Shown: positions 1-64,000 of the stretch, piece by piece
How positions within the stretch are numbered: position 1 is the stretch's first letter
How the letters are laid out: each line of letters starts with the position of its first letter
From: Sediminibacterium sp. Gen4
GTDB lineage: Bacteria; Bacteroidota; Bacteroidia; Chitinophagales; Chitinophagaceae
Length of the DNA stretch: 64,000 bases
Direction: 5' to 3'
Assembly (NCBI GenBank): GCA_013391385.1
Contig: JACBFI010000015.1
Span: forward strand, 16,202-80,201
Position numbers and translations under genes: made by a program
The notes under the pieces: generated by a model
What the model was told of the DNA's origin: nothing
Databases searched by the model: none
The model's input: only the letters and a program-made list of their open reading frames with translations

Positions 1-75
1 CCCCGGTAACACCCGCACAATGAACACAGCATCTGTCGTGAGTTCAATCAATGACCGGAACAAGGATGGTTTCAT
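1..75 (-). CDS. possible PAS-domain protein, N-terminal fragment
   Basis: A 25-codon open frame starts at an ATG (complement of 73-75) and runs off the left edge. The visible peptide includes LIELTTDAVFIV, which looks like the first helix and strand of a PAS sensor domain, as found at the N-terminus of many Bacteroidota histidine kinases. Upstream on the minus strand is TATATTTA (about 35 nt before the ATG), close to the phylum's TAnnTTTG -7 element. The gene would be divergent from asnS. Only 25 residues are visible, so both the reality of the gene and the PAS reading are tentative. A plus-strand frame (2-127, ending TAA) is also open here and cannot be excluded. Confidence 0.4.
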   Translation of the reverse strand, partial: MKPSLFRSLIELTTDAVFIVRVLPG

Positions 76-121
76 TGTGTGTTATAGGATTTGGAGATTG
101 GTGATAAATATAATGGAAAAA

Positions 122-276
122 TGGTAATCGGGTGATCGGGTGATCAGGTAATCGGGTACTGGGTGCTTTTTGTTGGGATTCTTTTTCTGCATCATTAATC
201 AGATTCATAAAAAGTCCATACACCACCCATCACCCGATATCCCGATCACCTGATTACCCGATCACCCGATCACCCT
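122..276. repeat. degenerate 8-bp-word hairpin array (GGTGATC words)
   Basis: The left arm (122-166) is a run of words such as GGTAATCG, GGTGATCG and GGTGATCA. The right arm (222-276) is a run of the complementary words, such as CACCCGAT and CACCTGAT. The roughly 55-nt middle is unrelated. The arms can pair into a long imperfect stem. It lies between the divergent left-edge gene and asnS. It is the only array of the set whose main period is 8 rather than 7. Confidence 0.85.
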
Positions 277-293
277 TATCTTCTTTTCCTTCT

Positions 294-301
294 TATCTTT
301 G
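294..301 (+). promoter_or_regulatory. asnS -7 promoter element (TATCTTTG)
   Basis: TATCTTTG matches the Bacteroidota -7 consensus TAnnTTTG and lies 42 nt before the asnS ATG, which leaves a leader of roughly 35 nt. No clear TTTG -33 element is visible at the usual spacing. The call rests on the -7 box and its position. Confidence 0.55.
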
Positions 302-343
302 CCGCTCAAAGCCTGAACCACAGGCGTTTCAAAACAGCAAGCA

Positions 344-1792
344 ATGTTTAACAAAAGAACCAAGATCAAAGACCTGCTGAGTAGCGGGGTGGCCGGACAA
401 GAAACCGTTGTGATGGGTTGGGTGCGAACGTTTCGTAACAACCAGTTTATTGCATTGAATGATGGCAGTACCAATAATAATTTACAGGTAGTAACAGAAT
501 TGGGTTTGTTAGATGATGCTACATTGAAAAGAATCACTACCGGTGCTTCTTTGAAAGTAACGGGTACGGTGGTGCCTTCATTGGGAAAGGGACAGTCGAT
601 CGAATTAAAAGCAACGCAAGTAGAAATATTGGGGGATAGTGATGCGGAAAAATATCCTTTGCAGCCAAAGAAACATAGTCTTGAATTTTTGAGAGAGATC
701 GCACACCTGCGTTTTCGTACCAATACATTTGGTGCTGTGTTTCGTATCAGACATTCGTTGGCGTTTGCGGTACACAAGTTTTTCAATGAAAAAGGATTTG
801 TGTATTTGCATACACCTATTATTACTGCGAGTGATGCTGAAGGCGCAGGAGAAATGTTTCGTGTAACTACACTTCCTTTTGATAACCCGCCTCGCAAAGA
901 AGATGGGAGTATTGATTTTGCAGAAGACTTTTTTGGAAAGAGTACCAACCTCACTGTAAGTGGACAATTAGAAGGCGAATTAGGTGCGATGGCGTTTAGT
1001 GAGATTTATACTTTTGGCCCCACCTTCCGTGCAGAGAATTCAAATACGACCAGACACTTGGCAGAATTCTGGATGATAGAACCGGAGATGGCGTTTTATG
1101 ATATTGAAGACAATATGAATCTCGCAGAAGAGTTCATTCAATATTTGATTCGTTATGTGATGCAACACAATGCGGATGATCTGGCGTTTTTGGATCAACG
1201 ATTGGCAGAAGAAGAAAAACAAAAGCCACAAAATGAACGTCAGGAATTTGGATTGTTGGAGAAGTTGAAATTTGTAACGGATAATAGTTTTGAAAGAATT
1301 ACTTACACAGAAGCCATTCAGATATTATTGGATTCACCTGCGTACAAGAAAAAGAAATTCAAGTTTGATGTGAAGTGGGGTATTGATATGCAGAGTGAAC
1401 ATGAAAGGTATTTGGTAGAAAAACATTTCAAGAAACCTGTGATTGTAACAGGATATCCTGCCGCCATCAAAGCGTTTTATATGCGCATGAATGACGGATG
1501 TGAACCCGGAAAAGAAACAGTAGCGGCGATGGATATTTTGGCACCGGGTATTGGAGAAATTGTAGGTGGCTCACAAAGAGAAGAGCGTTTGGAAAAACTG
1601 GAAGCGCGTATGCAAGCCATGCATATACCACTCGAAGAAATGAGTTGGTATTTAGATACCCGTCGCTTCGGAACCGTACCCCACGCAGGTTTCGGTCTCG
1701 GCTTCGAACGCATGGTACAATTTGTTACCGGCATGACGAATATTCGCGATGTCATTGCCTTTGCGCGGACGCCGAAGAATTGTGAGTTTTAA
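344..1792 (+). CDS. asnS: asparaginyl-tRNA synthetase
   Basis: This class IIb aminoacyl-tRNA synthetase charges tRNA-Asn with asparagine in the cytoplasm. The 482-aa length is normal for bacterial AsnRS. An N-terminal OB-fold anticodon-binding domain (about residues 15-100, with [11 protein letters not shown]) precedes the catalytic core. Motif 2 is visible around [17 protein letters not shown], and motif 3 as [12 protein letters not shown] near the C-terminus. The asparagine-type rather than aspartate-type core and the lack of a GAD insertion support AsnRS over AspRS. The ATG at 344 starts the OB-fold region directly. It is followed by a hairpin array rather than a canonical U-run terminator. 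Confidence 0.96.
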
Positions 1793-1909
1793 AGCTACGA
1801 GCTGCGAGCCACGAGCTATGAGCTTTTTATTTTTTATTTGAGCAGCAATGGCTCATTTTATACATGTAAAAAGCTCATAGCTCGTGGCTCATAGCTCACA
1901 GCTCATTCA
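1793..1909. repeat. degenerate heptamer hairpin array (GAGCNNN words)
   Basis: The left arm (about 1793-1825) reads as the words GAGCTGC, GAGCCAC, GAGCTAT and GAGC. The right arm (about 1869-1907) is its near-perfect reverse complement (GCTCATA, GCTCGTG, GCTCATA, GCTCACA). The approximately 45-nt loop is AT-rich. The element starts three bases after the asnS stop codon. It supplies a spurious in-frame GTG (1884) to the next gene. Confidence 0.9.
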
Positions 1910-1940
1910 ACCATTTCCCCTCTCCACACGTATATACAGC

Positions 1941-2711
1941 ATGCAAAATGAAAAGATAGTTCAGCTGAAAGAGCGGCTGGAAGAAGTTAGACCTAGTCTT
2001 GTTGATCATTTACTGTACCATAGTCTGCAAGACCTTGAACAGCTTCGTCGGTTTACGGAGTACCATGTGTTTGCGGTATGGGATTTTATGAGTTTGTTGA
2101 AATCCTTGCAGCAACAATTGACTTGTATTGCTGCGCCATGGGTGCCGGTAGGATCTGCCAATACGCGTTATCTCATCAATGAAATTGTATTGGGCGAAGA
2201 GAGTGATGTTGATGAAGCGGGTAATAGGACGAGTCACTTTGAGTTGTACCTAAAAGCTATGGAACAGATGGGTGCTGATACAACGGCTATCACACAACTG
2301 TTGACTTATTTACACAATGGCGTGCCGGTGCAACAGGCATTACAGCAATTACAATTGCCCAGGGCCATTTGCGATTTTGTGGGATATACATTTGAAGTGA
2401 TCGAGAAAGCGCCGGTGCATGTGCAAGCTGCGGTGTTTACATTTGGTCGCGAAGATTTGATACCGGATATGTTTATGGGTTTGGTGAAAGATTTGTCTGT
2501 GCAGTATCCAACACAGCTGGCGGTGTTCAAATATTATCTCGAAAGACATATAGAAGTAGATGGAGACCATCATAGTCATTTGGCGATGGAAATGGTGAGT
2601 GAATTGTGTGGTGAAGATGATTTGAAATGGGAGCAGGCTACAGAAGCGGCACTCATGAGCTTACAGTATCGCAAGCGATTATGGGATGCGGTATATAGCA
2701 CGGTAAGCTAG
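1941..2711 (+). CDS. DUF3050 family protein
   Basis: A 256-aa soluble protein without a signal peptide that matches the DUF3050 family as I remember it. These are helix-rich, heme-oxygenase-like-fold proteins of unknown function. Conserved-looking segments are FTEYHVFAVWDFMSLLK near residue 40 and HLAMEMVSELCG near the C-terminus. Histidines and glutamates at HFELYLKAME and ERHIEVDGDHHSHLAMEM could be metal ligands, by analogy to that fold (inference). The frame is open further upstream to a GTG at 1884, but those codons are read from the heptamer array, so I chose the ATG at 1941. Confidence 0.75.
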   Translation: MQNEKIVQLKERLEEVRPSLVDHLLYHSLQDLEQLRRFTEYHVFAVWDFMSLLKSLQQQLTCIAAPWVPVGSANTRYLINEIVLGEESDVDEAGNRTSHFELYLKAMEQMGADTTAITQLLTYLHNGVPVQQALQQLQLPRAICDFVGYTFEVIEKAPVHVQAAVFTFGREDLIPDMFMGLVKDLSVQYPTQLAVFKYYLERHIEVDGDHHSHLAMEMVSELCGEDDLKWEQATEAALMSLQYRKRLWDAVYSTVS

Positions 2712-2782
2712 GCCGACCCTAATAATGGTTCATTTTCACTAAAAAAACCGCTATTCATTGTGGATTATATGTGAAAACCCCC

Positions 2783-2790
2783 TATTTTTG
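2783..2790 (+). promoter_or_regulatory. likely promoter of tRNA-Phe (TATTTTTG)
   Basis: TATTTTTG fits TAnnTTTG. A TTG at 2758-2760 lies 22 nt upstream, in the place of the -33 element. The predicted transcript would begin near 2797 and carry a CCCCGAAAGGGG mini-hairpin and then the 2811-2879 array before the tRNA. Confidence 0.5.
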
Positions 2791-2810
2791 CTGCCCCGAA
2801 AGGGGATAAT

Positions 2811-2879
2811 AAGCTTCAAGTAACAGGCTTCAAGCTACAAGTTAAACCTTGTGTCTTGTTACTTGGTTCTTGAATCTTC
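2811..2879. repeat. degenerate heptamer hairpin array (AAGNNNC words) upstream of tRNA-Phe
   Basis: The left arm (2811-2842) has the words AAGCTTC, AAGTAAC, AGGCTTC and AAGCTAC. The right arm (2848-2879), read on the other strand, gives AAGATTC, AAGAACC, AAGTAAC and AAGACAC. The loop is only about five bases. It sits between the DUF3050 gene and the tRNA, inside the presumed tRNA leader. Confidence 0.85.
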
Positions 2880-2885
2880 ACCGAA

Positions 2886-2958
2886 GGTGCGGTAGCTCAG
2901 TCGGTAGAGCAAAGGACTGAAAATCCTTGTGTCGCCGGTTCGATCCCGGCCCACACCA
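2886..2958 (+). tRNA. tRNA-Phe (anticodon GAA)
   Basis: A cloverleaf can be drawn by eye. The acceptor stem is GGTGCGG/CCACACC with one C-A mismatch at 5-68. The D-arm is GCTC/GAGC. The anticodon stem AAGGA/TCCTT encloses the loop CTGAAAA (anticodon GAA), and the T-arm is GCCGG-TTCGATC-CCGGC. The discriminator is A (2958). The following bases are CCC, so CCA is not encoded. The accessory island begins directly downstream, and tRNA 3' ends are common integration sites. Confidence 0.95.
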
Positions 2959-2971
2959 CCCAAACAACAGA

Positions 2972-2998
2972 AAACCCACGCTGGTCGTGGGTTTTTCT
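2972..2998 (+). terminator. intrinsic terminator of tRNA-Phe
   Basis: The stem AAACCCACG/CGTGGGTTT with a CTGGT loop is followed by a T-rich stretch. It lies 14 nt downstream of the tRNA and also faces the 3' end of the HNH gene. Confidence 0.85.
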
Positions 2999-3027
2999 TT
3001 TTGGTGCACAGAACAGTGCGCACAACG

Positions 3028-4032
3028 CTATCTTTTCTTAATGTTTCCTTTTTTAATGTCCTCCCAATCTTTTTGATATGAATTTTGATTAATTGGATGT
3101 TTATAATCTATAATCATCTCGATACCCGAAAATGTTAGTGATACTTTATCCTTTAAATAAGGATTGAATTGAGAAAGATTTTCCCACGAATCAGAATCAT
3201 TGCCAGGAATCAATATGGTTGCCATCACTTTATGATTGCTTTCTTTTTCGAGAAGGGTCATGTTTACTACGAAACCATCATAAGATGAATTGTTTTGAAT
3301 TAATATTAATCTGTTAGCGCTTAATTCAAAACTATTTGATAGAAAAACACCAAGGTTTTCGAGAATATGATTTTCAGAATTATTTAGAACACCTCTTATT
3401 TTAGAACCAGTCGATGAATAAATAAAACTATAACCCCAGACTGAAAAACAGAACAGGTATGCACTCTTAAGCAGGGCTTTATAAACAAGTTTGATTTCAG
3501 GAATAGTAACCGTTGCTTTCAACTCCCAATTCGTATTGCTTTTAATTTCTTCTAACCACCCTTTAATATATGGATGTTTTTCTGTGTTTACATTAAATGT
3601 CAACTCGTTTTTTTCTGTAAGAGATAGCCCTGAATTGTAAGAGCCAGGTATACCCTTAAAGGATGCTTTTATATTTACTTTTGAGTTTTTCTTCCTTTTT
3701 ATAACGGCATCATGTTTTAGAAACTCTTTTATTGAATAATCATAATTTGAGCCAGCCTTCGAATTACAATCTTTACATACTAAAACAGTATCTCTACCCC
3801 CAACACTCTCTGGTGGTAAATGGTCAAGGGTGAAATCATTTGTCCAAGAAAGCAAAGCTTCTTTTGGCAGGTATACAAACATTGATTTTAAACAAAGAGG
3901 ACACAGGTATGCAAATTCTGGATAAAAATGCGCTCCATCGTTTAATCGAACTTTAAACTTGCCAGAGCTTTCAATAAGTGAAGAAGAAAATCTCTGTAAA
4001 TACCATTGAGCGCGCTTTTGATTCAAAGCCAT
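3028..4032 (-). CDS. HNH endonuclease family protein
   Basis: A 334-aa protein with an N-terminal HNH nuclease module. A zinc pair is visible at C44-P-L-C47, the catalytic DH of LDHLPPE at residues 69-75, and a second zinc pair with the motif Asn/Lys at CKDCNSKAG (86-94). The remaining 230 residues match no family I recognise and may bind a target or act as an effector domain. It is AT-rich relative to asnS, stands alone in its orientation with Fic, and lies right behind tRNA-Phe, consistent with acquisition. A role in phage or plasmid defence is inferred from context only. The ATG at 4032 is the only good start. Confidence 0.8.
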   Translation of the reverse strand: MALNQKRAQWYLQRFSSSLIESSGKFKVRLNDGAHFYPEFAYLCPLCLKSMFVYLPKEALLSWTNDFTLDHLPPESVGGRDTVLVCKDCNSKAGSNYDYSIKEFLKHDAVIKRKKNSKVNIKASFKGIPGSYNSGLSLTEKNELTFNVNTEKHPYIKGWLEEIKSNTNWELKATVTIPEIKLVYKALLKSAYLFCFSVWGYSFIYSSTGSKIRGVLNNSENHILENLGVFLSNSFELSANRLILIQNNSSYDGFVVNMTLLEKESNHKVMATILIPGNDSDSWENLSQFNPYLKDKVSLTFSGIEMIIDYKHPINQNSYQKDWEDIKKGNIKKR

Positions 4033-4212
4033 GAATATTGCTGTTTAGACATGAAGGTCTTATTTTTCTCCAAGTATCATCTATAATCTGAGTGTGTTTC
4101 CACTATTAGCTTTAATGTTATGTAGAGAATCTTTTCTATTTCGTAAACACTCCTAGATGTAATTGTTGATGTTCTATATTTTATTAATACTGGTTTGTAT
4201 ATCTGGGCTTTC

Positions 4213-5595
4213 TTAGAAAAGACTTTCTTGATTTATGTTTTCTGATCTCCTTCGAAACGAAATGGTTTTTCCCGGGAATTGCAATTTCAGTTGAGAGTCA
4301 AAAGAGGCTCCTTTTCCGAAAGCTGTTGTTTTTTTATTCATTTTTATTTTCTCCATAAAGCCACCTGTAACTAATCCCTGTAGATCAGTTCTTGCTGTTT
4401 GATTTGAAACGCCCAAGCGACTTTCAACCTCTTTTGCCGTAAGTAATAATGAGGGTTCCTCATACATCCATTTAAGGATTAACGCTTGCCGTTCATTTAC
4501 ATTTTTGATTTTTAAAAACTCCGAAACTTGCCGTTTCTCATCAATTTTCCTTTGCAGATATTCTCTCAAACTATCATAAGCGAGTTTCATGGTTCTTACC
4601 TTGTACGAGATAAAATATGTAAGATCATTGTCATCGGTTTCTGTAAAAATATAAGCTTTTGCATATTGGTTTTTTGATCTAAGAATGAGTCTTGAAATCG
4701 AAAGATACTCAGTAAGCCAATAGCCCTTTTTTAATAGATACCAATAAAAAAGCGCGCGCGCAGTTCTACCATTGCCATCAGCAAAAGGATGAATAAAGCC
4801 CACCATAAAATGTATGATGCATCCCTTAATAATTGGGTGGATAAAAACAGGGGAGTGATCATCGTTAAAGAAGCGAAACAGATCCGACATTAATCCCGGT
4901 AGTTCTTCAACGATTGGAGGATGATATACAACTTCATTGTCAATGACGTCAATAACATTTATGTCATTGGTGGATCTGAAAGCGCCTTCGTCTTCATGGT
5001 TATCAAGTGTTCCGGCTGTTATGAGTTGATGAACTTCCAATAATTTTTCTGCATTAAGCTCTTGATCTTTTAATTCGAGAATTCTTTGAATAGTGTAATA
5101 GTTATTTACAATCATTCTTTCAGATCTGTTTTTCGGACTTAATTTTTTCCGAAGAATCTCCTTAGCATGTTTTCTGGTCGTAACAGCACCTTCAATCTGG
5201 CTAGAAGCAATAGCCTCTTCCATGATAGAGCTTATTAAGTATCTATTCTTATCATCCGTAGCTATCAGACTTCTGGTTTCTAGAGAGCCGCCAATATTTA
5301 AGTCAAAAAAGTGAAGCATTTCCTGTATTCTTGCTGGCAAAGTCCAGCTAAATTGATAATTGCCAAATGTTACTTTGTAAGGACTTTGAAGTCTTCTAAA
5401 TTTTGCAAAAGACCAAACTTCTATCGGGTTTACACCTTCGGGCATTGTAAGATATTTGACCTTGTTCCAATAGTAGTAATCTTCATTCACCTTGTTTACT
5501 AGCTTATTAAAGTCTGGATTATTTGCAAGTTGAATAATCCTCGAAGGCTCGAAACTACTTAAAGGCATAAAAGGAGTTTTTTCTAATCCTCTCAT
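4213..5595 (-). CDS. Fic family protein with C-terminal winged helix
   Basis: The 460-aa protein has the full Fic active-site motif HPFADGNGR (about residues 269-277), which places the catalytic His and the nucleotide-binding loop. Fic proteins usually transfer AMP from ATP to hydroxyl side chains of target proteins. SSQIEG (about 131-136) fits the (S/T)xxxE(G/N) inhibitory helix located N-terminal to the core (class II), so the enzyme is probably autoinhibited. The last 100 residues contain a winged helix-turn-helix (VESRLGVSNQTARTDLQGLV), implying DNA binding. The frame is open to a TTG at 5604, but I prefer the ATG at 5595. The upstream region carries a large palindrome, probably its own operator. 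There is no separate antitoxin gene. Confidence 0.9.
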   Translation of the reverse strand: MRGLEKTPFMPLSSFEPSRIIQLANNPDFNKLVNKVNEDYYYWNKVKYLTMPEGVNPIEVWSFAKFRRLQSPYKVTFGNYQFSWTLPARIQEMLHFFDLNIGGSLETRSLIATDDKNRYLISSIMEEAIASSQIEGAVTTRKHAKEILRKKLSPKNRSERMIVNNYYTIQRILELKDQELNAEKLLEVHQLITAGTLDNHEDEGAFRSTNDINVIDVIDNEVVYHPPIVEELPGLMSDLFRFFNDDHSPVFIHPIIKGCIIHFMVGFIHPFADGNGRTARALFYWYLLKKGYWLTEYLSISRLILRSKNQYAKAYIFTETDDNDLTYFISYKVRTMKLAYDSLREYLQRKIDEKRQVSEFLKIKNVNERQALILKWMYEEPSLLLTAKEVESRLGVSNQTARTDLQGLVTGGFMEKIKMNKKTTAFGKGASFDSQLKLQFPGKTISFRRRSENINQESLF

Positions 5596-5596
5596 T

Positions 5597-5765
5597 ATTT
5601 CCAAATTTTTTATAAGTTAGGATAAATTTATGAATAAATTACTCATTTTTTTAGCATAAATATCCAAATATTTCCAAATTTTATTAAAATTTGGAAATAT
5701 TTGGATGGTCGTGCTTGTTTGCAGTTTCTACAACTAGAGGATAATTTCCAAAAATTTATTGTAAT
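5597..5765. promoter_or_regulatory. Fic operator region with a 45-bp palindrome
   Basis: Perfect 22-bp arms at 5662-5683 and 5685-5706 flank a single T. Each arm holds two copies of the box (A/T)TCCAAAT(A/T)T in tandem. Additional single boxes occur at about 5598-5612, overlapping the Fic start, and at about 5752-5762. The array fits autoregulation by the winged helix of Fic, although a different regulator is possible. Confidence 0.7.
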
Positions 5766-5776
5766 GAACGCTAACG

Positions 5777-5812
5777 AAAAAAGAGGCTGCCAAACTCGGC
5801 AGCCTCTCCTTT
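5777..5812. terminator. bidirectional intrinsic terminator
   Basis: A perfect 10-bp stem AGAGGCTGCC/GGCAGCCTCT with the loop AAACTC (5782-5807) has an A-run on its left and TCCTTTTT on its right. It ends the leftward DUF6266 operon six bases after the last stop codon. Confidence 0.9.
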
Positions 5813-6028
5813 TTACTCCACTTCTTCTTTCTTCACCAACTGACTAACCGCTCCAATCACCCCACCTGCTACAGCTGCATAACCGGCAAAAGTTACGAGT
5901 GCTGCGGGAAGTGTTACCGGTGCTGTGAGAATGGCGGCTGAGATACCCGCCAATGCAACACCGATGTTGCGTAGTCTGCGGAAGAAAAGAGGTGGTTGTG
6001 TGGATGCACGATTGATGACCTCTTTCAT
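5813..6028 (-). CDS. small holin-like membrane protein
   Basis: A 71-aa protein with one long or two short hydrophobic helices. RNIGVALAGISAAIL and a following Ala/Val/Gly-rich stretch run to SQLVKK, and the tail KKEEVE is charged. The size and hydropathy resemble phage holins, but no specific family can be assigned by eye. It is the last gene of a three-gene leftward operon with DUF5675 and DUF6266 proteins (9 bp from its neighbour) and is followed directly by a strong terminator. Confidence 0.65.
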   Translation of the reverse strand: MKEVINRASTQPPLFFRRLRNIGVALAGISAAILTAPVTLPAALVTFAGYAAVAGGVIGAVSQLVKKEEVE

Positions 6029-6037
6029 GTTTTTGTT

Positions 6038-6445
6038 TTACTGTGGTGGTTGAATAATGATTTTTAAGATCACAAGTTCTCCTGCACGGATGGTTTCATC
6101 TGCCAACGAAAACAATTGCTGCATCGCTGATCTGGAGCCGATTCCTATTCCCAATCCGGTAAGTTGTGTAACCGGTGCAATACAACCTCGGAGTTCTTTC
6201 ATGGCGTAGTTGGCGGGGTGTATGAGAATCATACTTCGCTCCGGCACATCTTGCACATGCAAATGCCATTCAAACCGCGGACTGTATCGTTTACTGATCT
6301 TATAACTTCCTTCCGGTATGCAGGATATTTGTGGCTGATTGTTTTTCCAAGGAAGCTCTATGGTATAACAAATCTGTTGATCATTCAGGTATAGTACACC
6401 ATTCACTCCTGTAGCACCATAAGTGCGCACCAGCGTTAGTTCCAT
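6038..6445 (-). CDS. DUF5675 family protein
   Basis: A 135-aa protein with the pattern typical of DUF5675. It opens with a conserved beta start (ELTLVRTYGATGVNGVLYL), followed by CYTIELPWKNN, IPEGSY, and a central ILIHPANYAMKELRGCI with a His and a Cys, ending in a helix. DUF5675 proteins are short, soluble and common in Bacteroidota prophage-like or secretion-like loci. Their activity is not known to me; the His/Cys arrangement invites comparison with cysteine peptidase or transpeptidase folds, which is inference. Its start lies 2 bp from the stop codon of the upstream DUF6266 gene, so the two are probably translationally coupled. Confidence 0.8.
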   Translation of the reverse strand: MELTLVRTYGATGVNGVLYLNDQQICYTIELPWKNNQPQISCIPEGSYKISKRYSPRFEWHLHVQDVPERSMILIHPANYAMKELRGCIAPVTQLTGLGIGIGSRSAMQQLFSLADETIRAGELVILKIIIQPPQ

Positions 6446-6447
6446 CT

Positions 6448-7101
6448 TTATTCTCTTACCAGTACGGCTCCTAAATATTTTGTATCTGAAGCCCTCGACT
6501 CATCATCAGACAAAAAGAAGAACCAACCATGCACTTCTTTACCGGTAAATGCAGCAGCATCTAACAGCAATTCCTGATCGCTACGTCTAGTGCTAAAGTG
6601 ACTCACCAGAAAGCTTTTGTCTTCCGGACAATACAACACCGCAATAGCCCTGTCAGCGGTACTGGATTTGTTGCCGTTATTTTCCGGAACAGCACCATTC
6701 CAACTGAACGCAATCATATTGCTGGCTTCCGCCGACAATGTGCATTGAGCAATGGTTGGTATAGAACCTTTCGAAAGCCTAACCTTGGCATAATCAATAT
6801 CAAAAGGAGACTCAACTCCGGCAACCGCATCTTTCAGGTTCACCGAAAAAGCTTCCTGAAAACCACTGCGGGTATTGTTATTGGTTTTGTACGTAAGGTT
6901 CAGCAGGTAGTCGATACTGTGCAGAAAAGTCATCATCATTTTAAACTTTTCTTGTTGTTCAACCTGCTGTTTGGAAAAGGTTCTGTTTTTTTTGTAGATG
7001 GGTTTAGCACGCATCACCGGCTTACCCTTCCATGAACTTCCAATCACCGGGCCGGTTTTTCCTGAAAACCCACCCAAGATTCCTTGTGAAACGATAGACA
7101 T
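6448..7101 (-). CDS. DUF6266 family protein
   Basis: A 217-aa protein that begins with ILGGFSGKTGPVIGSSWKGK, the hallmark start of DUF6266 proteins. These are Bacteroidota-specific and usually 210-220 aa. No signal peptide, membrane segment or catalytic motif is evident, and the second half is beta-rich (ending YLGAVLVRE). It is the first gene of the operon with DUF5675 and the holin-like protein. The N-terminal glycine-rich conserved segment suggests a structural or assembly role; function is unknown. Confidence 0.8.
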   Translation of the reverse strand: MSIVSQGILGGFSGKTGPVIGSSWKGKPVMRAKPIYKKNRTFSKQQVEQQEKFKMMMTFLHSIDYLLNLTYKTNNNTRSGFQEAFSVNLKDAVAGVESPFDIDYAKVRLSKGSIPTIAQCTLSAEASNMIAFSWNGAVPENNGNKSSTADRAIAVLYCPEDKSFLVSHFSTRRSDQELLLDAAAFTGKEVHGWFFFLSDDESRASDTKYLGAVLVRE

Positions 7102-7613
7102 AAAATTTGTTTTTAAGTGTTTACAATGTTGTTGTTTGTTACTCCTGCTGCAGACAGGAACACCGGTGTTGTTAACAATGCAAACTTATTTCGCCAACAA
7201 AGGGCTAGGGGGTGGCAGGGGTGGTACCACCCCCTTCAACGAGTTGATAAAGAGATCATATATAATTTAAAAAACTATTGCTCAGATGTAAAGGAGGTTC
7301 AAAAAGGTGGCAGTCTTCGAGAATCCTTCGGTAAACCCCTATTAGATAGGTAGATCGACCGTAGCAAACAGGCACTTTCTTCGAGATCGCTTCGAGATTT
7401 CTTCGATAAACCTCGAAGCGGCTTCGGTAGTTCTTCGGTAATTCTCGAAGAAACACCGAAGAACTACCGAATGAATATCGAGCATGGTACGAGTGAAGTA
7501 CAGGAGGAGAAGAGGAATTTCCAAAGAGGAACGGTAGAATGTTCAATGCCAATGTCCAGCTTTGATATTGGACATTCTTCTGTTGGATAAATCCCCGTGC
7601 TTTTTTACAAGGA
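7102..7613. other. 512-bp intergenic region with several palindromes
   Basis: No convincing gene is present; the open frames here are read through repeats. Contents: a perfect 16-bp palindrome GGGGTGGTACCACCCC at 7218-7233, an 11-bp-period array (7315-7483), and a short inverted repeat AATGTCCA/TGGACATT near 7545-7577. It separates the unknown 364-aa gene (3' side) from the DUF6266 operon (5' side). Confidence 0.7.
7315..7483. repeat. 11-bp tandem array (CTTCGAGATTT / CTTCGGTAATT words)
   Basis: Two units at 7315-7336 are followed after a 42-bp gap by about ten consecutive units at 7379-7483: CTTCGAGATCG, CTTCGAGATTT, CTTCGATAAAC, CTCGAAGCGG, CTTCGGTAGTT, CTTCGGTAATT, CTCGAAGAAAC, ACCGAAGAACT, ACCGAATGAAT, ATCGAGC. 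The period is 11 bp except for one 10-bp unit. The array is also an inverted repeat: perfect 17-bp arms lie at 7423-7439 and 7455-7471. It lies 3' of the 364-aa gene. Confidence 0.85.
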
Positions 7614-8708
7614 TTATTGGAGGAGGTCTTTCAATATTTTTTGCATCCTAACATTGTACTCCAGCATTATTTGTACTGCTGATCGTTCAGGTTGGTGGTA
7701 TTTGTTGTAGAGACTTTTGAAGGCAATGCTTTGATTTCTGTTGGTAGAAGCGTTTTCTGCAAAATACCGAATCAAATCAGTGGTGTTATGGTGTTCAATC
7801 ATGCCCGAATCTGTTTGCATGCGAAGCCATACGGCCAGTTGCGTAACGGATAGCGCGTATTGAAACGGACAAGAAACCTGCATGATGTTTTTTGCTTTAT
7901 CTGAAAAATGGCTGGCGTCCATTTCGGTTTGTATTAGTTGCATCAAAGCTGATTTACAATCTGGTTCTTTTACCAATAAAACTGTTTCTTTTTCAGGGAT
8001 GATTCGGTTGATGTGTAACAAAGCTTCCTGCCAATGCTGGTGAGGGTTTCGAGAGGTATCAAGCGCCAATAGATAGCGCGAAAATACATAACGGATAAAA
8101 GCGGGATGATTGCAATTATAGCGGATCAATAAAAGTATACAACGTGCAGTGTCATATTGTGGATGTTCTTGTTCCAAGCAAAGAGCTTGTATGAGTGCTT
8201 GCCAATAATGTGCCTGTTTGAAACTGGGTGTGGGATGGGTTGTGGTGTCTGTGTATATGTTCTGAAATACGGCTACCAAATCTTGTTCAATATCATTCAA
8301 TAAAAACGCTTTACCCGGTTCTATTTTTACTTGAATTTTTTCATGAATGGGTTGCCAAATACTGTGGGGCATGGGTGCATCCAAATTAAACCAGCTGCCG
8401 CTCTGTTGTTGTAGAAACGCGAGGAAAGAGGTTAGTTGTGTAGCGATTTTTTCACGGAACAGCGTGTGATTTTTTTGCTGTTTTTCATGAATAGAATTGA
8501 GTAACCAGCAGATAACATACTGCACACCTTGGATAACATAGCTGATAGATTGTTTTGCAGCAGCGCTACAAACTTCTCTGATGTAGCGAATGTTGAGCTG
8601 TTTTGTTTCTGCAATGATTTTTTTCTCATCCTGCGCCGTCAGCCTGGGGGCTTCTTCAATGATCTGAAGTAACTGATCGTTAACAGGGAACAATATGGGT
8701 TGCTCCAT
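7614..8708 (-). CDS. hypothetical protein (364 aa, helical)
   Basis: I do not recognise this gene. The protein is soluble and predicted mostly helical, has no signal peptide and is rich in Gln and His. The C-terminal part (TTDLIRYFAENASTNR, then SLYNKYHQPERSAVQIM) is distantly reminiscent of C-terminal regions in regulators carried on Bacteroidota mobile elements such as RteC, but I cannot confirm that. It is transcribed leftward toward the DUF6266 operon but is separated from it by 512 bp of repeats, so it is probably not in the same operon. The ATG at 8708 is preferred. Confidence 0.6.
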   Translation of the reverse strand: MEQPILFPVNDQLLQIIEEAPRLTAQDEKKIIAETKQLNIRYIREVCSAAAKQSISYVIQGVQYVICWLLNSIHEKQQKNHTLFREKIATQLTSFLAFLQQQSGSWFNLDAPMPHSIWQPIHEKIQVKIEPGKAFLLNDIEQDLVAVFQNIYTDTTTHPTPSFKQAHYWQALIQALCLEQEHPQYDTARCILLLIRYNCNHPAFIRYVFSRYLLALDTSRNPHQHWQEALLHINRIIPEKETVLLVKEPDCKSALMQLIQTEMDASHFSDKAKNIMQVSCPFQYALSVTQLAVWLRMQTDSGMIEHHNTTDLIRYFAENASTNRNQSIAFKSLYNKYHQPERSAVQIMLEYNVRMQKILKDLLQ

Positions 8709-8886
8709 AAAACGATTGGATTTCTACCAATTTAAGACAGAATATCTGCTTCGCCTACAACAAAGCGGCGGAAAAATATTGAGTTAGCAAAATTTGCGTT
8801 TTTACGATCTTTTTTTGCGGTTTTTCGAAGAAAAATTGCGTAGAACTACGCTTGTATTCGTTCATAAAAAAAGGTAAAATAGCGTA

Positions 8887-9420
8887 ATGAACACTCGGGT
8901 TTCTTTTTATTTCGTCAATCGTTTAACAGTTCAGTTATTAGCTGTTATTACTTTATACTTTGGTGTTCATTGGTTGATTCCCATCGTTGGCACAACCTTG
9001 ATCAACGGCATGAAAGATTGGGATCTGGCAAGTATTTTTTACTGCTGGTTGATTCAATATCTGTTTATTGTGGCATCAATAGAATTTAGAGAATACTTAA
9101 TTAAACGAGCAAGACCTTTTCTTATCAGGATGCCGAAAAGGTATTTGCGATCAACATTATTGGTAGCATCTATTGCTATATACTGCATCCTCTTTTCTTT
9201 CCTGTATTTACTCATAAAAGAAATGTCTGCATTCTCTACAACAATACTAATTGAGGTTCTACTACTCATATGTCAAATCTGGTGCTTATGTGGTATAGCG
9301 ATGCCTATAAGTGCTAAACGTTTTTATATATTCTTTTTTAAACCGGGTTACCGGTTGAATGAAAATGAAACCTGGCAGATGCCCAAAGAGCATATCGAGA
9401 GAAAACAAGGCTTGTCATAA
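8887..9420 (+). CDS. hypothetical membrane protein, four predicted TM helices
   Basis: A 177-aa protein with four hydrophobic segments (about residues 13-33, 48-64, 93-113 and 120-142). A basic loop (REYLIKRARPFLIRMPKRYLR) lies between the second and third, suggesting a cytoplasmic loop, and the C-terminus is polar. The layout resembles the membrane part of LytS/YehU-like sensor kinases, but no kinase domain follows. It is divergent from the 364-aa gene and precedes the deaminase gene by 157 bp. Function unknown. Confidence 0.6.
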   Translation: MNTRVSFYFVNRLTVQLLAVITLYFGVHWLIPIVGTTLINGMKDWDLASIFYCWLIQYLFIVASIEFREYLIKRARPFLIRMPKRYLRSTLLVASIAIYCILFSFLYLLIKEMSAFSTTILIEVLLLICQIWCLCGIAMPISAKRFYIFFFKPGYRLNENETWQMPKEHIERKQGLS

Positions 9421-9577
9421 ACTATTCATCTACTTTTCAATCAAAAAAATGCGTGTTTTTTATAGATTATCATCTTTTTATATCCGCAAAATTGTAAAAT
9501 ATGTTTAGAAAAGAAGATCCACATAATTAAAGTAAAAAAATTACGTTTTTTTATATATAAACCTAAATTGACCAAAT
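9421..9577 (+). other. AT-rich leader of the deaminase gene; possible non-coding RNA
   Basis: 157 bp of very AT-rich DNA with no ORF. In characterised AvcID systems a small non-coding RNA (avcI) that holds the deaminase inactive is encoded directly upstream of avcD. The size and position here would suit such an RNA. No promoter or stable structure is clear by eye, so this is a positional suggestion only. Confidence 0.25.
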
Positions 9578-11128
9578 ATGGGCGATCCTGCAAAAAAGAT
9601 TTTAGATGAAGCAACTACAACAGTACCAAGTCAAGGTGCAGACGCTTCCGATTTGATGGCTAAAATAGGAAAAACCCATACGGAGGAACTTGTTATTTCT
9701 TTATGTGGGTTTATAGGCACAGATATTCATGGTGTTGCAGAAAAGATTGAAAAAATTTTGAGTGTTGAGTTTAATTATGAAATAGAGGTTATTAAGTTGA
9801 GTGATTTCATAAAAAAACACTCAACTAAAAATTTTGATGGCCTTTCTAAATTTGACTATAAGAAAACATTAATTGATGAAGGCAACAAGTTGCGCCAAGA
9901 AAATGAAAATACTATTCTAGCGGCGCTTGCGATACAAAAAATAAATTTTGATAGAATTACAGAAAAGACAGAAAAAGAATTAACATCCTATCAAACAAGA
10001 CGCAAGTGTTACATTATTGACTCAATAAAAAATGAAGATGAATTAGCATTGTTTAGAGAAGTATATAGAGAGATACATTATTCTATTGGCGTTTTTTCTT
10101 CTATTGAAGCGCGGGAAAAAAACTTACGCGACTCTTCTATGACAGATGAGGAGATTGGCAACTTAATGAATAGAGATTCTGGTGAGGATATTGTTAATGG
10201 TCAAAAAGTAAGAGATACATTTATTTTATCCGATTTTTTTCTGAGGCTAGATGGACCTGTAAATTCAGGTGTAGAAGAAAAATTAAAAAGATTTATAAAC
10301 TTAATATTTGGGTCTGAGGTTATAACACCTACTCATGAAGAAACTGCAATGTACCACGCAGCTAGTGCAGCTAACAATTCTGCTTGTCTTTCAAGACAGG
10401 TGGGTGCAGCTCTAACGGATGAACATGGGGAGTTGTTGTCTATTGGTTGGAACGATGTTCCGAAATTTGGAGGTGGGTTATATAATTCTTCAAATGCAGG
10501 TTCAGGCAGTAGAACTGACAACCGCTGTTATAATCTCGGATCAAAAGGGTGTTGGAATGATAATGAAAAAGATCTAATTTCTCAAGAATTAACAAGGCTA
10601 TTGATTAATAGTAGAATTATTCAAGAAGGGGATAGAGATAGAGCATTGCATTTAATACGGAACTCAAAAATAAAATCATTAGTTGAGTTTTCAAGGGCGA
10701 TTCATGCTGAAATGATGGCAATCATTACGGGCTCACAAACGGCGGGTAAGCGAGTTGTAAATGGCAGCTTATTTATTACAACTTATCCATGTCATAATTG
10801 CGCTCGTCACATAATACTTGCAGGCATAAAAAAAGTGTATTATATTGAACCATATCGAAAAAGCCTTACTATCAAGCTCCATGATGATGCAATAACTGAA
10901 AACGAAATAGCTGTTGATAAAGTCGTAATATTAATGTATGATGGAGTTTCTCCGAATAGGTATTTTGATTTGTTTAAAATGGCGCCTAATTCTCGAAAAA
11001 CACAAAAAGGTGAATTATTAAAGCATAATATCAAGAAAGTTAGACCAAAATCTACAAGTTCTTTGGAATCTATACCGGTAATTGAAGCTTTAGCGTCACA
11101 ATCGGTAAAAGGATTTCCAATTGACTGA
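9578..11128 (+). CDS. avcD: anti-phage dCTP deaminase (AvcD/DCD type)
   Basis: The 516-aa two-domain protein matches the anti-phage deaminases that deplete dCTP/dCMP during infection. The N-terminal domain (about 30-230) has the P-loop kinase-like fold start ELVISLCGFIGTDIHGVAEK, with a degenerate Walker A (GFIGTD rather than GxxGxGKS). The C-terminal domain (about 245-460) is a cytidine/deoxycytidylate deaminase: SRQVGAALTDEHGELLSIGWND, the zinc and proton-shuttle motif HAE at 376-378, and PCHNC with zinc cysteines at 405 and 408. A long insertion with further cysteines (RCYNLGSKGCWND) separates the strands, as in dCMP deaminase-like enzymes. It stands next to a type I RM operon. Regulation by a partner RNA is known for the family but not shown here. 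Confidence 0.88.
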   Translation: MGDPAKKILDEATTTVPSQGADASDLMAKIGKTHTEELVISLCGFIGTDIHGVAEKIEKILSVEFNYEIEVIKLSDFIKKHSTKNFDGLSKFDYKKTLIDEGNKLRQENENTILAALAIQKINFDRITEKTEKELTSYQTRRKCYIIDSIKNEDELALFREVYREIHYSIGVFSSIEAREKNLRDSSMTDEEIGNLMNRDSGEDIVNGQKVRDTFILSDFFLRLDGPVNSGVEEKLKRFINLIFGSEVITPTHEETAMYHAASAANNSACLSRQVGAALTDEHGELLSIGWNDVPKFGGGLYNSSNAGSGSRTDNRCYNLGSKGCWNDNEKDLISQELTRLLINSRIIQEGDRDRALHLIRNSKIKSLVEFSRAIHAEMMAIITGSQTAGKRVVNGSLFITTYPCHNCARHIILAGIKKVYYIEPYRKSLTIKLHDDAITENEIAVDKVVILMYDGVSPNRYFDLFKMAPNSRKTQKGELLKHNIKKVRPKSTSSLESIPVIEALASQSVKGFPID

Positions 11129-11150
11129 CAATACTATAAATTTGCGTCTT

Positions 11151-11405
11151 ATGTCAAACAGAAAAGATACAAAAAGGCAGGTATTACCTTGCCAGCTTGA
11201 ATTGTTTTCAACAACCAAGGCACTGCCAGTCGTAAATGAGCAACCTGTTTATTGTAAGCAAAATGTTTGTATAAACTATTCGGTTTCTTCTGAACAGCCT
11301 ACAAATAACGGAAGTGTAATTATTAGTTTAGCTGATTTTAAAAACAAACAGAAAATCACTAAATTTTACGAAGAGATCAATAAGCTAACATCACACATTA
11401 AGTAG
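11151..11405 (+). CDS. small hypothetical protein downstream of avcD
   Basis: An 84-aa ORF from an ATG at 11151, 22 bp after the avcD stop. The same frame is open back to a TTG at 11121 that overlaps the avcD end by 8 bp, so translation could be coupled. The N-terminus is basic (MSNRKDTKRQ), followed by LPCQLELFSTTKALPVV. The C-terminus is a charged helix (DFKNKQKITKFYEEINKL). There is no recognised family. Codon use and AT content are like avcD, which suggests it entered with it. A partner or modulator of the deaminase is possible. Confidence 0.55.
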   Translation: MSNRKDTKRQVLPCQLELFSTTKALPVVNEQPVYCKQNVCINYSVSSEQPTNNGSVIISLADFKNKQKITKFYEEINKLTSHIK

Positions 11406-11558
11406 TTATTCATTAATATTCCCCCTACTATTATTATTGAGTGCCAAGCACTCCGTAGATTTACAAATCCTTATTAGGATTCAAAATACTGTTTTATCTA
11501 GTTATTAATACCTTGTATACTATTGGTATGGGGTATTCAACTAATTGCTTGTAATCCC

Positions 11559-13133
11559 ATGTCTGAAGACCAAAAAAAACAACTCGAACAACAACTCTGG
11601 AATATCGCCAATACCCTGCGGGGTAAAATGAATGCGGATGAATTCAGGGATTATATTTTGGGTTTTATCTTCTACAAATACCTCTCCGAACGCATGCACC
11701 GCTATGCCAACGAAATCCTCGCACAGGATGGTATTACTTATGAACAGATTGATGAGCATAAACCAGAAGGACAACAAATACTTCAAGCTGTTAAAGAAGA
11801 AAGCCTATTGAAACTAGGCTATTTTCTAAAACCTTCCGAACTCTTCAGTTTTATTGCGGCAAAAGGGAACAATACATTGGAAGAAGAGAGCAGCAATTTT
11901 ATTTTGGATGATCTGGCTCGTATTCTCCGCAATATTGAACAGAGTACCATGGGTACGGAAAGTCAGGATGACTTTGACAATCTGTTTGAAGACCTAGACC
12001 TTACAAGCACCAAACTGGGCAGAACCGAAAATGAGAAAAATGCACTGATCAGTAAAGTGCTGGCTCATTTGAATAAGATCAATTTTCAGTTAGACGATGC
12101 TAAGGGGGATGTGCTGGGCGATGCGTATGAATACCTTATTGGACAATTTGCCAGCGGTGCCGGTAAAAAAGCGGGTGAGTTCTATACACCCCAACAGGTA
12201 AGTGCCATACTGGCCCGTATCGTTACTTTAGGCAAAACCAGATTAAAGTCTGTGTACGACCCCACCTGTGGTTCGGGTTCCTTGCTTTTGCGAGTGGCAA
12301 GACATTTGACGGATGTAGGTGCCTTTTATGGTCAGGAACTGAACCGTACTACCTATAACCTGGCACGCATGAACATGATTCTGCATGGCGTGCATTATAA
12401 AAAATTCAGCATTAAACAGGAAGACACACTGGAGAAACCCCAACATATGGGAATGAAATTTGAAGCCATTGTCAGTAACCCGCCGTTTAGTGCCAAATGG
12501 AGTGCTGCCGGATTACACATGAGCGATGATCGTTTTAGCCAATACGGTAAACTAGCACCGGCTTCAAAAGCAGACTATGCTTTTATACAACACATGATAG
12601 CCCATTTAGATGATAATGGCACTATGGCCATGGTGGCACCCCATGGAGTTTTGTTTAGAGGCGCTGCTGAAGGACATATACGCCGTTACCTGATAGAAGA
12701 AAAAAATTACCTTGATGCTGTGATAGGCTTGCCTGCGAATATTTTTTATGGTACCAGTATACCTACTTGTATACTCATATTTAAAACCTGTCGTGAAAAT
12801 CCAAAGGATGTTTTCTTTATAGATGCGAGTAATGAATTTGAGAAAGCTGGTAACCAAAACTACCTGACCGATGCACAGGTAGATACCATTGTGCAAACCT
12901 ATGCCGCCCGAACCAATAAAGAGAAGTATGCCAAAGCTGCCAGTTTGGACGAAATAGCAGCCAATGATTACAACCTAAACATACCCCGTTATGTAGATTC
13001 ATTTGAAGAAGAAGTAGTAATAGACCTGCACACTATTGCTACAGCATTGCAGCAATTAGAAAAAGATATGAAAGCTACAGATGCAACTATAGCAGAATTT
13101 TGTAAGGAATTGAATATACCGTCACCGTTTTAA
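11559..13133 (+). CDS. hsdM: type I restriction-modification system, methyltransferase subunit
   Basis: HsdM (524 aa) methylates adenine N6 in the sequence chosen by HsdS and is needed for both modification and restriction. An N-terminal helical HsdM_N domain (MNADEFRDYILGFIFYKYLSER) precedes the N6-MTase core. The SAM-binding motif DPTCGSGSLLLRV starts near residue 234, and the catalytic NPPF lies at 307-310. The frame extends to a TTG at 11523, but the peptide MSEDQKKQLEQQLW from 11559 is the usual start. Its sampled base composition is higher in GC than the neighbouring hsdS. First gene of a four-gene operon. Confidence 0.95.
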   Translation: MSEDQKKQLEQQLWNIANTLRGKMNADEFRDYILGFIFYKYLSERMHRYANEILAQDGITYEQIDEHKPEGQQILQAVKEESLLKLGYFLKPSELFSFIAAKGNNTLEEESSNFILDDLARILRNIEQSTMGTESQDDFDNLFEDLDLTSTKLGRTENEKNALISKVLAHLNKINFQLDDAKGDVLGDAYEYLIGQFASGAGKKAGEFYTPQQVSAILARIVTLGKTRLKSVYDPTCGSGSLLLRVARHLTDVGAFYGQELNRTTYNLARMNMILHGVHYKKFSIKQEDTLEKPQHMGMKFEAIVSNPPFSAKWSAAGLHMSDDRFSQYGKLAPASKADYAFIQHMIAHLDDNGTMAMVAPHGVLFRGAAEGHIRRYLIEEKNYLDAVIGLPANIFYGTSIPTCILIFKTCRENPKDVFFIDASNEFEKAGNQNYLTDAQVDTIVQTYAARTNKEKYAKAASLDEIAANDYNLNIPRYVDSFEEEVVIDLHTIATALQQLEKDMKATDATIAEFCKELNIPSPF

Positions 13134-13150
13134 ATCATTTATGTAATACT

Positions 13151-14341
13151 ATGCAAAATGTAAAAAGGGTACCCAAAATCAGATTTTCAGGTTTTGAAGA
13201 GTTGTGGTATGAATTGAAGCTAGGGGAAGTTTCGACCTTTTATAACGGGAGAGCATATAAACAAGAAGAGTTATTAAACAAGGGGACGTATCCTGTACTA
13301 AGAGTCGGAAACTTATTTACGAATGAAAATTGGTATTATTCTAATTTGGAATTGGAAGCAAATAAATACATAAAACATGGCGATTTAATTTATGCATGGT
13401 CTGCATCATTTGGACCCAGAATTTGGAACGGGGATAAAGTGATATATCATTATCACATTTGGAAAGTCGATATTAACGAAAGCGAAGTAAATAAAGGGTT
13501 TTTTTATCAATTGCTAGATAACGAGACAGCTAAAATGAAGTCAATGTCTAGTAATGGTTTTGCATTACTTCACATAACAAAGAATACGATAGAAAATTGG
13601 AAATCTTTTTTCCCCTCTCTCCCTGAACAACAAAAAATCGCAGCATTTCTCTCAGCGGTAGATGAAAAGATTCAGCAACTCACGCAAAAAAAGCATTTGT
13701 TGGAACAATACAAAAAAGGACTGATGCAAAAAATCTTTAACCGAGAAATCAGGTTTAAAGATGAGAGTGGGAGGGATTTCCCGGAGTGGGAGTATAGGAG
13801 GTTTGCCGATGTTGGAGAAATCGTTGGAGGGGGAACCCCAGACACTTTTAATGATAAATACTGGAACGGGGAAATACTATGGTTTACACCCACAGAAATC
13901 AAGCAGAAATATTTATCAAAAAGTAAAAGAACGATAACAAAGGAGGGCTTAAAAAAATCATCTGCAAAAGTTCTTCCCAAAGGAACAATATTATTATCAA
14001 CTCGTGCTACTATAGGAGATGTTGCTATAGCACTTGAAGAGTGTTCAACAAACCAAGGATTTCAAAATATTATAGTCTCAGCTAATAACGATAATGAATT
14101 TATTTATTACTGGATTTTAAATAATAAGAAAGAATTTATTACGCGTTCTAGTGGATCGACGTTTTTGGAGATAAGCAAAGCAGAAATTAATAAAATTAGA
14201 ATTCAGCTTCCATCAAAAAACGAACAAAAATTAATAGCAGTTTTTCTTTCAGCAATTGATAATAAGATTGAAAATATTCGATTCGAATTAGAGAATACTT
14301 ACCAATGGAAAAAGGGACTCCTCCAACAAATGTTTGTTTAA
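13151..14341 (+). CDS. hsdS: type I restriction-modification system, specificity subunit
   Basis: HsdS (396 aa) carries two target-recognition domains (about 10-165 and 205-355). Each is followed by a coiled-coil spacer helix: LPEQQKIAAFLSAVDEKIQQL and the related NEQKLIAVFLSAIDNKIENI at the end. The two half-sites give a bipartite recognition sequence that cannot be read from the protein. Spacing to hsdM is 17 bp. The gene is clearly more AT-rich than hsdM, consistent with specificity-gene replacement by horizontal exchange. Confidence 0.93.
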   Translation: MQNVKRVPKIRFSGFEELWYELKLGEVSTFYNGRAYKQEELLNKGTYPVLRVGNLFTNENWYYSNLELEANKYIKHGDLIYAWSASFGPRIWNGDKVIYHYHIWKVDINESEVNKGFFYQLLDNETAKMKSMSSNGFALLHITKNTIENWKSFFPSLPEQQKIAAFLSAVDEKIQQLTQKKHLLEQYKKGLMQKIFNREIRFKDESGRDFPEWEYRRFADVGEIVGGGTPDTFNDKYWNGEILWFTPTEIKQKYLSKSKRTITKEGLKKSSAKVLPKGTILLSTRATIGDVAIALEECSTNQGFQNIIVSANNDNEFIYYWILNNKKEFITRSSGSTFLEISKAEINKIRIQLPSKNEQKLIAVFLSAIDNKIENIRFELENTYQWKKGLLQQMFV

Positions 14342-14356
14342 CCAAAATAAAGTTCA

Positions 14357-15550
14357 ATGCTAAATGATGCAGAATCTTTATTGCAAGAAGTGAAATTATT
14401 ATTAGATAAAGACAAGAGTAATGAAAAATCGGTAGCTGATCCATTTAATATATTTTCTATTTTAGGTATTGAAAGAAACGAGAATAAAACACATAGTTCG
14501 TTGATTCGAGCCCTATTAAATCCAAATGGTTCACACGGACAAGGCAGTTATTTTTTAGATATTTTTTTTGAGGTAGTTAATTATAATTATACATCCGATA
14601 AAAAGTTCTTTGTAAATGACGGTGAGAAATTTATTGGTTCTATTAATGAGGATAACACAGAAGGCGGTAGAATAGATATTTATCTTTTTAATTCTGAAGG
14701 ATATACAATTAGTATTGAAAATAAGATTGATGCTTATGATCAAGAAAAACAGATTTTGAGGTATTATAATCATAACCAAGAAAAAAATACGGTATACTAT
14801 CTTACATTATATGGAACAGAAGCTTCAGCTTGTAGTGCACAGGGATTAATATCCGGGAAAGATTATCACATCATTTCTTATCAATATCATATCAGAAGAT
14901 GGCTAGAAGAATCTCTAAAGAAAAAGAACCTCCCCTATAAAATATGCTCAATCGTTCAACAATATTTTGAATTGATTAAAAATCTTACACCAAGAGTCAA
15001 TTTTAATAGAATGACACCGCTACACTCTAAACTTCTTGAACAAATAGATATTGCCAAAGAGGTATCCAAAAATCTTATAGAAGCACGAATTGCTTTACAT
15101 ACACATATTAGAAATGAGGTTTTTCAGATAATTAGTGCTGAGTTGATGAATGAATTTGATGTGTTTTTGGGAAAGGAAGTAGTATACGACTATTCACAAA
15201 TTTGGATAAAGGTTAAGAATAGAGAAGATAATTCAATATACTTTGGTTTGGAGTCGTTTAGTATTGAAGAAAAGAAGCCTGATACATTATTCACCGGATG
15301 GTTTTCTGCTAAGAGATTTTTAGATTTAAAAATTAATACTAGAAATACATTTTGCGAAAATGATTGGTGGAAAAACACAAAAAAGATTGAAGATTTTGAT
15401 GGCTTGGCATGTAATCTTCATGATGCCAGTCTGGTAAAATACATTGTTTCTAATGAAGAGGTAATGAATCGTTTTATTAAACATATAGCTGATCTTGCAA
15501 TAGCGTATTTTAGGAGTGAGAAACAGTTTCTATTAGAAGTGTTGTCTTAA
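14357..15550 (+). CDS. PD-(D/E)XK nuclease superfamily protein inside the RM operon
   Basis: The 397-aa protein fits the PDDEXK_4-type family. The N-terminal motif ENKTHSSLIRALLNP (42-56) is followed by the nuclease core, with D107 in GGRIDIYL and E121-x-K123 in ISIENKIDAYDQE. These are the acidic pair and Lys that bind metal and cut DNA. The rest is helical and may bind a partner or DNA. It sits 15 bp after hsdS and 9 bp before hsdR, so it is co-transcribed. It is not a standard HsdMSR component, since HsdR has its own nuclease domain. It could be an accessory nuclease or an independent defence gene embedded in the operon. It is strongly AT-rich, like hsdS. Confidence 0.85.
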   Translation: MLNDAESLLQEVKLLLDKDKSNEKSVADPFNIFSILGIERNENKTHSSLIRALLNPNGSHGQGSYFLDIFFEVVNYNYTSDKKFFVNDGEKFIGSINEDNTEGGRIDIYLFNSEGYTISIENKIDAYDQEKQILRYYNHNQEKNTVYYLTLYGTEASACSAQGLISGKDYHIISYQYHIRRWLEESLKKKNLPYKICSIVQQYFELIKNLTPRVNFNRMTPLHSKLLEQIDIAKEVSKNLIEARIALHTHIRNEVFQIISAELMNEFDVFLGKEVVYDYSQIWIKVKNREDNSIYFGLESFSIEEKKPDTLFTGWFSAKRFLDLKINTRNTFCENDWWKNTKKIEDFDGLACNLHDASLVKYIVSNEEVMNRFIKHIADLAIAYFRSEKQFLLEVLS

Positions 15551-15559
15551 GAAAAATTC

Positions 15560-18409
15560 ATGAAAAATCAGGTACAACCCGAATCTATTCTTGAACAAAA
15601 TCTCGTACGCCAATTGGCAGGGATGGGCTATGAACAAATAGCATTAGCCAATGAAGCTGAAATGATTGCCAACCTGCAACATCAACTGCAGCAACACAAC
15701 GGCATTCAGTTTACACCCAAAGAAATGGTTCAAGTCTTGGCCCATCTCAATCGAGGTAATGTGTTTGACCGAGCCCATATTCTTCGCGATAAAATGGTAC
15801 TTACAAGAGAAGATGGCACCATTGCCTATATAGAATTTTTGAACATAGAGAATTGGTGTCAGAATCGTTATCAGGTATGTACCCAAATCACCATGGAGGG
15901 TAGTTATACCAACCGATATGATGTTACCCTTCTTATCAATGGTTTACCATTGGTACAAATAGAACTCAAGCGGCGTGGTTTAGAATTAAAAGAAGCGTTC
16001 AATCAAACCAATCGATACCAACGTCATAGTTACTGGGCGGGTTATGGGTTCTTTAATTATATTCAGTTGTTTGTGATCAGTAATGGTGTCAATACAAAAT
16101 ACTACGCCAACAACCGCCATCAGAGTTTTCAGCAAACCTTCTTTTGGACCGACGAACAGAATAAACCTATTAAACCACTCAGTGATTTTGCTACGGCTTT
16201 TTTAGAACCCTGTCAACTTAGCAAACTCATTTGTAAATACACCGTTCTGCACCAGAGCGATAAGTGTTTGATGGTATTAAGACCCTACCAGTATTACGCA
16301 GTAGAGCGCTTGGTAGATCGCGTAAAGAATACGACCAAAAACGGTTATATCTGGCATACCACAGGATCAGGAAAAACACTCACCAGTTTTAAAGCAGCAC
16401 AGGTATTGGTAAAACTGCCTACGGTACACAAAATTGTATTTGTAGTAGACCGTAATGATCTTGATTACCAAACCACTCGTGAGTTCAATGAATTTTCACC
16501 CGGCAGCGTAGATGGTACAGAAAATACCACCGCACTCGTGAAACAATTTGCAGATGACACTTCTTTAATTGTTACAACTATTCAAAAGTTAAACACTGCG
16601 ATCAGCAAACCAGCACATCTGGAAAAAATGAATGCATTAAGGGAGAAAAGACTGGTGTTTATTTTCGACGAGTGTCACCGCAGTCAATTTGGTGAAACCC
16701 ATGAACGTATCACTCAGTTTTTTAATCAAGCGCAATTGTTTGGTTTTACGGGCACACCCATTTTTGCAGACAATGCCACCAAAAATGCATTGGGCAAAAG
16801 AACTACCAAAGACCTGTTTGATGAATGTTTACACAAGTACGTTATTACAGATGCCATTCGCGATGAAAATGTTCTACGTTTTTCAGTCGAGTACATAGGT
16901 CGTTACCAACAGAACGATCAGAGTAAAACCCGGATGGATATAAAGGTGGAAGATATTGATACAGGTGAATTGCTGTATGATGAAAAGCGATTGAATAAAA
17001 TCACAGATTATATCATTGCCAATCATGCAGCTAAAACAAGAAACAGAGAGTTTACCGCCATTTTCGCGATCAGCAATGTAGAAACACTGATACGCTATTA
17101 TACTTTGTTTCAACAGAAAAAAGAAGCAGCTGAGCATCACTTAAAAATTGCTACCATTTTTACGTACACTGCCAATGAAGACGATGCTGATGCGAATGGT
17201 TTTATACCAGATGATCAGGATATGTTTGATGGGGGTAGTAAACCCATCAATAAACACAGTCGCGATAAGCTGGATGAATGTATAGAGGATTATAACAGAA
17301 TGTTTGGCACTAAATACAGTACCAAAGACAGTCAATCATTTTATAACTATTATAAAGAACTGGCCAAACGGGTAAAAAATCGGGAGATTGATATTTTACT
17401 CGTAGTAAATATGTTCTTAACCGGATTTGATAGTAAGCACTTAAATACATTGTATGTAGATAAAAACCTGCGTTATCATGGACTGGTACAGGCATTCAGC
17501 AGAACCAATCGTATTTTAAGTGCCGCAAAAAGTCAGGGAAACATTCTTTGTTTCAGGAATCTGAAAAATGCGGTGGATGAAGCCATTACCCTGTTCAGTA
17601 ATAAAGAAGCTATAGAGGAAATTATATTACCGCCGTATGAGAATCAAGTAAAAGCTATGAACAAAGCCATTGCTACTCTGAAAGCATTAACGCCAACCGT
17701 AAGCAGTGTGGATGATTTAGCGGATGAAGATGCACAGTCAGACTTTGTAAAGGCTTTCCGTGAAATAATGCGGATTAAAAATGTGATGGAGAGTTATGCT
17801 GATTTTAGTTTTGAACCTTTGCAGATAACAGAACAGGATTTTGAAGATTATAAAAGTAAGTACCTGGATATTTATGATGCAGTAGCCGGAAGAAATAAAA
17901 AAGAAAAGGTTTCTATTTTAGAAGACCTTGACTTTGAATTGGAGCTTATTCATCGAGATGAGATCAATGTATCTTATATCTTGAAATTACTGGCTAAGTT
18001 AAAAGGTGGAACGGAACAGCAGCAGCAAAATATGCGTAAGCAGGTGATGGATTTGGTAGCGGGAGAAATTAGTTTAAGAAGTAAGAAAGAGTTGATAGAA
18101 CGGTTCATTGACGAGTCGATGCCAAAGATTGGTGATGCAGATGATATACCACAGGCATTTGCTGATTATTTGGAGCAACAAAAGCAACAAGCATTTCAAT
18201 CTATTTGTGCCGATGAAAAAATTGATCCTCAAAAACTGCAACAGGTATTAGGTGATTACTTGTTTACACAAATAGAGCCGCAGCCCGATACGATTATTAA
18301 TCTGCTACAGGAAAAGCCAAAAATATTAGAGCGGAAATCCATTTTAGATCGAGTACTGAAGAAGATCAAAGATTTTGTAGATACCTATATCAGTGGAATT
18401 CAAGAGTAA
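15560..18409 (+). CDS. hsdR: type I restriction-modification system, restriction subunit
   Basis: HsdR (949 aa) translocates and cleaves unmodified DNA. Domains in order: an N-terminal PD-(D/E)XK nuclease (YDVTLLINGLPLVQIELKRRG, with the Asp and the E-x-K), an SF2 translocase with Walker A TGSGKT at 268-273 and the DECH box at 370-373, motif III FGFTGTP, and the second RecA lobe with LLVVNMFLTGFDSKHLNTLYVDKNL and QAFSRTNR. A helical C-terminal part contacts the methylase core. The length is normal for the EcoR124/EcoEI-type branch. It ends the operon. Confidence 0.95.
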   Translation: MKNQVQPESILEQNLVRQLAGMGYEQIALANEAEMIANLQHQLQQHNGIQFTPKEMVQVLAHLNRGNVFDRAHILRDKMVLTREDGTIAYIEFLNIENWCQNRYQVCTQITMEGSYTNRYDVTLLINGLPLVQIELKRRGLELKEAFNQTNRYQRHSYWAGYGFFNYIQLFVISNGVNTKYYANNRHQSFQQTFFWTDEQNKPIKPLSDFATAFLEPCQLSKLICKYTVLHQSDKCLMVLRPYQYYAVERLVDRVKNTTKNGYIWHTTGSGKTLTSFKAAQVLVKLPTVHKIVFVVDRNDLDYQTTREFNEFSPGSVDGTENTTALVKQFADDTSLIVTTIQKLNTAISKPAHLEKMNALREKRLVFIFDECHRSQFGETHERITQFFNQAQLFGFTGTPIFADNATKNALGKRTTKDLFDECLHKYVITDAIRDENVLRFSVEYIGRYQQNDQSKTRMDIKVEDIDTGELLYDEKRLNKITDYIIANHAAKTRNREFTAIFAISNVETLIRYYTLFQQKKEAAEHHLKIATIFTYTANEDDADANGFIPDDQDMFDGGSKPINKHSRDKLDECIEDYNRMFGTKYSTKDSQSFYNYYKELAKRVKNREIDILLVVNMFLTGFDSKHLNTLYVDKNLRYHGLVQAFSRTNRILSAAKSQGNILCFRNLKNAVDEAITLFSNKEAIEEIILPPYENQVKAMNKAIATLKALTPTVSSVDDLADEDAQSDFVKAFREIMRIKNVMESYADFSFEPLQITEQDFEDYKSKYLDIYDAVAGRNKKEKVSILEDLDFELELIHRDEINVSYILKLLAKLKGGTEQQQQNMRKQVMDLVAGEISLRSKKELIERFIDESMPKIGDADDIPQAFADYLEQQKQQAFQSICADEKIDPQKLQQVLGDYLFTQIEPQPDTIINLLQEKPKILERKSILDRVLKKIKDFVDTYISGIQE

Positions 18410-18456
18410 AAGAGTGAATTCAAATGTATATTGATGGCAACGATAAATACTGAGTC

Positions 18457-18813
18457 ATGAATTATATGTTTACAAAGCAATGCCGGAATTTGGATGCAGA
18501 AAAGATTTGGTCTTTTCTGCAACGAGGGTTGTCAAAAGATGTAATTGTAAAAAGTATTCAGCAAAAAATTCATTATACCATTCATGAAATCAGTAATGAA
18601 TATATAAGCTTTTCTGCTCCCAGTAGAAATGAAGGGGAACCTGAAACCATTTTCAAGGAGGATTTTATAATAGTGGTTGAGAGGTTGCAAAAAGCAGGGA
18701 TATTTAATACGCAAACAGCAAAAGAGTTATTTAAGGGAACGAAGATTTACAGAAAGCGATCTCCGATTTTTTCAATTTTATTAAGTAGTGGTGTTATAGA
18801 GAGTGTTACATGA
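18457..18813 (+). CDS. small hypothetical protein after hsdR
   Basis: A 118-aa ORF beginning 47 bp after hsdR in the same direction. I cannot name its family. The pattern NEYISFSAPSRN, then EDFIIVVERLQKAGIFNT and KIYRKRSPIFSILLSSGVIE, suggests a small alpha/beta nucleic-acid-associated domain (inference). The placement between hsdR and the GIY-YIG gene makes a link to the restriction cluster likely. A second ATG at 18466 is an equally good start. Confidence 0.55.
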   Translation: MNYMFTKQCRNLDAEKIWSFLQRGLSKDVIVKSIQQKIHYTIHEISNEYISFSAPSRNEGEPETIFKEDFIIVVERLQKAGIFNTQTAKELFKGTKIYRKRSPIFSILLSSGVIESVT

Positions 18814-18939
18814 GGGTTCTATTTACATAAAGGGAAGCACTCTACATTCATAATCATTAATATTTGAAACGGGTAGTTTACTTTTTGCTGAAAGAAGTAT
18901 TAATATTTTATATATTTCCTTATTGAAACAAATCATTCT

Positions 18940-19551
18940 ATGGAATCAACCCAAGGGATAGTATACATTCTCACCAACCCTGCCATACCCAATATGATTA
19001 AAATAGGGATGACTACTCACGAAGACGTAAAAGTGAGAATGGCGCAACTGTATTCGAGTGGAGTGCCACTACCTTTTGAATGTGTTTATGCAGCCAAGGT
19101 AGCCAATCATGAAAAAGTAGAGCGTGCGTTGCATACCGCTTTCGGTCCGGATAGGGTGAATCCTAAGAGAGAGTTTTTCGAAATAGACGCTGCACAAGCG
19201 ATTGCTATTATTAAACTAATGGAATTAGAAGATGTAACCCCACAGGTAGCCAATGAAAAGGAACAGGTAGATGAAGTAGATCGTGATGCCGGTGAAGCGT
19301 ATGCGCGAAAAAAAAGACCGCGTTTTAGTTTTAGTGAAATGAGTATTCCCGTTGGCGCAGAGCTTATTAATATAACAAATGGAGAAACAGCTCTTGTTCT
19401 TTCAGATAGAACCGTAAAATTCAGAGAGGAAGAAACTTCACTTACAAATGCTACCCGTATTATTTTGGATAATAATTATCACGTTGCTCCCGGTCCATAT
19501 TGGACGTATAATGGCAGAAAGTTGCGAGATATTTATAATGATACTTATTAA
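18940..19551 (+). CDS. GIY-YIG nuclease family protein with C-terminal domain
   Basis: A 203-aa protein. Residues 5-90 form a GIY-YIG (T5orf172/MUG113-like) nuclease. GIVYILTNPAIPNMIKIGMT carries the V-Y-I and K-I-G strands, followed by the R-x-x-Q-L helix and, near 80-90, a KREFFEI segment with the conserved glutamate region. The second half (IPVGAELINITNGETALVLSD to GPYWTYNGRKLRDIYN) resembles the small C-terminal domain often attached to restriction-associated nucleases; I do not know its name. It is followed by paired operators and a HipB-like gene. Confidence 0.8.
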   Translation: MESTQGIVYILTNPAIPNMIKIGMTTHEDVKVRMAQLYSSGVPLPFECVYAAKVANHEKVERALHTAFGPDRVNPKREFFEIDAAQAIAIIKLMELEDVTPQVANEKEQVDEVDRDAGEAYARKKRPRFSFSEMSIPVGAELINITNGETALVLSDRTVKFREEETSLTNATRIILDNNYHVAPGPYWTYNGRKLRDIYNDTY

Positions 19552-19561
19552 TGCTTTAATT

Positions 19562-19620
19562 TTATACCCGATAGGGTATAAAATTACCTCAATTGATTAA
19601 TTTATACCCGATCAGGTATA
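19562..19620. promoter_or_regulatory. two palindromic operators before the HipB-like gene
   Basis: Site 1 (19562-19581) is the perfect palindrome TTATACCC-GATA-GGGTATAA. Site 2 (19603-19620) is TATACC-CGATCA-GGTATA. Centres are 40 bp apart, close to four helical turns, and site 2 ends two bases before the ATG. This is the usual layout for autorepression by a HipB-like dimer with cooperative binding. Confidence 0.8.
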
Positions 19621-19622
19621 CA

Positions 19623-19838
19623 ATGAAACTACAGGACTTCATAAAACAAAAAAGAAAAACGGTTCAGCTAACTCAATCTGAACTAGCGGAAAAGGCTGGG
19701 GTGGGTTTGCGTTTTATCAGAGAACTTGAACAAGGCAAGCAAAGTCTTCGTTTAGATAAAGTGAATCAGGTGCTTGCTTTGTTTGGCCATGAAGTTGGCG
19801 CACTTAGAAGTGAGAAGATTGATTTAGATGTAGAATAA
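19623..19838 (+). CDS. HipB-like XRE-family regulator without hipA
   Basis: A 71-aa protein with the HipB/Y4mF-type helix-turn-helix: MKLQDFIKQKRKTVQLTQSE, then LAEKAGVGLRFIRELEQGK, then VNQVLALFGHEVG. HipB proteins normally neutralise the HipA Ser/Thr kinase and repress hipBA. Here no hipA follows; instead there are two hairpins and then a convergent sialidase gene. The ATG at 19623 is preferred over an upstream ATG at 19593, because the extra ten residues are read from operator 2. Confidence 0.88.
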   Translation: MKLQDFIKQKRKTVQLTQSELAEKAGVGLRFIRELEQGKQSLRLDKVNQVLALFGHEVGALRSEKIDLDVE

Positions 19839-19845
19839 GCATCCA

Positions 19846-19925
19846 TGAGCCGAATAAACAGATTATTCGGCTCATGGAAATATAGTTTGTGAGCCGATTA
19901 GCGTTTCTAATCGGCTCATTTCTTT
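19846..19925. terminator. tandem twin terminator hairpins sharing TGAGCCGA
   Basis: Hairpin 1 has 13-bp arms, ATGAGCCGAATAA with its complement, around 19847-19877. Hairpin 2 has 12-bp arms TGAGCCGATTAG/CTAATCGGCTCA with a CGTTT loop around 19890-19919, followed by TTTCTTT. The arms of the two share the outer eight bases, so alternative cross-pairing is possible. They separate the convergent HipB-like gene and sialidase gene. Confidence 0.8.
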
Positions 19926-19980
19926 AGTAATAGGGTTGTTTTGTTTCCTTCATATTTGTTGGAGGTGCCCTTCGCTGCGC

Positions 19981-21180
19981 TCAGGGTGACACCGTTACCC
20001 GCTTAAACACAATCTCCCCATACCCTTTCCTTTCATACAAAACACCCACAGTTCTTTTATTGATGTAAACAAGATCGGAGTAGGCGGTGTAGTCTCCTTT
20101 AAAATTTTTGGGTGAGGCGTCAATGAGTTGTTGGTATGGCCATGTTTTTCCTTCATCCCAACTAATCCGCAAACTGAGGGAGTCTCTTCGGGTAGTGCTG
20201 GCAGTATTGCAAAACGCGAGCATGGCTTTTCCTTTCCGATAACCGATGGTAAGTAAGGATGCCTGATTTACCGGGTCGGGTAATCGTGTATCGAAATAAC
20301 TAGTATCCCAGGTTTGTCCACCATTTCTGCTGATGGAAACAATGCGTGCGCGGATATCTCCTTTCTGATTGCGACTGTTCATCATCAATCTGCCATTGCT
20401 TATTTCTGTTGCAATGGATTCATTGCTTCCTTTGATGGCCAGTGATGAGGCAAGCTGAAAAGTTTTACCATGATCATCTGTATAAAAACCATGCGCTGTA
20501 TAATCTTCGAATTGATGCTGTGGCTCACCGGCTGAGTGATTGGCTGCAATAAAAATACGACCACGATAGGGGCCTTGCTGAAATTGCATCGCATGTCCGG
20601 GTGTATTGGCATAACTTCTCCAGTCTTCCTGAAATGAATAGTTTGGGTTTTTCTGTGGTTGTAAGGGCCGGTGTACACTCGTGGTAATATTCACGGGATC
20701 ACTCCAAGTCAGTCCATTGTCTGTAGAACTGATGTACCACACTTCTCTTAATCCATTTCCTTTCCGTACTTCATATTCATGATGATCACCGGTGTTGTAA
20801 AAAAGAAAAATACGTCCGCGTGGATGAGCGGGATCTGATACATCTACCACAGGAGCCGGATTCCCCACTTGTAAGTTTCCCATTGCAGCTATAACTTGAA
20901 TCGGTAACCATGTTTTACCATCATCTGTACTTCTGCGTAATACAATTTTGATATCGCCAAAATCTCCGGCATTATTCACGCGGCCTTCACAGAAAGCCAA
21001 TAAGGATTGATCGGGTGCGCGAACGATAGCAGGAATACGGAACGTATGATAACCGGCTTCGCCGGATTTGAATACAACCGATGTACTATCAGAAGCCCGC
21101 ACCCAAAAACTGTAACAACAGCAGATACATAGATAGAACCAGCGCATACGGAAAGATATGTTTTCTTCATAAACGCCCAT
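19981..21180 (-). CDS. exo-alpha-sialidase (BNR/Asp-box protein)
   Basis: A secreted sialidase (399 aa) that releases terminal sialic acids from glycans (GH33 type). The FRIPA motif (FRIPAIVRA) with the catalytic-triad arginine lies near residue 47. Asp-boxes appear as STDDGKTW, SSTDNGLTW, YTDDHGKTF, SRNGGQTW and SWDEGKTW, marking the six-bladed propeller. The C-terminal VGVLYERKGYGEIVF fits the Tyr/Glu pair region. A signal peptide is present (RWFYLCICCCYSFWVRA). The start could be 21180 or, giving a cleaner signal peptide, the ATG at 21147. It is divergent from the CocE-type hydrolase and SusCD genes, which suggests a host-glycan or detrital sialoglycan locus. Confidence 0.9.
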   Translation of the reverse strand: MGVYEENISFRMRWFYLCICCCYSFWVRASDSTSVVFKSGEAGYHTFRIPAIVRAPDQSLLAFCEGRVNNAGDFGDIKIVLRRSTDDGKTWLPIQVIAAMGNLQVGNPAPVVDVSDPAHPRGRIFLFYNTGDHHEYEVRKGNGLREVWYISSTDNGLTWSDPVNITTSVHRPLQPQKNPNYSFQEDWRSYANTPGHAMQFQQGPYRGRIFIAANHSAGEPQHQFEDYTAHGFYTDDHGKTFQLASSLAIKGSNESIATEISNGRLMMNSRNQKGDIRARIVSISRNGGQTWDTSYFDTRLPDPVNQASLLTIGYRKGKAMLAFCNTASTTRRDSLSLRISWDEGKTWPYQQLIDASPKNFKGDYTAYSDLVYINKRTVGVLYERKGYGEIVFKRVTVSP

Positions 21181-21315
21181 AATGGCCCATCGTTATTCCA
21201 TAAAACACCTGAATGTAATTTTCCTACACATTAAAATAATTTTATCTTAATGGTTATATTTATGCAACGTTTTTGTTAAATTAGTTGCCTTCCATAATAA
21301 GGCCAAATACTGCCT

Positions 21316-23193
21316 ATGAGAAAATTATTACCCCTTATTGCGTGCATTCTGATCACGTACACATTATCTGCGCAAGACACTGCTGCTATTTACCTGAAAC
21401 TTCAGGAAATCGCCATTATCGATCAAAAAGTCATGATGCCCATGCGCGATGGCATCCGATTGGCTACTGATATCTACCGTCCGAAAGGCGACAAAAAAGT
21501 TCCGATTGTTTTTTCCAAAACTCCTTATCAGTTCAATACATGGGTAGATGGTAAAATGACCACCCGTACACTCGAAGAAGCTTACAATGCTGTTTCACGT
21601 GGCTATGCTTATGTGGTTCAAAATGAAAGAGGTCGTTATTTCTCCGAAGGCGAATGGGATATTCTTGGTGCACCGATTACTGATGGCTATGATGCGTTTA
21701 CGTGGATGGCTGCACAACCCTGGAGCAATGGCAAAATTGGTGTGATCGGTTGCTCTTCTACGGCAGAGTGGCAAATGGCGGTTGCTTCACAAAACCATCC
21801 TGCATTGGCGGCCATGGTAGCACAGGGTTATGGTGCGGGTATTGGTCGCGTAGGTAAGTTCATGGAACAAGGTAACTGGTATCGGGGCGGGGCCGGACAA
21901 ATGCTCTTCACCGCTTGGCTCTATGGCACGCAGAATGATAAATTCAAACCTACATTCCCCAAGACCGTACAACAAAAAGACTTACAGCGTTTGCAGCGCT
22001 TTTATGATATGTCTACGGAAATGCCAAGGGTTGATTGGTCGGTGGGATTGCGTCATCTGCCATTACAAGACATCATTAAAAATGTAAAAGGACAGGAAGG
22101 TGTGTATGAAGATATGATTCGTCGCAAACCCAATGATCCAAAATGGTTCAAAGGTGGATTGTATCATGATGATATGCCATTGAATACACCGGCTTATTGG
22201 TTTGTTTCCTGGTATGATGTGTCTTCTGCACCCAATATTGCACTCTTCAATCATGTTCGCAACAGCGCGAAAGACAAAGCCATTGCCGATAATCAGTATC
22301 TCGTGATAGCGCCGGTATTACACTGCTCTTATAAAAGAGCTACAGAAAATACGGTGGTAGGGGAAAGAAATGTAGGTGATGCGAGATTGAATTATGATGA
22401 ATTGACCTGGGGATGGTTTGATATGTTATTGAAGGGAGAGCAAAATGATTTCAAACAAAAAAATCCACGTGTACGCTACTATACCATGGGTAGCAACAAA
22501 TGGCAGCAATCAGAAACTTTCCCTCCTGCAGGAGCTGAAATGCAGTCATTCTATTTAAGCAGTGCAGGCAAAGCCAATACCAGAAATGGTGATGGACAAT
22601 TGTTAGCAGCGCCACCCAAAGAAAACAAACCCGATGCATTTCAATATGACCCCATGAATCCGGTACCATCGTATGGCGGTAATGTTTGTTGTACAGGAAA
22701 TGCTGTGCAAGGAGGTTCTTTTGATCAATCAACAATGGAGTTGAGAGATGATATTCTGGTGTACACTTCTGATGAATTAAAAGAGGGTGTAGAAATAACC
22801 GGCTTTATTGAATCAACGCTGTATGTATCTTCTTCAGGTCCGGATACGGATATCACGATTAAGTTGATAGATGTATATCCTGATGGTAAAGCGTATAACC
22901 TCGATGAAACCATTCAGCGTTTGCGTTACAGAGAAGGATATGATAAAGAGGTATTCATGGAGAAAGGAAAAGTGTACAAGGTAGATCTCACGCCGATGGT
23001 AACAAGTAACTACTTCGCACCGGGGCATCGCATTCGTATTGAAGTATCAAGTAGCAATTTTCCTCGCTTCGACAGAAACATGAATACAGGTGGGAATAAT
23101 TATGATGAAACAACGGGTATTAAAGTGGAGAATAAAATTCATCACTCCACGCAATATCCTTCCGTCATCAAATTACCCATCATTAAAAAATAG
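21316..23193 (+). CDS. CocE/NonD family hydrolase (X-Pro dipeptidyl-peptidase S15 fold)
   Basis: A secreted 625-aa alpha/beta hydrolase with a signal peptide ending at LSAQD. The S15 core includes [19 protein letters not shown] (N-terminal family signature) and WNDILGAP-like text before the nucleophile region [13 protein letters not shown], where Ser lies in a G-x-S context. The C-terminal jelly-roll PepX_C domain ([34 protein letters not shown]) is intact. Family members cleave esters, amides or aminoacyl esters; the substrate here is unknown. It lies directly upstream of the SusC gene, 56 bp apart, so it is probably part of that operon. Confidence 0.9.
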
Positions 23194-23249
23194 TCTTTAA
23201 ATCCAAGTTTGATATAACCATTTCAAAAACCCAATTATTCACAAACAAA

Positions 23250-26231
23250 ATGCTGAGTATGCAGAAACGTTATCTACTGAAAACGCTGCTTCTATTGTTC
23301 TTCTTTATGAAGATGATAGATGCAGGTGCTCAAGGCTTCACAGCCTCGGGTACAGTTAAAGAAAGCGTAACAGGGAATCCACTTGCAGGAGTATCTGTTA
23401 CCATCAAAGGCACCAAACAGGTGACTACTACCGACGCGAGCGGTAATTTTTCAATTAAACCCACCGGTAGAACTGCGGTGCTGGTACTAAACTATGTTGG
23501 TTATAAAACAGCAGAAGTAAGTGTATCGGCAGACAGACCTACCGTGAGCATCATGATGGAAGAAGAGATCAATCCACTGAAAGAAGTGGTAATTACGGGT
23601 CTGGCTTCTTCGATCAAACGTTCTAACCTTGCCAATGCAGTAACTACGGTTTCTGCGCGTGACCTTACCGGTACTACACAGATTCAAACCACAGATGGTG
23701 CGTTGTACGGAAAAGTTCCCGGTGCTACCATTCGTATGAACTCTGGTGCACCCGGTGGTGGTATCAACATTCAATTACGTGGTTTATCTAGTCTTACTCA
23801 GGCTTCTGCGCCACTGATTGTATTGGATGGTGTGTACATCAGTAATGACTTTCAGCGTACCGGTCGTGCATCGGTAACCGGTGCAGGTGCTGCGAATCAG
23901 GATGATGGTGCCAACCGTTTGGCTGATATCAACCCAGCCGATATCGAAAGTATTGAAGTATTGAAAGGTCCATCCGCAGCAGCCATGTACGGTACCCGTG
24001 CGAATGCCGGTGTATTGGTGATCAATACCAGAAAAGGTGTTGCAGGAAAAACAACCATCAGCTTTGCACAAGACATCGGTTTTGCAACGCCATTGAAGTT
24101 GATGGGCGTTGACAACTGGAGTGAAGCAAAGATCAACACTTTCTTCCCTGTTGCCAGAAGACCGATTGAATTAACACGTTATCAGAATGCAGTAGCTACA
24201 GGCACTTTCATTGACTATGAAGATTATTTCTACGGAAATACAGCATCCCTGCTGAACAGCCGTTTGAGTGTTCGTGGTGGTGATGAAAAAACCAAGTTCT
24301 TCATTTCAGGTTCCATGACAGATGAAGGTGGTACGGTGAGAAGAACAGGGTTTGAGCGTCAGTCTATTCGTGCAAATATTGATCATAAACTAACCAAAGA
24401 CATCACACTAACAGTTAACTCAAACTACAGCCGCAGTAATACCGATCGTGGTTTTACCGGTAACCAGAATAACTCAGGTGCCAGTATTGGTTACAATATT
24501 GCATATGTTCCAAACTACTTTGATCTGAGACCGGTGAATGGTATCTATCCAGCGAATCCTTACTTCGCAGAGAATCCGGTTCATGTAACAGATAAGGGTA
24601 TCAATAACTCATTGGTGAATCGTTTCATTCAATCATTTGGTTTAGACATCAACCTGCTTCGCACAGAAAAATCACAGTTGAAATTCAAAGCCAATGGTGG
24701 TTTGGATTTCTTCCAGAATTCTACCAAAGTGTATTTGCCGGATGATCTCCAGTTCCAGCGTGCACAAGCCAATCCGGGTGATGTGCTCGTAGGTAGACAA
24801 CAAACCATGAACACCAATTTCCAGGCTGCGATGGTGTACAATTGGGAATTGAAAAAAGTGAGCATGACTACACAAGCGGGTATGGTTCGTTTGGATTTCA
24901 AAAATGATGGAATCTTTAACCGCGGTCGTGGTTTGGCTCCGGGACAATCTAATATCAAACAAGCTACTGTTCAAGAAGTAGAAGCACAGTTTGAGAATTC
25001 TCAAAGAGACGTGGGTATCTTCTTACAACAGGAAGCAAATTTTGAAGACAAGATCATTGGTACAGTGGGTATCCGTTGGGATAAATCCAATACCAATGGT
25101 GATCCGAATAAATACTATGCATTCCCGAAAGCATCATTGGCAGTGAACCTGACCAATTTTGATTTCTGGAAATCACGCACCATTACACAGTTGAAACCAC
25201 GTATAGCTTATGGTCAAACAGCAGGTCCTGTACCATTTGGTGCCACCTTTACTTCGCTGGGTGGTGTGAACATTGGTGGTTTATTGGGTTCAACAGTTGC
25301 TGTGAATGTGGGTAACCTCAACATCAGACCTGAGAGAGCAGAAGAAATTGAATTTGGTTTGGATGCGGGCTTCTTCAATAACAAAATTTTGTTTGAAGGA
25401 ACTTACTATATCAAAACTACCAAAGACAATTTACAGCCTTTGAATCTTTCTCCTTCAACAGGTGTAGCAACTACACTGAGTAATGAAGCAGAGATGAGAA
25501 ACAAAGGTATTGAGTTGGCTTTATCCGGTACGGTGATTCAAAAAGAAAAGATCAGGTGGTCAACCCGTTTGATGTGGTGGAAGAATGATGTAGTGTTAAC
25601 CAGACTGGGTATTCCTTCTTATACAGCAGGTGCTTTCGGTACAGCACTGGGTACTTTCCTGTATCAGCAAGGTGTAGCACCTACTACCATCGTAGGTACT
25701 CCGGCGGTTTCTCCGGGTGTATTTACAGTGTGGGGAAATGCGCAGCCTGACTGGACTTCATCATGGTCTAACAACATTACTTTCCTGAAGAATTTTGATC
25801 TGAATTTCTTGATGGAATACCGTAGTGGTGGTGATAATATCAATCTGACTTCATTCCTTACTGATGGTGGTGGTACTACCAAAGGTTGGTTTGATGATGA
25901 TAATAAAGATGGTATTCCTAACGGACGTCAGCGTCCACCTGCACCGTATAACAATGCCGGTCGCTGGGTACAGGATGCAACCTTCCTGAAAGTACGTGAG
26001 ATCGGTTTATACTATACCGTTCCAAAAGAATTCTTAAGCCGCACATTTGGAAGAGTGATTCAGCGTGCTAAGGTTGGTTTCTCAGGAAACAATGTCTTCC
26101 TGGCAACAAAATATGTTGGTTATGATCCGGAAACATCCACATTTGGTGCACAAGCTATTGCCAATAACGTAGATGTGGCTCCTTATCCAACAGCCAGAAG
26201 ATTATTCTTTCACTTACAAATTGACTTCTAA
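23250..26231 (+). CDS. SusC/RagA family TonB-linked outer membrane protein (pair 1)
   Basis: A 993-aa TonB-dependent transporter for oligomeric nutrients. A signal peptide (to about 28) precedes a carboxypeptidase-regulatory-like domain (about 30-115: SGTVKESVTGNPLAGVSVTIKG), a TonB-box-like stretch (EVVITGLA), and a plug with YGKVPGATIRMNSG and the SusC signature ADIESIEVLKGPSAAAMYG. A long beta-barrel ends in the BAM-type terminal Phe (LQIDF). A second ATG at 23259 gives the same signal peptide without three residues. It pairs with the following SusD-like lipoprotein. Confidence 0.95.
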   Translation: MLSMQKRYLLKTLLLLFFFMKMIDAGAQGFTASGTVKESVTGNPLAGVSVTIKGTKQVTTTDASGNFSIKPTGRTAVLVLNYVGYKTAEVSVSADRPTVSIMMEEEINPLKEVVITGLASSIKRSNLANAVTTVSARDLTGTTQIQTTDGALYGKVPGATIRMNSGAPGGGINIQLRGLSSLTQASAPLIVLDGVYISNDFQRTGRASVTGAGAANQDDGANRLADINPADIESIEVLKGPSAAAMYGTRANAGVLVINTRKGVAGKTTISFAQDIGFATPLKLMGVDNWSEAKINTFFPVARRPIELTRYQNAVATGTFIDYEDYFYGNTASLLNSRLSVRGGDEKTKFFISGSMTDEGGTVRRTGFERQSIRANIDHKLTKDITLTVNSNYSRSNTDRGFTGNQNNSGASIGYNIAYVPNYFDLRPVNGIYPANPYFAENPVHVTDKGINNSLVNRFIQSFGLDINLLRTEKSQLKFKANGGLDFFQNSTKVYLPDDLQFQRAQANPGDVLVGRQQTMNTNFQAAMVYNWELKKVSMTTQAGMVRLDFKNDGIFNRGRGLAPGQSNIKQATVQEVEAQFENSQRDVGIFLQQEANFEDKIIGTVGIRWDKSNTNGDPNKYYAFPKASLAVNLTNFDFWKSRTITQLKPRIAYGQTAGPVPFGATFTSLGGVNIGGLLGSTVAVNVGNLNIRPERAEEIEFGLDAGFFNNKILFEGTYYIKTTKDNLQPLNLSPSTGVATTLSNEAEMRNKGIELALSGTVIQKEKIRWSTRLMWWKNDVVLTRLGIPSYTAGAFGTALGTFLYQQGVAPTTIVGTPAVSPGVFTVWGNAQPDWTSSWSNNITFLKNFDLNFLMEYRSGGDNINLTSFLTDGGGTTKGWFDDDNKDGIPNGRQRPPAPYNNAGRWVQDATFLKVREIGLYYTVPKEFLSRTFGRVIQRAKVGFSGNNVFLATKYVGYDPETSTFGAQAIANNVDVAPYPTARRLFFHLQIDF

Positions 26232-26323
26232 ATCACAAACACATGAAATGAGCCATGATGAAAGTTGATATCAATTGATTTTTTGGCGAATTCCATGTGA
26301 CTAAAATCAATAAACAGAGACAC

Positions 26324-27694
26324 ATGAAAAAGCTTCAAATACTATTAATAGCGGGTGCTGCAGCATTTCATTTTGCATGTAACCCACTGGAAGTAAAAGA
26401 GCTGGTTGATCCGAATAATCCAAGTGAGGCGAGTGTGTTGAACAATGCTACTCGTCGCCAGGTTCAGTTTCTGGTTACCGGTCTCGAACAAAGACACAAA
26501 GGATATGTCACTAATATTTGTCAGGCGTGGAATACTTTCGGAAGGGAAGTATGGTACCTGAATGGTTCTGATCCTCGCTTTCAAACCGATTGGTTAGGAC
26601 AGGCAGGTCGTGTACCTGATGCTGCTTACTTCGGATTTGGTGCAACAGGTGGCGGATCTTATGCAACACCTTATCAGTGTATCAAACAAGGCTATGTTTT
26701 GATTGATGCTGCAAATAATTCCGGTGAATTAACGGCTCCTGAAAAAAGAGCGGTTGCCGGTTTTGCAAAAACCATCATGGCATATCAATTCATGATTCCT
26801 GCCAACTGGCAATATGAAAACGGTATCCGTACTGATGTAAAAGATCCGTTGAAACCCGGTGGTTTCAGGTCTTATACTGCTGCAATGGGATTTGTTGATT
26901 CACTATTGAATGCAGGTTATGATGACCTGAATAATGGTGGTACTACTTTCCCATTCACACTAACAGCCGGATTTAATGGTTTTAATACCATCGATGGTTT
27001 GAAAAGATTGAACAGAGCGATAGCAGCGCGTTGCGCGATTTATCGTAAAGATTGGCAAGGTGCATTAACTGCATTGAACCTGTCGTTCATGAACCTGACC
27101 GGTGCTTTGGGCGTAGGTCCAGCACACACGTTTGGTGCACCACCGGATGGTTTCAATCCGATGTTTTATGTATTGGATGCAAATGTGAATACCATCATCG
27201 TTGTTCATCCTTCCGTTCTCGCAGATGCTACACCGGGTGATGCACGTGTTGCTGCTAAATTCCATCAGCGCGCTACACCGGTGACCATTACCACAGATGC
27301 GATGCCATTGGTTGGAACACACCAGGATAAAAGATGGGCAAGCAATACTTCACCCATGCCTTTCATTAAAAATGAAGAATTGATCTTGATCAAAGCTGAA
27401 GCGCATGCACAGTTAAACCAAACCACTGATGCCGTTAATGCGATCAATATCATTCGCAATGCTGCAAACATTGGTAACTATGGTGGCGCTACAACACAAG
27501 CCGCTTTGATCGATGAGATCTTGTATCAGCGTCGTTATTCACTGTGGGCTGAACCTTGGGGTCACCGCTGGATCGATGCGCGCAGATATGACAGACTCAA
27601 TACCATCCCTACTTCATTTGATCAGGGAACGATCTTCAAACAATTCCCTCGCCCTCAATCTGAGATCAACTGGGATTTGTATACGGGGGGGTAG
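26324..27694 (+). CDS. SusD/RagB family lipoprotein (pair 1)
   Basis: A 456-aa surface lipoprotein that caps its SusC partner and captures the substrate. The lipobox FHFAC puts the lipidated Cys at residue 19. The N-terminal TPR-like helices and the C-terminal RagB/SusD signature (QRRYSLWAEPWGHRWIDARRYDRL) are present, and the end PRPQSEINWD is canonical. The frame is open upstream to 26297, but the signal peptide begins at the ATG at 26324. Confidence 0.93.
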   Translation: MKKLQILLIAGAAAFHFACNPLEVKELVDPNNPSEASVLNNATRRQVQFLVTGLEQRHKGYVTNICQAWNTFGREVWYLNGSDPRFQTDWLGQAGRVPDAAYFGFGATGGGSYATPYQCIKQGYVLIDAANNSGELTAPEKRAVAGFAKTIMAYQFMIPANWQYENGIRTDVKDPLKPGGFRSYTAAMGFVDSLLNAGYDDLNNGGTTFPFTLTAGFNGFNTIDGLKRLNRAIAARCAIYRKDWQGALTALNLSFMNLTGALGVGPAHTFGAPPDGFNPMFYVLDANVNTIIVVHPSVLADATPGDARVAAKFHQRATPVTITTDAMPLVGTHQDKRWASNTSPMPFIKNEELILIKAEAHAQLNQTTDAVNAINIIRNAANIGNYGGATTQAALIDEILYQRRYSLWAEPWGHRWIDARRYDRLNTIPTSFDQGTIFKQFPRPQSEINWDLYTGG

Positions 27695-27696
27695 AT

Positions 27697-27735
27697 TTGA
27701 AAGTCAAAAGTCAAAAGTTAAAAATCAAAATAGTA
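27697..27735. repeat. short degenerate heptamer run (AGTCAAA words)
   Basis: AGTCAAA, AGTCAAA, AGTTAAA, AATCAAA in tandem begin two bases after the SusD stop codon. No complementary arm is visible, so this is a one-armed member of the array family. Confidence 0.7.
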
Positions 27736-27767
27736 GTGCGGCGCATTTTTTGCGCCGCACTTTTTTT
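27736..27767 (+). terminator. intrinsic terminator of SusCD pair 1
   Basis: A perfect 10-bp stem GTGCGGCGCA/TGCGCCGCAC with a TTTTT loop, followed by seven T. It lies 42 bp after the SusD stop. Confidence 0.93.
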
Positions 27768-27824
27768 GTTGGATATACAATTGTTATACGGTGTAACTGC
27801 TAATAGCTTAGATCTCTGCTTTGC

Positions 27825-27858
27825 AAAAAAAAAGCGGGTAAGAATACCCGCTCGCATT
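27825..27858. terminator. second terminator-like hairpin
   Basis: The stem AGCGGGTA/TACCCGCT with an AGAA loop (27833-27852) has a run of eight or more A on its left, which on the minus strand is a U-tract. It could stop transcription entering from the right. Confidence 0.6.
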
Positions 27859-27955
27859 TTTAAAAACTGACACATGAGAATGTCATACACAATATTATTA
27901 CATCACCACACCCCATAAAAACCTAAAACACTGAAAGGAAATAAATGATGACTGA

Positions 27956-28063
27956 AGTGGGAGTAGTGAGAGTGAGTAGTGAATAGTCAGTAGTGAGTAA
28001 AGAGCGCGCCTTACAAAACTCCCTACTCACTATCTTTCACCTTTCACCTTTCACTTTTCTCCA
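27956..28063. repeat. degenerate heptamer hairpin array (GTAGTGA / TTTCACC words)
   Basis: The left arm (27956-28002) has AGTAGTG, AGTAGTG, AATAGTC, AGTAGTG-type words. The right arm (28018-28063) has CTACTCA, CTATCTT, TCACCTT and TCACCTT-type words that can pair with it. The element contributes a false ATG-initiated 70-codon extension to the next SusC gene. Confidence 0.8.
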
Positions 28064-28202
28064 AAGGAGTCCTGTAGACACCTCTCACGCCCTCATTCCC
28101 CACCTTCAGTCGTTAAAAATTGAACTTCGGTTTTTAACATCAATTCGCATACGGGTTTTAGTGAAGTTTTGCTGTCTTCACAAAATAATAAACCGAATAA
28201 CT

Positions 28203-31199
28203 ATGCGAAAATTTGTACTACTGTGCTGCACCTTTTTATTAGGGTTGACGGCCATTGCTCAAAACAGAACCATCACAGGAAAGGTGGTTGACCGCGACAA
28301 TAACAAAATTGCCAATGCGAGCATCCAGATAAAAGGTACCAATACGGGTACTTCTGCGAATGCCGATGGACAATTTACTTTAACCATTCCTGCTACAGCA
28401 AAAATTTTAGTAGTATCTGCTGTTGGTTATGCAGATCGTGAAATCACACTCACGAATAACAATAACTATACGGTTCAGATTGATCCGGCTGTTAGTAATC
28501 TTGAAGAAGTTGTAGTAATAGGATATGGTACTGCCAGAAAAGCGGATGTAACAGGATCGATTGCATCAGTTAAAGCTCCCGATATTGAAAACAGACCTTT
28601 CTCTTCTGTAGATCGTGTTTTACAAGGTAAGGTTGCTGGTTTGCAGTCGGTATCTCCGAATGGATTGCCCGGTGGAAATCAGCAGATACTGATCAGAGGT
28701 GTTAGCTCTATCACTGCCAGCACGCAACCACTTTGGGTGATTGATGGTGTTCCGGTTAATTCAGGCGACGTATCAAGATTAGCGATTACCAATGGTACTA
28801 ATTTATTGAGTACTCTAAACCCGAATGATATTGAAGACATTACGGTGCTTAAAGATGCAGCATCACAATCTATTTATGGTAGCCGTGCTGCCAATGGGGT
28901 CATTCTTGTGACCACTAAAAAAGGACGCAGCGGAAAAATGCGATTCCGTTTTGACTCTGAAGTTGGGCAAAGTGATATCGCTTATGTTAACGATAGATAC
29001 AGACCATTAAATGCACAGGAATACCTTGATTTAACAAGGGAGGGGTTGACAAATTTAGGAGCAACCACTGCACAAATTAATTCCACACTAACCAGTCTTG
29101 GCTTAGGAAACGGAATTGATTTTGACTGGTATAATTCAACCGCGAGAAAAGGAACGCAGCAACAGTATAATTTAAGTGCTGAGGGCGGAAACGAAAAGAC
29201 TTCTTTCTTTGTTTCGGCAGGTAGATTTATTCAGGATGGTACCACAATTAATTCGCGTATGACAAGGAATAGTGGGAATATCCGGATTAACAGTAAACCG
29301 ACTGATCGTATCAGTTTTGGTGTGAATTTGAATGGAGGTGTGGTTTCCGGACGGTCACCATTAAATGGTGGCTCTTTTGGAAATCCTGTATTGAGTTCTT
29401 ATTTCCAGCTCCCAACAAGATCGGCTTATAACGCCGATGGTACGTTTAATATCTCCAATCTGGGTGGTTTACATAATACGGTGTTCCTTTCTGAAGTTGA
29501 TAAACGATTTAACCGACAAGTTAGTCTGAGAGGTAGTTTAACAGGTGAATATAAAATTCTGGATAATCTTCGTTTCAAAACAGCCTACGGTGTAGATTAT
29601 AATACATTCGAAGAAGACCAGTATAATAATCCACTTCATGGAGATGGTTTGGCCTCTAATGGTCGTGCGTTTGGTTATTATACACGATATTTTAATTGGG
29701 TTTGGACAAACACGTTGGATTATAAACAAAAGATTACTAAAAACGGAGATTTATCAGCCAATGTTCAGCTAGGTTATGAAAGTCAGAAATCGGATGGATA
29801 TTTTATTTCCGTACAGTCACAAGACTTTCCTCCAACTACAGCTTTGATCTATCCATCAGCAGGAGCGAGACCAACAACAGCTAGTGCTACTATTACTGAG
29901 TACACATTTCTCTCTCAATTTGCTTCTACTTCTGTCAACTACAAAAATAAATATGTTGCTTCAGGAAGTTTCAGAAGAGACGGTTCTTCCAGATTCGGAG
30001 CCAATAATCGATATGGTAATTTCTGGTCTGTAGGTGCTACATGGAATGTAGACAAAGAGAAGTTCATGGAGAAAATAGATTTTATTTCACAATTGAAACT
30101 TCGCTCATCATATGGGGTGAATGGTAATGCAGGTATTGGTAACTATGATGCCTTACCATTGTATGGTTTTGGTTTCAACTATAACCAGCAGCCAGGTAGT
30201 GCACCAACGAATGTTGGTGATCCAAATCTTACTTGGGAATTAAACAAGCCATTTAATGTGGGTATTGATATCGGATTATTGAAAAATAAAATCACTATTA
30301 CTGCTGATTATTATATAAGAAAATCTGAAAACCTGTTATTGGATGTACCACTTTCAAGGACTTCAGGTTTTGGAACTGCTACCAGAAATATAGGGGCTAT
30401 GGAAAATAGAGGTATTGAATTTGCGATTAGTGCTGCTGTGATGCAAAAACGCAATTTTAAATGGGATGTAGACTTCAATTTTGCCAATAATAAAAATATA
30501 GTGACAAGCTTACCCGGAGGTGCCGATATTCTTAGTGGAGCTTTTGTAATCAGACAGGGTGCTAGCATAAATTCTTTTTTCCAAAGAATTTATGCCGGTG
30601 TTGATCCTACAAACGGAAACCCGTTATGGTACACTGATGGTACAAGGAAAACGACTACAAATGTATATCCACCTGCAGCAGCAAGAGCTCTCGTAGGTCA
30701 ATCCTTACCCAAGTATTTCGGCTCACTGACCAATTCATTAACCTTTAAGAATTTTGTAGTAACTGCGCAATTCTATTACAATTTTGGAAATCAAGTGTAC
30801 AACACTTGGGGTAGTTATCAGTTGGGTGCAGGATTTGGAGCAACCTTTAATAAAGTTGCACGTATCCTGGATCGTTGGCAAAAACCTGGAGACCAGACGG
30901 ATATACCAAGATATGTATACAATGGTAATAACAACTTTCAACTGGCTTCAACTGCATGGATGAATAATGGTGATTTTATCCGTTTACGTGATATTCAGGT
31001 GGGCTATAATGTAGACAAGAAATTATTGGAGAAATTTGGGTTTACCAGTGCGAATTTCTATATCCGTGGTACCAATCTCTGGACATGGGTGAAGGACAAA
31101 GATTTACCATTTGACCCTGAACAGGGAACAACCAGTTCTACCAACCTGAATGTATTTATTCCAAAGACAATTACTGTAGGGTTGAATATTGCATTTTAA
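28203..31199 (+). CDS. SusC/RagA family TonB-linked outer membrane protein (pair 2)
   Basis: A 998-aa transporter. The signal peptide MRKFVLLCCTFLLGLTAIAQ starts at 28203; codons upstream to 27993 are repeat-derived. A carboxypeptidase-regulatory-like domain (NRTITGKVVDRDNNKIANAS) precedes the TonB-box-like EEVVVIGYG and the plug (VDRVLQGKVAGLQSVSPNG, DIEDITVLKDAASQSIYGSR). The barrel ends GLNIAF. The EEVVVIGYG spacing and the SIYGSRAANGVILVTTKKG signature are classic SusC. The next gene begins 20 bp after its stop. Confidence 0.95.
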   Translation: MRKFVLLCCTFLLGLTAIAQNRTITGKVVDRDNNKIANASIQIKGTNTGTSANADGQFTLTIPATAKILVVSAVGYADREITLTNNNNYTVQIDPAVSNLEEVVVIGYGTARKADVTGSIASVKAPDIENRPFSSVDRVLQGKVAGLQSVSPNGLPGGNQQILIRGVSSITASTQPLWVIDGVPVNSGDVSRLAITNGTNLLSTLNPNDIEDITVLKDAASQSIYGSRAANGVILVTTKKGRSGKMRFRFDSEVGQSDIAYVNDRYRPLNAQEYLDLTREGLTNLGATTAQINSTLTSLGLGNGIDFDWYNSTARKGTQQQYNLSAEGGNEKTSFFVSAGRFIQDGTTINSRMTRNSGNIRINSKPTDRISFGVNLNGGVVSGRSPLNGGSFGNPVLSSYFQLPTRSAYNADGTFNISNLGGLHNTVFLSEVDKRFNRQVSLRGSLTGEYKILDNLRFKTAYGVDYNTFEEDQYNNPLHGDGLASNGRAFGYYTRYFNWVWTNTLDYKQKITKNGDLSANVQLGYESQKSDGYFISVQSQDFPPTTALIYPSAGARPTTASATITEYTFLSQFASTSVNYKNKYVASGSFRRDGSSRFGANNRYGNFWSVGATWNVDKEKFMEKIDFISQLKLRSSYGVNGNAGIGNYDALPLYGFGFNYNQQPGSAPTNVGDPNLTWELNKPFNVGIDIGLLKNKITITADYYIRKSENLLLDVPLSRTSGFGTATRNIGAMENRGIEFAISAAVMQKRNFKWDVDFNFANNKNIVTSLPGGADILSGAFVIRQGASINSFFQRIYAGVDPTNGNPLWYTDGTRKTTTNVYPPAAARALVGQSLPKYFGSLTNSLTFKNFVVTAQFYYNFGNQVYNTWGSYQLGAGFGATFNKVARILDRWQKPGDQTDIPRYVYNGNNNFQLASTAWMNNGDFIRLRDIQVGYNVDKKLLEKFGFTSANFYIRGTNLWTWVKDKDLPFDPEQGTTSSTNLNVFIPKTITVGLNIAF

Positions 31200-31219
31200 T
31201 TCACACAAAATAATTACCA

Positions 31220-32638
31220 ATGAAACGTAGTTCTAAACATATATCACTTGCAGTAATCTTGGGTGTATCATTATTCCTGTTTTCCTGCAAGAAAGAATTT
31301 TTAAGTGTTGTTCCACCAACATCATTAACACCAGAACAAGCTTTGTCAACAGAGGCTGATTTACAGGTTGCCCTGAGAGGTGCATACCAGGGATTAAGAA
31401 CCGGTGTTACTTCCTATACAGCAGATATGTATGGTCGTTCTATACCCATACTCGGAGATTTGCTGGCTGATAATACTTATCAGTCTACACAGAATACCAA
31501 TCGGTACACATTGCATAACAATTTTACCTTCAATGTTACTGATGGAAATTCTATGGGTATTTGGTCGGGCTGTTACTCTGTAATATTGAGAACAAACAAT
31601 ATTATCAATTCAGCAATTGCTTCTAATGCGAATGTAGATCAGTATAAAGGAGAAGCACATGCAATAAGGGCATTGGCTTATTTTACCCTCATCCGCTTTT
31701 TCTCCAGACCATATACAGATGCACCAACAGGTCAAGGTGTGCCCATCATCACCACTTATGATCCCAGTGCAAAACCCGGTCGCAGTAGCATTGCAGAAGT
31801 GTACACTTTAATCAATGATGATTTAAATAAGGCTTATTCGCTTTTGACAAAGTTTACCAACTCATCCCAATTCAATAAGTATGCTGCAAAAGCACTTCAT
31901 GCTAAAGTGTATCTTACAATGGGTGATTTGGCAAATGCAAGAACAGCAGCATTGGATGTAATAAACAACGGAGGTTTTTCACCACTTACCACCGCCAATC
32001 ATGCCGGCTATTGGGCCAATTCAGCTATTACAACCAGCAAGCTGGAAACAATTTTTGAAGTATCATCTGATGCGGTTGGAAATCTTTCATTTGATGCTTT
32101 GTCCTATTTGTATAGTCAGGCAGGTAACTACGGTGACATGTTGTGTGCGGATGATTTGTATGCACTTTATGAAGCAGGTGATGTTCGACGTGCTTTGTAC
32201 CCAACGGGTACCAGAGGCGGGTTACCATCTGTATTTATAAATAAATATCCTGTTATTACAGGTGATGTGAGCGATACCAAAGTGCTTCGATTGAGTGAAA
32301 TGTACCTGATTGCAGCGGAAGCCTCTTTGCCAGCCAATGAAACAGATGCACGTACTTATGTAAATTTTGTTACCTCACGCAGAGGAGCATCTCCTATCAC
32401 TTCTACTGGTAGTCAGTTATTGGAAGACATCATTAGAGAAAGAAGAAAAGAACTGGCATTTGAAGGAGACAGATACTTTGATTTGATGAGGCTTAAGAGA
32501 ACTGTTCAGAGAAGCACAAATTATCCGGCTACAGCAAGATCAATTACGTATGATAATTACCGGAGAATTTTGCCAATCCCTCAAATCGAGACGGATGCAA
32601 ACCCAACTATTAAAGGACAACAGAACCCTGGTTACTAG
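31220..32638 (+). CDS. SusD/RagB family lipoprotein (pair 2)
   Basis: A 472-aa lipoprotein with lipobox LFSC (Cys 23) followed by KKEFL, typical of surface-exposed SusD proteins. The N-terminal SusD-like_3 region (TPEQALSTEADLQVALRGAYQGL) and the C-terminal signature (IIRERRKELAFEGDRYFDLMR, then ILPIPQIETDANP) are both clear. It partners with the preceding SusC. The substrate cannot be inferred, since no CAZyme lies next to this pair. Confidence 0.95.
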   Translation: MKRSSKHISLAVILGVSLFLFSCKKEFLSVVPPTSLTPEQALSTEADLQVALRGAYQGLRTGVTSYTADMYGRSIPILGDLLADNTYQSTQNTNRYTLHNNFTFNVTDGNSMGIWSGCYSVILRTNNIINSAIASNANVDQYKGEAHAIRALAYFTLIRFFSRPYTDAPTGQGVPIITTYDPSAKPGRSSIAEVYTLINDDLNKAYSLLTKFTNSSQFNKYAAKALHAKVYLTMGDLANARTAALDVINNGGFSPLTTANHAGYWANSAITTSKLETIFEVSSDAVGNLSFDALSYLYSQAGNYGDMLCADDLYALYEAGDVRRALYPTGTRGGLPSVFINKYPVITGDVSDTKVLRLSEMYLIAAEASLPANETDARTYVNFVTSRRGASPITSTGSQLLEDIIRERRKELAFEGDRYFDLMRLKRTVQRSTNYPATARSITYDNYRRILPIPQIETDANPTIKGQQNPGY

Positions 32639-32664
32639 TTGAATACATCTCAAGATGATGCGTT

Positions 32665-32693
32665 AAAAATGCTGCTTTCGGGCAGCATTTTTT
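32665..32693 (+). terminator. intrinsic terminator of SusCD pair 2
   Basis: The stem AAAAATGCTGC/GCAGCATTTTTT with a short loop near 32676-32681 is continuous with the U-tract. It starts 27 bp after the SusD stop. Confidence 0.88.
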
Positions 32694-33135
32694 ATTGCTT
32701 ATAAGTAAGCACTTGAAAATGTAAAAAACAGAAAATTATAAAAGGTATTATAAATAAACGAATGGAATTGTACTCTATTAAAATAGTATGATTTTTATAA
32801 GGAAGAACAACATGAGAATTTCGATAGATATGAGTGAAGTAACAAATGTATATGTTGCAAAATTCAGTCTTGTAAAAAAGACGGGGGCGTAGCATATGTA
32901 TGAAAACTATCAAATTCTACTGAGAATAATGTTCTGAAAGCCCTGCACAGCTTCATGATCTCAGTTTCATAAACAGCTATTCATGCTTTATGAATGAGAT
33001 GGTTGAATTACATAGATAAACCTACACCCTTTCTTACTGGTTAATATGCGTTGCATTTTTATGTAGTGGTAATATATGTCTGATTTCTAATGGACAAGAC
33101 ACAAGCTTTTATAACTAAATGTAAAAAAGGGCAAA
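32694..33135. other. 442-bp region with no gene seen
   Basis: AT-rich DNA between SusCD pair 2 and the LytTR gene. Short frames on both strands have no protein-like character. I see no repeat array, tRNA or clear promoter, although the regulatory region of the LytTR gene must lie here. Confidence 0.5.
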
Positions 33136-33597
33136 ATGGGAAAGTTTAATTTATCAATAGTATCTAATGGTGTAAATGGATTAATGGAAAATGATATGTT
33201 TGGTGCTTTTGCATTGCCATATGTACAGATGTCAACAACACAACCAGAGCCAAAACGAACACGTGTAATTGTAAGATTGGGTACAGAATATTTTGTGCTA
33301 TCGACACTGGAAGTCATGATGTTTTACACCGTCAATAAAATAGTATTCTGCATCACCAGTAACGCGAAGAAATATATAGTAGAAGGCACCAATCTGAACC
33401 AGCTTCTGGAAGAATTACCATCACAATTATTTTTCCGTGCCAACAGACAGGTCATTATCAATATACGCTTTATCCAGTCCTTCAAACCCATCGGTAATGG
33501 ACGCATACAGATCAATATGCAGCACGATATTTTTCAACCCATACAGGTAAGCCAGGAAAATGCATCGGAGTTCAGAAGATGGGTTGGGCAGTTGTAA
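33136..33597 (+). CDS. LytTR-domain DNA-binding protein
   Basis: A 153-aa protein whose second half is a LytTR domain: EYFVLSTLEVMMFYTVNKIV, YIVEGTNLNQLLEELPSQLF, FFRANRQVIINIRFIQSF and PIQVSQENASEFRRWV. The FRxNRQxIINxxxI signature is complete. There is no receiver domain; the first 45 residues (ending EPKRTRVIVRL) are a short linker. Such stand-alone LytTR proteins act as transcription factors, often for neighbouring genes. Here the following membrane-protein operon is a candidate target (inference). Confidence 0.9.
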   Translation: MGKFNLSIVSNGVNGLMENDMFGAFALPYVQMSTTQPEPKRTRVIVRLGTEYFVLSTLEVMMFYTVNKIVFCITSNAKKYIVEGTNLNQLLEELPSQLFFRANRQVIINIRFIQSFKPIGNGRIQINMQHDIFQPIQVSQENASEFRRWVGQL

Positions 33598-33933
33598 CGG
33601 AAGAATAGAGAAACAGAGGAATGTCCAAACAAGAAATTGGATACGCTTCTGTTGATCGTTTTACTTATAAGGCCCCCCTCCTCCTTACCATGGACCATGG
33701 ACTATATGCCATGAACCATGGCCTGAACCTCAGTATCACGCGAAAGCAAAAAATTTTTTGTGATAAAAAAAACACATATATTAGTATTCCCCCTACGAAA
33801 AGTTCAGTGCTGAAAGATTCTCACAACATGAGAAAGAATCTAACAAATGCAGAAGTTGAATCACCTGCATTCAGAATCTTTTATAAAATGTAAAGACAGA
33901 TTTTATAAACCTAAACCAACACCCACTTCTATC
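33598..33933. other. 336-bp intergenic region with one heptamer run
   Basis: Contains the ATGGACC-word run (33687-33728). After it come AT-rich DNA and TTCTCACAACATGAGAA, a short inverted repeat near 33819-33835 that may belong to the promoter of the TM2 operon. The open frames in this stretch are composed of repeat and are not supported. Confidence 0.55.
33687..33728. repeat. degenerate heptamer run (ATGGACC words)
   Basis: ATGGACC, ATGGACT, ATATGCC, ATGAACC, ATGGCCT in tandem, 90 bp after the LytTR stop codon. The same words recur at 36013-36050 and 47077-47127. CCATGG palindromes inside let the run fold on itself. Confidence 0.8.
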
Positions 33934-34269
33934 ATGGATGCACAAAAAGTAGACATGTTTATCATGTCCAATTCCAAATTCTTTGAAAGCCACCAGATTC
34001 ATTTCATTCGCGAAAAATTGTTGGCAGCGGATGATGCCAAATGGCCGATGCTCTCTACCATTCAGTTCAAAGACCCTACTACCAGTCTGATCGTTTCCAT
34101 TCTCGCAGGTTCACTGGGTATAGATCGTTTTATCATTGGTGATACCGGTTTGGGTATCGGAAAATTAATTACCTGTGGTGGTCTGGGTATCTGGGCAATT
34201 ATTGACTGGTTCCTGATTCAAGGGGCTACTCGCGAAAAAAATATGATGAAGATTCAACAATTCTTATAA
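33934..34269 (+). CDS. TM2 domain-containing protein
   Basis: A 111-aa protein. The C-terminal TM2 domain has two membrane helices with the conserved turn (SLIVSILAGSLGIDRFIIGD, GLGIGKLITCGGLGIWAIID). The N-terminal 55 residues are a charged helical segment. The ATG at 33934 is chosen because upstream codons to 33847 look non-coding. First gene of a tight four-gene operon with DUF2752, DUF4870-like and M48 peptidase genes; spacing to the next gene is 1 bp. Confidence 0.85.
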   Translation: MDAQKVDMFIMSNSKFFESHQIHFIREKLLAADDAKWPMLSTIQFKDPTTSLIVSILAGSLGIDRFIIGDTGLGIGKLITCGGLGIWAIIDWFLIQGATREKNMMKIQQFL

Positions 34270-34270
34270 G

Positions 34271-34690
34271 ATGCCTTTACAGCGAAACAGATACTATCTT
34301 TTCGCTGCCGGCTTACTGCTATTGGGTTATGGATGGATGTTGTATCTGAAAATATCGCATAACAACAAAGCCCTATCTTCAGTAGGGCTCTGTATTTTCA
34401 AACAAACTACAGGTATTCCTTGTCCTTCCTGTGGCAGTAGCCGGTCTGTATTGGCAATCACCCACGGACAATTCACAGAAGCTTTTTTGTGGAATCCATT
34501 AGGGTATATGATTGCTGCAGTATTGCTGATATTGCCTTTTGTGATTTTGTATGATTTGGTATATCAACAAAAAGTACTCATCAATAGCTATGAGCGAATA
34601 GAAAACTTGTTCCGTAAAAGGGTGATATTGTTTTCAGCTATTACATTGATTATTGCTAACTGGATCTGGAATATTTATAAGGGAGTATGA
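34271..34690 (+). CDS. DUF2752 family membrane protein
   Basis: A 139-aa protein with three membrane segments and the DUF2752 core, FKQTTGIPCPSCGSSRSVLA, then HGQFTEAFLWNPLGYM. The CPxCGxxR motif is the family hallmark and may bind metal or redox-pair. Function is unknown. Its stop overlaps the next gene start by 4 bp, so translation is coupled. Confidence 0.9.
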   Translation: MPLQRNRYYLFAAGLLLLGYGWMLYLKISHNNKALSSVGLCIFKQTTGIPCPSCGSSRSVLAITHGQFTEAFLWNPLGYMIAAVLLILPFVILYDLVYQQKVLINSYERIENLFRKRVILFSAITLIIANWIWNIYKGV

Positions 34691-35118
34691 TACAAATAAA
34701 GTCATTTGCATATGAACCGGGTGAACATGAATCAGAGAAAGCTTCGAACAGCTATCTGATGTCGCTCATCGCCGTAATGGTGGGTTTGCCCCTGCCCATT
34801 ATTAATCTGATTGCTACTTTCATTTTTTATCTGGGAAATAGAAAGGGCACTTATTTTGTTCGATGGCATTGCACACAGGCGCTACTGTCTCAGTTCTCTT
34901 TATTATTCATCAATAGTTTTGGTTTTTGGTGGACCGTCTCTATTTTTTTTACAGAAGAACAAATCAGCAATCGTTATATCGCCTATATGTTGGCAGTCAT
35001 TCTTTTTAATCTCACTGAATTGATAGCCACTATTTACACAGCCATTCAAACACGAAAGGGTAAACATATTGAATGGTGGTTGTATGCCGATATCACAAGC
35101 CTTCTATGTAAACCGTAA
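34687..35118 (+). CDS. DUF4870-like membrane protein
   Basis: A 143-aa protein with three to four hydrophobic segments. The pattern LMSLIAVMVGLPLPIINLIA, then GTYFVRWHCTQALLSQF fits DUF4870/Tic20-like proteins, where a His/Gln sits after the first helix pair. It overlaps the DUF2752 gene by ATGA and precedes the M48 peptidase by 9 bp. It may be a membrane partner of that peptidase (inference). Confidence 0.75.
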   Translation: MIQIKSFAYEPGEHESEKASNSYLMSLIAVMVGLPLPIINLIATFIFYLGNRKGTYFVRWHCTQALLSQFSLLFINSFGFWWTVSIFFTEEQISNRYIAYMLAVILFNLTELIATIYTAIQTRKGKHIEWWLYADITSLLCKP

Positions 35119-35127
35119 TCTTCAACT

Positions 35128-35925
35128 ATGCCAAAAATTGTATTGAAAATATTGATACTGGTTGTGCTATTTCTGGGAACCTGGTTCGTACTGGAACAGG
35201 TGAACTGGATGAAAATATTTAAGGTAAAAAAATTGACCGATGAAACAGAGCAAAAACTCGGGCAATTGTTTTTGAAAATTTTTACCGAAAGAGAAACAAT
35301 GATAGTAGACAAATCGGTTATTTCAGTGGTCAATGATATTCAACAAAAAATTTGTACTGCTAACAACATTAATTCATCTGATATTATTGTACATGTAGTT
35401 GAAAAGAATGAAGTGAATGCTTTTGCCATTCCCGGCGGACATATCATTGTATATTCCGGTTTGCTGAAAGAAGCTAAAAATGCATCCGCATTCTCAGGTG
35501 TGTTGGCGCATGAAATGGCACACCAAGAGTTGAATCATGTAATGAAAAAACTGGTAAAAGAAGTTGGTCTTTCCGTGTTATTGTCTCTCGCTACAGGATC
35601 GGGTGGCTCGGAACTGGCTACACAAGTAGCACAGATATTATCATCATCAGCATTTGACAGGAAACTGGAAAAGGAAGCAGATATGAAGGCGGTACAATAT
35701 TTGGAGAAAGCCAAAATTAACGCAGCAGATCTGGCAGATTTCTTATACGGTGTTGCCGAAAAGGAATCCGAAATAACCGCCTATCTGATATGGGCTTCCA
35801 CACATCCCGACTCCAAACAGAGAGCCCAATACATTCTGGATAAAATCAAAACATCAAGCATTCAGTACAGATCTCCCGTAACAGAAGAAAGATGGAAATC
35901 TTTGCAATCTTCATTAGAAGATTAA
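35128..35925 (+). CDS. M48 family metallopeptidase
   Basis: A 265-aa zinc peptidase related to HtpX/BepA. An N-terminal membrane anchor or signal (IVLKILILVVLFLGTWFVL) is followed by the peptidase domain: NAFAIPGGHIIVYSGLL, the zinc motif HEMAH (in LAHEMAHQELNH), and the third ligand glutamate in EKEADMKAVQYL. The C-terminus STHPDSKQRAQYI is the usual end of the domain. It likely processes or removes envelope proteins. Last gene of the TM2-DUF2752-DUF4870 operon. Confidence 0.92.
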   Translation: MPKIVLKILILVVLFLGTWFVLEQVNWMKIFKVKKLTDETEQKLGQLFLKIFTERETMIVDKSVISVVNDIQQKICTANNINSSDIIVHVVEKNEVNAFAIPGGHIIVYSGLLKEAKNASAFSGVLAHEMAHQELNHVMKKLVKEVGLSVLLSLATGSGGSELATQVAQILSSSAFDRKLEKEADMKAVQYLEKAKINAADLADFLYGVAEKESEITAYLIWASTHPDSKQRAQYILDKIKTSSIQYRSPVTEERWKSLQSSLED

Positions 35926-35960
35926 AAAGAGATATTCAGCCTACTACCCAATACCCCAAC

Positions 35961-36003
35961 AAAAAAGAGGATGTCTCAAAAGTCTGAGACATCCTCTTTT
36001 TGC
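35961..36003. terminator. strong bidirectional terminator
   Basis: AAAAAAGAGGATGTCTCA pairs perfectly with TGAGACATCCTCTTTTT across a six-base loop. It serves the converging M48 operon and SusCD pair 3. Confidence 0.95.
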
Positions 36004-36012
36004 TCACGCTAT

Positions 36013-36050
36013 TGGCCATGGACTATGGACCATAGGCCATGAACCATAAG
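36013..36050. repeat. degenerate heptamer run (ATGGACC words)
   Basis: ATGGACT, ATGGACC, ATAGGCC, ATGAACC, ATAAGC in tandem, ending at the stop codon (36051-36053) of the leftward SusD gene. Same word family as 33687-33728. Confidence 0.8.
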
Positions 36051-37508
36051 CTAATTCACATCCCACCACAACCTCGTAGTCAAAGCACCCACATTAGGTG
36101 TTTTGTTGTTTCTTGTTTTTTCACTGGAAGGATAATCCAGTCTTCTGATGGGAGAACTAAGAATAGCACCTACTGGTAATTGGAAGCCGGTATATGCAAA
36201 ATTGAACCTTCTTGCATCATCAAACGTAACCGGAGAAAGGAACAAGGCTTTGTATTTTTCTTCCAGAATTCTGGCTTGTGTTAATGCACCACTTCCTACG
36301 CCTACTGTTGCTCTTAAGAGGTAAGCATCTCTATCTGTTGCGCTTACGCCTATTTTATTCATATTCGCTCTGATACCTTCAAGATAAGCAGTATAAGCCC
36401 TTGTTGGGTTCGCAGCTCTTAATGCAGCTTCGGCTTCAATAAATTTCACTTCTTCGTAAGTACTTACAAAAAGCGGAGAAGCATCACCACTATAATAACC
36501 GGCTAATACAAGGTAGCATTCATCATTGGTGGTTCCTGTACCTACACGACCCACGCCATTACGTGTTCCTCTGTAATCATTGAAGCGAGTGAGGTTGGTG
36601 AGTCTGGGTAAACGCGGATCCTGCGATGCAGTATTGGCATTCATGGAATTATTGATGAACTGTGTGCTCAACCAACCATCCAATACCAAGCCGGCTTGGT
36701 TTCTGGCAACCTGTGCCCATGGATTACGCAAGGTGAAAACAGTGACCCTGGATTCCATATTGTTATTGGTGTAGGCGCTGTCTACTGCAGATAAAACTGC
36801 TGTAGCGCTGTATCCGGTTGTTTTGGATAACTGTTGTAACAATCTTGCTTTAATGGCATAGGCAGTTCTGATCCACCAAATTCTGTTGGTGGTATTCCAA
36901 GCGGCAGAACTAGCTGCTGCATTTCCATGCATAAAGTCTGCTGCAGGCGTTACATTAACAGTAGGTATTTTGCGTAGCTCGGCAATACCTTCATCCAATA
37001 AAGTAATGCACTGGGTATGTAATTGTTGTGCATCATCAAACTTAGGAGTTAAGTTGTCGCCTTTAAAAGCTTCAGAGAAAGGAACATCACCCCATAAGTT
37101 TGTCGTTAAACTTAGATTAATCGCCATCATCACTTTTGCCATTCCCAAGTGTGCAGAGCTGTTCAATTTAATAGACAGTTCCTGTAGGTCATAGAGGTCT
37201 GTCATATTATCATACAAATTTCTCCAAAGCGTACTATAGTCTACACGATCATAAATATCTGTTGGACTTGATGCGTTTGGCGAAGCAAAGTATTGTACAT
37301 AATAGTTAGGGCCCGCATTGGCAACACGGAATACATTCAGTCCGGTATTCTGTGTAGTAGCTGCTAACAAACCATTGATGGGGGCTTCTGTAGGTCTGTT
37401 CGGGTCATTATTAATGTCAAGATATTTCTTACAACTACTGCCGATGATCGTTACTGCCAGTAACAAACAGCAGAGAAGTCGATTGGGATTGATACTATAT
37501 TTTTTCAT
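36051..37508 (-). CDS. SusD/RagB family lipoprotein (pair 3)
   Basis: A 485-aa lipoprotein with lipobox GSSC (Cys 26) and KKYLDINNDPNRPTEAP, the start typical of SusD-like_2/RagB proteins with an N-terminal NDPN motif. The C-terminus (ILEEKYKALFLSPVTFDDARRF, PIRRLDYPSSEKTRN) matches the same subfamily. It lies 18 bp downstream of its SusC. In this subfamily the pair often imports peptides or glycopeptides, but that cannot be concluded here. Confidence 0.93.
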   Translation of the reverse strand: MKKYSINPNRLLCCLLLAVTIIGSSCKKYLDINNDPNRPTEAPINGLLAATTQNTGLNVFRVANAGPNYYVQYFASPNASSPTDIYDRVDYSTLWRNLYDNMTDLYDLQELSIKLNSSAHLGMAKVMMAINLSLTTNLWGDVPFSEAFKGDNLTPKFDDAQQLHTQCITLLDEGIAELRKIPTVNVTPAADFMHGNAAASSAAWNTTNRIWWIRTAYAIKARLLQQLSKTTGYSATAVLSAVDSAYTNNNMESRVTVFTLRNPWAQVARNQAGLVLDGWLSTQFINNSMNANTASQDPRLPRLTNLTRFNDYRGTRNGVGRVGTGTTNDECYLVLAGYYSGDASPLFVSTYEEVKFIEAEAALRAANPTRAYTAYLEGIRANMNKIGVSATDRDAYLLRATVGVGSGALTQARILEEKYKALFLSPVTFDDARRFNFAYTGFQLPVGAILSSPIRRLDYPSSEKTRNNKTPNVGALTTRLWWDVN

Positions 37509-37526
37509 GGTCTTCAGGTTTGGGTG

Positions 37527-40500
37527 TTAGAAATTAACATTCAGTGTCAGGAAATAACTGCGTACACCCGGATAAGTAAATCCGGCAAAACCATCCGCAT
37601 TACTGTCTGCACTTGTAGAACTGTTTTCAGGATCAAAACCTGAATACTTGGTCCACAATAAAAGATTGTTTCCTGTTAAAGTAACAGAAGCATCTTTTAT
37701 GAAGTTTTGTTTTTTGAAGAGTTTAGCAGGTAAACCATAGGATAGACTCAACGTACGTAAACGAGTCCATCCAGCATCTTCCACAAAGTTTTCGGTAACA
37801 CCTCTGTGAATGTTTCTGTAAAAACCATCACCATAGTTTCTACCGTCGGGTCCTACCTGTTGTCCTAACCAAACTGTTTGTGTATTGGCAGCACCACCGG
37901 CAACTACACCCGGGAATACACGTGTGCTGTTACGATTTTCTGTGTATTTAGCAATACCAAAAGCACTCATGAAATTTCCCAGCTGATTGAATCGCTGAAA
38001 ACCACTTCTGATATCAAACAATACAGAGAGGGTGAGATTTTTATACGTGAAACTATTGTTGATGCCCCAGATAGCACGTGGTTGTGAATTGCCCAATAAA
38101 CGTTGATTGGTTACATCACGAATAGGGAATCCGGCACCGGTACCGGTGGTACCAATCAACATCGGAAGATCTCTACGCAGTGTGATTCTATCATCTGTTG
38201 CTGTTCCATAAAAACGTTGATACGCAATACCATATAAACCACCTACGGGCTGGCCTACCACCCAACGCTGTGTAGCACCGCTGTTGAGATAACCAAACTG
38301 ACTACCAATTACAATATCTGTTAAACCTGGAGCCAGACTAATAACTTTATTCCGATTGCTGGTGAAGTTTACACTCGCATCCCAGGTAAAGTTATTCGTC
38401 TTTACAGGTGTACCATTCACTACCAATTCAATACCCTTGTTTTCAATTTCACCTGAATTCAAGATGAAAGAATTAAATCCGGTTGAATTCGGAACCAATA
38501 CCGGATTCACAACGTCTTTACTGTTGATCTTATAGTAGCTAACATCAAAACCAACACGGTTGTTGAGGAATTGCATTTCCAAACCAACCTCACGGTTATC
38601 GGTAAACTCAGGTCTGAGTTCAGTAGCACCTCTCACATCATCTCTTGTCCAACCAATGACATTGTTCACAGGCTGTCCAAATGCATTGTTATAATAGGTA
38701 TTGGTAAGATAAGGTGTTACCGGAGCTATACCGATCTTGGCAAAAGAAGCACGCAGTTTACCATAAGAGATCCAGGATGGTAATTCAAAGTGCTGACTGA
38801 ATACATAACTCAAACTAGCACTTGGATAGAAAAAGCTTTGGTTACCACTGGCAACAGAGCTTGCCCAGTCATTACGTCCGGTTACTGATAGGTATACAAA
38901 ATTGCGATAGCTCAAAGTAGCATCTCCAAAAATACCCATGGTTCTGAGTGCAGTTTGTCGACTGTTTTGTGTTACGAATTTTGCATTGTTGAGCGAGAGT
39001 AGTGTTGGCACATCCAATTCACGACCCTCTGTTTGCTGGAAATTATAGCTTTGGTCAACAAGATCATGTCCGGCTCTTACGGTTAATCCGAATTGATCAC
39101 TCAAATTGAATTTACCGGTTAGCAATAAATTGCTGTTGAGGATTTTGTTGAGGATGCGATACTCTCCAACAAATCCCAATGCATTATCAGCAAAGTTGAT
39201 GACACCGGTACGAGGTACTTGTGCAGGTGCAGTAGCTCTTCTGCTGTCTGATGTGAAGTCATAACCCACACGATAGCTGATGTCTAACCAACTGATTGGG
39301 GCATAGTTGATGGCTACGTTGGAAATAACACGATCTACTTTATCCTTGAACAAATTATAGTAGGCGCCAAAAATGGGATTGTTATTTCCATAGGTTTTAT
39401 GTGTACCATCCGGATTTTTATAATCACGAACATCCCATCTTGGACTCCAGTAGGTAAGTCCTTCATTAAAACGGTCGGCATTGTAGCGCAAGCCACCGCT
39501 GCTGATATAGTTTACGGATGGGTTTATTTTTAATTTATCACTCAACTTCAACGTCGCATTCAAGCAAGCATTGAAATTGGAGTAATCTGTATTTGGTAAA
39601 ACACCTTGGTGTTTGAAATAACCAAAAGAAGAATTGATCAATGCTTTTTCAGTTCCGCCACTGATGTTTACAGTGTTGCGGTATTGGTAACCTCTTTCAT
39701 AGGCTCGGGCATAGTGGTGGAAAAGCTGATCGGGGTGAGTAGGATCGGCTGTTTTACCGGCAGCTACGGTTGGACCAAATGAAGGGAAGAAATCATTTCT
39801 GTTGTAGTTATTATTATAACCTTGGGTGTAGGTAGTTTGTACATCCGGAAATTTATTGACTTCTTCCGTACCTACAGTGGATGTATAACTCACTCTCATT
39901 TTACCGGTCTTGGCACTTTTAGTGGTGATGACAATTACACCATTACTGCCTCTGAAACCATAGAGGGCTGTAGCAGCACCACCTCTTAAAATGGAGAGAC
40001 TTTCAATATCATCTGGATTCAAATCAGAGATCCTATTACTCATACCTCTTAATGCAGCATTCCCACCTTCTACAACGGTACTATTATCAACGATCACCCC
40101 ATCAATAACAAACAAGGGTTGGTTACTACCTAATGAACTTTTGGGTCCACGAATCACAATCCTGGCACCTTGACCTGGACCACCGCCGGTGGAATTGATC
40201 TGTACACCGGCTACTCGTCCTTGAATAGCGTTGATGAGATTGGGTTGCTTACTTTCCAAGAGATCTTTATTACTGATCTCAGTGGCTGCATAACCCAATG
40301 CTTTTTTCTGTTGCTTCACACCAAAAGCGGTTACTACCACTTCACTCATGGCTGTACCACTGCGCAAGGAGATGGAAAGGTTGTTGGCTGTACCAACTTC
40401 CACCTCTTTGTCTTCATAGCCGATGGCCTTGATCTGTAAGGTTACTTTTCCGGAAGGAATAGCAAGTGTAAATGCGCCTTCTTCATTGGCATTGGCTCCT

Positions 40501-40652
40501 GTTTTGGTGCCTTTGATCAGAATACTGGCATAGGGAACAGGCTGTCCTTTTGCATCTGCAACTTTACCTGTGATTGTGCGGTTTTGTGCAATACTGAGCG
40601 TGCTACATAAAAGCAAGCACCAGCACCACAAGTTCGGTAACAATTTTTTCAT
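37527..40652 (-). CDS. SusC/RagA family TonB-linked outer membrane protein (pair 3)
   Basis: A 1041-aa transporter: signal peptide to about 22 (LLCSTLSIAQ), carboxypeptidase-regulatory-like domain (NRTITGKVADAKGQPVPYAS), TonB-box-like SEVVVTAFG, and the GVKQQKKALGYAATEIS motif typical of one SusC subfamily. The plug signature is DIESLSILRGGAATALYGFR. The barrel has the terminal Phe (LTLNVNF). First gene of a two-gene operon with the SusD-like lipoprotein. Its upstream region contains inverted repeats. Confidence 0.95.
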   Translation of the reverse strand: MKKLLPNLWCWCLLLCSTLSIAQNRTITGKVADAKGQPVPYASILIKGTKTGANANEEGAFTLAIPSGKVTLQIKAIGYEDKEVEVGTANNLSISLRSGTAMSEVVVTAFGVKQQKKALGYAATEISNKDLLESKQPNLINAIQGRVAGVQINSTGGGPGQGARIVIRGPKSSLGSNQPLFVIDGVIVDNSTVVEGGNAALRGMSNRISDLNPDDIESLSILRGGAATALYGFRGSNGVIVITTKSAKTGKMRVSYTSTVGTEEVNKFPDVQTTYTQGYNNNYNRNDFFPSFGPTVAAGKTADPTHPDQLFHHYARAYERGYQYRNTVNISGGTEKALINSSFGYFKHQGVLPNTDYSNFNACLNATLKLSDKLKINPSVNYISSGGLRYNADRFNEGLTYWSPRWDVRDYKNPDGTHKTYGNNNPIFGAYYNLFKDKVDRVISNVAINYAPISWLDISYRVGYDFTSDSRRATAPAQVPRTGVINFADNALGFVGEYRILNKILNSNLLLTGKFNLSDQFGLTVRAGHDLVDQSYNFQQTEGRELDVPTLLSLNNAKFVTQNSRQTALRTMGIFGDATLSYRNFVYLSVTGRNDWASSVASGNQSFFYPSASLSYVFSQHFELPSWISYGKLRASFAKIGIAPVTPYLTNTYYNNAFGQPVNNVIGWTRDDVRGATELRPEFTDNREVGLEMQFLNNRVGFDVSYYKINSKDVVNPVLVPNSTGFNSFILNSGEIENKGIELVVNGTPVKTNNFTWDASVNFTSNRNKVISLAPGLTDIVIGSQFGYLNSGATQRWVVGQPVGGLYGIAYQRFYGTATDDRITLRRDLPMLIGTTGTGAGFPIRDVTNQRLLGNSQPRAIWGINNSFTYKNLTLSVLFDIRSGFQRFNQLGNFMSAFGIAKYTENRNSTRVFPGVVAGGAANTQTVWLGQQVGPDGRNYGDGFYRNIHRGVTENFVEDAGWTRLRTLSLSYGLPAKLFKKQNFIKDASVTLTGNNLLLWTKYSGFDPENSSTSADSNADGFAGFTYPGVRSYFLTLNVNF

Positions 40653-41042
40653 AATAGTTATTTTAGGTATTAGATAGGATAGAAAAGATACAAAAAACAG
40701 TTTAAAAGTGAGTTATACCCGAATAAATTGATCAATCAGTCGAAATGCAAAAAGTACAATAAATTATTTATATAAAAACTTATGTATATCAAAATCAATG
40801 ACTTATTCGGTTTCTTGCGGATTTTCGATTAGAAATTTCTATTGGATCATAGTGATAAAATAGTTGAAAGGGTGATCATTAGACCGGATTGATAAAGCTG
40901 TTACCATGGTAAATCAACAGGAAACCTTTTTTTATATTACCCAGCAGGGTAATATGCTAATCAATCCATGTATTAAGATGGAAGAAGACCGCTGGATGAA
41001 TATTTTTTTCTTTGTTCTTCGACTTTTATATTGGAGTTCTAA
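40653..41042. promoter_or_regulatory. 390-bp divergent regulatory region with two palindromes
   Basis: Lies between SusC pair 3 and the methyltransferase gene. It holds the perfect palindrome TTACCATGGTAA (40901-40912) and an inverted repeat ATATTACCC-AGCA-GGGTAATAT (40934-40955). Both contain TTACC and are 25 bp apart, so they may be binding sites of one regulator. No gene is seen. Confidence 0.5.
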
Positions 41043-41885
41043 ATGCCTGATTTGAAGAAGAAAGAGCCATTAAAGATTTTTACACATCAGTATCCGAAAT
41101 GGTTATTCGATCACCCACGATGGATTCGTCTGATTTATCTATCCAATTATCTAACACAACTTCGAAAGTGGCATATCTCGAAACGACTCAAGAAGTTATT
41201 AGCAAAAAAAGGCGACTCATTTTCTCTGCTGGATGTTGGGTGTGGGGAAGGTCAATTTCTTTTTCCTTACGCAGCTGCCCATAGAAACAGCTTTTTTAAG
41301 GGACTGGATCGTGCTGAAACCAATATTTCATTTTGTAAGCAATATGCAAAAGTACAGCAGTACACACATGTTGTTTTTGAGCAAACAGAGATTGAATCTT
41401 TTAATGAGTCAGATAAGTATGATGTTTCCTTGTGCTTATCTGTTTTACCCTACTGTACAAATGATGATGCAGCATTGGCTCAATTGTATAAAGCCATGAA
41501 GAAAGACGGAGAACTTTTGTTGTATGTACCGGTAAATAATACCATACTATTACCTTTCTATAAGCGTATTATAAAAAAATATGATAATTATGAAAGCATC
41601 CAAAAAAATCAAAAAACATATACCGAAGAACGTGTAAAAGAACTCTTATATCAAAATCATTTTGCAATCACTGAAACAAAGAGCACATATGGCTTTTGGG
41701 GTAAATTGAGTAATGAGTTATTGAATAGTCATTTTATCCTTTTTAATGCATATGCCCTACCCTTGAAAATTATTGTACTGACTTCATTTATCATTTTTTA
41801 TCCACTGATATTACTGTGTATGATTCTTGACTTTATGTTACCCGTTCAATCAGGAAACGGATTAATGCTTGTTGCCAAAAAATAA
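41043..41885 (+). CDS. class I SAM-dependent methyltransferase
   Basis: A 280-aa protein. Residues 55-165 form the methyltransferase core with motif I LLDVGCGEGQFLF, acidic motif II near KGLDRAE, and motif IV YDVSLCLSVLPYC. The C-terminal 60 residues contain a long hydrophobic segment (LKIIVLTSFIIFYPLILLCM) and likely anchor the enzyme to the membrane, which suggests a lipid or quinone-like substrate (inference). It has no operon partner that reveals the substrate. Confidence 0.85.
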   Translation: MPDLKKKEPLKIFTHQYPKWLFDHPRWIRLIYLSNYLTQLRKWHISKRLKKLLAKKGDSFSLLDVGCGEGQFLFPYAAAHRNSFFKGLDRAETNISFCKQYAKVQQYTHVVFEQTEIESFNESDKYDVSLCLSVLPYCTNDDAALAQLYKAMKKDGELLLYVPVNNTILLPFYKRIIKKYDNYESIQKNQKTYTEERVKELLYQNHFAITETKSTYGFWGKLSNELLNSHFILFNAYALPLKIIVLTSFIIFYPLILLCMILDFMLPVQSGNGLMLVAKK

Positions 41886-41960
41886 TGGAGAAATGATGAG
41901 AGCTTTTTTAAAAACAGACAAAATGATACTTTCTTATCTTCAATATTCAAATTACGATTT

Positions 41961-42917
41961 ATGAAACTACATACCAGTCGCGCTTTGCTATTTGTAATAG
42001 CAGTAGTAGCTTTTATCATTGTTAGTGCTTTTTCCATTAAAGAAAAAAACATGGCCGATCATGATGTTATTGGAAGATGGGATCTCACGGTAAACATGGG
42101 AGATCGAATAGCGCCGTCTTGGTTAGAGATCAAATTGTCTGGAATTAAAACCTTAGTGGGACAATTTGTGGCAGATGGAGGAAGTGCCAGACCCATTGCG
42201 CAAGTGCATGTGAAAGAAGGAAAGATTCATTTTTCCATTCCGCCACAATGGGATCGTACAGATAAGGAAATGGTATTGGAAGCAACGCTTGAAAACGATC
42301 TACTCAAAGGAACCATTCAGGCAAGTAATGGTAAAACTTATACGTTTACAGGAGAAAGAGCGCCATTGCTGAAGAGAACAAATCCGGTGGTATGGGGTGA
42401 ACCTATTCAGTTGTTGAATAACAAAGATTTGAGTGGTTGGCACGGGCAAGGCAAAAACAACCAATGGCAAAATATCAATGGTGTATTAACCAGTGCTCGA
42501 TCTGGAACCAATCTTATTACAGATCAAACATTCACCGATTTCAAACTGCATATTGAATTTCGTTATCCTGCAGGAAGTAATAGTGGTATCTATTTAAGAG
42601 GTCGCTATGAAGTGCAGGTAGAAGATAATGCCGGTAAAGAACCTTCTTCTACTTATTTCGGCGGTATCTATGGATTTTTAACGCCCAATGAAATGGTCGC
42701 CAAGTCGCCGGGTGAATGGCAGACTTATGATATCACTCTTATAGGCCGTAGGGTAACAGTGGTTGCCAATGGAAAAGCCATCATTGTTGATCAAATTATT
42801 CCAGGAATTACGGGTGGTGCTTTAGATAGTAAAGAAGGAGAACCGGGACCTATTATGTTACAAGGAGACCATGGTCCGATTGAATATAGAAATATTATAC
42901 TTACACCGGCTAAATGA
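41961..42917 (+). CDS. DUF1080 (3-keto-disaccharide hydrolase-like) protein
   Basis: A 318-aa exported protein. A signal or anchor (LLFVIAVVAFIIVSAFS) precedes a small beta domain (about 30-135, DVIGRWDLTVN) and then DUF1080, a concanavalin-like jelly roll (140-315). Family features include LLNNKDLSGWHG, DFKLHIEFRYPAGSNSGIYLRGRYEVQVED, GEWQTYDITLIGRRVTVVANG and the final GPIEYRNIIL. Related enzymes cleave 3-keto-glycosides. The sugar-porter gene 316 bp downstream fits a role in glycoside use. Terminated by the hairpin at 43112. Confidence 0.9.
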   Translation: MKLHTSRALLFVIAVVAFIIVSAFSIKEKNMADHDVIGRWDLTVNMGDRIAPSWLEIKLSGIKTLVGQFVADGGSARPIAQVHVKEGKIHFSIPPQWDRTDKEMVLEATLENDLLKGTIQASNGKTYTFTGERAPLLKRTNPVVWGEPIQLLNNKDLSGWHGQGKNNQWQNINGVLTSARSGTNLITDQTFTDFKLHIEFRYPAGSNSGIYLRGRYEVQVEDNAGKEPSSTYFGGIYGFLTPNEMVAKSPGEWQTYDITLIGRRVTVVANGKAIIVDQIIPGITGGALDSKEGEPGPIMLQGDHGPIEYRNIILTPAK

Positions 42918-43233
42918 TCATCATGATTGGTTTATCTACTGAATTGGTTTTGTGGTCTACAGATAGGTGGCCCTCATCGAAGTGATTTTATGAACTGGAT
43001 ACATACGGGTACTTTCGCCATAGAAATTATTCATTCAGAAAATAAAGAACGATCAGCTATTATCCGGGGGGATTATTATTGACTTGTTTTTATAACCCTA
43101 ATGAATATCAGGATCCGCCATAGGCGGATCTTTTTTTTGAAACAAGTTGATAGAAACGCCCTCAGTTTGTTTTGCTCTTTCATGAATCTGCAATGATTTT
43201 TTATAGTATCTTATGTGGTCAATACAACTGATT
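42918..43233. other. 316-bp intergenic region, terminator only
   Basis: Apart from the terminator at 43112-43138 I see nothing definite. The MFS gene promoter should lie in 43140-43230. Confidence 0.5.
43112..43138 (+). terminator. intrinsic terminator of the DUF1080 gene
   Basis: The stem GATCCGCC/GGCGGATC with an ATA loop is followed by eight T. Confidence 0.95.
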
Positions 43234-44541
43234 ATGCATAAGAAGCTTGCCCTATGGTCCATCACAGTAGGATTGGGTGGATTGTTATTTGGTTTGGATG
43301 TGGCTGTTATATCCGGCGCTGAACAAGCCATTCAATCTTTATGGAACCTAAGCGACTGGATGCATGGAACTGCCATTGCCATGGCATTGTATGGAACTGT
43401 GTTTGGTGCTGCCTTGGGAAATATTCCCGCTAATCGTATTGGGAGAAAAAAAACATTGTTCTGGATTGGTATCTTATTTCTGGTCACTTCTGTTGGTGCC
43501 GCGCTGGCGCAGGATGTGTATACATTTATGGTCTTTCGTTTCTTAAGTGGACTGAGTATCGGCGCTTCTTCTGTGGTGGCACCCGTGTATATCTCTGAGA
43601 TAGCACCACCGAAATATCGTGGCAGAATGGTGATCTCTTTTCAGTTGAATGTAGTGGCAGGAATTTTACTGGCTTATTTTTCTAATTATTTATTACAAGG
43701 ATTGGGTGGCGAAAATGACTGGAGATGGATGTTGGGAGTGGTTGCTGTTCCTTCTCTTTTATTTTCAGTGATGATGTTGTTTACACCCGAAACACCACGG
43801 TGGTTGGTATTGTATAAAAACGATGCAGCGGCGGCCAAAAAAGTATTGGCTATTACCGGTGAAGCAACCGATGCCATGATTGATGCCATTCGGAACTCAG
43901 TGACTCAGGTGAAAGAATCACTGTTCTCTAAAAAATTCATGGCACCGCTGGTATTGGCTTTTCTGATCGCTTTCTTTAATCAGATGTCGGGCATCAATGC
44001 CATCATTTATTTTGCCCCCAAAGTTTTTGAGATGGCGGGTATTGAAAGAAGTGGAGCGTTGTTATCATCAGTAGGTATCGGTGTTGTGAATCTTATTTTC
44101 ACTATTACGGGCTGGTACCTGATCGATCGTTTTGGAAGAAAATTATTGATGTATGTAGGCTCTGTGGGTTATATCATTTCTCTCACACTGATCGCAGTGT
44201 CTTTTAATGCGGCAGATAAAACGATGATCGTGTATTATGTATTTCTGTTCATTGCGGCGCATGCGGTTGGACAAGGTGCTGTGATCTGGGTGTTTTTATC
44301 AGAGCTATTCCCCAACTCAGTTCGTGCCAGTGGCACTTCGTTTGGATGTCTCACGCACTGGGTGTTTGCGGCATTGGTTGCACAGGTCTTTCCTTTCTTT
44401 GCCGCCAATGTTCCCGGTACTTATATCTTCGGATTCTTTGCATTCATGATGTTCCTACAATTACTATATGTATGGAAGATGATGCCTGAGACCAAGGGGG
44501 TTGCGTTAGAAGATATGGAACAAACAATTGTGTTACATTAA
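43234..44541 (+). CDS. MFS sugar porter (XylE/GalP-like)
   Basis: A 435-aa transporter with twelve predicted membrane helices. It carries the sugar-porter signatures: GRKKTLFWIG after helix 2, RFLSGLSIGASSVVAPVYIS, PETPRWLVLYKND before the central loop, a second RFGRKLLM, and PETKGVALEDME at the C-terminus. These are the conserved R-x-G-R-[RK] and PETKG motifs of proton-coupled or facilitated hexose/pentose uptake. The ATG at 43234 is preferred; the frame is open 7 codons upstream. Its neighbours (DUF1080 protein, TonB receptor) suggest a sugar-use locus. Confidence 0.93.
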   Translation: MHKKLALWSITVGLGGLLFGLDVAVISGAEQAIQSLWNLSDWMHGTAIAMALYGTVFGAALGNIPANRIGRKKTLFWIGILFLVTSVGAALAQDVYTFMVFRFLSGLSIGASSVVAPVYISEIAPPKYRGRMVISFQLNVVAGILLAYFSNYLLQGLGGENDWRWMLGVVAVPSLLFSVMMLFTPETPRWLVLYKNDAAAAKKVLAITGEATDAMIDAIRNSVTQVKESLFSKKFMAPLVLAFLIAFFNQMSGINAIIYFAPKVFEMAGIERSGALLSSVGIGVVNLIFTITGWYLIDRFGRKLLMYVGSVGYIISLTLIAVSFNAADKTMIVYYVFLFIAAHAVGQGAVIWVFLSELFPNSVRASGTSFGCLTHWVFAALVAQVFPFFAANVPGTYIFGFFAFMMFLQLLYVWKMMPETKGVALEDMEQTIVLH

Positions 44542-44583
44542 CAAAACACATGTTCCTTTGTTATAACGTTAAACAAAAGGAAT

Positions 44584-47022
44584 ATGTTGAAGCTACTGGC
44601 AGGGATTATTGCAATTATTTCAACCATTACGTTACAGGCACAAGCCCCCCAACAAGGAAGTTTGTCGGGTACACTGATTGATAAAAATACCTTAAGACCT
44701 ATAATAGGTGCCGGTGTTTTACTCAATCCTTCTAATCGTGCTACGATAACCGATTCGGCTGGTATCTTTCGCTTTAGTGGTTTAGTGCCCGGTTCTTATA
44801 ATATTACGATTACCTCACTTGGCTACAAAGTGGTCTCTCTCAATAATGTACTTATCACCAATGGAAATATCAATGTGATCACTTTAGAAGCAGAGCCTAT
44901 GGCTTCTTCTTTGGCTGAAGTAACCGTTTCAGGAAGAAGAGCTACTGCCAGGGCTGCCAGTATTGAAACACCATTGAGTGTTCAAAAAATGACCACAGAA
45001 GAGATCAAGAGAAACCCGGGAGGAAATTTTGATATCAGTAAAGTGGTTCAATCGTTACCCGGAGTTGGTGGTGGTGTAGGTGGCGGCGGTTTCCGTAATG
45101 ATATCATCATTCGTGGTGGCGCACCCAATGAGAATGTGTATTATCTCGATGGTGTTGAAATACCCGTAATCAATCACTTTGGCACCCAAGGAAGTGGTGG
45201 TGGTCCCCAAGGTATTTTGAATGCTAATTTTATTGAAGAAGTAAAACTCAGTTCCAGTGCATTTGATGCACGTTATGATAATGCGTTGAGTAGTGTATTG
45301 CAGTTCAGACAAAAATCGGGGAACGATAAGCGAACGCAGGGGAATGTGATCTTGAGTGCAACAGAATTAGCGTTGACATTGGATGGCCCCTTGGATAAGA
45401 AAACAACCTATCTCGCTTCTGTTAGAAGAAGTTATCTGCAGTTGTTGTTTCAAGCCATTGATTTACCGATCAGACCCAACTATTGGGACTTTCAATTTAA
45501 AACCACCACCAAGATCAATCCTACCACAACCCTGAGTTTTTTAGGATTAGGAGCTATCGATGAATTCAAATTTGCAGCACCTAAATCGGCTACTCCTGAG
45601 AAATTATATGTGATCAATAGTAATCCCATCATTAATCAGTGGAATTATACCATTGGTGCCAGTTTGAGAAAATTGACCAAGAAAGGTTTCTGGAATTTGG
45701 CATTGAGCAGAAATACTTTAAACAATAATGTTGAGAAGTTTGAAGACAATGAAAAGCCATCGCCTGCTACGCAAACCTTATTAACGGATAGTCGAGAAAC
45801 CGAAAATAAATTACGCTGGGACATGACCACCAATACTGCCAATGGATGGAAGATCAGTTATGGCGCCATGGTGCAGTACGTAGATTTCAATAACGATTTC
45901 AATAATCTGTTCCGAAAAGAATTGCGCGATCAGAATGGCAATATCATTCAACCGGAACAGAGAATTATTGCCAATAGTAATACAGACTTTATTAAATACG
46001 GAGCTTTTATTCAAGGAAGTAAAAAAATATTTCAGGATAAAGTTGCTATTAGCGGTGGTATCCGTATGGATGCAAATAGTTTGAACAACAGCGAATCCCA
46101 TCCATTGCAACAATTATCACCAAGGGTATCGTTGAGTTATGCCATTACGCGTACTTGGAATATCAATGCCAGTATCGGACGATATTATAAACTGCCATCG
46201 TATACCCAACTGGCTTTCAGAAATGGAGGTGTTAATAATCCGGGCAACTATATTCAAAGCACACATTATGTGGCTGGGGTTGAATACATTCCCAGCAGCA
46301 CATTTCGTTTTACTGTAGAAGGCTTTTACAAAAACTATTCAGATTATCCGGTGAGTGTATTGGAAGGGATTAGTTTGGCGAATAAAGGAACGGAATTTGG
46401 TAGTATTGGTAATGAAGCGGTGACGCAATCCGGAAAAGGAAGAGCGTATGGTATGGAGATCTTTATGCAGAAAAAACTCACTAAGCGATTCTTTGGTATT
46501 CTCAGTTATACATTATACAAATCTGAATTTACCAACAGCAATGCTGTGTACTTACCGGCAGGTTGGGACAATGGACAACTCCTCAGTATTACAGCAGGGT
46601 ATAAATTACCACGCAACTGGGAGTTAGGTATTAAATTCCGTTACCAGGGCGCTGCACCACTAACACCTTTTGATCTGGTTGCTTCTCAATTGAATTACCT
46701 GAGCGTGGGAACAGGTATTTTGGATTATAGTCGATTTAATGCGAATCGTTTACCTGCTTTCAATTCCAGTGATATTCGCATCGATAAAAAATGGAACTAT
46801 CGTAAAACAACACTCAATGTATTCATTGATATCACCAACTGGTATGGTTCTAAGATCAGTGGTATACCACAATATACATTCCAGCGAAATGCAGATAATA
46901 CTGCATTCCTGACCACCAACGGACAACCCATTGCTCCCAATGGGAGTAATGCAATACCCTTGATATTATCCAATGCCGAAGTGCAAATCACACCCACTTT
47001 TGGCTTGATAGTAGAATTCTAA
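44584..47022 (+). CDS. TonB-dependent receptor with N-terminal CarboxypepD_reg-like domain
   Basis: An 812-aa receptor: signal peptide (to LQAQA), carboxypeptidase-regulatory-like domain (about 25-110), and TonB-box-like EVTVSGRRA. The plug has KVVQSLPGVGGGVGGGGFRNDIIIRGG and YYLDGVEIPVINHFGTQGS, and the barrel ends LIVEF. It is shorter than SusC proteins, lacks their plug signature, and has no SusD partner, so it resembles siderophore, vitamin or metal receptors. It begins 42 bp after the MFS gene and may be co-transcribed. Confidence 0.93.
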   Translation: MLKLLAGIIAIISTITLQAQAPQQGSLSGTLIDKNTLRPIIGAGVLLNPSNRATITDSAGIFRFSGLVPGSYNITITSLGYKVVSLNNVLITNGNINVITLEAEPMASSLAEVTVSGRRATARAASIETPLSVQKMTTEEIKRNPGGNFDISKVVQSLPGVGGGVGGGGFRNDIIIRGGAPNENVYYLDGVEIPVINHFGTQGSGGGPQGILNANFIEEVKLSSSAFDARYDNALSSVLQFRQKSGNDKRTQGNVILSATELALTLDGPLDKKTTYLASVRRSYLQLLFQAIDLPIRPNYWDFQFKTTTKINPTTTLSFLGLGAIDEFKFAAPKSATPEKLYVINSNPIINQWNYTIGASLRKLTKKGFWNLALSRNTLNNNVEKFEDNEKPSPATQTLLTDSRETENKLRWDMTTNTANGWKISYGAMVQYVDFNNDFNNLFRKELRDQNGNIIQPEQRIIANSNTDFIKYGAFIQGSKKIFQDKVAISGGIRMDANSLNNSESHPLQQLSPRVSLSYAITRTWNINASIGRYYKLPSYTQLAFRNGGVNNPGNYIQSTHYVAGVEYIPSSTFRFTVEGFYKNYSDYPVSVLEGISLANKGTEFGSIGNEAVTQSGKGRAYGMEIFMQKKLTKRFFGILSYTLYKSEFTNSNAVYLPAGWDNGQLLSITAGYKLPRNWELGIKFRYQGAAPLTPFDLVASQLNYLSVGTGILDYSRFNANRLPAFNSSDIRIDKKWNYRKTTLNVFIDITNWYGSKISGIPQYTFQRNADNTAFLTTNGQPIAPNGSNAIPLILSNAEVQITPTFGLIVEF

Positions 47023-47028
47023 AAGAAA

Positions 47029-47066
47029 AGAGGCTGTATCACAAATCTGATATAGCCTCTTTCTTC
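47029..47066. terminator. intrinsic terminator of the TonB receptor gene
   Basis: GAGGCTGTATCA pairs with TGATATAGCCTC (one G-U or mismatch pair) around a CAAATC loop, followed by TTTCTTCTT. A-rich DNA on the left may make it work both ways. Confidence 0.85.
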
Positions 47067-47076
47067 TTAACCCTTT

Positions 47077-47127
47077 ACCATGGGCTTATGGTTAATAGTC
47101 CATAGTCCATAAGCCATGAACCATCAG
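47077..47127. repeat. degenerate heptamer hairpin array (ATGGACC words)
   Basis: ATGGGCTTATGG and TTAATAGTCC, ATAGTCC, ATAAGCC, ATGAACC-type words lie between two convergent genes. Part of the run reads ATGGNCT and part its complement, so it is a compact hairpin. Confidence 0.75.
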
Positions 47128-47135
47128 CACACCCT

Positions 47136-47747
47136 CTATGGCCTTGCATAAGGCAAACGCATGATCTTTTTGGTTTGATAATACCCATCGATACCCAGGG
47201 ATGTAACCGATTGATATTGTTCCAGTGGAAGAAATCCATCGGCTTCTCTATGATCTTCTTGTAGGTAAACAGATTCGATATAACCGGTCACCAAAAAAGT
47301 TCCATTAGCGGGTATGGGAATAATATCAGATAGTGTAAGTTGATATTGAATAGGGCTGTCTTTTACAAATGGTGCTGCACAATCTTCGCGCCATAAGATA
47401 TCCAAGCCTACTGCTTCAAACTCATTGACGGATGCATCATATTTCGCACTGGTTTGATGTGCTTGTTCAATGATGCCGGGATGAATATGATTCATGGTAT
47501 ACATGCCCGTTTCTTCTATGTTTCGGATGGTATCCGGTGCAGCAGCTTTGGGTCTGTTGATAAACCCAATCATGGCAGGATCAGCGCCCAAGTGAACGAT
47601 ATTATTAAAGATGGCCAGGTTGGGAATTCCATCTTTACCTTTTGTACCGATCAGACAAACACTTTTGAATCCGCTTAAGCTATTGATAAAGTTGGCACGG
47701 TAAAAACGGTCCCAGGATGCAATGGTTGATTTGTTAATTTCAATCAT
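47136..47747 (-). CDS. flavin reductase-like (FMN-binding) protein
   Basis: A 203-aa protein with the split-barrel flavin reductase fold: SWDRFYRANFINSLSGFKSV, LGADPAMIGFINRP, DTIRNIEETGMYTMNHI and FEAVGLDILWREDCAAPFV. The family binds FMN and reduces it with NAD(P)H, or serves as an oxidoreductase. No partner monooxygenase is nearby. The ATG at 47747 is chosen over one 24 codons upstream, because MIEINKSTIASWDRF is the natural family start. Confidence 0.85.
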   Translation of the reverse strand: MIEINKSTIASWDRFYRANFINSLSGFKSVCLIGTKGKDGIPNLAIFNNIVHLGADPAMIGFINRPKAAAPDTIRNIEETGMYTMNHIHPGIIEQAHQTSAKYDASVNEFEAVGLDILWREDCAAPFVKDSPIQYQLTLSDIIPIPANGTFLVTGYIESVYLQEDHREADGFLPLEQYQSVTSLGIDGYYQTKKIMRLPYARP

Positions 47748-47828
47748 GAAGAGAGTAACAATTGAATACTGAATAGGTTGAATTAAACTTTTTACTAGAA
47801 AATTTGTCGAATAAAACAAACAGTTCCT

Positions 47829-48917
47829 GTGAAACCCATCTATTCTTTTGTATTTCTGTGTGTGCTGATGTCTGTGTCTTGTAGCAAAGACTTACCGGCA
47901 GTAGATCCGGCACCTCCTGGTACTAATACAGCATCATTGTATTTCCCAACATCTAACTGGGAAACAGTAACACCCGCTTCACTGAACTGGAATACCACTT
48001 CATTGAATGAGGCATACACGTATCTGCAACAAAAAAATACCAAAGCATTCATCATACTTAAAAATGGTAAGATCGTTGCTGAACAATATTTTGGAACCTT
48101 TACCGCAGATAGTAACTGGCAATGGGCTTCTGCAGGAAAAACCATGACCGCTTTATTGGTAGGTATTGCACAAGAACAAGGCCTACTCAATATCAATAAC
48201 AAGACTTCTCAGTATTTAGGTGCCGGATGGACTTCCCTGCCACTTGCGAAAGAAAATCTGATCACCATTAAGCACCAGTTGAGTATGACCACGGGTTTGG
48301 ATGATGGCGTTGCAGACAATCATTGCACTACACCTGCTTGTTTGCAGTACAAAGCAGATGCGGGTCAGCGCTGGGCATATCACAACGCACCATATACATT
48401 ATTGGATCAAGTGATTGAAAAAGCAAGCGGACTTACCTACAACCAATATTTCCAACAAAAAATTCGGGATCGGATTGGTATGAATGGACTTTGGATCAAG
48501 TTAGGCTATAACAATGTGTATTTCAGTAATGCCAGAAGCATGGCTCGTTTTGGATTGTTGTTGTTGGCAAAAGGAAAATGGAATGGAACACCGATTCTTG
48601 CGGATACGAATTATTTAGCTGCTCAAATCAATAGTTCTCAAACCATCAATCCATCTTACGGATATTTAACTTGGCTCAATGGCAAGAGTAATTATATGTT
48701 GCCAACAGTTCAGTTTAGTTTTAACGGAAATCTTGTACCGAATGCACCTTCAGATTTGTATGCTGCATTGGGAAAAGACGATCAAAAAATATATGTAGTG
48801 CCCTCGCAAGGATTGGTGGTGATACGCATGGGAGAATCGGCCGGACAATCACAATTGGCGCTTAGTAGTTTTGATAATGAGTTATGGGGTAAGTTAAAAG
48901 CTGCCGGGGTTTTTTAA
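47829..48917 (+). CDS. serine hydrolase (class C beta-lactamase/esterase family), lipoprotein
   Basis: A 362-aa lipoprotein starting at GTG (47829), with lipobox SVSC at Cys 18. The catalytic S-x-x-K is in WASAGKTMTA and the Y-x-N in YHNAPYTLL, giving the beta-lactamase/DD-peptidase active site. The insert CTTPACLQY holds two cysteines. Family members act as esterases, peptidases or lactamases, so the substrate is open. Its last 24 bp overlap the end of the convergent ABC ATPase gene. Confidence 0.9.
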   Translation: MKPIYSFVFLCVLMSVSCSKDLPAVDPAPPGTNTASLYFPTSNWETVTPASLNWNTTSLNEAYTYLQQKNTKAFIILKNGKIVAEQYFGTFTADSNWQWASAGKTMTALLVGIAQEQGLLNINNKTSQYLGAGWTSLPLAKENLITIKHQLSMTTGLDDGVADNHCTTPACLQYKADAGQRWAYHNAPYTLLDQVIEKASGLTYNQYFQQKIRDRIGMNGLWIKLGYNNVYFSNARSMARFGLLLLAKGKWNGTPILADTNYLAAQINSSQTINPSYGYLTWLNGKSNYMLPTVQFSFNGNLVPNAPSDLYAALGKDDQKIYVVPSQGLVVIRMGESAGQSQLALSSFDNELWGKLKAAGVF

Positions 48918-49883
48918 CCGAACCCAAATCAATGAACCGGGTTCCGGAATATTTTCTTGTGTATGTATTACAATAGAGTAGTCGCCATGTTTGGCTGTTA
49001 CAGACCAATAAGAGCCGCAGAATAATACTTTTTCAACGACACAATCCATTGCATTTGTATGATCATCTGTGATGGTCAGCTGCTCCGGTCGGATGCAAAT
49101 AGTAGAAGAGGTATTGTCAATATTCCAATATGCTTTGAAAGGATCTTCTAATAATGTATAGGCACCAAAGAGTCCGGCAACATAAGCGTTTACGGGATGA
49201 TAGTAGATTTCTTGTGGTGTTCCCTGTTGAATGAGTTGTCCATTTTTCAATACTAAAATGCGATCTGCCCAACTCAAGGTATCAACAGGATCATGTGATA
49301 CCAATATGCAAGTTGTTTTTAGTTGCTGACTGATGGCATGTATAACAGTATTGATGATCTGTTTGTGTGGGATATCTAAATTGGAGAAAGGTTCATCCAA
49401 TAACAATAGCTGAGGTATGCCCACTAACAATTTTGCCAAAGCAATTCTTTGACGTTCACCCCCAGAGAGTTCATCATTTTTTCTTTGCAATAAATGATCT
49501 ACCTGACAAACCTTATACAATTGTGCAGCGGATTCCGGTGACAATTCATTTTGATAACTCAATAATTCATGCACTTTGTAATTATTCCGCAGTTCATAGT
49601 GCTGAGATAAGTAAGCGATACCCGGATGTCCGGGAAGTAAAGTAACAGGCGGACTCCAAACTCTTTCCCGATTGAAATACACTTTACCGCTATCGGGGGC
49701 AATATGTCCCGCAATGATTTTAAGCAAAGTACTCTTCCCTGATCCTGTTTCTCCTACAATGGCTAGTTTTTGTTGTGCAGGTAATTGAAAGCTGATAGGC
49801 TGAAGTATGGGTTGATGAGCTTCAATCTTACTGATATTGTCAACTTGTAATAATATATGAGGGTGAACCGTTTCCTGCTGCAC
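48894..49883 (-). CDS. ABC transporter ATP-binding protein (PotA/CysA-like), no permease nearby
   Basis: A 329-aa ATPase: Walker A GETGSGKST, Q-loop in YLSQHYEL, signature LSGGERQRIALA, Walker B LLLLDEP, H-loop SHD. A C-terminal TOBE-like domain (CIRPEQLTI to SVTAKHGDYSIVI) places it with PotA/CysA/FbpC importers for polyamines, sulfate or iron. No permease or binding protein gene is adjacent, so it must act with components elsewhere. It overlaps the convergent serine hydrolase gene by 24 bp. Confidence 0.88.
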   Translation of the reverse strand: MQQETVHPHILLQVDNISKIEAHQPILQPISFQLPAQQKLAIVGETGSGKSTLLKIIAGHIAPDSGKVYFNRERVWSPPVTLLPGHPGIAYLSQHYELRNNYKVHELLSYQNELSPESAAQLYKVCQVDHLLQRKNDELSGGERQRIALAKLLVGIPQLLLLDEPFSNLDIPHKQIINTVIHAISQQLKTTCILVSHDPVDTLSWADRILVLKNGQLIQQGTPQEIYYHPVNAYVAGLFGAYTLLEDPFKAYWNIDNTSSTICIRPEQLTITDDHTNAMDCVVEKVLFCGSYWSVTAKHGDYSIVIHTQENIPEPGSLIWVRLKNPGSF

Positions 49884-49933
49884 GATGAACTGATTGAGAA
49901 TGCGTCAAAGGTAATGATGAAAACGGAACCGTA

Positions 49934-50893
49934 TTATGAATGTGTGGCTCTTTGTAAACGGTCATTGATCGATCTTCCTAAACCCTTATCAGGAAAGCGT
50001 TCTGCTATAATGATATCTAATTGGTGATGATCCAATCGATGCATGGCTGCATATAAATTGGATGCAGCTTCCTCCATCGATCCACTAACAGATAAGGTTT
50101 CAATAACAGCAGTCTGATCACTTGTATGAGTATGATCAAACAACATCAACCCAATTTTTTTGCCGGCATTTTCAGCGATACTCTTTTCAATGTCGCTGCT
50201 CAGTATGGTAGTGGTAGAAGGTGCATAATGACGCAATAACATACCGGGTGCATCCGGATTTTCTTCATTGCGAATATATTCTTGCAGTGGTCCGGTTATT
50301 TTTTCAATCTCTTCAATCGCCAATGAACCATAACGGTAAATGATGGCACCGTCTTCATTGAAACCAATGATGGTAGACTCAATTCCTTTTTTACAAGGAC
50401 CACCTTGCAGAATAAACGGAAATTCATCTTTGAAATAAGCGGCTACATGTTCAGCGGTTGTTGGACTGATACTGCTGAACGGATTAGCACTTGGTGCTGC
50501 AAGTGGAAAAGGAAGTTTTTGCAATAGTGATAAGGTCACAGGATGATTCGGAACACGAATGGCAACGGTATCTTTTCCTGCGGTAATGATATCCGGAATG
50601 GTATCTTTTTTAGGCAATAAGAGTGTGAGTGGACCGGGCCAAAATTTTTCAGCCAATTGCTTTGCAAGAGGAGGAATAGTTGTAGCTACTTTTTCCATTT
50701 GACTGACATCAGCAATATGAACAATCAACGGATTAAATAGCGGTCTTTGCTTTACTTCATAAATACGCCTGATGGCTTTTTCACTGAAGATATTACCCGC
50801 CAGTCCGTACACCGTTTCAGTAGGAATGGCAGCCACTTCGTTATCTAGTAAGCTTTGTGCAACGAGATCGGTATCGTGGGTAATTGTGGGCAT
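49934..50893 (-). CDS. L-threonylcarbamoyladenylate synthase (Sua5/YwlC)
   Basis: A 319-aa enzyme that makes threonylcarbamoyl-AMP from Thr, bicarbonate and ATP, the first step of t6A modification at position 37 of ANN-decoding tRNAs. The YrdC domain (1-190) shows IPTETVYGLAGNIF, KQRPLFNPLIVHI, FWPGPLTLLLPK and VAIRVPNHP. The C-terminal Sua5 domain (PGMLLRHYAPST to GLGRSINDRLQRA) marks the long form. The start is set to 50893; fifteen codons upstream are read from the heptamer array. Confidence 0.95.
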   Translation of the reverse strand: MPTITHDTDLVAQSLLDNEVAAIPTETVYGLAGNIFSEKAIRRIYEVKQRPLFNPLIVHIADVSQMEKVATTIPPLAKQLAEKFWPGPLTLLLPKKDTIPDIITAGKDTVAIRVPNHPVTLSLLQKLPFPLAAPSANPFSSISPTTAEHVAAYFKDEFPFILQGGPCKKGIESTIIGFNEDGAIIYRYGSLAIEEIEKITGPLQEYIRNEENPDAPGMLLRHYAPSTTTILSSDIEKSIAENAGKKIGLMLFDHTHTSDQTAVIETLSVSGSMEEAASNLYAAMHRLDHHQLDIIIAERFPDKGLGRSINDRLQRATHS

Positions 50894-50900
50894 AAGGTTA

Positions 50901-51057
50901 TAGGCTGCGAGCCATGAGCTACGAGCTTTGAGCTGCAAGCTACAAGGAAAATCATTTCGGTGAACTTTAGACAGCTAGTAACAAGAAAATCTTAGTGAAG
51001 AGCTTACTCTCTAAAAAAACTAAAAGCTCGTAGCTCATGGCTCGCAGCTCACAGCTA
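50901..51057. repeat. degenerate heptamer hairpin array (GAGCNNN words)
   Basis: The left arm (50901-50946) has GCGAGCC, ATGAGCT, ACGAGCT, TTGAGCT, GCAAGCT words. The right arm (51021-51057) has their complements (GCTCGTA, GCTCATG, GCTCGCA, GCTCACA). The loop is about 75 nt. The stop codon of the CBM48-like gene (51055-51057) lies in the right arm. Confidence 0.9.
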
Positions 51058-51345
51058 CAGACTCAACACACTATTACTCGTCCCATAACCATTCACAATT
51101 TCTCCGTCTGCTTCGGGTTCGTTGATCCATTCTGTTTCGTTGAGGAGGTAACGGAATTCGTGTTGGGTAGATTTGGGTAATTGTACTTCTGCGGTGAAGC
51201 TGCCATCTTTTTTCTTTTTCATGGGAATCGGATTTTTCCAATCTCCATTCAAGCCCAAGATTGCGGCGCTTTCTTTGTCTTCTATTGCGAGGGTGAATTT
51301 TACTTTTGAGTAGTCTTTTGTTTTGTAGATGGTTTTCTGAATCAT
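51055..51345 (-). CDS. isoamylase early-set / CBM48-like domain protein
   Basis: A 96-aa protein consisting of one E-set (CBM48/AMPK-glycogen-binding-like) domain: KVKFTLAIEDKESAAILGLN, GDWKNPIPMKKKKDGSF, then HEFRYLLNETEWINEPEAD. Such domains bind glycogen or serve as small regulators. There is no signal peptide. The ATG at 51345 is chosen; upstream codons to 51396 are intergenic. Both flanks are hairpin arrays of the same word family. Confidence 0.85.
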   Translation of the reverse strand: MIQKTIYKTKDYSKVKFTLAIEDKESAAILGLNGDWKNPIPMKKKKDGSFTAEVQLPKSTQHEFRYLLNETEWINEPEADGEIVNGYGTSNSVLSL

Positions 51346-51398
51346 ATTCGGTTGTTTGCTTGCCCTTAATACAAAAAGTGGGAAATGGTAACCCAAGG

Positions 51399-51515
51399 GG
51401 GCTGCGAGCTATGAGCTACGAGCCGCGAGCTTTTTGTTTTTTGTAAAAAAAACAAATGTTTGTAAGCCCCTCGTATACCAAGCTCGTAGCTCGAGGCTCG
51501 TAGCTCAAAAGCTCA
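51399..51515. repeat. degenerate heptamer hairpin array (GAGCNNN words)
   Basis: The left arm (51399-51435) has GCGAGCT, ATGAGCT, ACGAGCC, GCGAGCT. The right arm (51479-51515) has GCTCGTA, GCTCGAG, GCTCGTA, GCTCAAA. The loop is T/A-rich. The stop codon of the 86-aa gene (51513-51515) forms the outer end of the right arm. Confidence 0.9.
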
Positions 51516-51773
51516 TCTTGCAATCAACAACCCAAACCCAATCAACGTAATCACTACATGTGTAATGAGCCATATGCGTTGGTAGAGGGGTCTTTTGCCG
51601 AAGGGGATTTTGGCATTGAAAGGTTCGAAAATGGGGGCTAGTCCCCAGAATACAACGGCGTTGCTGTAATCTTTGGTGAAGAGAAAATATATTCCTGCCA
51701 GCACGAAAACACCGTAGGCTATTTTCTCAAATTTACCGGTAACCGGTTTTGTATTGGCTGAAGCTTCCATCAT
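51513..51773 (-). CDS. small membrane protein (86 aa)
   Basis: Two to three hydrophobic segments (IAYGVFVLAGIYFLF, SNAVVFWGLAPIF, WLITHVVITLIGFGLLI) around a short basic loop. I recognise no function; similar small proteins are common in Bacteroidota. It is 45 bp downstream of the membrane protein that overlaps the sigma factor gene, in the same direction, so it may be the third gene of that operon. The start could be 51773 or 51770. Confidence 0.7.
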   Translation of the reverse strand: MMEASANTKPVTGKFEKIAYGVFVLAGIYFLFTKDYSNAVVFWGLAPIFEPFNAKIPFGKRPLYQRIWLITHVVITLIGFGLLIAR

Positions 51774-51818
51774 TCTGTTTTATTGATTAGTTGCAAGGGG
51801 TTGATGAAAATTACAGGG

Positions 51819-52436
51819 TTAATTTTTTTCTTTGAGATCGTCGATATTTTGCTTGAGTAGTTTTAGGTGCTGACCAAAAGCTTTATGGCTTAACCATTTG
51901 GCTAAATAATAACCTGCCGGAGTTAGTACTGCTATGCAAATCAATAAAGCCCAGATCATGATGGGTTTTGACATGATTTCATCGACTGATTTTTGTGCAC
52001 CGGCAACACCTCCCAACATAAAACCACCGGCAGCGCTTACGGGATAAATAATGAGTCCCGCCCATTTTTGTGAACTGATCCATTGCTGGATATTGGTATA
52101 ATGCCGTTGCATTTCTTCGAGTAATGAAAGCGTTTCTACATTGCCATCAATGGCTTTACGCAATCGAAAAGCGCCGGCGGTGGCCCACACTGTAAAAATC
52201 AATACTGCAGCAATACAGGTTTGTATCTGCCAGTAGGGAAAGAAGATGAGAATAAAAATATAGAAACACGCAATGATGATGCCCATGATACCATTGAGCA
52301 ACAAATTTTTACGAATCGTACTCAATGGATTTTTAGATTGCAGTTTATTCAATGCCTTTGGTTGTAGCAAAGACAGCAATGCTTCATCTGATTGTTCGTC
52401 AATATCTCTCCATGTTTTTTCTATACTCATGATCAT
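51819..52436 (-). CDS. membrane protein coupled to the sigma factor; possible anti-sigma function
   Basis: A 205-aa protein. The soluble N-terminus (IEKTWRDIDEQSDEALLSLL) is followed by two pairs of membrane helices (about 48-66, 74-90, 120-145, 155-175) and a charged C-terminal coil. Its start overlaps the sigma factor stop as ATGA, so translation is coupled. Co-translation with an ECF sigma factor and an N-terminal cytosolic segment suggest it controls the sigma factor. It has no recognised anti-sigma domain, so this is inference. Confidence 0.7.
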   Translation of the reverse strand: MIMSIEKTWRDIDEQSDEALLSLLQPKALNKLQSKNPLSTIRKNLLLNGIMGIIIACFYIFILIFFPYWQIQTCIAAVLIFTVWATAGAFRLRKAIDGNVETLSLLEEMQRHYTNIQQWISSQKWAGLIIYPVSAAGGFMLGGVAGAQKSVDEIMSKPIMIWALLICIAVLTPAGYYLAKWLSHKAFGQHLKLLKQNIDDLKEKN

Positions 52437-52909
52437 TGCTTTAGTAAGTTGGCTAATTGTTGTTTACAACGATGCAGTTTTACAGCAACGTGATTCACGG
52501 TAATACCCAATACTTCTGCTATCTCAGGATTTTCATAACCATCGAGATGCATGGATATCAATGCGCGATCTGTTTCCGGAAGTGTTCGAATGGCTTTTCG
52601 CAATCGTTCTACTTCTTCTCTTTTCTGTGTTTGCTCTGAAGAAGCGCGATCCACTGCTTCCAAGGATTCCATATAATCGATGCGCGACGATTTTCTCTTT
52701 TGCGTTAATATGGTATTCAGTGAAATACGGTACAGCCAAGTACTGAATTTAGCATCGCCCCTGAAACTCGACCATGAACGCCAGGCCTGTAACAGTACTT
52801 CCTGATACAGGTCTTTCCGCTCTTCTGCATCATTGGCATAGAGTCCTACGAGCTTATAAATAATGCCCTGACTATTCTTGACCGCCTCTAAAAATTGTGC
52901 CTCGCTCAA
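52433..52909 (-). CDS. ECF-type RNA polymerase sigma factor
   Basis: A 158-aa sigma-70 family factor. Region 2 is NSQGIIYKLVGLYANDAEER to DLYQEVLLQAWRSWSSFRGD with FSTWLYRISLNTILTQKR. Region 4 is RLRKAIRTLPETDRALISMH, then LDGYENPEIAEVLGITVNHV. The frame is open to an ATG at 53047, but those 46 codons are read mostly from the heptamer array. No ATG exists near the conserved start; TTG at 52907-52909 gives MSEAQFLEAVKNSQG, which matches family N-termini. The AATTG-rich TATATATA stretch upstream may be its promoter. Confidence 0.88.
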   Translation of the reverse strand: MSEAQFLEAVKNSQGIIYKLVGLYANDAEERKDLYQEVLLQAWRSWSSFRGDAKFSTWLYRISLNTILTQKRKSSRIDYMESLEAVDRASSEQTQKREEVERLRKAIRTLPETDRALISMHLDGYENPEIAEVLGITVNHVAVKLHRCKQQLANLLKQ

Positions 52910-52981
52910 ATGACCGGTTTTCTTGGTAGTACAATTGTATATATAGTTAGTTGCAGAAGTGGAGGGGAAATTACAGGATGC

Positions 52982-53184
52982 TAGCTTCACGCTGCAAGCT
53001 ACAAGCCGCAAGCTACAAGCCACAAGCCACAAGAGGCCATAAAACATGGTAAACGTTTGCCTATCAACAACTTGCAGCTTGAAGCGTGCAGCGTGCAGCT
53101 ACAAGCCACAAGCTACAAGCCGCAAGTGCCCATAAAACATTGTAAAAGTTTGCCTATCAACAACTTACAGCTTGTAGCCTGCGG
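52982..53184. repeat. tandemly duplicated heptamer hairpin array (CAAGCNN words)
   Basis: Two copies of a hairpin unit, 93 bp apart. The loops are nearly identical (CATAAAACATGGTAAACG and CATAAAACATTGTAAAAG, beginning at 53038 and 53131, both followed by TTTGCCTATCAACAACTT). The arms are made of CAAGCTA, CAAGCCG, CAAGCCA-type words and their complements. The element lies between the response regulator stop and the sigma factor start. Confidence 0.9.
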
Positions 53185-53186
53185 CG

Positions 53187-53843
53187 TTATTCCCCTTTAT
53201 ACAACCCCTTCTCACATGCATACGCAACCAATCCGGCGATGCTTTTGACGCGCATTTTTTGCATGATGCGGGTGCGGTGACCTTCGACGGTTCTTTGGCT
53301 GATGAAAAGATGAGCGGCCACTTCTTTACTGGTGCAACCTCTACAAATCAATTGAATGATATCTTTCTCTCTTTCTGTAAATACCACCAGGTGATTGCGA
53401 TAACCCGATTGGTATTTTTCGATCAGGTCTGTGATTTGTCGGCTGCTTTCTGTGCAGAAATAGGGGCGATGTCCGTAAACAGATTCAATGGCTTCCACGA
53501 TCTCTTTTCGTCCGGCACTTTTCATGACATAACCAATGGCACCGGCTTCCAGCATCTCCATGATATGACTCTCTTGTCCGAAAACCGATAATGCAATGAT
53601 CCGCGGACTACTGCATCGCTTGGATAATTCTTTAGTGGCCATTACGCCATCCATGATGGGCATAGATACATCGGTAATAATAACATCGGGCTGTAGACGA
53701 CTAACCCCGGATAATAGATCCAGTCCATTTTCAGCTTCTCCAATGACATTAACATGGGGGACTGTTTCGAGTATTTTCTTTAATCCTTTTCTGAAAATGA
53801 TATGATCATCAGCGATCATGATCTTGATCCTCGTTTTCTCCAT
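53187..53843 (-). CDS. NarL/FixJ-type response regulator, no adjacent kinase
   Basis: A 218-aa two-domain regulator. The receiver domain (1-125) has acidic ADDH, phospho-acceptor Asp in VIITDVSMPIMDG, and Thr/Lys switch residues in IALSVFG and YVMKSAG. The LuxR/GerE-type HTH is at the C-terminus (FTEREKDIIQLICRGCTSKE, SQRTVEGHRTRIMQKM). It probably binds DNA as a phosphorylated dimer. No histidine kinase is within view. The 3' end abuts the duplicated hairpin array. Confidence 0.93.
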   Translation of the reverse strand: MEKTRIKIMIADDHIIFRKGLKKILETVPHVNVIGEAENGLDLLSGVSRLQPDVIITDVSMPIMDGVMATKELSKRCSSPRIIALSVFGQESHIMEMLEAGAIGYVMKSAGRKEIVEAIESVYGHRPYFCTESSRQITDLIEKYQSGYRNHLVVFTEREKDIIQLICRGCTSKEVAAHLFISQRTVEGHRTRIMQKMRVKSIAGLVAYACEKGLYKGE

Positions 53844-53992
53844 GAATGATAATTGATGTAGGAACTTGGGTTAGTTGCAATATGTATCAATCAGAGGAAT
53901 AGAGATGCAGTATTTCTACGGAATTTTCTTGCGTTTTCTCAATAAAAAATGAATTTAACAAATCAAAACAGCTGTACAGTTTAGTAAAACAT

Positions 53993-54223
53993 TTATTGCG
54001 GAGCGTTGAAGTCGGAGAATAATTCTTCCAGACTCATATTTAATCCTTGTGCTAGTGAAGCTAAAGTAGTGAGTGCAATATTTACTTTTCCTTTTTCGAT
54101 GCGCTGAACATGGCTGTACTCCAGGTCACACACATGTGCTAACTGATGAATACTTAACTCTCGCTCCTTCCTTAGCTTAGTTAAGTGTGCGCCAAATGCA
54201 ATTTTTAATTGATCCTTATCCAT
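53993..54223 (-). CDS. XRE-family helix-turn-helix regulator
   Basis: A 76-aa DNA-binding protein: FGAHLTKLRKERELSIHQLA, then HVCDLEYSHVQRIEKGK and LASLAQGLNMSLEELFSDF. It has a single HTH domain and no effector domain. It stands alone between the response regulator and the helicase gene. Its target is unknown; a divergent small ORF lies about 95 bp away. Confidence 0.88.
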   Translation of the reverse strand: MDKDQLKIAFGAHLTKLRKERELSIHQLAHVCDLEYSHVQRIEKGKVNIALTTLASLAQGLNMSLEELFSDFNAPQ

Positions 54224-54317
54224 GCGGTGACAAGGTCAAGTGAATAGATAAAAAAGTTGGCGTATGATTATATGCCAATCGCTTTTTTGATTATTTTTAT
54301 CGACTAAATATTCTCTT

Positions 54318-54521
54318 ATGTTGACCCCCGGCCATACATCCTCACAAAGTCTGACCAACTGTTCCAAAAAAGTAACAGACATGATCTTGTATGTGGTTTC
54401 AAAAGAGATGGCTCAACAAATGCTTTCCACAACATCGGAAGTAGATCGCAATTATTATTTAGAAATTTCGCAACACAAAAAAGTACGTACGAAGCGTAAT
54501 AGAAAAATGTCGATCTTCTGA
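54318..54521 (+). CDS. possible small protein (67 aa), uncertain
   Basis: An ATG-started frame in the 364-bp gap between the XRE regulator and the helicase gene. The second half is polar and basic (VDRNYYLEISQHKKVRTKRN). A longer minus-strand frame overlaps it (54316-54639) but runs into the pcrA start and looks less protein-like. No family is recognised; it could equally be non-coding. Confidence 0.3.
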   Translation: MLTPGHTSSQSLTNCSKKVTDMILYVVSKEMAQQMLSTTSEVDRNYYLEISQHKKVRTKRNRKMSIF

Positions 54522-54587
54522 TCTTTCCTATCACAGAACTTATCAACGCCCTCACCACATACCCCCTCAACTGATTAACTTGCGCCC

Positions 54588-56942
54588 ATGCAAGATTACC
54601 TGAATGGATTGAATGAACCCCAGCGCGAGGCAGTGACACATCTCAATGGTCCGCTCATGATTGTTGCCGGCGCCGGTAGCGGAAAAACAAAAGTACTCAC
54701 CACTCGCATCGCTCACCTCATGAATAATGGCGTGGATGCATTTAATATCCTTGCCCTCACATTTACCAACAAAGCTGCCGCCGAAATGAAAGAGCGTATT
54801 GAACGCATACTTGGCAATGCAGAAGCACGTAATTTATACATCGGCACTTTTCACAGCGTATTCGCTCGTATTCTTCGCGCAGAAGCACATCGTATCGGTT
54901 ATCCCAACAGCTTTACCATTTATGATACCGATGATAGTCGATCAGTGATCAAAACCGTGGTGAATGAACTGAACTTAGACGACAAACATTACAAACCCAA
55001 TGTTGTCGGCAACCGCATTTCTTCTGCTAAAAACGCATTGGTAGGTCCCGCTGAATATGCCACTGATTATTATATTCAGCAGGAAGACATGCGTGCCAAC
55101 CGTCCTGCTATTGCACAGATCTATGCCGCCTATGCCAGCCGTTGTTTTAAAAACGGTGCCATGGATTTTGATGATCTGTTGTTGAAAATGTATGAACTGC
55201 TCAAAGACTTTCCGGAAGTACTCCATAAATACCAACATAAGTTCAAATACATTTTGATTGATGAGTACCAGGATACCAATCCGGTTCAGTACCAGATCAC
55301 CAAACTGTTAGCAGCGGTACATGAAAATATTTGCGTAGTGGGCGATGATGCACAAAGCATTTACAGCTTCCGTGGCGCTACCATTGAAAACATTTTACAG
55401 TTTCAAAAAGATTATGATGATGTGAAAGTGGTGAAGCTGGAGCAGAATTATCGCAGCAGTCAGAACATCATTCATGTGGCGAATGAAGTGATTAAAAACA
55501 ACAAGGGACAAATCCCTAAAAACCTTTGGACGGAAAACAAAGAAGGCGATAAGATCAATCTGGTGAGAACCATGACCGATAATGATGAAGGTCGTTTTGT
55601 AGCAGATTGTATCCAGGAACAAAAACTACGCAACCATTTTTATAATAAAGATTTTGCCATTCTCTATCGCACCAATGCACAGAGCCGTTCATTTGAAGAA
55701 AGCTTGCGCAGAATGGGTATTCCTTATCGTATTTATGGTGGTGTAAGTTTCTATCAACGAAAAGAAGTAAAAGATTTTCTGGCTTATTTACGTGTGATTG
55801 CTAACACAAGAGATGAAGAAGCCTTGAAACGCATCATCAATTATCCCGTGCGGGGTATTGGTAAAACCACTATTGAAAAATGTGTGATTGCGGCGAATGA
55901 GCAGAATATCTCCATGTATGAAGTAGTTGCTCGTGCAGGTGAATTTGGTTTCAAAGCGGGTACACTGGAAGCACTGCAAAATTTTGTGACTATGATTCGC
56001 TATTTCCAAAGCATGCTTACCGGCACCAATGCTTATGATGTGGCAGTGCAGGTGGGTAAACATACCAATCTGGTAAAAGAACTCTTCAATGATAAAACTA
56101 CGGAAGGACTTGCACGCTATGAAAACGTGCAAGAGTTATTGAACTCTATTAAAGAGTGGACAGAGAGTCCATCTAATGAAGATGGTGAACTGGGTGATAA
56201 ATCACTGGGTTCTTATTTACAACAGATTACTTTACTGACCGATGCAGATGATGATAAAGGAGATAATGATGTAGTAAAACTCATGACCATTCATGCGGCG
56301 AAAGGATTGGAATTTGAATGTGTGTTTGTAGGTGGTGTGGAAGAAACTTTGTTTCCGAGTGGCATGGCCATCAATACACGCGAAGAACTGGAAGAAGAAA
56401 GAAGACTCTTCTATGTAGCTGTTACCCGTGCCAAACAAAAACTATGGTTAACCCATGCCAATGCGCGTTATCGTTTTGGACAGCTGGTACAGAATGAGCC
56501 AAGTAGATTCATAGAAGAAATGCCGGAACAGTATATCGATAAAACCTATGCCGGCGGCGGCGCCCGTAACCATGCCGGAAGTGATATGGGCAGTGCTTTT
56601 GAACGGATGCAGCGTGGGTTTGGTTTTGGTGGAGGCAGTGCTGCCGCAGCAGAAAGAAAATATGGTCCGCCCCCGGCACGAAAACCCAATGCAAAACCCG
56701 AATACTTACCGGTACAACCACCCGCAGCTAAAGTAGTAGCACATACACCATCACCCAATTTTGTAGCGAGTGATACTTCACAACTACAAGAAGGACAAAC
56801 AGTAGAACACCAGAAATTCGGTTTTGGTAAAGTGATGAAAATCGAAGGCTCTGCACACAATCCTGTTGCTACCATTGTATTTGATCAGAATGGAGAGAAA
56901 AAGATCATGTTGAATTATGCGAAGTTGAGAATCGTTGAATAA
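54588..56942 (+). CDS. pcrA: UvrD/PcrA-type SF1A DNA helicase
   Basis: A 784-aa 3'-5' helicase in repair and replication restart. Motif I is AGAGSGKTKVLTTR, Ia LTFTNKAAAEMKERI, II LIDEYQDTNPVQY, III VVGDDAQSIYSFRGA, IV VVKLEQNYRSS, V LMTIHAAKGLEFECVFVGG and VI RRLFYVAVTRAK. The C-terminal 60 residues (LQEGQTVEHQKFGFGKVMKI) form the Tudor-like domain that binds RNA polymerase in PcrA. The length is typical. The Gly/Ala-rich linker before the Tudor domain is variable in the family. Confidence 0.95.
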   Translation: MQDYLNGLNEPQREAVTHLNGPLMIVAGAGSGKTKVLTTRIAHLMNNGVDAFNILALTFTNKAAAEMKERIERILGNAEARNLYIGTFHSVFARILRAEAHRIGYPNSFTIYDTDDSRSVIKTVVNELNLDDKHYKPNVVGNRISSAKNALVGPAEYATDYYIQQEDMRANRPAIAQIYAAYASRCFKNGAMDFDDLLLKMYELLKDFPEVLHKYQHKFKYILIDEYQDTNPVQYQITKLLAAVHENICVVGDDAQSIYSFRGATIENILQFQKDYDDVKVVKLEQNYRSSQNIIHVANEVIKNNKGQIPKNLWTENKEGDKINLVRTMTDNDEGRFVADCIQEQKLRNHFYNKDFAILYRTNAQSRSFEESLRRMGIPYRIYGGVSFYQRKEVKDFLAYLRVIANTRDEEALKRIINYPVRGIGKTTIEKCVIAANEQNISMYEVVARAGEFGFKAGTLEALQNFVTMIRYFQSMLTGTNAYDVAVQVGKHTNLVKELFNDKTTEGLARYENVQELLNSIKEWTESPSNEDGELGDKSLGSYLQQITLLTDADDDKGDNDVVKLMTIHAAKGLEFECVFVGGVEETLFPSGMAINTREELEEERRLFYVAVTRAKQKLWLTHANARYRFGQLVQNEPSRFIEEMPEQYIDKTYAGGGARNHAGSDMGSAFERMQRGFGFGGGSAAAAERKYGPPPARKPNAKPEYLPVQPPAAKVVAHTPSPNFVASDTSQLQEGQTVEHQKFGFGKVMKIEGSAHNPVATIVFDQNGEKKIMLNYAKLRIVE

Positions 56943-56950
56943 AATAATAA

Positions 56951-57056
56951 GGAACAAGAAATAAGAAACAGGAAACAAGGTCCAAAGGACTCCCTTGGAG
57001 AAGGTTCAAGAATCAATTCTCAAGTTTACATAGCGCCGGACTTTAGTCCGGCGAAA
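56951..57056. repeat. composite repeat, copy A (GAAACAA words plus REP-like palindrome)
   Basis: Heptamers GGAACAA, GAAATAA, GAAACAG, GAAACAA are followed by GTCC-AAA-GGAC and TCC-CTT-GGA mini-hairpins. A perfect palindrome with 9-bp arms CGCCGGACT/AGTCCGGCG (57034-57053) ends the copy. From 56971 the copy matches copy B with only a few differences over about 85 bp. It lies between the convergent pcrA and MBL-fold genes. Confidence 0.9.
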
Positions 57057-57150
57057 AAAAGAGTAAGGAGAAATGTTGCGTGACGAAGGCGAATCAAATC
57101 AATGCCTTCACTTCTTCATTCAATATTCGAAATTCATCATTCGATATTTT

Positions 57151-58002
57151 TCACACTTTGCTCCAACTACCATCATCCGGAATCATCACTTGTTTTTGTA
57201 ATTGATTTTGTTCGATGATTTCACGGAAATCTTTTCTTTTTTCCAGACAATGATTGATGGTTTCTAAATGTACCACACTGATGTTGGCTTTGGTGGCTTT
57301 ACTGACTTCGAGTACATCTATTCCTGTCATGGTGATGGCATCACCTTGTAAGAAACGTGCACCGCCACCATTCACTATGATATGATCGGGTTGATATCGG
57401 TCTATGACTCTTTTCACTTCCTCACACCAAATCGTATCTCCTGCGATGTACAAGGATTGTTTTTTGTGGGCAATCACATATCCGGAAACCTGCCCCATTC
57501 TTTTTCCGATTTCTCCGGTACCATGTTGTCCGCCGGTTCGGGTAATGCCAATGCCTTTCCATTCCATGTGTTCATTCAATGGAATGATTTCTTTGAATCC
57601 TTGCTGTTTTAATCTGTCCACATCTGTAGGCTGACAAATAATCGGTATCTCTTTGTTGAGTAAGTCTCTCGCCTTCACATCCCAATGATCAGCGTGAACA
57701 TGTGTGAGCAGGATGGCGTTAACGGTTGCTAATTTTTTCTTGAGTTCTACTTCGTTAAAAGGAAGATCTACCATCGGTATGCGCAAACTGTTGCCGGCAT
57801 TTGGAATCGGATTCATGGCATCTTTTGCACTCAGCATGGGGTCTACTAAGATGTTGAGTTTATTCACTTCAACAAACAGTGTAGCATGTCGCCATAACTG
57901 AAAACGAAATCTTGTTTTGTTGCTAGGCGCTGCATACAGCTGTTTGGTAGCCAAAGCCATCATGGCCAAACTGCTTTGCTGTAGAAATGTTCTTCTTTTC
58001 AT
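57151..58002 (-). CDS. MBL-fold metallo-hydrolase with Tat-like signal
   Basis: A 283-aa protein: an RR-containing signal (KRRTFLQQSSLAMMALA) points to Tat export. The metallo-beta-lactamase core (UlaG/L-ascorbate lactonase-like branch) has the metal motif THVHADHWD near residue 100, HGTGEIG near 170, YIAGDTIW with the bridging Asp near 200, and VVHLETINHC near 255. Two metal ions are expected. The substrate is unknown. Flanked on both sides by repeats. Confidence 0.88.
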   Translation of the reverse strand: MKRRTFLQQSSLAMMALATKQLYAAPSNKTRFRFQLWRHATLFVEVNKLNILVDPMLSAKDAMNPIPNAGNSLRIPMVDLPFNEVELKKKLATVNAILLTHVHADHWDVKARDLLNKEIPIICQPTDVDRLKQQGFKEIIPLNEHMEWKGIGITRTGGQHGTGEIGKRMGQVSGYVIAHKKQSLYIAGDTIWCEEVKRVIDRYQPDHIIVNGGGARFLQGDAITMTGIDVLEVSKATKANISVVHLETINHCLEKRKDFREIIEQNQLQKQVMIPDDGSWSKV

Positions 58003-58045
58003 AACTGTGATGAACTACAAATTGAAGTACTTAAATGTTTGGGCT

Positions 58046-58082
58046 GTGTTGGGCTGCAAGCTACAAGTTTCAGGCTACAAGG
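58046..58082. repeat. short degenerate heptamer run (CAAGCTA words)
   Basis: GGGCTGC, AAGCTAC, AAGTTTC, AGGCTAC, AAGG in tandem, ending one base before the stop codon of the hydrolase gene at 58084. No second arm is present. Confidence 0.75.
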
Positions 58083-58083
58083 A

Positions 58084-59049
58084 TTAACTATTGGCAAAAT
58101 GAATGGCTCTTCTTTCTGCATAGGTCTCACGGGTACCTGCCAGCATAAAGCCACAATGTCCGCCTGCTGCTGTGGTTTCCAATAGAATATTCGGATTGAC
58201 AGCCGCTGCTTCATATCCTATACAGGGTTCAGATAAAAAGGGATCATTCAATGCCTGAATCAGCAAAACGGGAATTTGAATTTGTGGAAGCAGTGGTTTT
58301 ACACTGGCACGTGCATAAAAATCTAGGGCATCAGTATAACCATGTAAAGGCGCAGTATATCTGTTATCGAATTCAACAAATGTTTTGATCTGTTCATATC
58401 CTTTATAACTGATTTGATCAGCATAGCGGATAGATTTTTCCTGGATTTTCTTTCCTAACTTTTTTAAAAAACGTTTTACATAAACGCTGTTACCCGGTTG
58501 AGAAAGCGCTTGTACACTGGCATACAGATCACAGGGAACTGAAACACCGATTACTTTTTTTACAGCCGCAGGAACCCGATTGGGAAACTCTCCTACTGAT
58601 CGTAAACTCAAACTGCCACCCATGCTAAATCCGACAAGCACAATATTATCATAGCCATATGTATCAATAGCATGTTGTATCACCGCTCTGAGATCATTGG
58701 CATCACCATGATGATAAAAACGTAATAATCGATTGGGCTCTCCGCTACAACTTCTGCAATTCCATCCCAATGCATCCCATCCCTGCGCCACAAATATTTT
58801 GGCCATGCCGGTAACATAATGTCTACCTGAGTCACCTTCCAATCCATGTGTAATGATGACCAATTTTTTCTGAGTCCTGTTTTGCTGATGCCAATCCAGA
58901 TCTACAAAATCACCATCTACCAGTTCCAGTCTCTCCCGATGATCATATCGAAAATCCACTTTCCGAAACATGCTGGGATAAATAGACTGTACATGTCCAT
59001 TCCACTGCCAAAAAGGAGCATGATACGAGGTATCGGAGACGTGTGGCAT
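58084..59049 (-). CDS. YheT-like alpha/beta hydrolase
   Basis: A 321-aa hydrolase of the YheT/EMB8 branch (AB hydrolase superfamily): HGLEGDSGRHYVTGMA, WDALGWNCRSCSGEPNRL, the nucleophile elbow GFSMGGS near residue 145, the Asp in QALNDPFL and the catalytic His in GGHCGF. Substrates are presumably short-chain esters or lipids. The frame is open to 59133 but the hydrophobic extension is read from the composite repeat, so I use the ATG at 59049. Confidence 0.9.
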   Translation of the reverse strand: MPHVSDTSYHAPFWQWNGHVQSIYPSMFRKVDFRYDHRERLELVDGDFVDLDWHQQNRTQKKLVIITHGLEGDSGRHYVTGMAKIFVAQGWDALGWNCRSCSGEPNRLLRFYHHGDANDLRAVIQHAIDTYGYDNIVLVGFSMGGSLSLRSVGEFPNRVPAAVKKVIGVSVPCDLYASVQALSQPGNSVYVKRFLKKLGKKIQEKSIRYADQISYKGYEQIKTFVEFDNRYTAPLHGYTDALDFYARASVKPLLPQIQIPVLLIQALNDPFLSEPCIGYEAAAVNPNILLETTAAGGHCGFMLAGTRETYAERRAIHFANS

Positions 59050-59084
59050 GTGAAGTTTTCGTAAAAATAGTGGGAAATAAGAGA

Positions 59085-59211
59085 CAAGAAGGAAGAAACA
59101 AGGAACAAGAAAGAAACAAGAAACAGGGAACAAGGTCCAAAGGACTCCCTTGGAGAAGGTTCAAGAATCAATACACAAGTTTAAATAGCGCCGGACTTTA
59201 GTCCGGCGAAA
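59085..59211. repeat. composite repeat, copy B
   Basis: Same order of parts as copy A: GAAACAA-type heptamers (59085-59130), the GTCC-AAA-GGAC/TCC-CTT-GGA block, and the palindrome CGCCGGACT/AGTCCGGCG (about 59189-59208). The 59127-59211 part differs from copy A at only three or four positions. It lies in the divergent gap between the hydrolase and corA genes. Confidence 0.9.
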
Positions 59212-59248
59212 CAAAAAGGCTAGAAAGCCAACCCCATTACTCATTACT

Positions 59249-59291
59249 AGCAGCTAGCAGCTCGTGGCTCGAGGTTCAAAGCTCAAAGCTT
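59249..59291. repeat. degenerate heptamer run (GAGCNNN words, other strand)
   Basis: GCTAGCA, GCTCGTG, GCTCGAG, GTTCAAA, GCTCAAA, GCTT in tandem, 19 bp before the corA start. One-armed. Confidence 0.75.
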
Positions 59292-59309
59292 ATTTCGTAT
59301 TTTTAACTC

Positions 59310-60407
59310 ATGACCGGCGCCAAATACCTCAAATACCTGAATCCGCTCACGCTGTTTGATACCAAGCGTACACGTGATATTTTTCATGTGAACCCTACCA
59401 TTATTCCGGAAAGAGTGGAAGCTAGTGAGATTCGGGTGAAAGTGTATGATTATTCTGCAACTGAATTTGTAGAAAAACAATTGAGTGATATCAAAGATTG
59501 TTTTGCTTATCGGGATAATGAGCAAACTACCTGGATCAATGTGGATGGTATTCGTAAGGCAGATGTAGAAGCTGTATGTCATCATTTTGGTATACACTAC
59601 TTGATAGTGGAAGACATCATGAGTGTGAGTCAGCGACCGAAGATGGATGAGATGGAGAATGTGATGTTCTGCCTGCTCAATATGCTGTACTTCAATGAAC
59701 AAACCGGCGCGGTAGAGACTGAACAGATCAGTATTGTTTTAGGAAAAGGATTTGTATTGTCTTTTCAGGAAGATGCAGGGCGAGATGTATTCAATCCTAT
59801 TCGCGATAAGTTGAAACTGAATGGCAGTAAGCTTCGTGTGAGTGGAGCCGACTATCTCTGTTATGCGTTGTTGGATATGATTGTAGACAACTATTATATC
59901 GTGATGGAGAAACTGGGAGATCGTATTGAGTTATTGGAAGAAAAAATCATCCGCGGTAGTAATACGCGAACACTGGCGGTGATCAATAGTTTACGCAAAG
60001 AGTTAATTGTATTGAAACGTAATGTGAGTCCGGTAAGAGAATTGATCAATGGATTTATTCGCAGTGAAAGTGATTTGCTGGAAGAAAGAACCACCAAGTA
60101 TTTTAAAGATGTGTACGATCATATTCTGCAAGCGAATGACTTGGCAGAAAACTATCGAGATATGATGATGAACTTACAGGATCTCTATCTCAGCAATGTA
60201 AACCTGAAGACCAATGAAGTGATGAAAGTAATGGCCATTGTAACCTGTTTACTGGCACCCGCAACAGTCATCGGCGGCATCTTCGGTATGAACTTCGATC
60301 GCATCCCCTATCTCCACCACCAATACGGCTTCTTCATCGCAGTTGGACTGATGTTGATTGTGCCGGTTTGGATGTTGGTAGTGTTTAAGAGGAGAGGGTG
60401 GTTTTGA
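59310..60407 (+). CDS. corA: CorA family magnesium/cobalt transporter
   Basis: A 365-aa pentameric channel subunit. A large cytoplasmic alpha/beta funnel domain (1-280) leads to two C-terminal helices. The first ends in the selectivity-filter motif GMN (IFGMNFDRIPYLHHQYGF) and the second is FFIAVGLMLIVPVWMLVVF with a basic end KRRGWF. Transports Mg2+ and also Co2+/Ni2+. The ATG at 59310 starts MTGAKYLKYL, a usual N-terminus. Confidence 0.94.
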   Translation: MTGAKYLKYLNPLTLFDTKRTRDIFHVNPTIIPERVEASEIRVKVYDYSATEFVEKQLSDIKDCFAYRDNEQTTWINVDGIRKADVEAVCHHFGIHYLIVEDIMSVSQRPKMDEMENVMFCLLNMLYFNEQTGAVETEQISIVLGKGFVLSFQEDAGRDVFNPIRDKLKLNGSKLRVSGADYLCYALLDMIVDNYYIVMEKLGDRIELLEEKIIRGSNTRTLAVINSLRKELIVLKRNVSPVRELINGFIRSESDLLEERTTKYFKDVYDHILQANDLAENYRDMMMNLQDLYLSNVNLKTNEVMKVMAIVTCLLAPATVIGGIFGMNFDRIPYLHHQYGFFIAVGLMLIVPVWMLVVFKRRGWF

Positions 60408-60602
60408 AGGCTGCAAGCTACAAGCCACAAGCTTCAAGCAAATTATTTAAGGGTTACTTCTAAATAATTTACCAAACACTTGCAGCTAGAAGCTTGCGGC
60501 TTGCAGCTTCAAGCCACAAGCCACAAGCAAGTTATTTAAGGGTTACTTCTAAATAATTTACCAAACACTTGCAGCTTGAAGCTTGCGGCTTGCAGCCTTC
60601 TC
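60408..60602. repeat. tandemly duplicated heptamer hairpin array (CAAGCNN words)
   Basis: Two copies of a hairpin unit 89 bp apart. The loops are almost identical, running from TTATTTAAGGGTTACTTC (starting 60443 and 60532) to the shared end TTTACCAAACACTTGCAGCT. Arms are CAAGCTA, CAAGCCA, CAAGCTT words and complements. It fills the entire gap between the convergent corA and MATE genes. Confidence 0.92.
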
Positions 60603-60603
60603 C

Positions 60604-62001
60604 TCACACTTTCACCAACTTCCACTTCCCACGTTTAAACAGAATAACACTAGTAATGGTGATACAGGTTTCTGTTGTTACGATGGCGATGAATACGCCG
60701 GTGGTTCCCATGTTCAGTACTTTGGAGAGTAGCATGGCAAAGGGTATTTGGAAAACCCAGAACCAAAATAAATTGATCCAGGTAGGTGTTCTGCTGTCGC
60801 CGGCACCGTTAAAGGCGTTGATCATGACCATGCCTACACCGTAGAAAATGTAACCCAAACTCACAATACGCAATGCAGTGACAGCTGTTTTGGTAACAGC
60901 AGGATCATGTGATATGAGTCCCACAAAAAATTCAGCACCTACTACAAACAGTACAGATACAAATGCCATGAAAATTGCATTGTAACGAGCCGTTTTCCAA
61001 ACCGATTGTTCAGCACGATCGGGTTGTTGGGCGCCGAGGTTTTGTCCAACAAGCGTTGCGGCCGCATTACTCAATCCCCATGCGGGCATGATAAAGAAAA
61101 TGAGTAGGCGGATGGCGATGGTATAACCTGCTACCGCATCGCTACCAAAACCGGAAACAATTCTGGCCATCGCGATCCAGCTGGCAGAGCCGATGATGAA
61201 TTGTAAGGTTCCGGTAGATGCGATATTAGCGATGGAAGAGAGGATTTCTTTATTCGGAATAAAATGTTTGCGCACGATGCGTACAATATTTTTTCCATTG
61301 AATAAATGATAGAGCTGATACAATACACCAATACCTCTACCGGTGGTGGTGGCAATGGCAGCGCCGGTTAATCCAAACTGATCGATCAATATCGGACATA
61401 AAATGATGTTGCAGATATTGGCGAGCCATAAGCTTTTCATGGCCATGGCCGCATCACCTGCACCGCGGAAGATACCGTTGATAAGGAAGAGCAACATGAT
61501 CACCAGATTACCCACCAACATGATGCGTGTATAATTGGTACCCATGGCTACAACCGTTTCATCGGCACCCATAAGTGCCAGCACATCTGCTGCATAAAAG
61601 ATACCGACAATACTGATGAGTACAGATACAGCAAAACACATTAACAAAGCCTGAGCTCCTGCCTTGGCAGCACCTTCGGGATTTTTCTCACCAATTCTTC
61701 TTGCTACCATAGCGGTAGCCGCCATACTCAAACCGATGGCAACAGAATAAATAAGGGTGAGACAAGATTCTGTAAGTCCAACAGTAGCGGCCGCGCCGGC
61801 GCCGAGTTTGCTCACAAAGAAAATATCGACCACAGCAAACACAGACTCCATGCACATTTCAAGGATCATGGGTATGGCCAGCATGAACACAGCTTTACGG
61901 ATACTACCTTGGGTAAAATCCTGGTGTTCGCTGTTAAGTGCTTCGCGGAAATAACTGAAAAAGCCCTTCTTGGGCGTATGATTAATAGTGGTGTTCGTCA
62001 T
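60604..62001 (-). CDS. MATE family efflux transporter
   Basis: A 465-aa protein with twelve predicted helices in two similar bundles. MATE features: RKAVFMLAIPMILEMCMES, VDIFFVSKLGAGAAATVGL, GAGDAAMAMKSLWLANICNI and the second-half counterpart AAATLVGQNLGAQQPDRAEQ, GAGDSRTPTWIN. It exports cationic compounds or drugs in exchange for Na+ or H+. Substrate unknown. No regulator is adjacent. Confidence 0.93.
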   Translation of the reverse strand: MTNTTINHTPKKGFFSYFREALNSEHQDFTQGSIRKAVFMLAIPMILEMCMESVFAVVDIFFVSKLGAGAAATVGLTESCLTLIYSVAIGLSMAATAMVARRIGEKNPEGAAKAGAQALLMCFAVSVLISIVGIFYAADVLALMGADETVVAMGTNYTRIMLVGNLVIMLLFLINGIFRGAGDAAMAMKSLWLANICNIILCPILIDQFGLTGAAIATTTGRGIGVLYQLYHLFNGKNIVRIVRKHFIPNKEILSSIANIASTGTLQFIIGSASWIAMARIVSGFGSDAVAGYTIAIRLLIFFIMPAWGLSNAAATLVGQNLGAQQPDRAEQSVWKTARYNAIFMAFVSVLFVVGAEFFVGLISHDPAVTKTAVTALRIVSLGYIFYGVGMVMINAFNGAGDSRTPTWINLFWFWVFQIPFAMLLSKVLNMGTTGVFIAIVTTETCITITSVILFKRGKWKLVKV

Positions 62002-62565
62002 TACAAGAATGCATTAAATAAATTGAGAGATAGTCCACCTGAGGCGGACGGTTTAAGGGTGTTGAGCGAGAATGGGTAGCAGTGATTCGGTTCTGGTACC
62101 CTGCTTAGATGTTCATAAAACTGGTATTCGTGTTTGAATATCCTTTGGATGATTATGATACATGATCCGAAGGCGCGTCAAAATTATTCTTTTCTTTCAC
62201 AAATGCAATACACGAAAATGGATGAGTGGTTAAAAATGGGGTGAATGAAGATGGGTCATTAAAAACCCTTTAAAATCTTGCAATAAAAGGGGTTACCGGG
62301 AAGAAATCAGGTTGATTTTTTTTGTTAAATGCTAGGAATCAGTAAATTAGGATGCTTAATTCCTGAAACGATATTTGGTTCGCCTGAAACCAAACCCTGA
62401 GAAACAGCCCCGACAGTATCGTCGGGGTTTTTATTTCAATACCCACATACCAAAAACCGATTTTATACGTATATACAGTTGTTATTACCGTGTGAACTTT
62501 CAAACGGATAAGCTGTTGAATATCAAATTCCTATATCTTTATTACAAAGTTCAATATCCCCCAAG
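62002..62565. other. 564-bp intergenic region before the surface-protein gene
   Basis: No gene is convincing. It contains an imperfect palindrome GTCCACCTGAGGCGGAC (62033-62049), a terminator-like hairpin (62407-62432), and a possible promoter for the surface protein near TATATCTTTA (about 62532-62541), with TTG about 18 bp upstream. The 64-codon frame at 62375-62569 crosses the terminator and is not supported. Confidence 0.5.
62407..62432 (+). terminator. intrinsic terminator-like hairpin
   Basis: CCCCGAC-AGTATC-GTCGGGG followed by TTTTTA. It lies 140 bp before the surface-protein ATG, so it ends an unseen short transcript, acts as an attenuator in a long leader, or stops read-through. Confidence 0.7.
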
Positions 62566-64000
62566 ATGAACTGCTTGAGATTGATAAGGTCCAGTATCTG
62601 TGTGTTCGTGCGTGGAGTGCGGGCAAAAAGAGTTTTCATTAATTCATCTTTTACATCGATTTTTTTTCTCACTCCTATAGTTTCTTTTACCCAAACTACC
62701 ATTAGTCTTACTAACCCACTTCAGGCAACTACAGTCTGTCAAAACACAGTTATAGGTTTTACAGGCCAATCCAATGATCCTAATGCTCTATTTGTTAAAT
62801 GGGTTAGACTTACAAATGGAGTTACAACTGCAACGGGTCCAGTTGTCGCAACAACTCCAGATGGTTTAGGAAACTTTTCATATAGTTTCAACTATACAGC
62901 AGGAGTAATGTTGAATAGTCAAACAACACATGTATTCAGATTTATTTTTGGTCCAACTGAAGTTGATGTTGATGTTCCAAATATTCCTCCAGCTTTCGAG
63001 ACATCAAACTCAATAACTATTACGGTTAACCCTAATCCTACAGCAACACTTACGGCTCTTGGTGGTGTAAATACTGTTTGTCAAAATGGAACATCCCCAA
63101 CAGTTAATATAACGGGAGTAGTAGGAATAGCTCCATTTACTTACACATATAGAATAACAGATCCATTAGGTAATGTTGGCTCCAATCAAACAGTTGTATC
63201 AGATGGGGCAGGGTTAGCGCAGCTGACTGTGCCTACAAATGGAACAACCGGAGTATATACTTATCAGTTATTGCAAATTCAGGAGTCAAGCTCAACAACC
63301 TGTAGTAGTGTTTCAACAGCTAATCTAACAATGACGATAGTGCCGCTGCCAACTGCAACCATCACAGCCAGCTCACTAACCGCTTGCGTTAATACAACAG
63401 CACCAACCGTTACGATAACGGGAGCAGGGGGAACAGCTCCTTTTACATTTACTTATCGTGAAATTACAAATGGAATGCCCGGGTCAAATCAGGTCATTGT
63501 TTCAAATGGTGCTGGTGTTGCTACTTTTTCTGCAACTGTTAGTTCCGCAGCTACAAGGGTGTATGAGTTGGTATCTGTTCAAGAAAGTAGTGCAACAGCT
63601 TGCGCCAATACACAAACCGCATCTGTTACCATTGTTACCAATGCAAATCCTAACGTCACTGGAGTAGACCCCGCATTACCTGCTGTTTGTTTCGGTGCTC
63701 CGAATTTTAATGTTACTTTTTCCGGAGTCACAGGAGGTCCTGATCAGTATAGAATTATTTGGAACGGTGCTGCATTGGCGGCAGGGTTTACAAATGATGG
63801 ATTTCAAACTTATAATACCAGCACTAATACTGTTACAGTAAATATTCCCGGAACAGTTACGCCAAGTACAACCTATAGCGGTACGTTAAGATTATTAAAT
63901 TCATCAACAGGTTGTTTCTTAGAAAATGGAAGTTCTGTAACCATCAATCCATTACCCACCGCTACGATAGGTAGTTCATCATCAGCAGTGTGTGTAAATG
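62566..64000 (+). CDS. giant cell-surface protein with Cys-containing Ig-like repeats, N-terminal part
   Basis: The frame is open from the ATG at 62566 to the window end (478 codons) without a stop. A basic start and hydrophobic stretch (SFTSIFFLTPIVSFTQ) form the signal peptide. Then come repeats of about 95-105 residues, each with an N-terminal Cys and the pattern PTAT-x-TA...C-x-N-x-T-x-P-T-V-x-I-T-G...APFT-x-TYR-I...N-x-x-V-S-x-G-x-G (for example near 63040, 63350 and 63650). Such repeats form Ig/PKD-like modules in Bacteroidota adhesins that usually end in a gliding-motility-type or type IX secretion C-terminal domain. That end is outside the window. Low-complexity Thr/Ala codons are typical. 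Confidence 0.85.
   Translation, partial: MNCLRLIRSSICVFVRGVRAKRVFINSSFTSIFFLTPIVSFTQTTISLTNPLQATTVCQNTVIGFTGQSNDPNALFVKWVRLTNGVTTATGPVVATTPDGLGNFSYSFNYTAGVMLNSQTTHVFRFIFGPTEVDVDVPNIPPAFETSNSITITVNPNPTATLTALGGVNTVCQNGTSPTVNITGVVGIAPFTYTYRITDPLGNVGSNQTVVSDGAGLAQLTVPTNGTTGVYTYQLLQIQESSSTTCSSVSTANLTMTIVPLPTATITASSLTACVNTTAPTVTITGAGGTAPFTFTYREITNGMPGSNQVIVSNGAGVATFSATVSSAATRVYELVSVQESSATACANTQTASVTIVTNANPNVTGVDPALPAVCFGAPNFNVTFSGVTGGPDQYRIIWNGAALAAGFTNDGFQTYNTSTNTVTVNIPGTVTPSTTYSGTLRLLNSSTGCFLENGSSVTINPLPTATIGSSSSAVCVN

Follow-up and report, generated by a model that had tools for sequence, protein, structure and literature searches.

Intergenic heptamer arrays of a Sediminibacterium genome as possible arms of S23p/IVP stem-loop elements

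The 64,000-nt stretch of the Sediminibacterium sp. Gen4 genome analysed here (the window) carries arrays of short tandem words in intergenic positions beside protein genes or a tRNA gene, not in the 23S rRNA location of the IVS/S23p elements discussed below (Table 1). Tandem Repeats Finder (TRF) recovers most of the sites of the original prediction, which described them as hairpins with two arms. On folding of 16 window stretches that design held for nine with z below -2.7 (those at 1790, 2805, 27956, 33685, 47075, 51396, 52980 and 60408, and the 8-mer array at 122), and complementary ends forming a stem around a loop, as in IVS/S23p elements, are present in the window. Two stretches fold more weakly, at 36011 and at 50928, the latter with its left arm cut short in the folded stretch, and no hairpin was found on folding at 27695, 56944, 58046, 59070 and 59245. 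The hairpin at the asnS 3' side has both arms identical to a second locus (L239), and no T-tract follows position 1905, the one site checked for this. The AGTCAAA arm may pair at a distance with 28034-28059, and the CAAGC hairpin before the tRNA was not seen, by eye, in L035. The predicted 8-bp array at 122-276 is real, and has period 8 in the related genome G320 also. The 11-bp repeat proposed at 7315-7483 is likewise real by TRF (about 7290-7480), but lies in an accessory region without counterpart in the G320 stretch and is not counted in the heptamer family.

Table 1. Array sites of the window, with strand where assigned, and the evidence for each.
Position	Strand	Feature	Arms	Evidence
122..276		Period-8 hairpin, word GGTRATCG	left ~123-158, right ~224-275	TRF; fold z -11.1; orthologous period-8 hairpin in G320
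1793..1905		Heptamer hairpin GAGCYNY right after asnS stop codon	left 1793-1824, loop 47, right 1872-1905	z -11.4
2811..2877		Short hairpin, CAAGC words, before tRNA-Phe		z -3.6; present in G320
27697..27730	+	Single arm AGTCAAA, <=5 bp from SusD-like stop codon		No local hairpin
27956..28060		Nested arms: GTAGTGA hairpin and CTTTCAC arm		z -4.3
33687..33720		Self-complementary CCATGGA array		z -4.3
36013..36050		CCATGGA array between convergent genes		z -2.0, weak
47077..47124		ATAGTCC/CCATGAA array between convergent genes		z -2.8
50901..51056		GAGC hairpin	left 50901-50946, right 51025-51056	Orthologous G320 site has CAAGC words
51399..51514		GAGC hairpin	51406-51430, 51481-51506	z -6.7; CAAGC words in G320
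52984..53187		CAAGC hairpin, tandem duplicate, 93-bp unit		z -3.7; single copy in G320
56946..56980	+	Single GAAACAA arm		No hairpin
58046..58084	+	Short CAAGC array		Present in G320; no significant hairpin
59086..59135	+	Single GAAACAA arm		Opposing AAGAAAT-type arm at G320 site
59247..59290	-	GAGC-type arm without same-word partner		TTTCTTA words instead in G320
60410..60596		CAAGC hairpin duplicated as 89-bp unit		z -5.0; single copy in G320

Array abundance was determined over 462.5 kb of this genome, comprising the window and stretches of contigs C13 and C35. At a score of at least 11 there are 87 period-7 segments versus 0.3 in third-order Markov shuffles, and at a score of at least 14 there are 56 versus none, so that the predicted 7-bp periodicity stands well above shuffled sequence. 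Other periods at the lower threshold are 8 (11 real versus 1.0 shuffled), 6 (7 versus 0.3), 9 (6 versus 0.7) and 12 (11 versus 0.7), with 59 and 16 segments at periods 14 and 21, both multiples of 7. By our own codon-based gene calls, 2668 of the 2973 array bases fall outside genes and array density is about 41-fold higher between genes than within them; the arrays are thus intergenic, as predicted, with 8/87 segments lying inside called genes. Extrapolating from 87 segments in 13% of the genome suggests a total in the hundreds.

The words had been thought to differ by locus. They do not: the same few families, each with a fixed core, recur at many loci throughout the genome, and exact triple-unit matches to the GAGC family number 90 genome-wide, with none for a reversed-pattern control and none in 39 relatives. 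The proposed division into constant and variable positions was borne out, and is fixed within a family. Among 37 GAGC arms, 20 of them short stretches picked for holding GAGC matches, the core A, G and C change in 5/457 comparisons and the first G in 12/134, versus 160/393 for the three variable positions. Tandem degenerate heptamers in intergenic DNA are also the hallmark of the cyanobacterial STRR or long heptanucleotide repeats. CRISPR arrays, with identical repeats, unique spacers and cas genes, are different, as predicted, in that the units here run head to tail without spacers; nor was a match to one known repeat family found, no Rfam family other than one tRNA reaching its gathering score in the window. 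Universal words were considered and rejected, the lexicon overlap with arrays of other phyla being about that of chance (7/117 versus 3.2 +/- 1.7). Within arrays we counted 203 transitions and 164 transversions, and since the sole background is one gene-containing alignment (102:134) we make no claim for transition bias as a sign of mechanism.

Adjacent arrays of one word family are inverted in 25 instances and direct in two (12:0 in a further count), and these same-family inverted pairs make up 25 of the 38 adjacent array pairs. Of 53 array edges, 29 lie no more than 10 bp from a stop codon and 2 no more than 10 bp from a start, and 11 of the 57 intergenic regions between divergent genes contain arrays. 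The idea that one arm is an exact copy of the other was rejected, with same-site arms matching only slightly better than different-site arms of the same family (GAGC, p 0.22; all 46 hairpins, stratified p 0.04).

Array sites are retained in related species, but the words found there are often different ones, in most cases in both arms. Comparison with G320 was possible for 28/47 array sites, and for 14/28 from G320 back; one site (C35:13145) is scored as absent in G320 by the family threshold, though a GTGAAT-type hairpin stands there. Unit gains are seen between orthologous arms. At the asnS 3' site, gene-less hairpins are present in this genome, G320, G402 and G346, with differing words in the latter three, and in G390 a PF05635 gene with a stop inside lies between arms of mixed 7-9-nt words, a locus which fails the strict periodicity test and is scored as a miss in the bracketing count below. 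The G346 stretches were picked around asnS, and contain no period-7 array in 56 kb and three period-8 arrays, two of them at the asnS site; those of G390, G402, G365, G059, G301, G170, G262 and G373 were mostly picked on or close to a known match to a word, to asnS or to a gene.

Of 90 loci with a PF05635 gene (S23p/IVP, 'four helix bundle protein'), 52 have the gene bracketed between inverted periodic arms, versus 7 of 652 control ORFs, when an inverted-repeat score of at least 12 is combined with a 7/8-periodicity of at least 0.55. The bracketed loci are 16/30 in this order, 19/30 in other phyla (three short loci, L338, L339 and L342, counting as misses), 8/13 on plasmids and 9/17 on viral contigs; the remaining 38 are not strictly bracketed, and no arms were found at any of the five IVP loci of G011, G332, G296, G017 and G246. 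The controls are made up of 7/502 ORFs of 270-480 nt and 0/150 further ORFs, with the plasmid and viral figures standing without a matched ORF control. Inverted-repeat score alone gives 22/30 for this order (our own tally), 21/30, 9/13 and 12/17 respectively, versus 39/652 controls. Within the same loci, array density near and far from the IVP gene is 13.2% and 2.2% for plasmids (13 loci), 7.0% and 1.2% for viral contigs (13 of 17, duplicates removed), 11.8% and 1.4% for other phyla (27 of 30), and 7.0% and 0.9% for this order (29 of 30). Plasmid and viral loci were sampled without regard to heptamers: the plasmid regions are 13 of 28 matches taken by rank (H1-H8, H10-H14), 12 of them cyanobacterial, and the viral sample includes near-duplicates (L343/L344; L347/L348/L349/L358).

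In the present genome, the PF05635 gene at C35:119204 (E 3e-34) is flanked by heptamer arms separated by 478 bp, and an S23p ORF in the loop is found there and at the orthologous asnS site of G390. None of the genome's five IVP genes lies in the window, and the link is therefore invisible from it; lacking the ORF, the window copies are classed as related gene-less forms and not as full IVS/S23p members. A tblastn search of the own-genome stretches recovered no IVP genes beyond two already known, and no gene remnant within the loops of gene-less copies, using 29 query proteins of which two (L268, L291) look wrong-frame and one (L271) is a fusion.

Alternative alleles of single sites were identified on cyanobacterial replicons. 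At a Nostoc plasmid site, C052 and N. edaphicum carry an IVP gene with GGGAACA arms, ATCC 53789 has a gene-less hairpin of GGGAACA-like and TTCCCTA words with the same left boundary (by eye), and C057 shows a gap of 52 bp and no arms; among the compared plasmids the protein that follows is 94-96% identical. Similarly, the interval between cas10 and cmr3 contains an IVP element in Picosynechococcus 7003 and measures 12 bp in 7002. At a third site (cas6-cas4) one plasmid has an empty allele and another a palindromic repeat of an unrelated kind, and the site was for that reason left out of the allelic comparison. We established no target-site duplication and found no sign of present movement.

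Arrays and IVP copies were compared among the congeners. The six genomes with five or more copies (this genome and G346, 5 each; G320 and G402, 8 each; G216, 10; G149, 13) have arrays, and those of G216 and G149 were forecast after their IVP loci had shown arms and before the array scan. Period 7/8 arrays number 11 in G216 and 4 in G149 (80 kb each), versus none in G296 and G248 and one in G332 (60 kb each). Seven genomes (G010, G017, G011, G008, G296, G248, G246) have no or one IVP copy, and the stretches scanned of these show no period 7 or 8 apart from a coding repeat and single weak matches; a period of 9 in G017 was dismissed as a coding repeat of collagen type (by eye). G332 and G119 each have one copy and one weak array, the G119 gene being itself bracketed. 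PF05635 presence alone is uninformative and a weak predictor of arrays across the order: the family is present in 321/396 genomes (24/26 word-positive versus 297/370 others), and the word-positive G203 and G170 are without it. Among the matches listed, 5 of 40 genomes picked for a GAGC match (L156 left out; about 120 chance matches expected by our own arithmetic) have no PF05635. Loss of SbcD does not track arrays either, with no sbcD match over the cut-off in 17 same-genus genomes, array-bearing or not, and one match each in the array-bearing G365 and G301. The same is true of the Y1/RAYT transposase, for which there are no Y1_Tnp matches in array-bearing G320, one in G010 (no arrays in 100 kb) and one in this genome.

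The arrays, then, mirror each other by word family, IVP genes in many phyla are bracketed by arms, and one site is known with gene-bearing, gene-less and empty alleles. We consider it likely that the arrays form the arms of small stem-loop elements, and that the window hairpins are mostly gene-less forms of elements like IVS/S23p. A full element would have an outer stem built from degenerate tandem words, 7-mers or less often 8-mers, in inverted orientation at its two ends, with the PF05635 gene in the loop, and most copies in this genome would be gene-less, in the manner of MITEs. The elements would insert into intergenic DNA, often immediately next to a stop codon, and presumably do little harm there. 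The S23p pentamer could handle the stem as RNA or DNA and so drive or protect the element, gene-less copies could arise by gene loss or ride on a gene-bearing element, and drift of the words by 7-nt slippage plus exchange between copies would give each genome its own dialect. In a broader reading, which we hold tentatively and would not quite favour, heptanucleotide arrays across bacteria are terminal arms and relics of one widespread, as yet unnamed class of S23p/IVP stem-loop mobile elements with the 23S rRNA IVS as the best-known insertion site; the arms might be recopied together, perhaps by way of an intermediate, RNA or single-stranded, on which the S23p pentamer acts, and the dialect of each genome would follow from this.

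Two other explanations have to be weighed. One is plain slippage, as proposed by Mrazek et al. 2007 (as told in PMC4679880), in which DNA polymerase favours units of 7-8 nt, these expand in intergenic DNA free of selection, the hairpins and dialects follow as by-products, and IVP genes merely sit in array-rich DNA. In the array-bearing genomes examined 7 is indeed the main period and 8 the next, arrays of Halomonas, Alcanivorax and others contain runs of one mutated unit as a slippage signature, and units are gained between orthologous arms. Slippage nevertheless does not predict the excess of inverted over direct neighbours, concerted change in both arms, the bracketing of IVP loci over controls, or the presence of both arms and gene opposite a 12-bp gap in a sister strain, and we regard it as an unlikely account of the whole. 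Of comparably low probability is reverse causality, by which heptamer hairpins came first, as products of slippage with inverted duplication, and IVP genes are an independent parasite that homes into their loops. Arrays far outnumber IVP genes, occur in genomes without IVP, and hold no IVP remnants in the gene-less loops of own-genome stretches, all as this order of events would have it. However, the empty Picosynechococcus allele has no array in its 12-bp gap, arms and gene being both absent, although an arms-only intermediate is possible, and the Coxiella IVS in 23S rRNA has heptamers too (PMC4990558), where an older array is improbable.

It is far less probable that selection maintains the hairpins as transcription terminators or mRNA 3' stabilisers while leaving their sequence unconstrained. 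The clustering of array edges at stop codons, the sites kept between species and the strong folds at several of them are consistent with such a role, whereas arrays in divergent intergenic regions, where no gene ends, the lack of the T-tract of an intrinsic terminator after 1905, the near-equal pairing of same-site and other-site arms, and several congeners that do without arrays in the stretches scanned argue against it. Least credible of all are tandem binding sites for a nucleic-acid-binding protein with the constant core as recognition sequence, as the family-specific pattern of variation might suggest, given that one site has different cores in different species, that a single genome contains many unrelated cores, and that the lexicon is hardly shared with other phyla.

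Heptamer arrays have long been puzzling in cyanobacteria, Xanthomonas and other groups. An association with S23p joins two puzzles into one testable question, namely whether S23p moves, protects or uses the heptamer stem. Annotators could spot a possible mobile element where a 'four helix bundle protein' and an intergenic repeat are listed apart, and the kept sites with changed words constitute a natural experiment in concerted evolution.

Among known systems, REP/RAYT and REPIN elements are likewise short extragenic palindromes with many copies per genome, but form a single fixed sequence family with a Y1 transposase; here words vary and Y1_Tnp does not track the arrays. The original prediction knew of no described equivalent with this two-arm design in Bacteroidota, although direct heptamer repeats have been reported from five Bacteroidetes (PMC4679880) and X. 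campestris has inverted-pair arrays (186 arrays, 70 inverted-pair cases; PMC4692102). The TAACTGA repeats of Beggiatoaceae and some Bacteroidetes are also intergenic heptamer arrays with a patchy distribution over phyla, but are direct, of one fixed word (with one indirect case), and in the main species lie mostly just upstream of start codons (PMC4679880). Closer are the GGGAATC/(GGGANTN)n arrays of Xanthomonas and the GGGGA(Y)T arrays of Nostoc, degenerate intergenic heptamers with fixed and variable positions near the end of the upstream gene; there one G-rich word was studied per genome and discussed in terms of G-quadruplexes, in contrast to the many words here, and the account of these arrays in the consulted parts of PMC4692102 draws no S23p link. 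The best solved match to the S23p profile is 2gsc ('XCC0516'), presumably the solved X. campestris S23p mentioned in PMC4990558. The P6b stems of the Nostoc trnL intron (TDNGATT/NNTGAGT) similarly have degenerate 7-mers on both sides and replace the word class whole while keeping the structure, but lie inside a group I intron (PMC4476775). Arrays as such are thus known in other bacteria; what is new is the association of heptamer arms with S23p/IVP genes, a link we did not find stated in the literature. The nearest counterpart is the Coxiella 23S rRNA IVS, a stem-loop with complementary ends, an S23p ORF in the loop and, near the end, tandem heptameric repeats whose number varies by strain (PMC4990558), encoding a protein of a family said to have no known function (PMC4990558). 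Unlike the IVS cases described in that paper, which sit in rRNA helices and are cut out by RNase III (PMC4990558), the elements here are placed between protein genes and mostly lack the S23p gene, and extrapolation puts their number in the hundreds.

Periodicity was scored as identity of each base with the base p positions on, in the window and in a further 398.5 kb drawn from two more contigs of this genome, with third-order Markov shuffles as the null and a segment threshold score of at least 11. Period 7 gave 87 segments against 0.3 in shuffles, with 59 against 1.0 at period 14 and 16 against 0 at period 21; the figures were 11 versus 1.0 for period 8, 11 versus 0.7 for period 12, 7 versus 0.3 for period 6 and 6 versus 0.7 for period 9. 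The heptamer arrays are real: the 7-bp periodicity of the original prediction exceeds the shuffled control set out with it, and the intergenic placement it claimed also holds, array density being about 41-fold higher between genes with only 8 of 87 segments inside called genes (our own codon-based calls, with approximate gene starts). A stop codon is found no more than 10 bp from the outer array edge in 29/53 cases, a start codon in 2/53, and among intergenic regions of at least 30 bp, arrays occupy 31/204 tandem, 11/45 convergent and 11/57 divergent ones.

Two-arm hairpins, also predicted, stood in part. RNA folding of 16 window stretches gave z below -2.7 in nine, the lowest (-11.4) at the site following asnS, and no local hairpin in five. 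Where neighbouring arrays lie no more than 250 bp apart, 25 of 38 in this genome are same-family and inverted, two direct and 11 of different families; in the related genome G320, 12 of 15 are inverted, none direct, two of different families and one unclassified. Nested hairpins occur at two places (Table), as if one element had inserted into another.

The expectation that words are specific to each locus was not borne out. Within arrays, variation is confined to fixed positions, family by family, and the words are thus genome-wide, the main families here being GAGCYNY, CAAGCYN, GTSAAAR, GTCNATR, GTGAATK and RTAGTSA. In 37 GAGC arms, the core bases A, G and C differ from one unit to another in 3/150, 2/155 and 0/152 comparisons. 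The first G does so in 12/134, and the remaining three positions in 48/138, 64/125 and 48/130. The variable positions of GTCCAT and GTAGTGA are identical in G320 and a second relative, G402; those of CAAGC are less sharply defined. Triple-unit matches to the GAGC word number 90 in this genome, with none across 39 relatives, and 26 of the order's 396 genomes contain the RGTCYAT word (reversed control 6, by our reading of the table). A GAGC pattern scan of 84,980 genomes (one per species; about 120 matches expected by chance) reached many phyla among the matches listed, and most of the 80 loci among those matches that were displayed are portions of longer heptamer arrays.

One hairpin on contig C35 encloses a gene for a 117-aa PF05635 protein (23S rRNA-intervening sequence protein, S23p or IVP; E 3e-34), and the family was therefore searched for in 23 genomes. 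Array-bearing genomes have five copies (this genome, none within the window; G346) or eight (G320, G402, G390), and zero or one copy is found in G010, G017, G011 and G008, in whose scanned stretches there are no period-7 arrays. Two genomes without the RGTCYAT word, G216 and G149, have 10 and 13 copies, and after arms had been seen at their IVP loci we forecast them rich in arrays and G248, G296 and G332 poor. In unselected stretches fetched afterwards, the 80 kb from G216 contain six period-7 and five period-8 arrays and the 80 kb from G149 contain four of period 8; the 60 kb each from G296 and G248 contain none and the 60 kb from G332 one, these not being independent trials because the genomes are related. 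Fetched alongside, G246 has none in 20 kb. G119 has one weak array in 40 kb, and its sole IVP gene is nevertheless bracketed by arms. Genome-level presence of PF05635 alone is no evidence of a link: the family occurs in 321/396 genomes of the order (24/26 with the RGTCYAT word versus 297/370 others), in 35/40 GAGC-match genomes from other groups among the matches listed, and in 0/14 well-known genomes.

There is good support for a link between S23p/IVP genes and inverted heptamer arms. When a gene is counted as bracketed if arms that are inverted and of period 7 or 8 flank it at up to 350 bp, 16 of 30 PF05635 genes of this order are bracketed versus 7 of 502 control ORFs of similar size from six array-bearing genomes, and 19 of 30 versus 0 of 150 at loci of array-bearing genomes from other phyla. 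In samples chosen without regard to heptamers, bracketing is seen for 8 of 13 plasmid genes (12 cyanobacterial, one Gemmatimonadota; an array within 350 bp in 13/13) and at 9 of 17 viral-contig loci, near-duplicates included (an array in 16/17). Array density near versus far from the gene at the same loci is 13.2 versus 2.2% on plasmids (13 loci), 7.0 versus 1.2% on viral contigs (13), 11.8 versus 1.4% in other phyla (27) and 7.0 versus 0.9% in this order (29).

Locations of features in the window, on contig C35 and in other stretches
Location	Feature	Remark
Window 1793-1905	Heptamer hairpin (asnS site)	Directly after asnS stop codon
Window 3028-19900	Accessory island: HNH, Fic, DUF5675, DUF6266, type I restriction-modification subunits	tRNA-Phe to next conserved genes; unaligned to G320 stretch
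Window 7290-7480	11-bp degenerate repeats, TTCGA/TTCGG cores, inverted repeat	Inside island; excluded from heptamer family
Window 9578-11128	516-aa protein with dCMP-deaminase domain	Within island
Window 27697-28060; C35:150119-150201	Nested hairpins	One word's array inside loop of another word's hairpin
Window ~56974-57017; 59126-59169	Separate repeat (AAAGGACTCCCTTGGAGAAGG and similar)	Adjoins GAAACAA/GTCAAAA arrays; 44-nt copy common to both
C35:98798; C35:99216	Stretches similar to AAAGGACTCCCTTGGAGAAGG-type repeat	
C35:13145	Site filed absent in G320	
C35:119204-119750	Hairpin with PF05635 gene	Arms separated by 478 bp
L247:16305 and 17071 (G390)	Arms of asnS site	PF05635 gene between, internal stop
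L377 1530-1780 (Dolichospermum plasmid)	Different palindromic element (GTAGGTTGGGTTGACGC...)	cas6-cas4 gap

The accessory island of the window looks like a defence island. No sbcD match exceeds the family cut-off in 17 same-genus genomes, with 8/14 well-known control genomes positive.

Sites are kept more often than words. Of 47 array sites in this genome, 28 can be compared with G320 (asnS proteins 99% identical), where 17 have a strong array, five a weak one and six none by score; in the reverse direction 14 of 28 sites are comparable and all 14 hold an array. Word families at the 28 sites are kept at 12, overlapping at three, different at six and filed absent at seven, one of which (on C35) actually holds a different-word hairpin in G320. 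At the asnS 3' end the word present in both arms varies by genome: this genome has GAGC, G320 CAAGC, G402 TAGCTNC, G346 the 8-mer AATTTGAA and G390 a mixed-length word resembling GTCGGAAA. Because same-family arms are more alike at orthologous than at non-orthologous sites (0.71 versus 0.58, p 5e-4; 20 + 145 comparisons, some non-independent), arms pass by vertical descent with fast turnover. The two arms of one site are only slightly better matched than arms of the family from other sites (stratified p 0.04, 46 hairpins). Both arms of the asnS site are letter-identical to those of a locus on contig C57 (33 and 36 nt) despite different loops and flanks, which points to exchange between loci.

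Single sites also differ in whether they hold the gene. Between a TraM-like gene and its neighbour, Nostoc plasmid C052 and N. edaphicum carry a PF05635 gene with GGGAACA arms, ATCC 53789 a gene-less hairpin of similar words with an identical left boundary (by eye), and plasmid C057 a 52-bp gap with no arms, the neighbouring protein being 94-96% identical across alleles. The element of Picosynechococcus 7003 spans the cas10-cmr3 gap from stop codon to start codon; strain 7002, with a Cmr3 94% identical, has 12 bp there. The asnS site, gene-less in this genome, holds a PF05635 gene in G390, a locus scored as a miss under the strict periodicity rule. Gene-less hairpin and gene-bearing element can thus be alternative states of one site. 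In Anabaena sp. 90 a heptamer/S23p element occupies the same cas6-cas4 gap as the Dolichospermum palindrome.

The gene-less hairpins of the window are likely, on indirect grounds, to be forms of the S23p/IVP element: the window itself contains no IVP gene, the whole genome has five, and tblastn on own-genome stretches found no IVP remnants in gene-less loops. In this reading S23p would move the element, with the words turning over in step.

No link between intergenic heptamer arrays and S23p appeared in the literature searched by title and abstract opening, with few subscription journals covered. Heptamer arrays with inverted pairs are described in the accessible text of a Xanthomonas study (PMC4692102), and further arrays in that of PMC4679880 and PMC4476775. 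The top solved-structure match to our PF05635 profile, 2gsc ('XCC0516'), is taken to be the solved X. campestris S23p mentioned in PMC4990558. As the accessible text of that paper has it, the Coxiella 23S rRNA intervening sequence (IVS) is an RNase III-cleaved stem-loop that contains an S23p ORF and, ahead of the S23p start, tandem heptameric repeats whose number differs from strain to strain, and an older idea cited there is that the IVS ORF served mobility.
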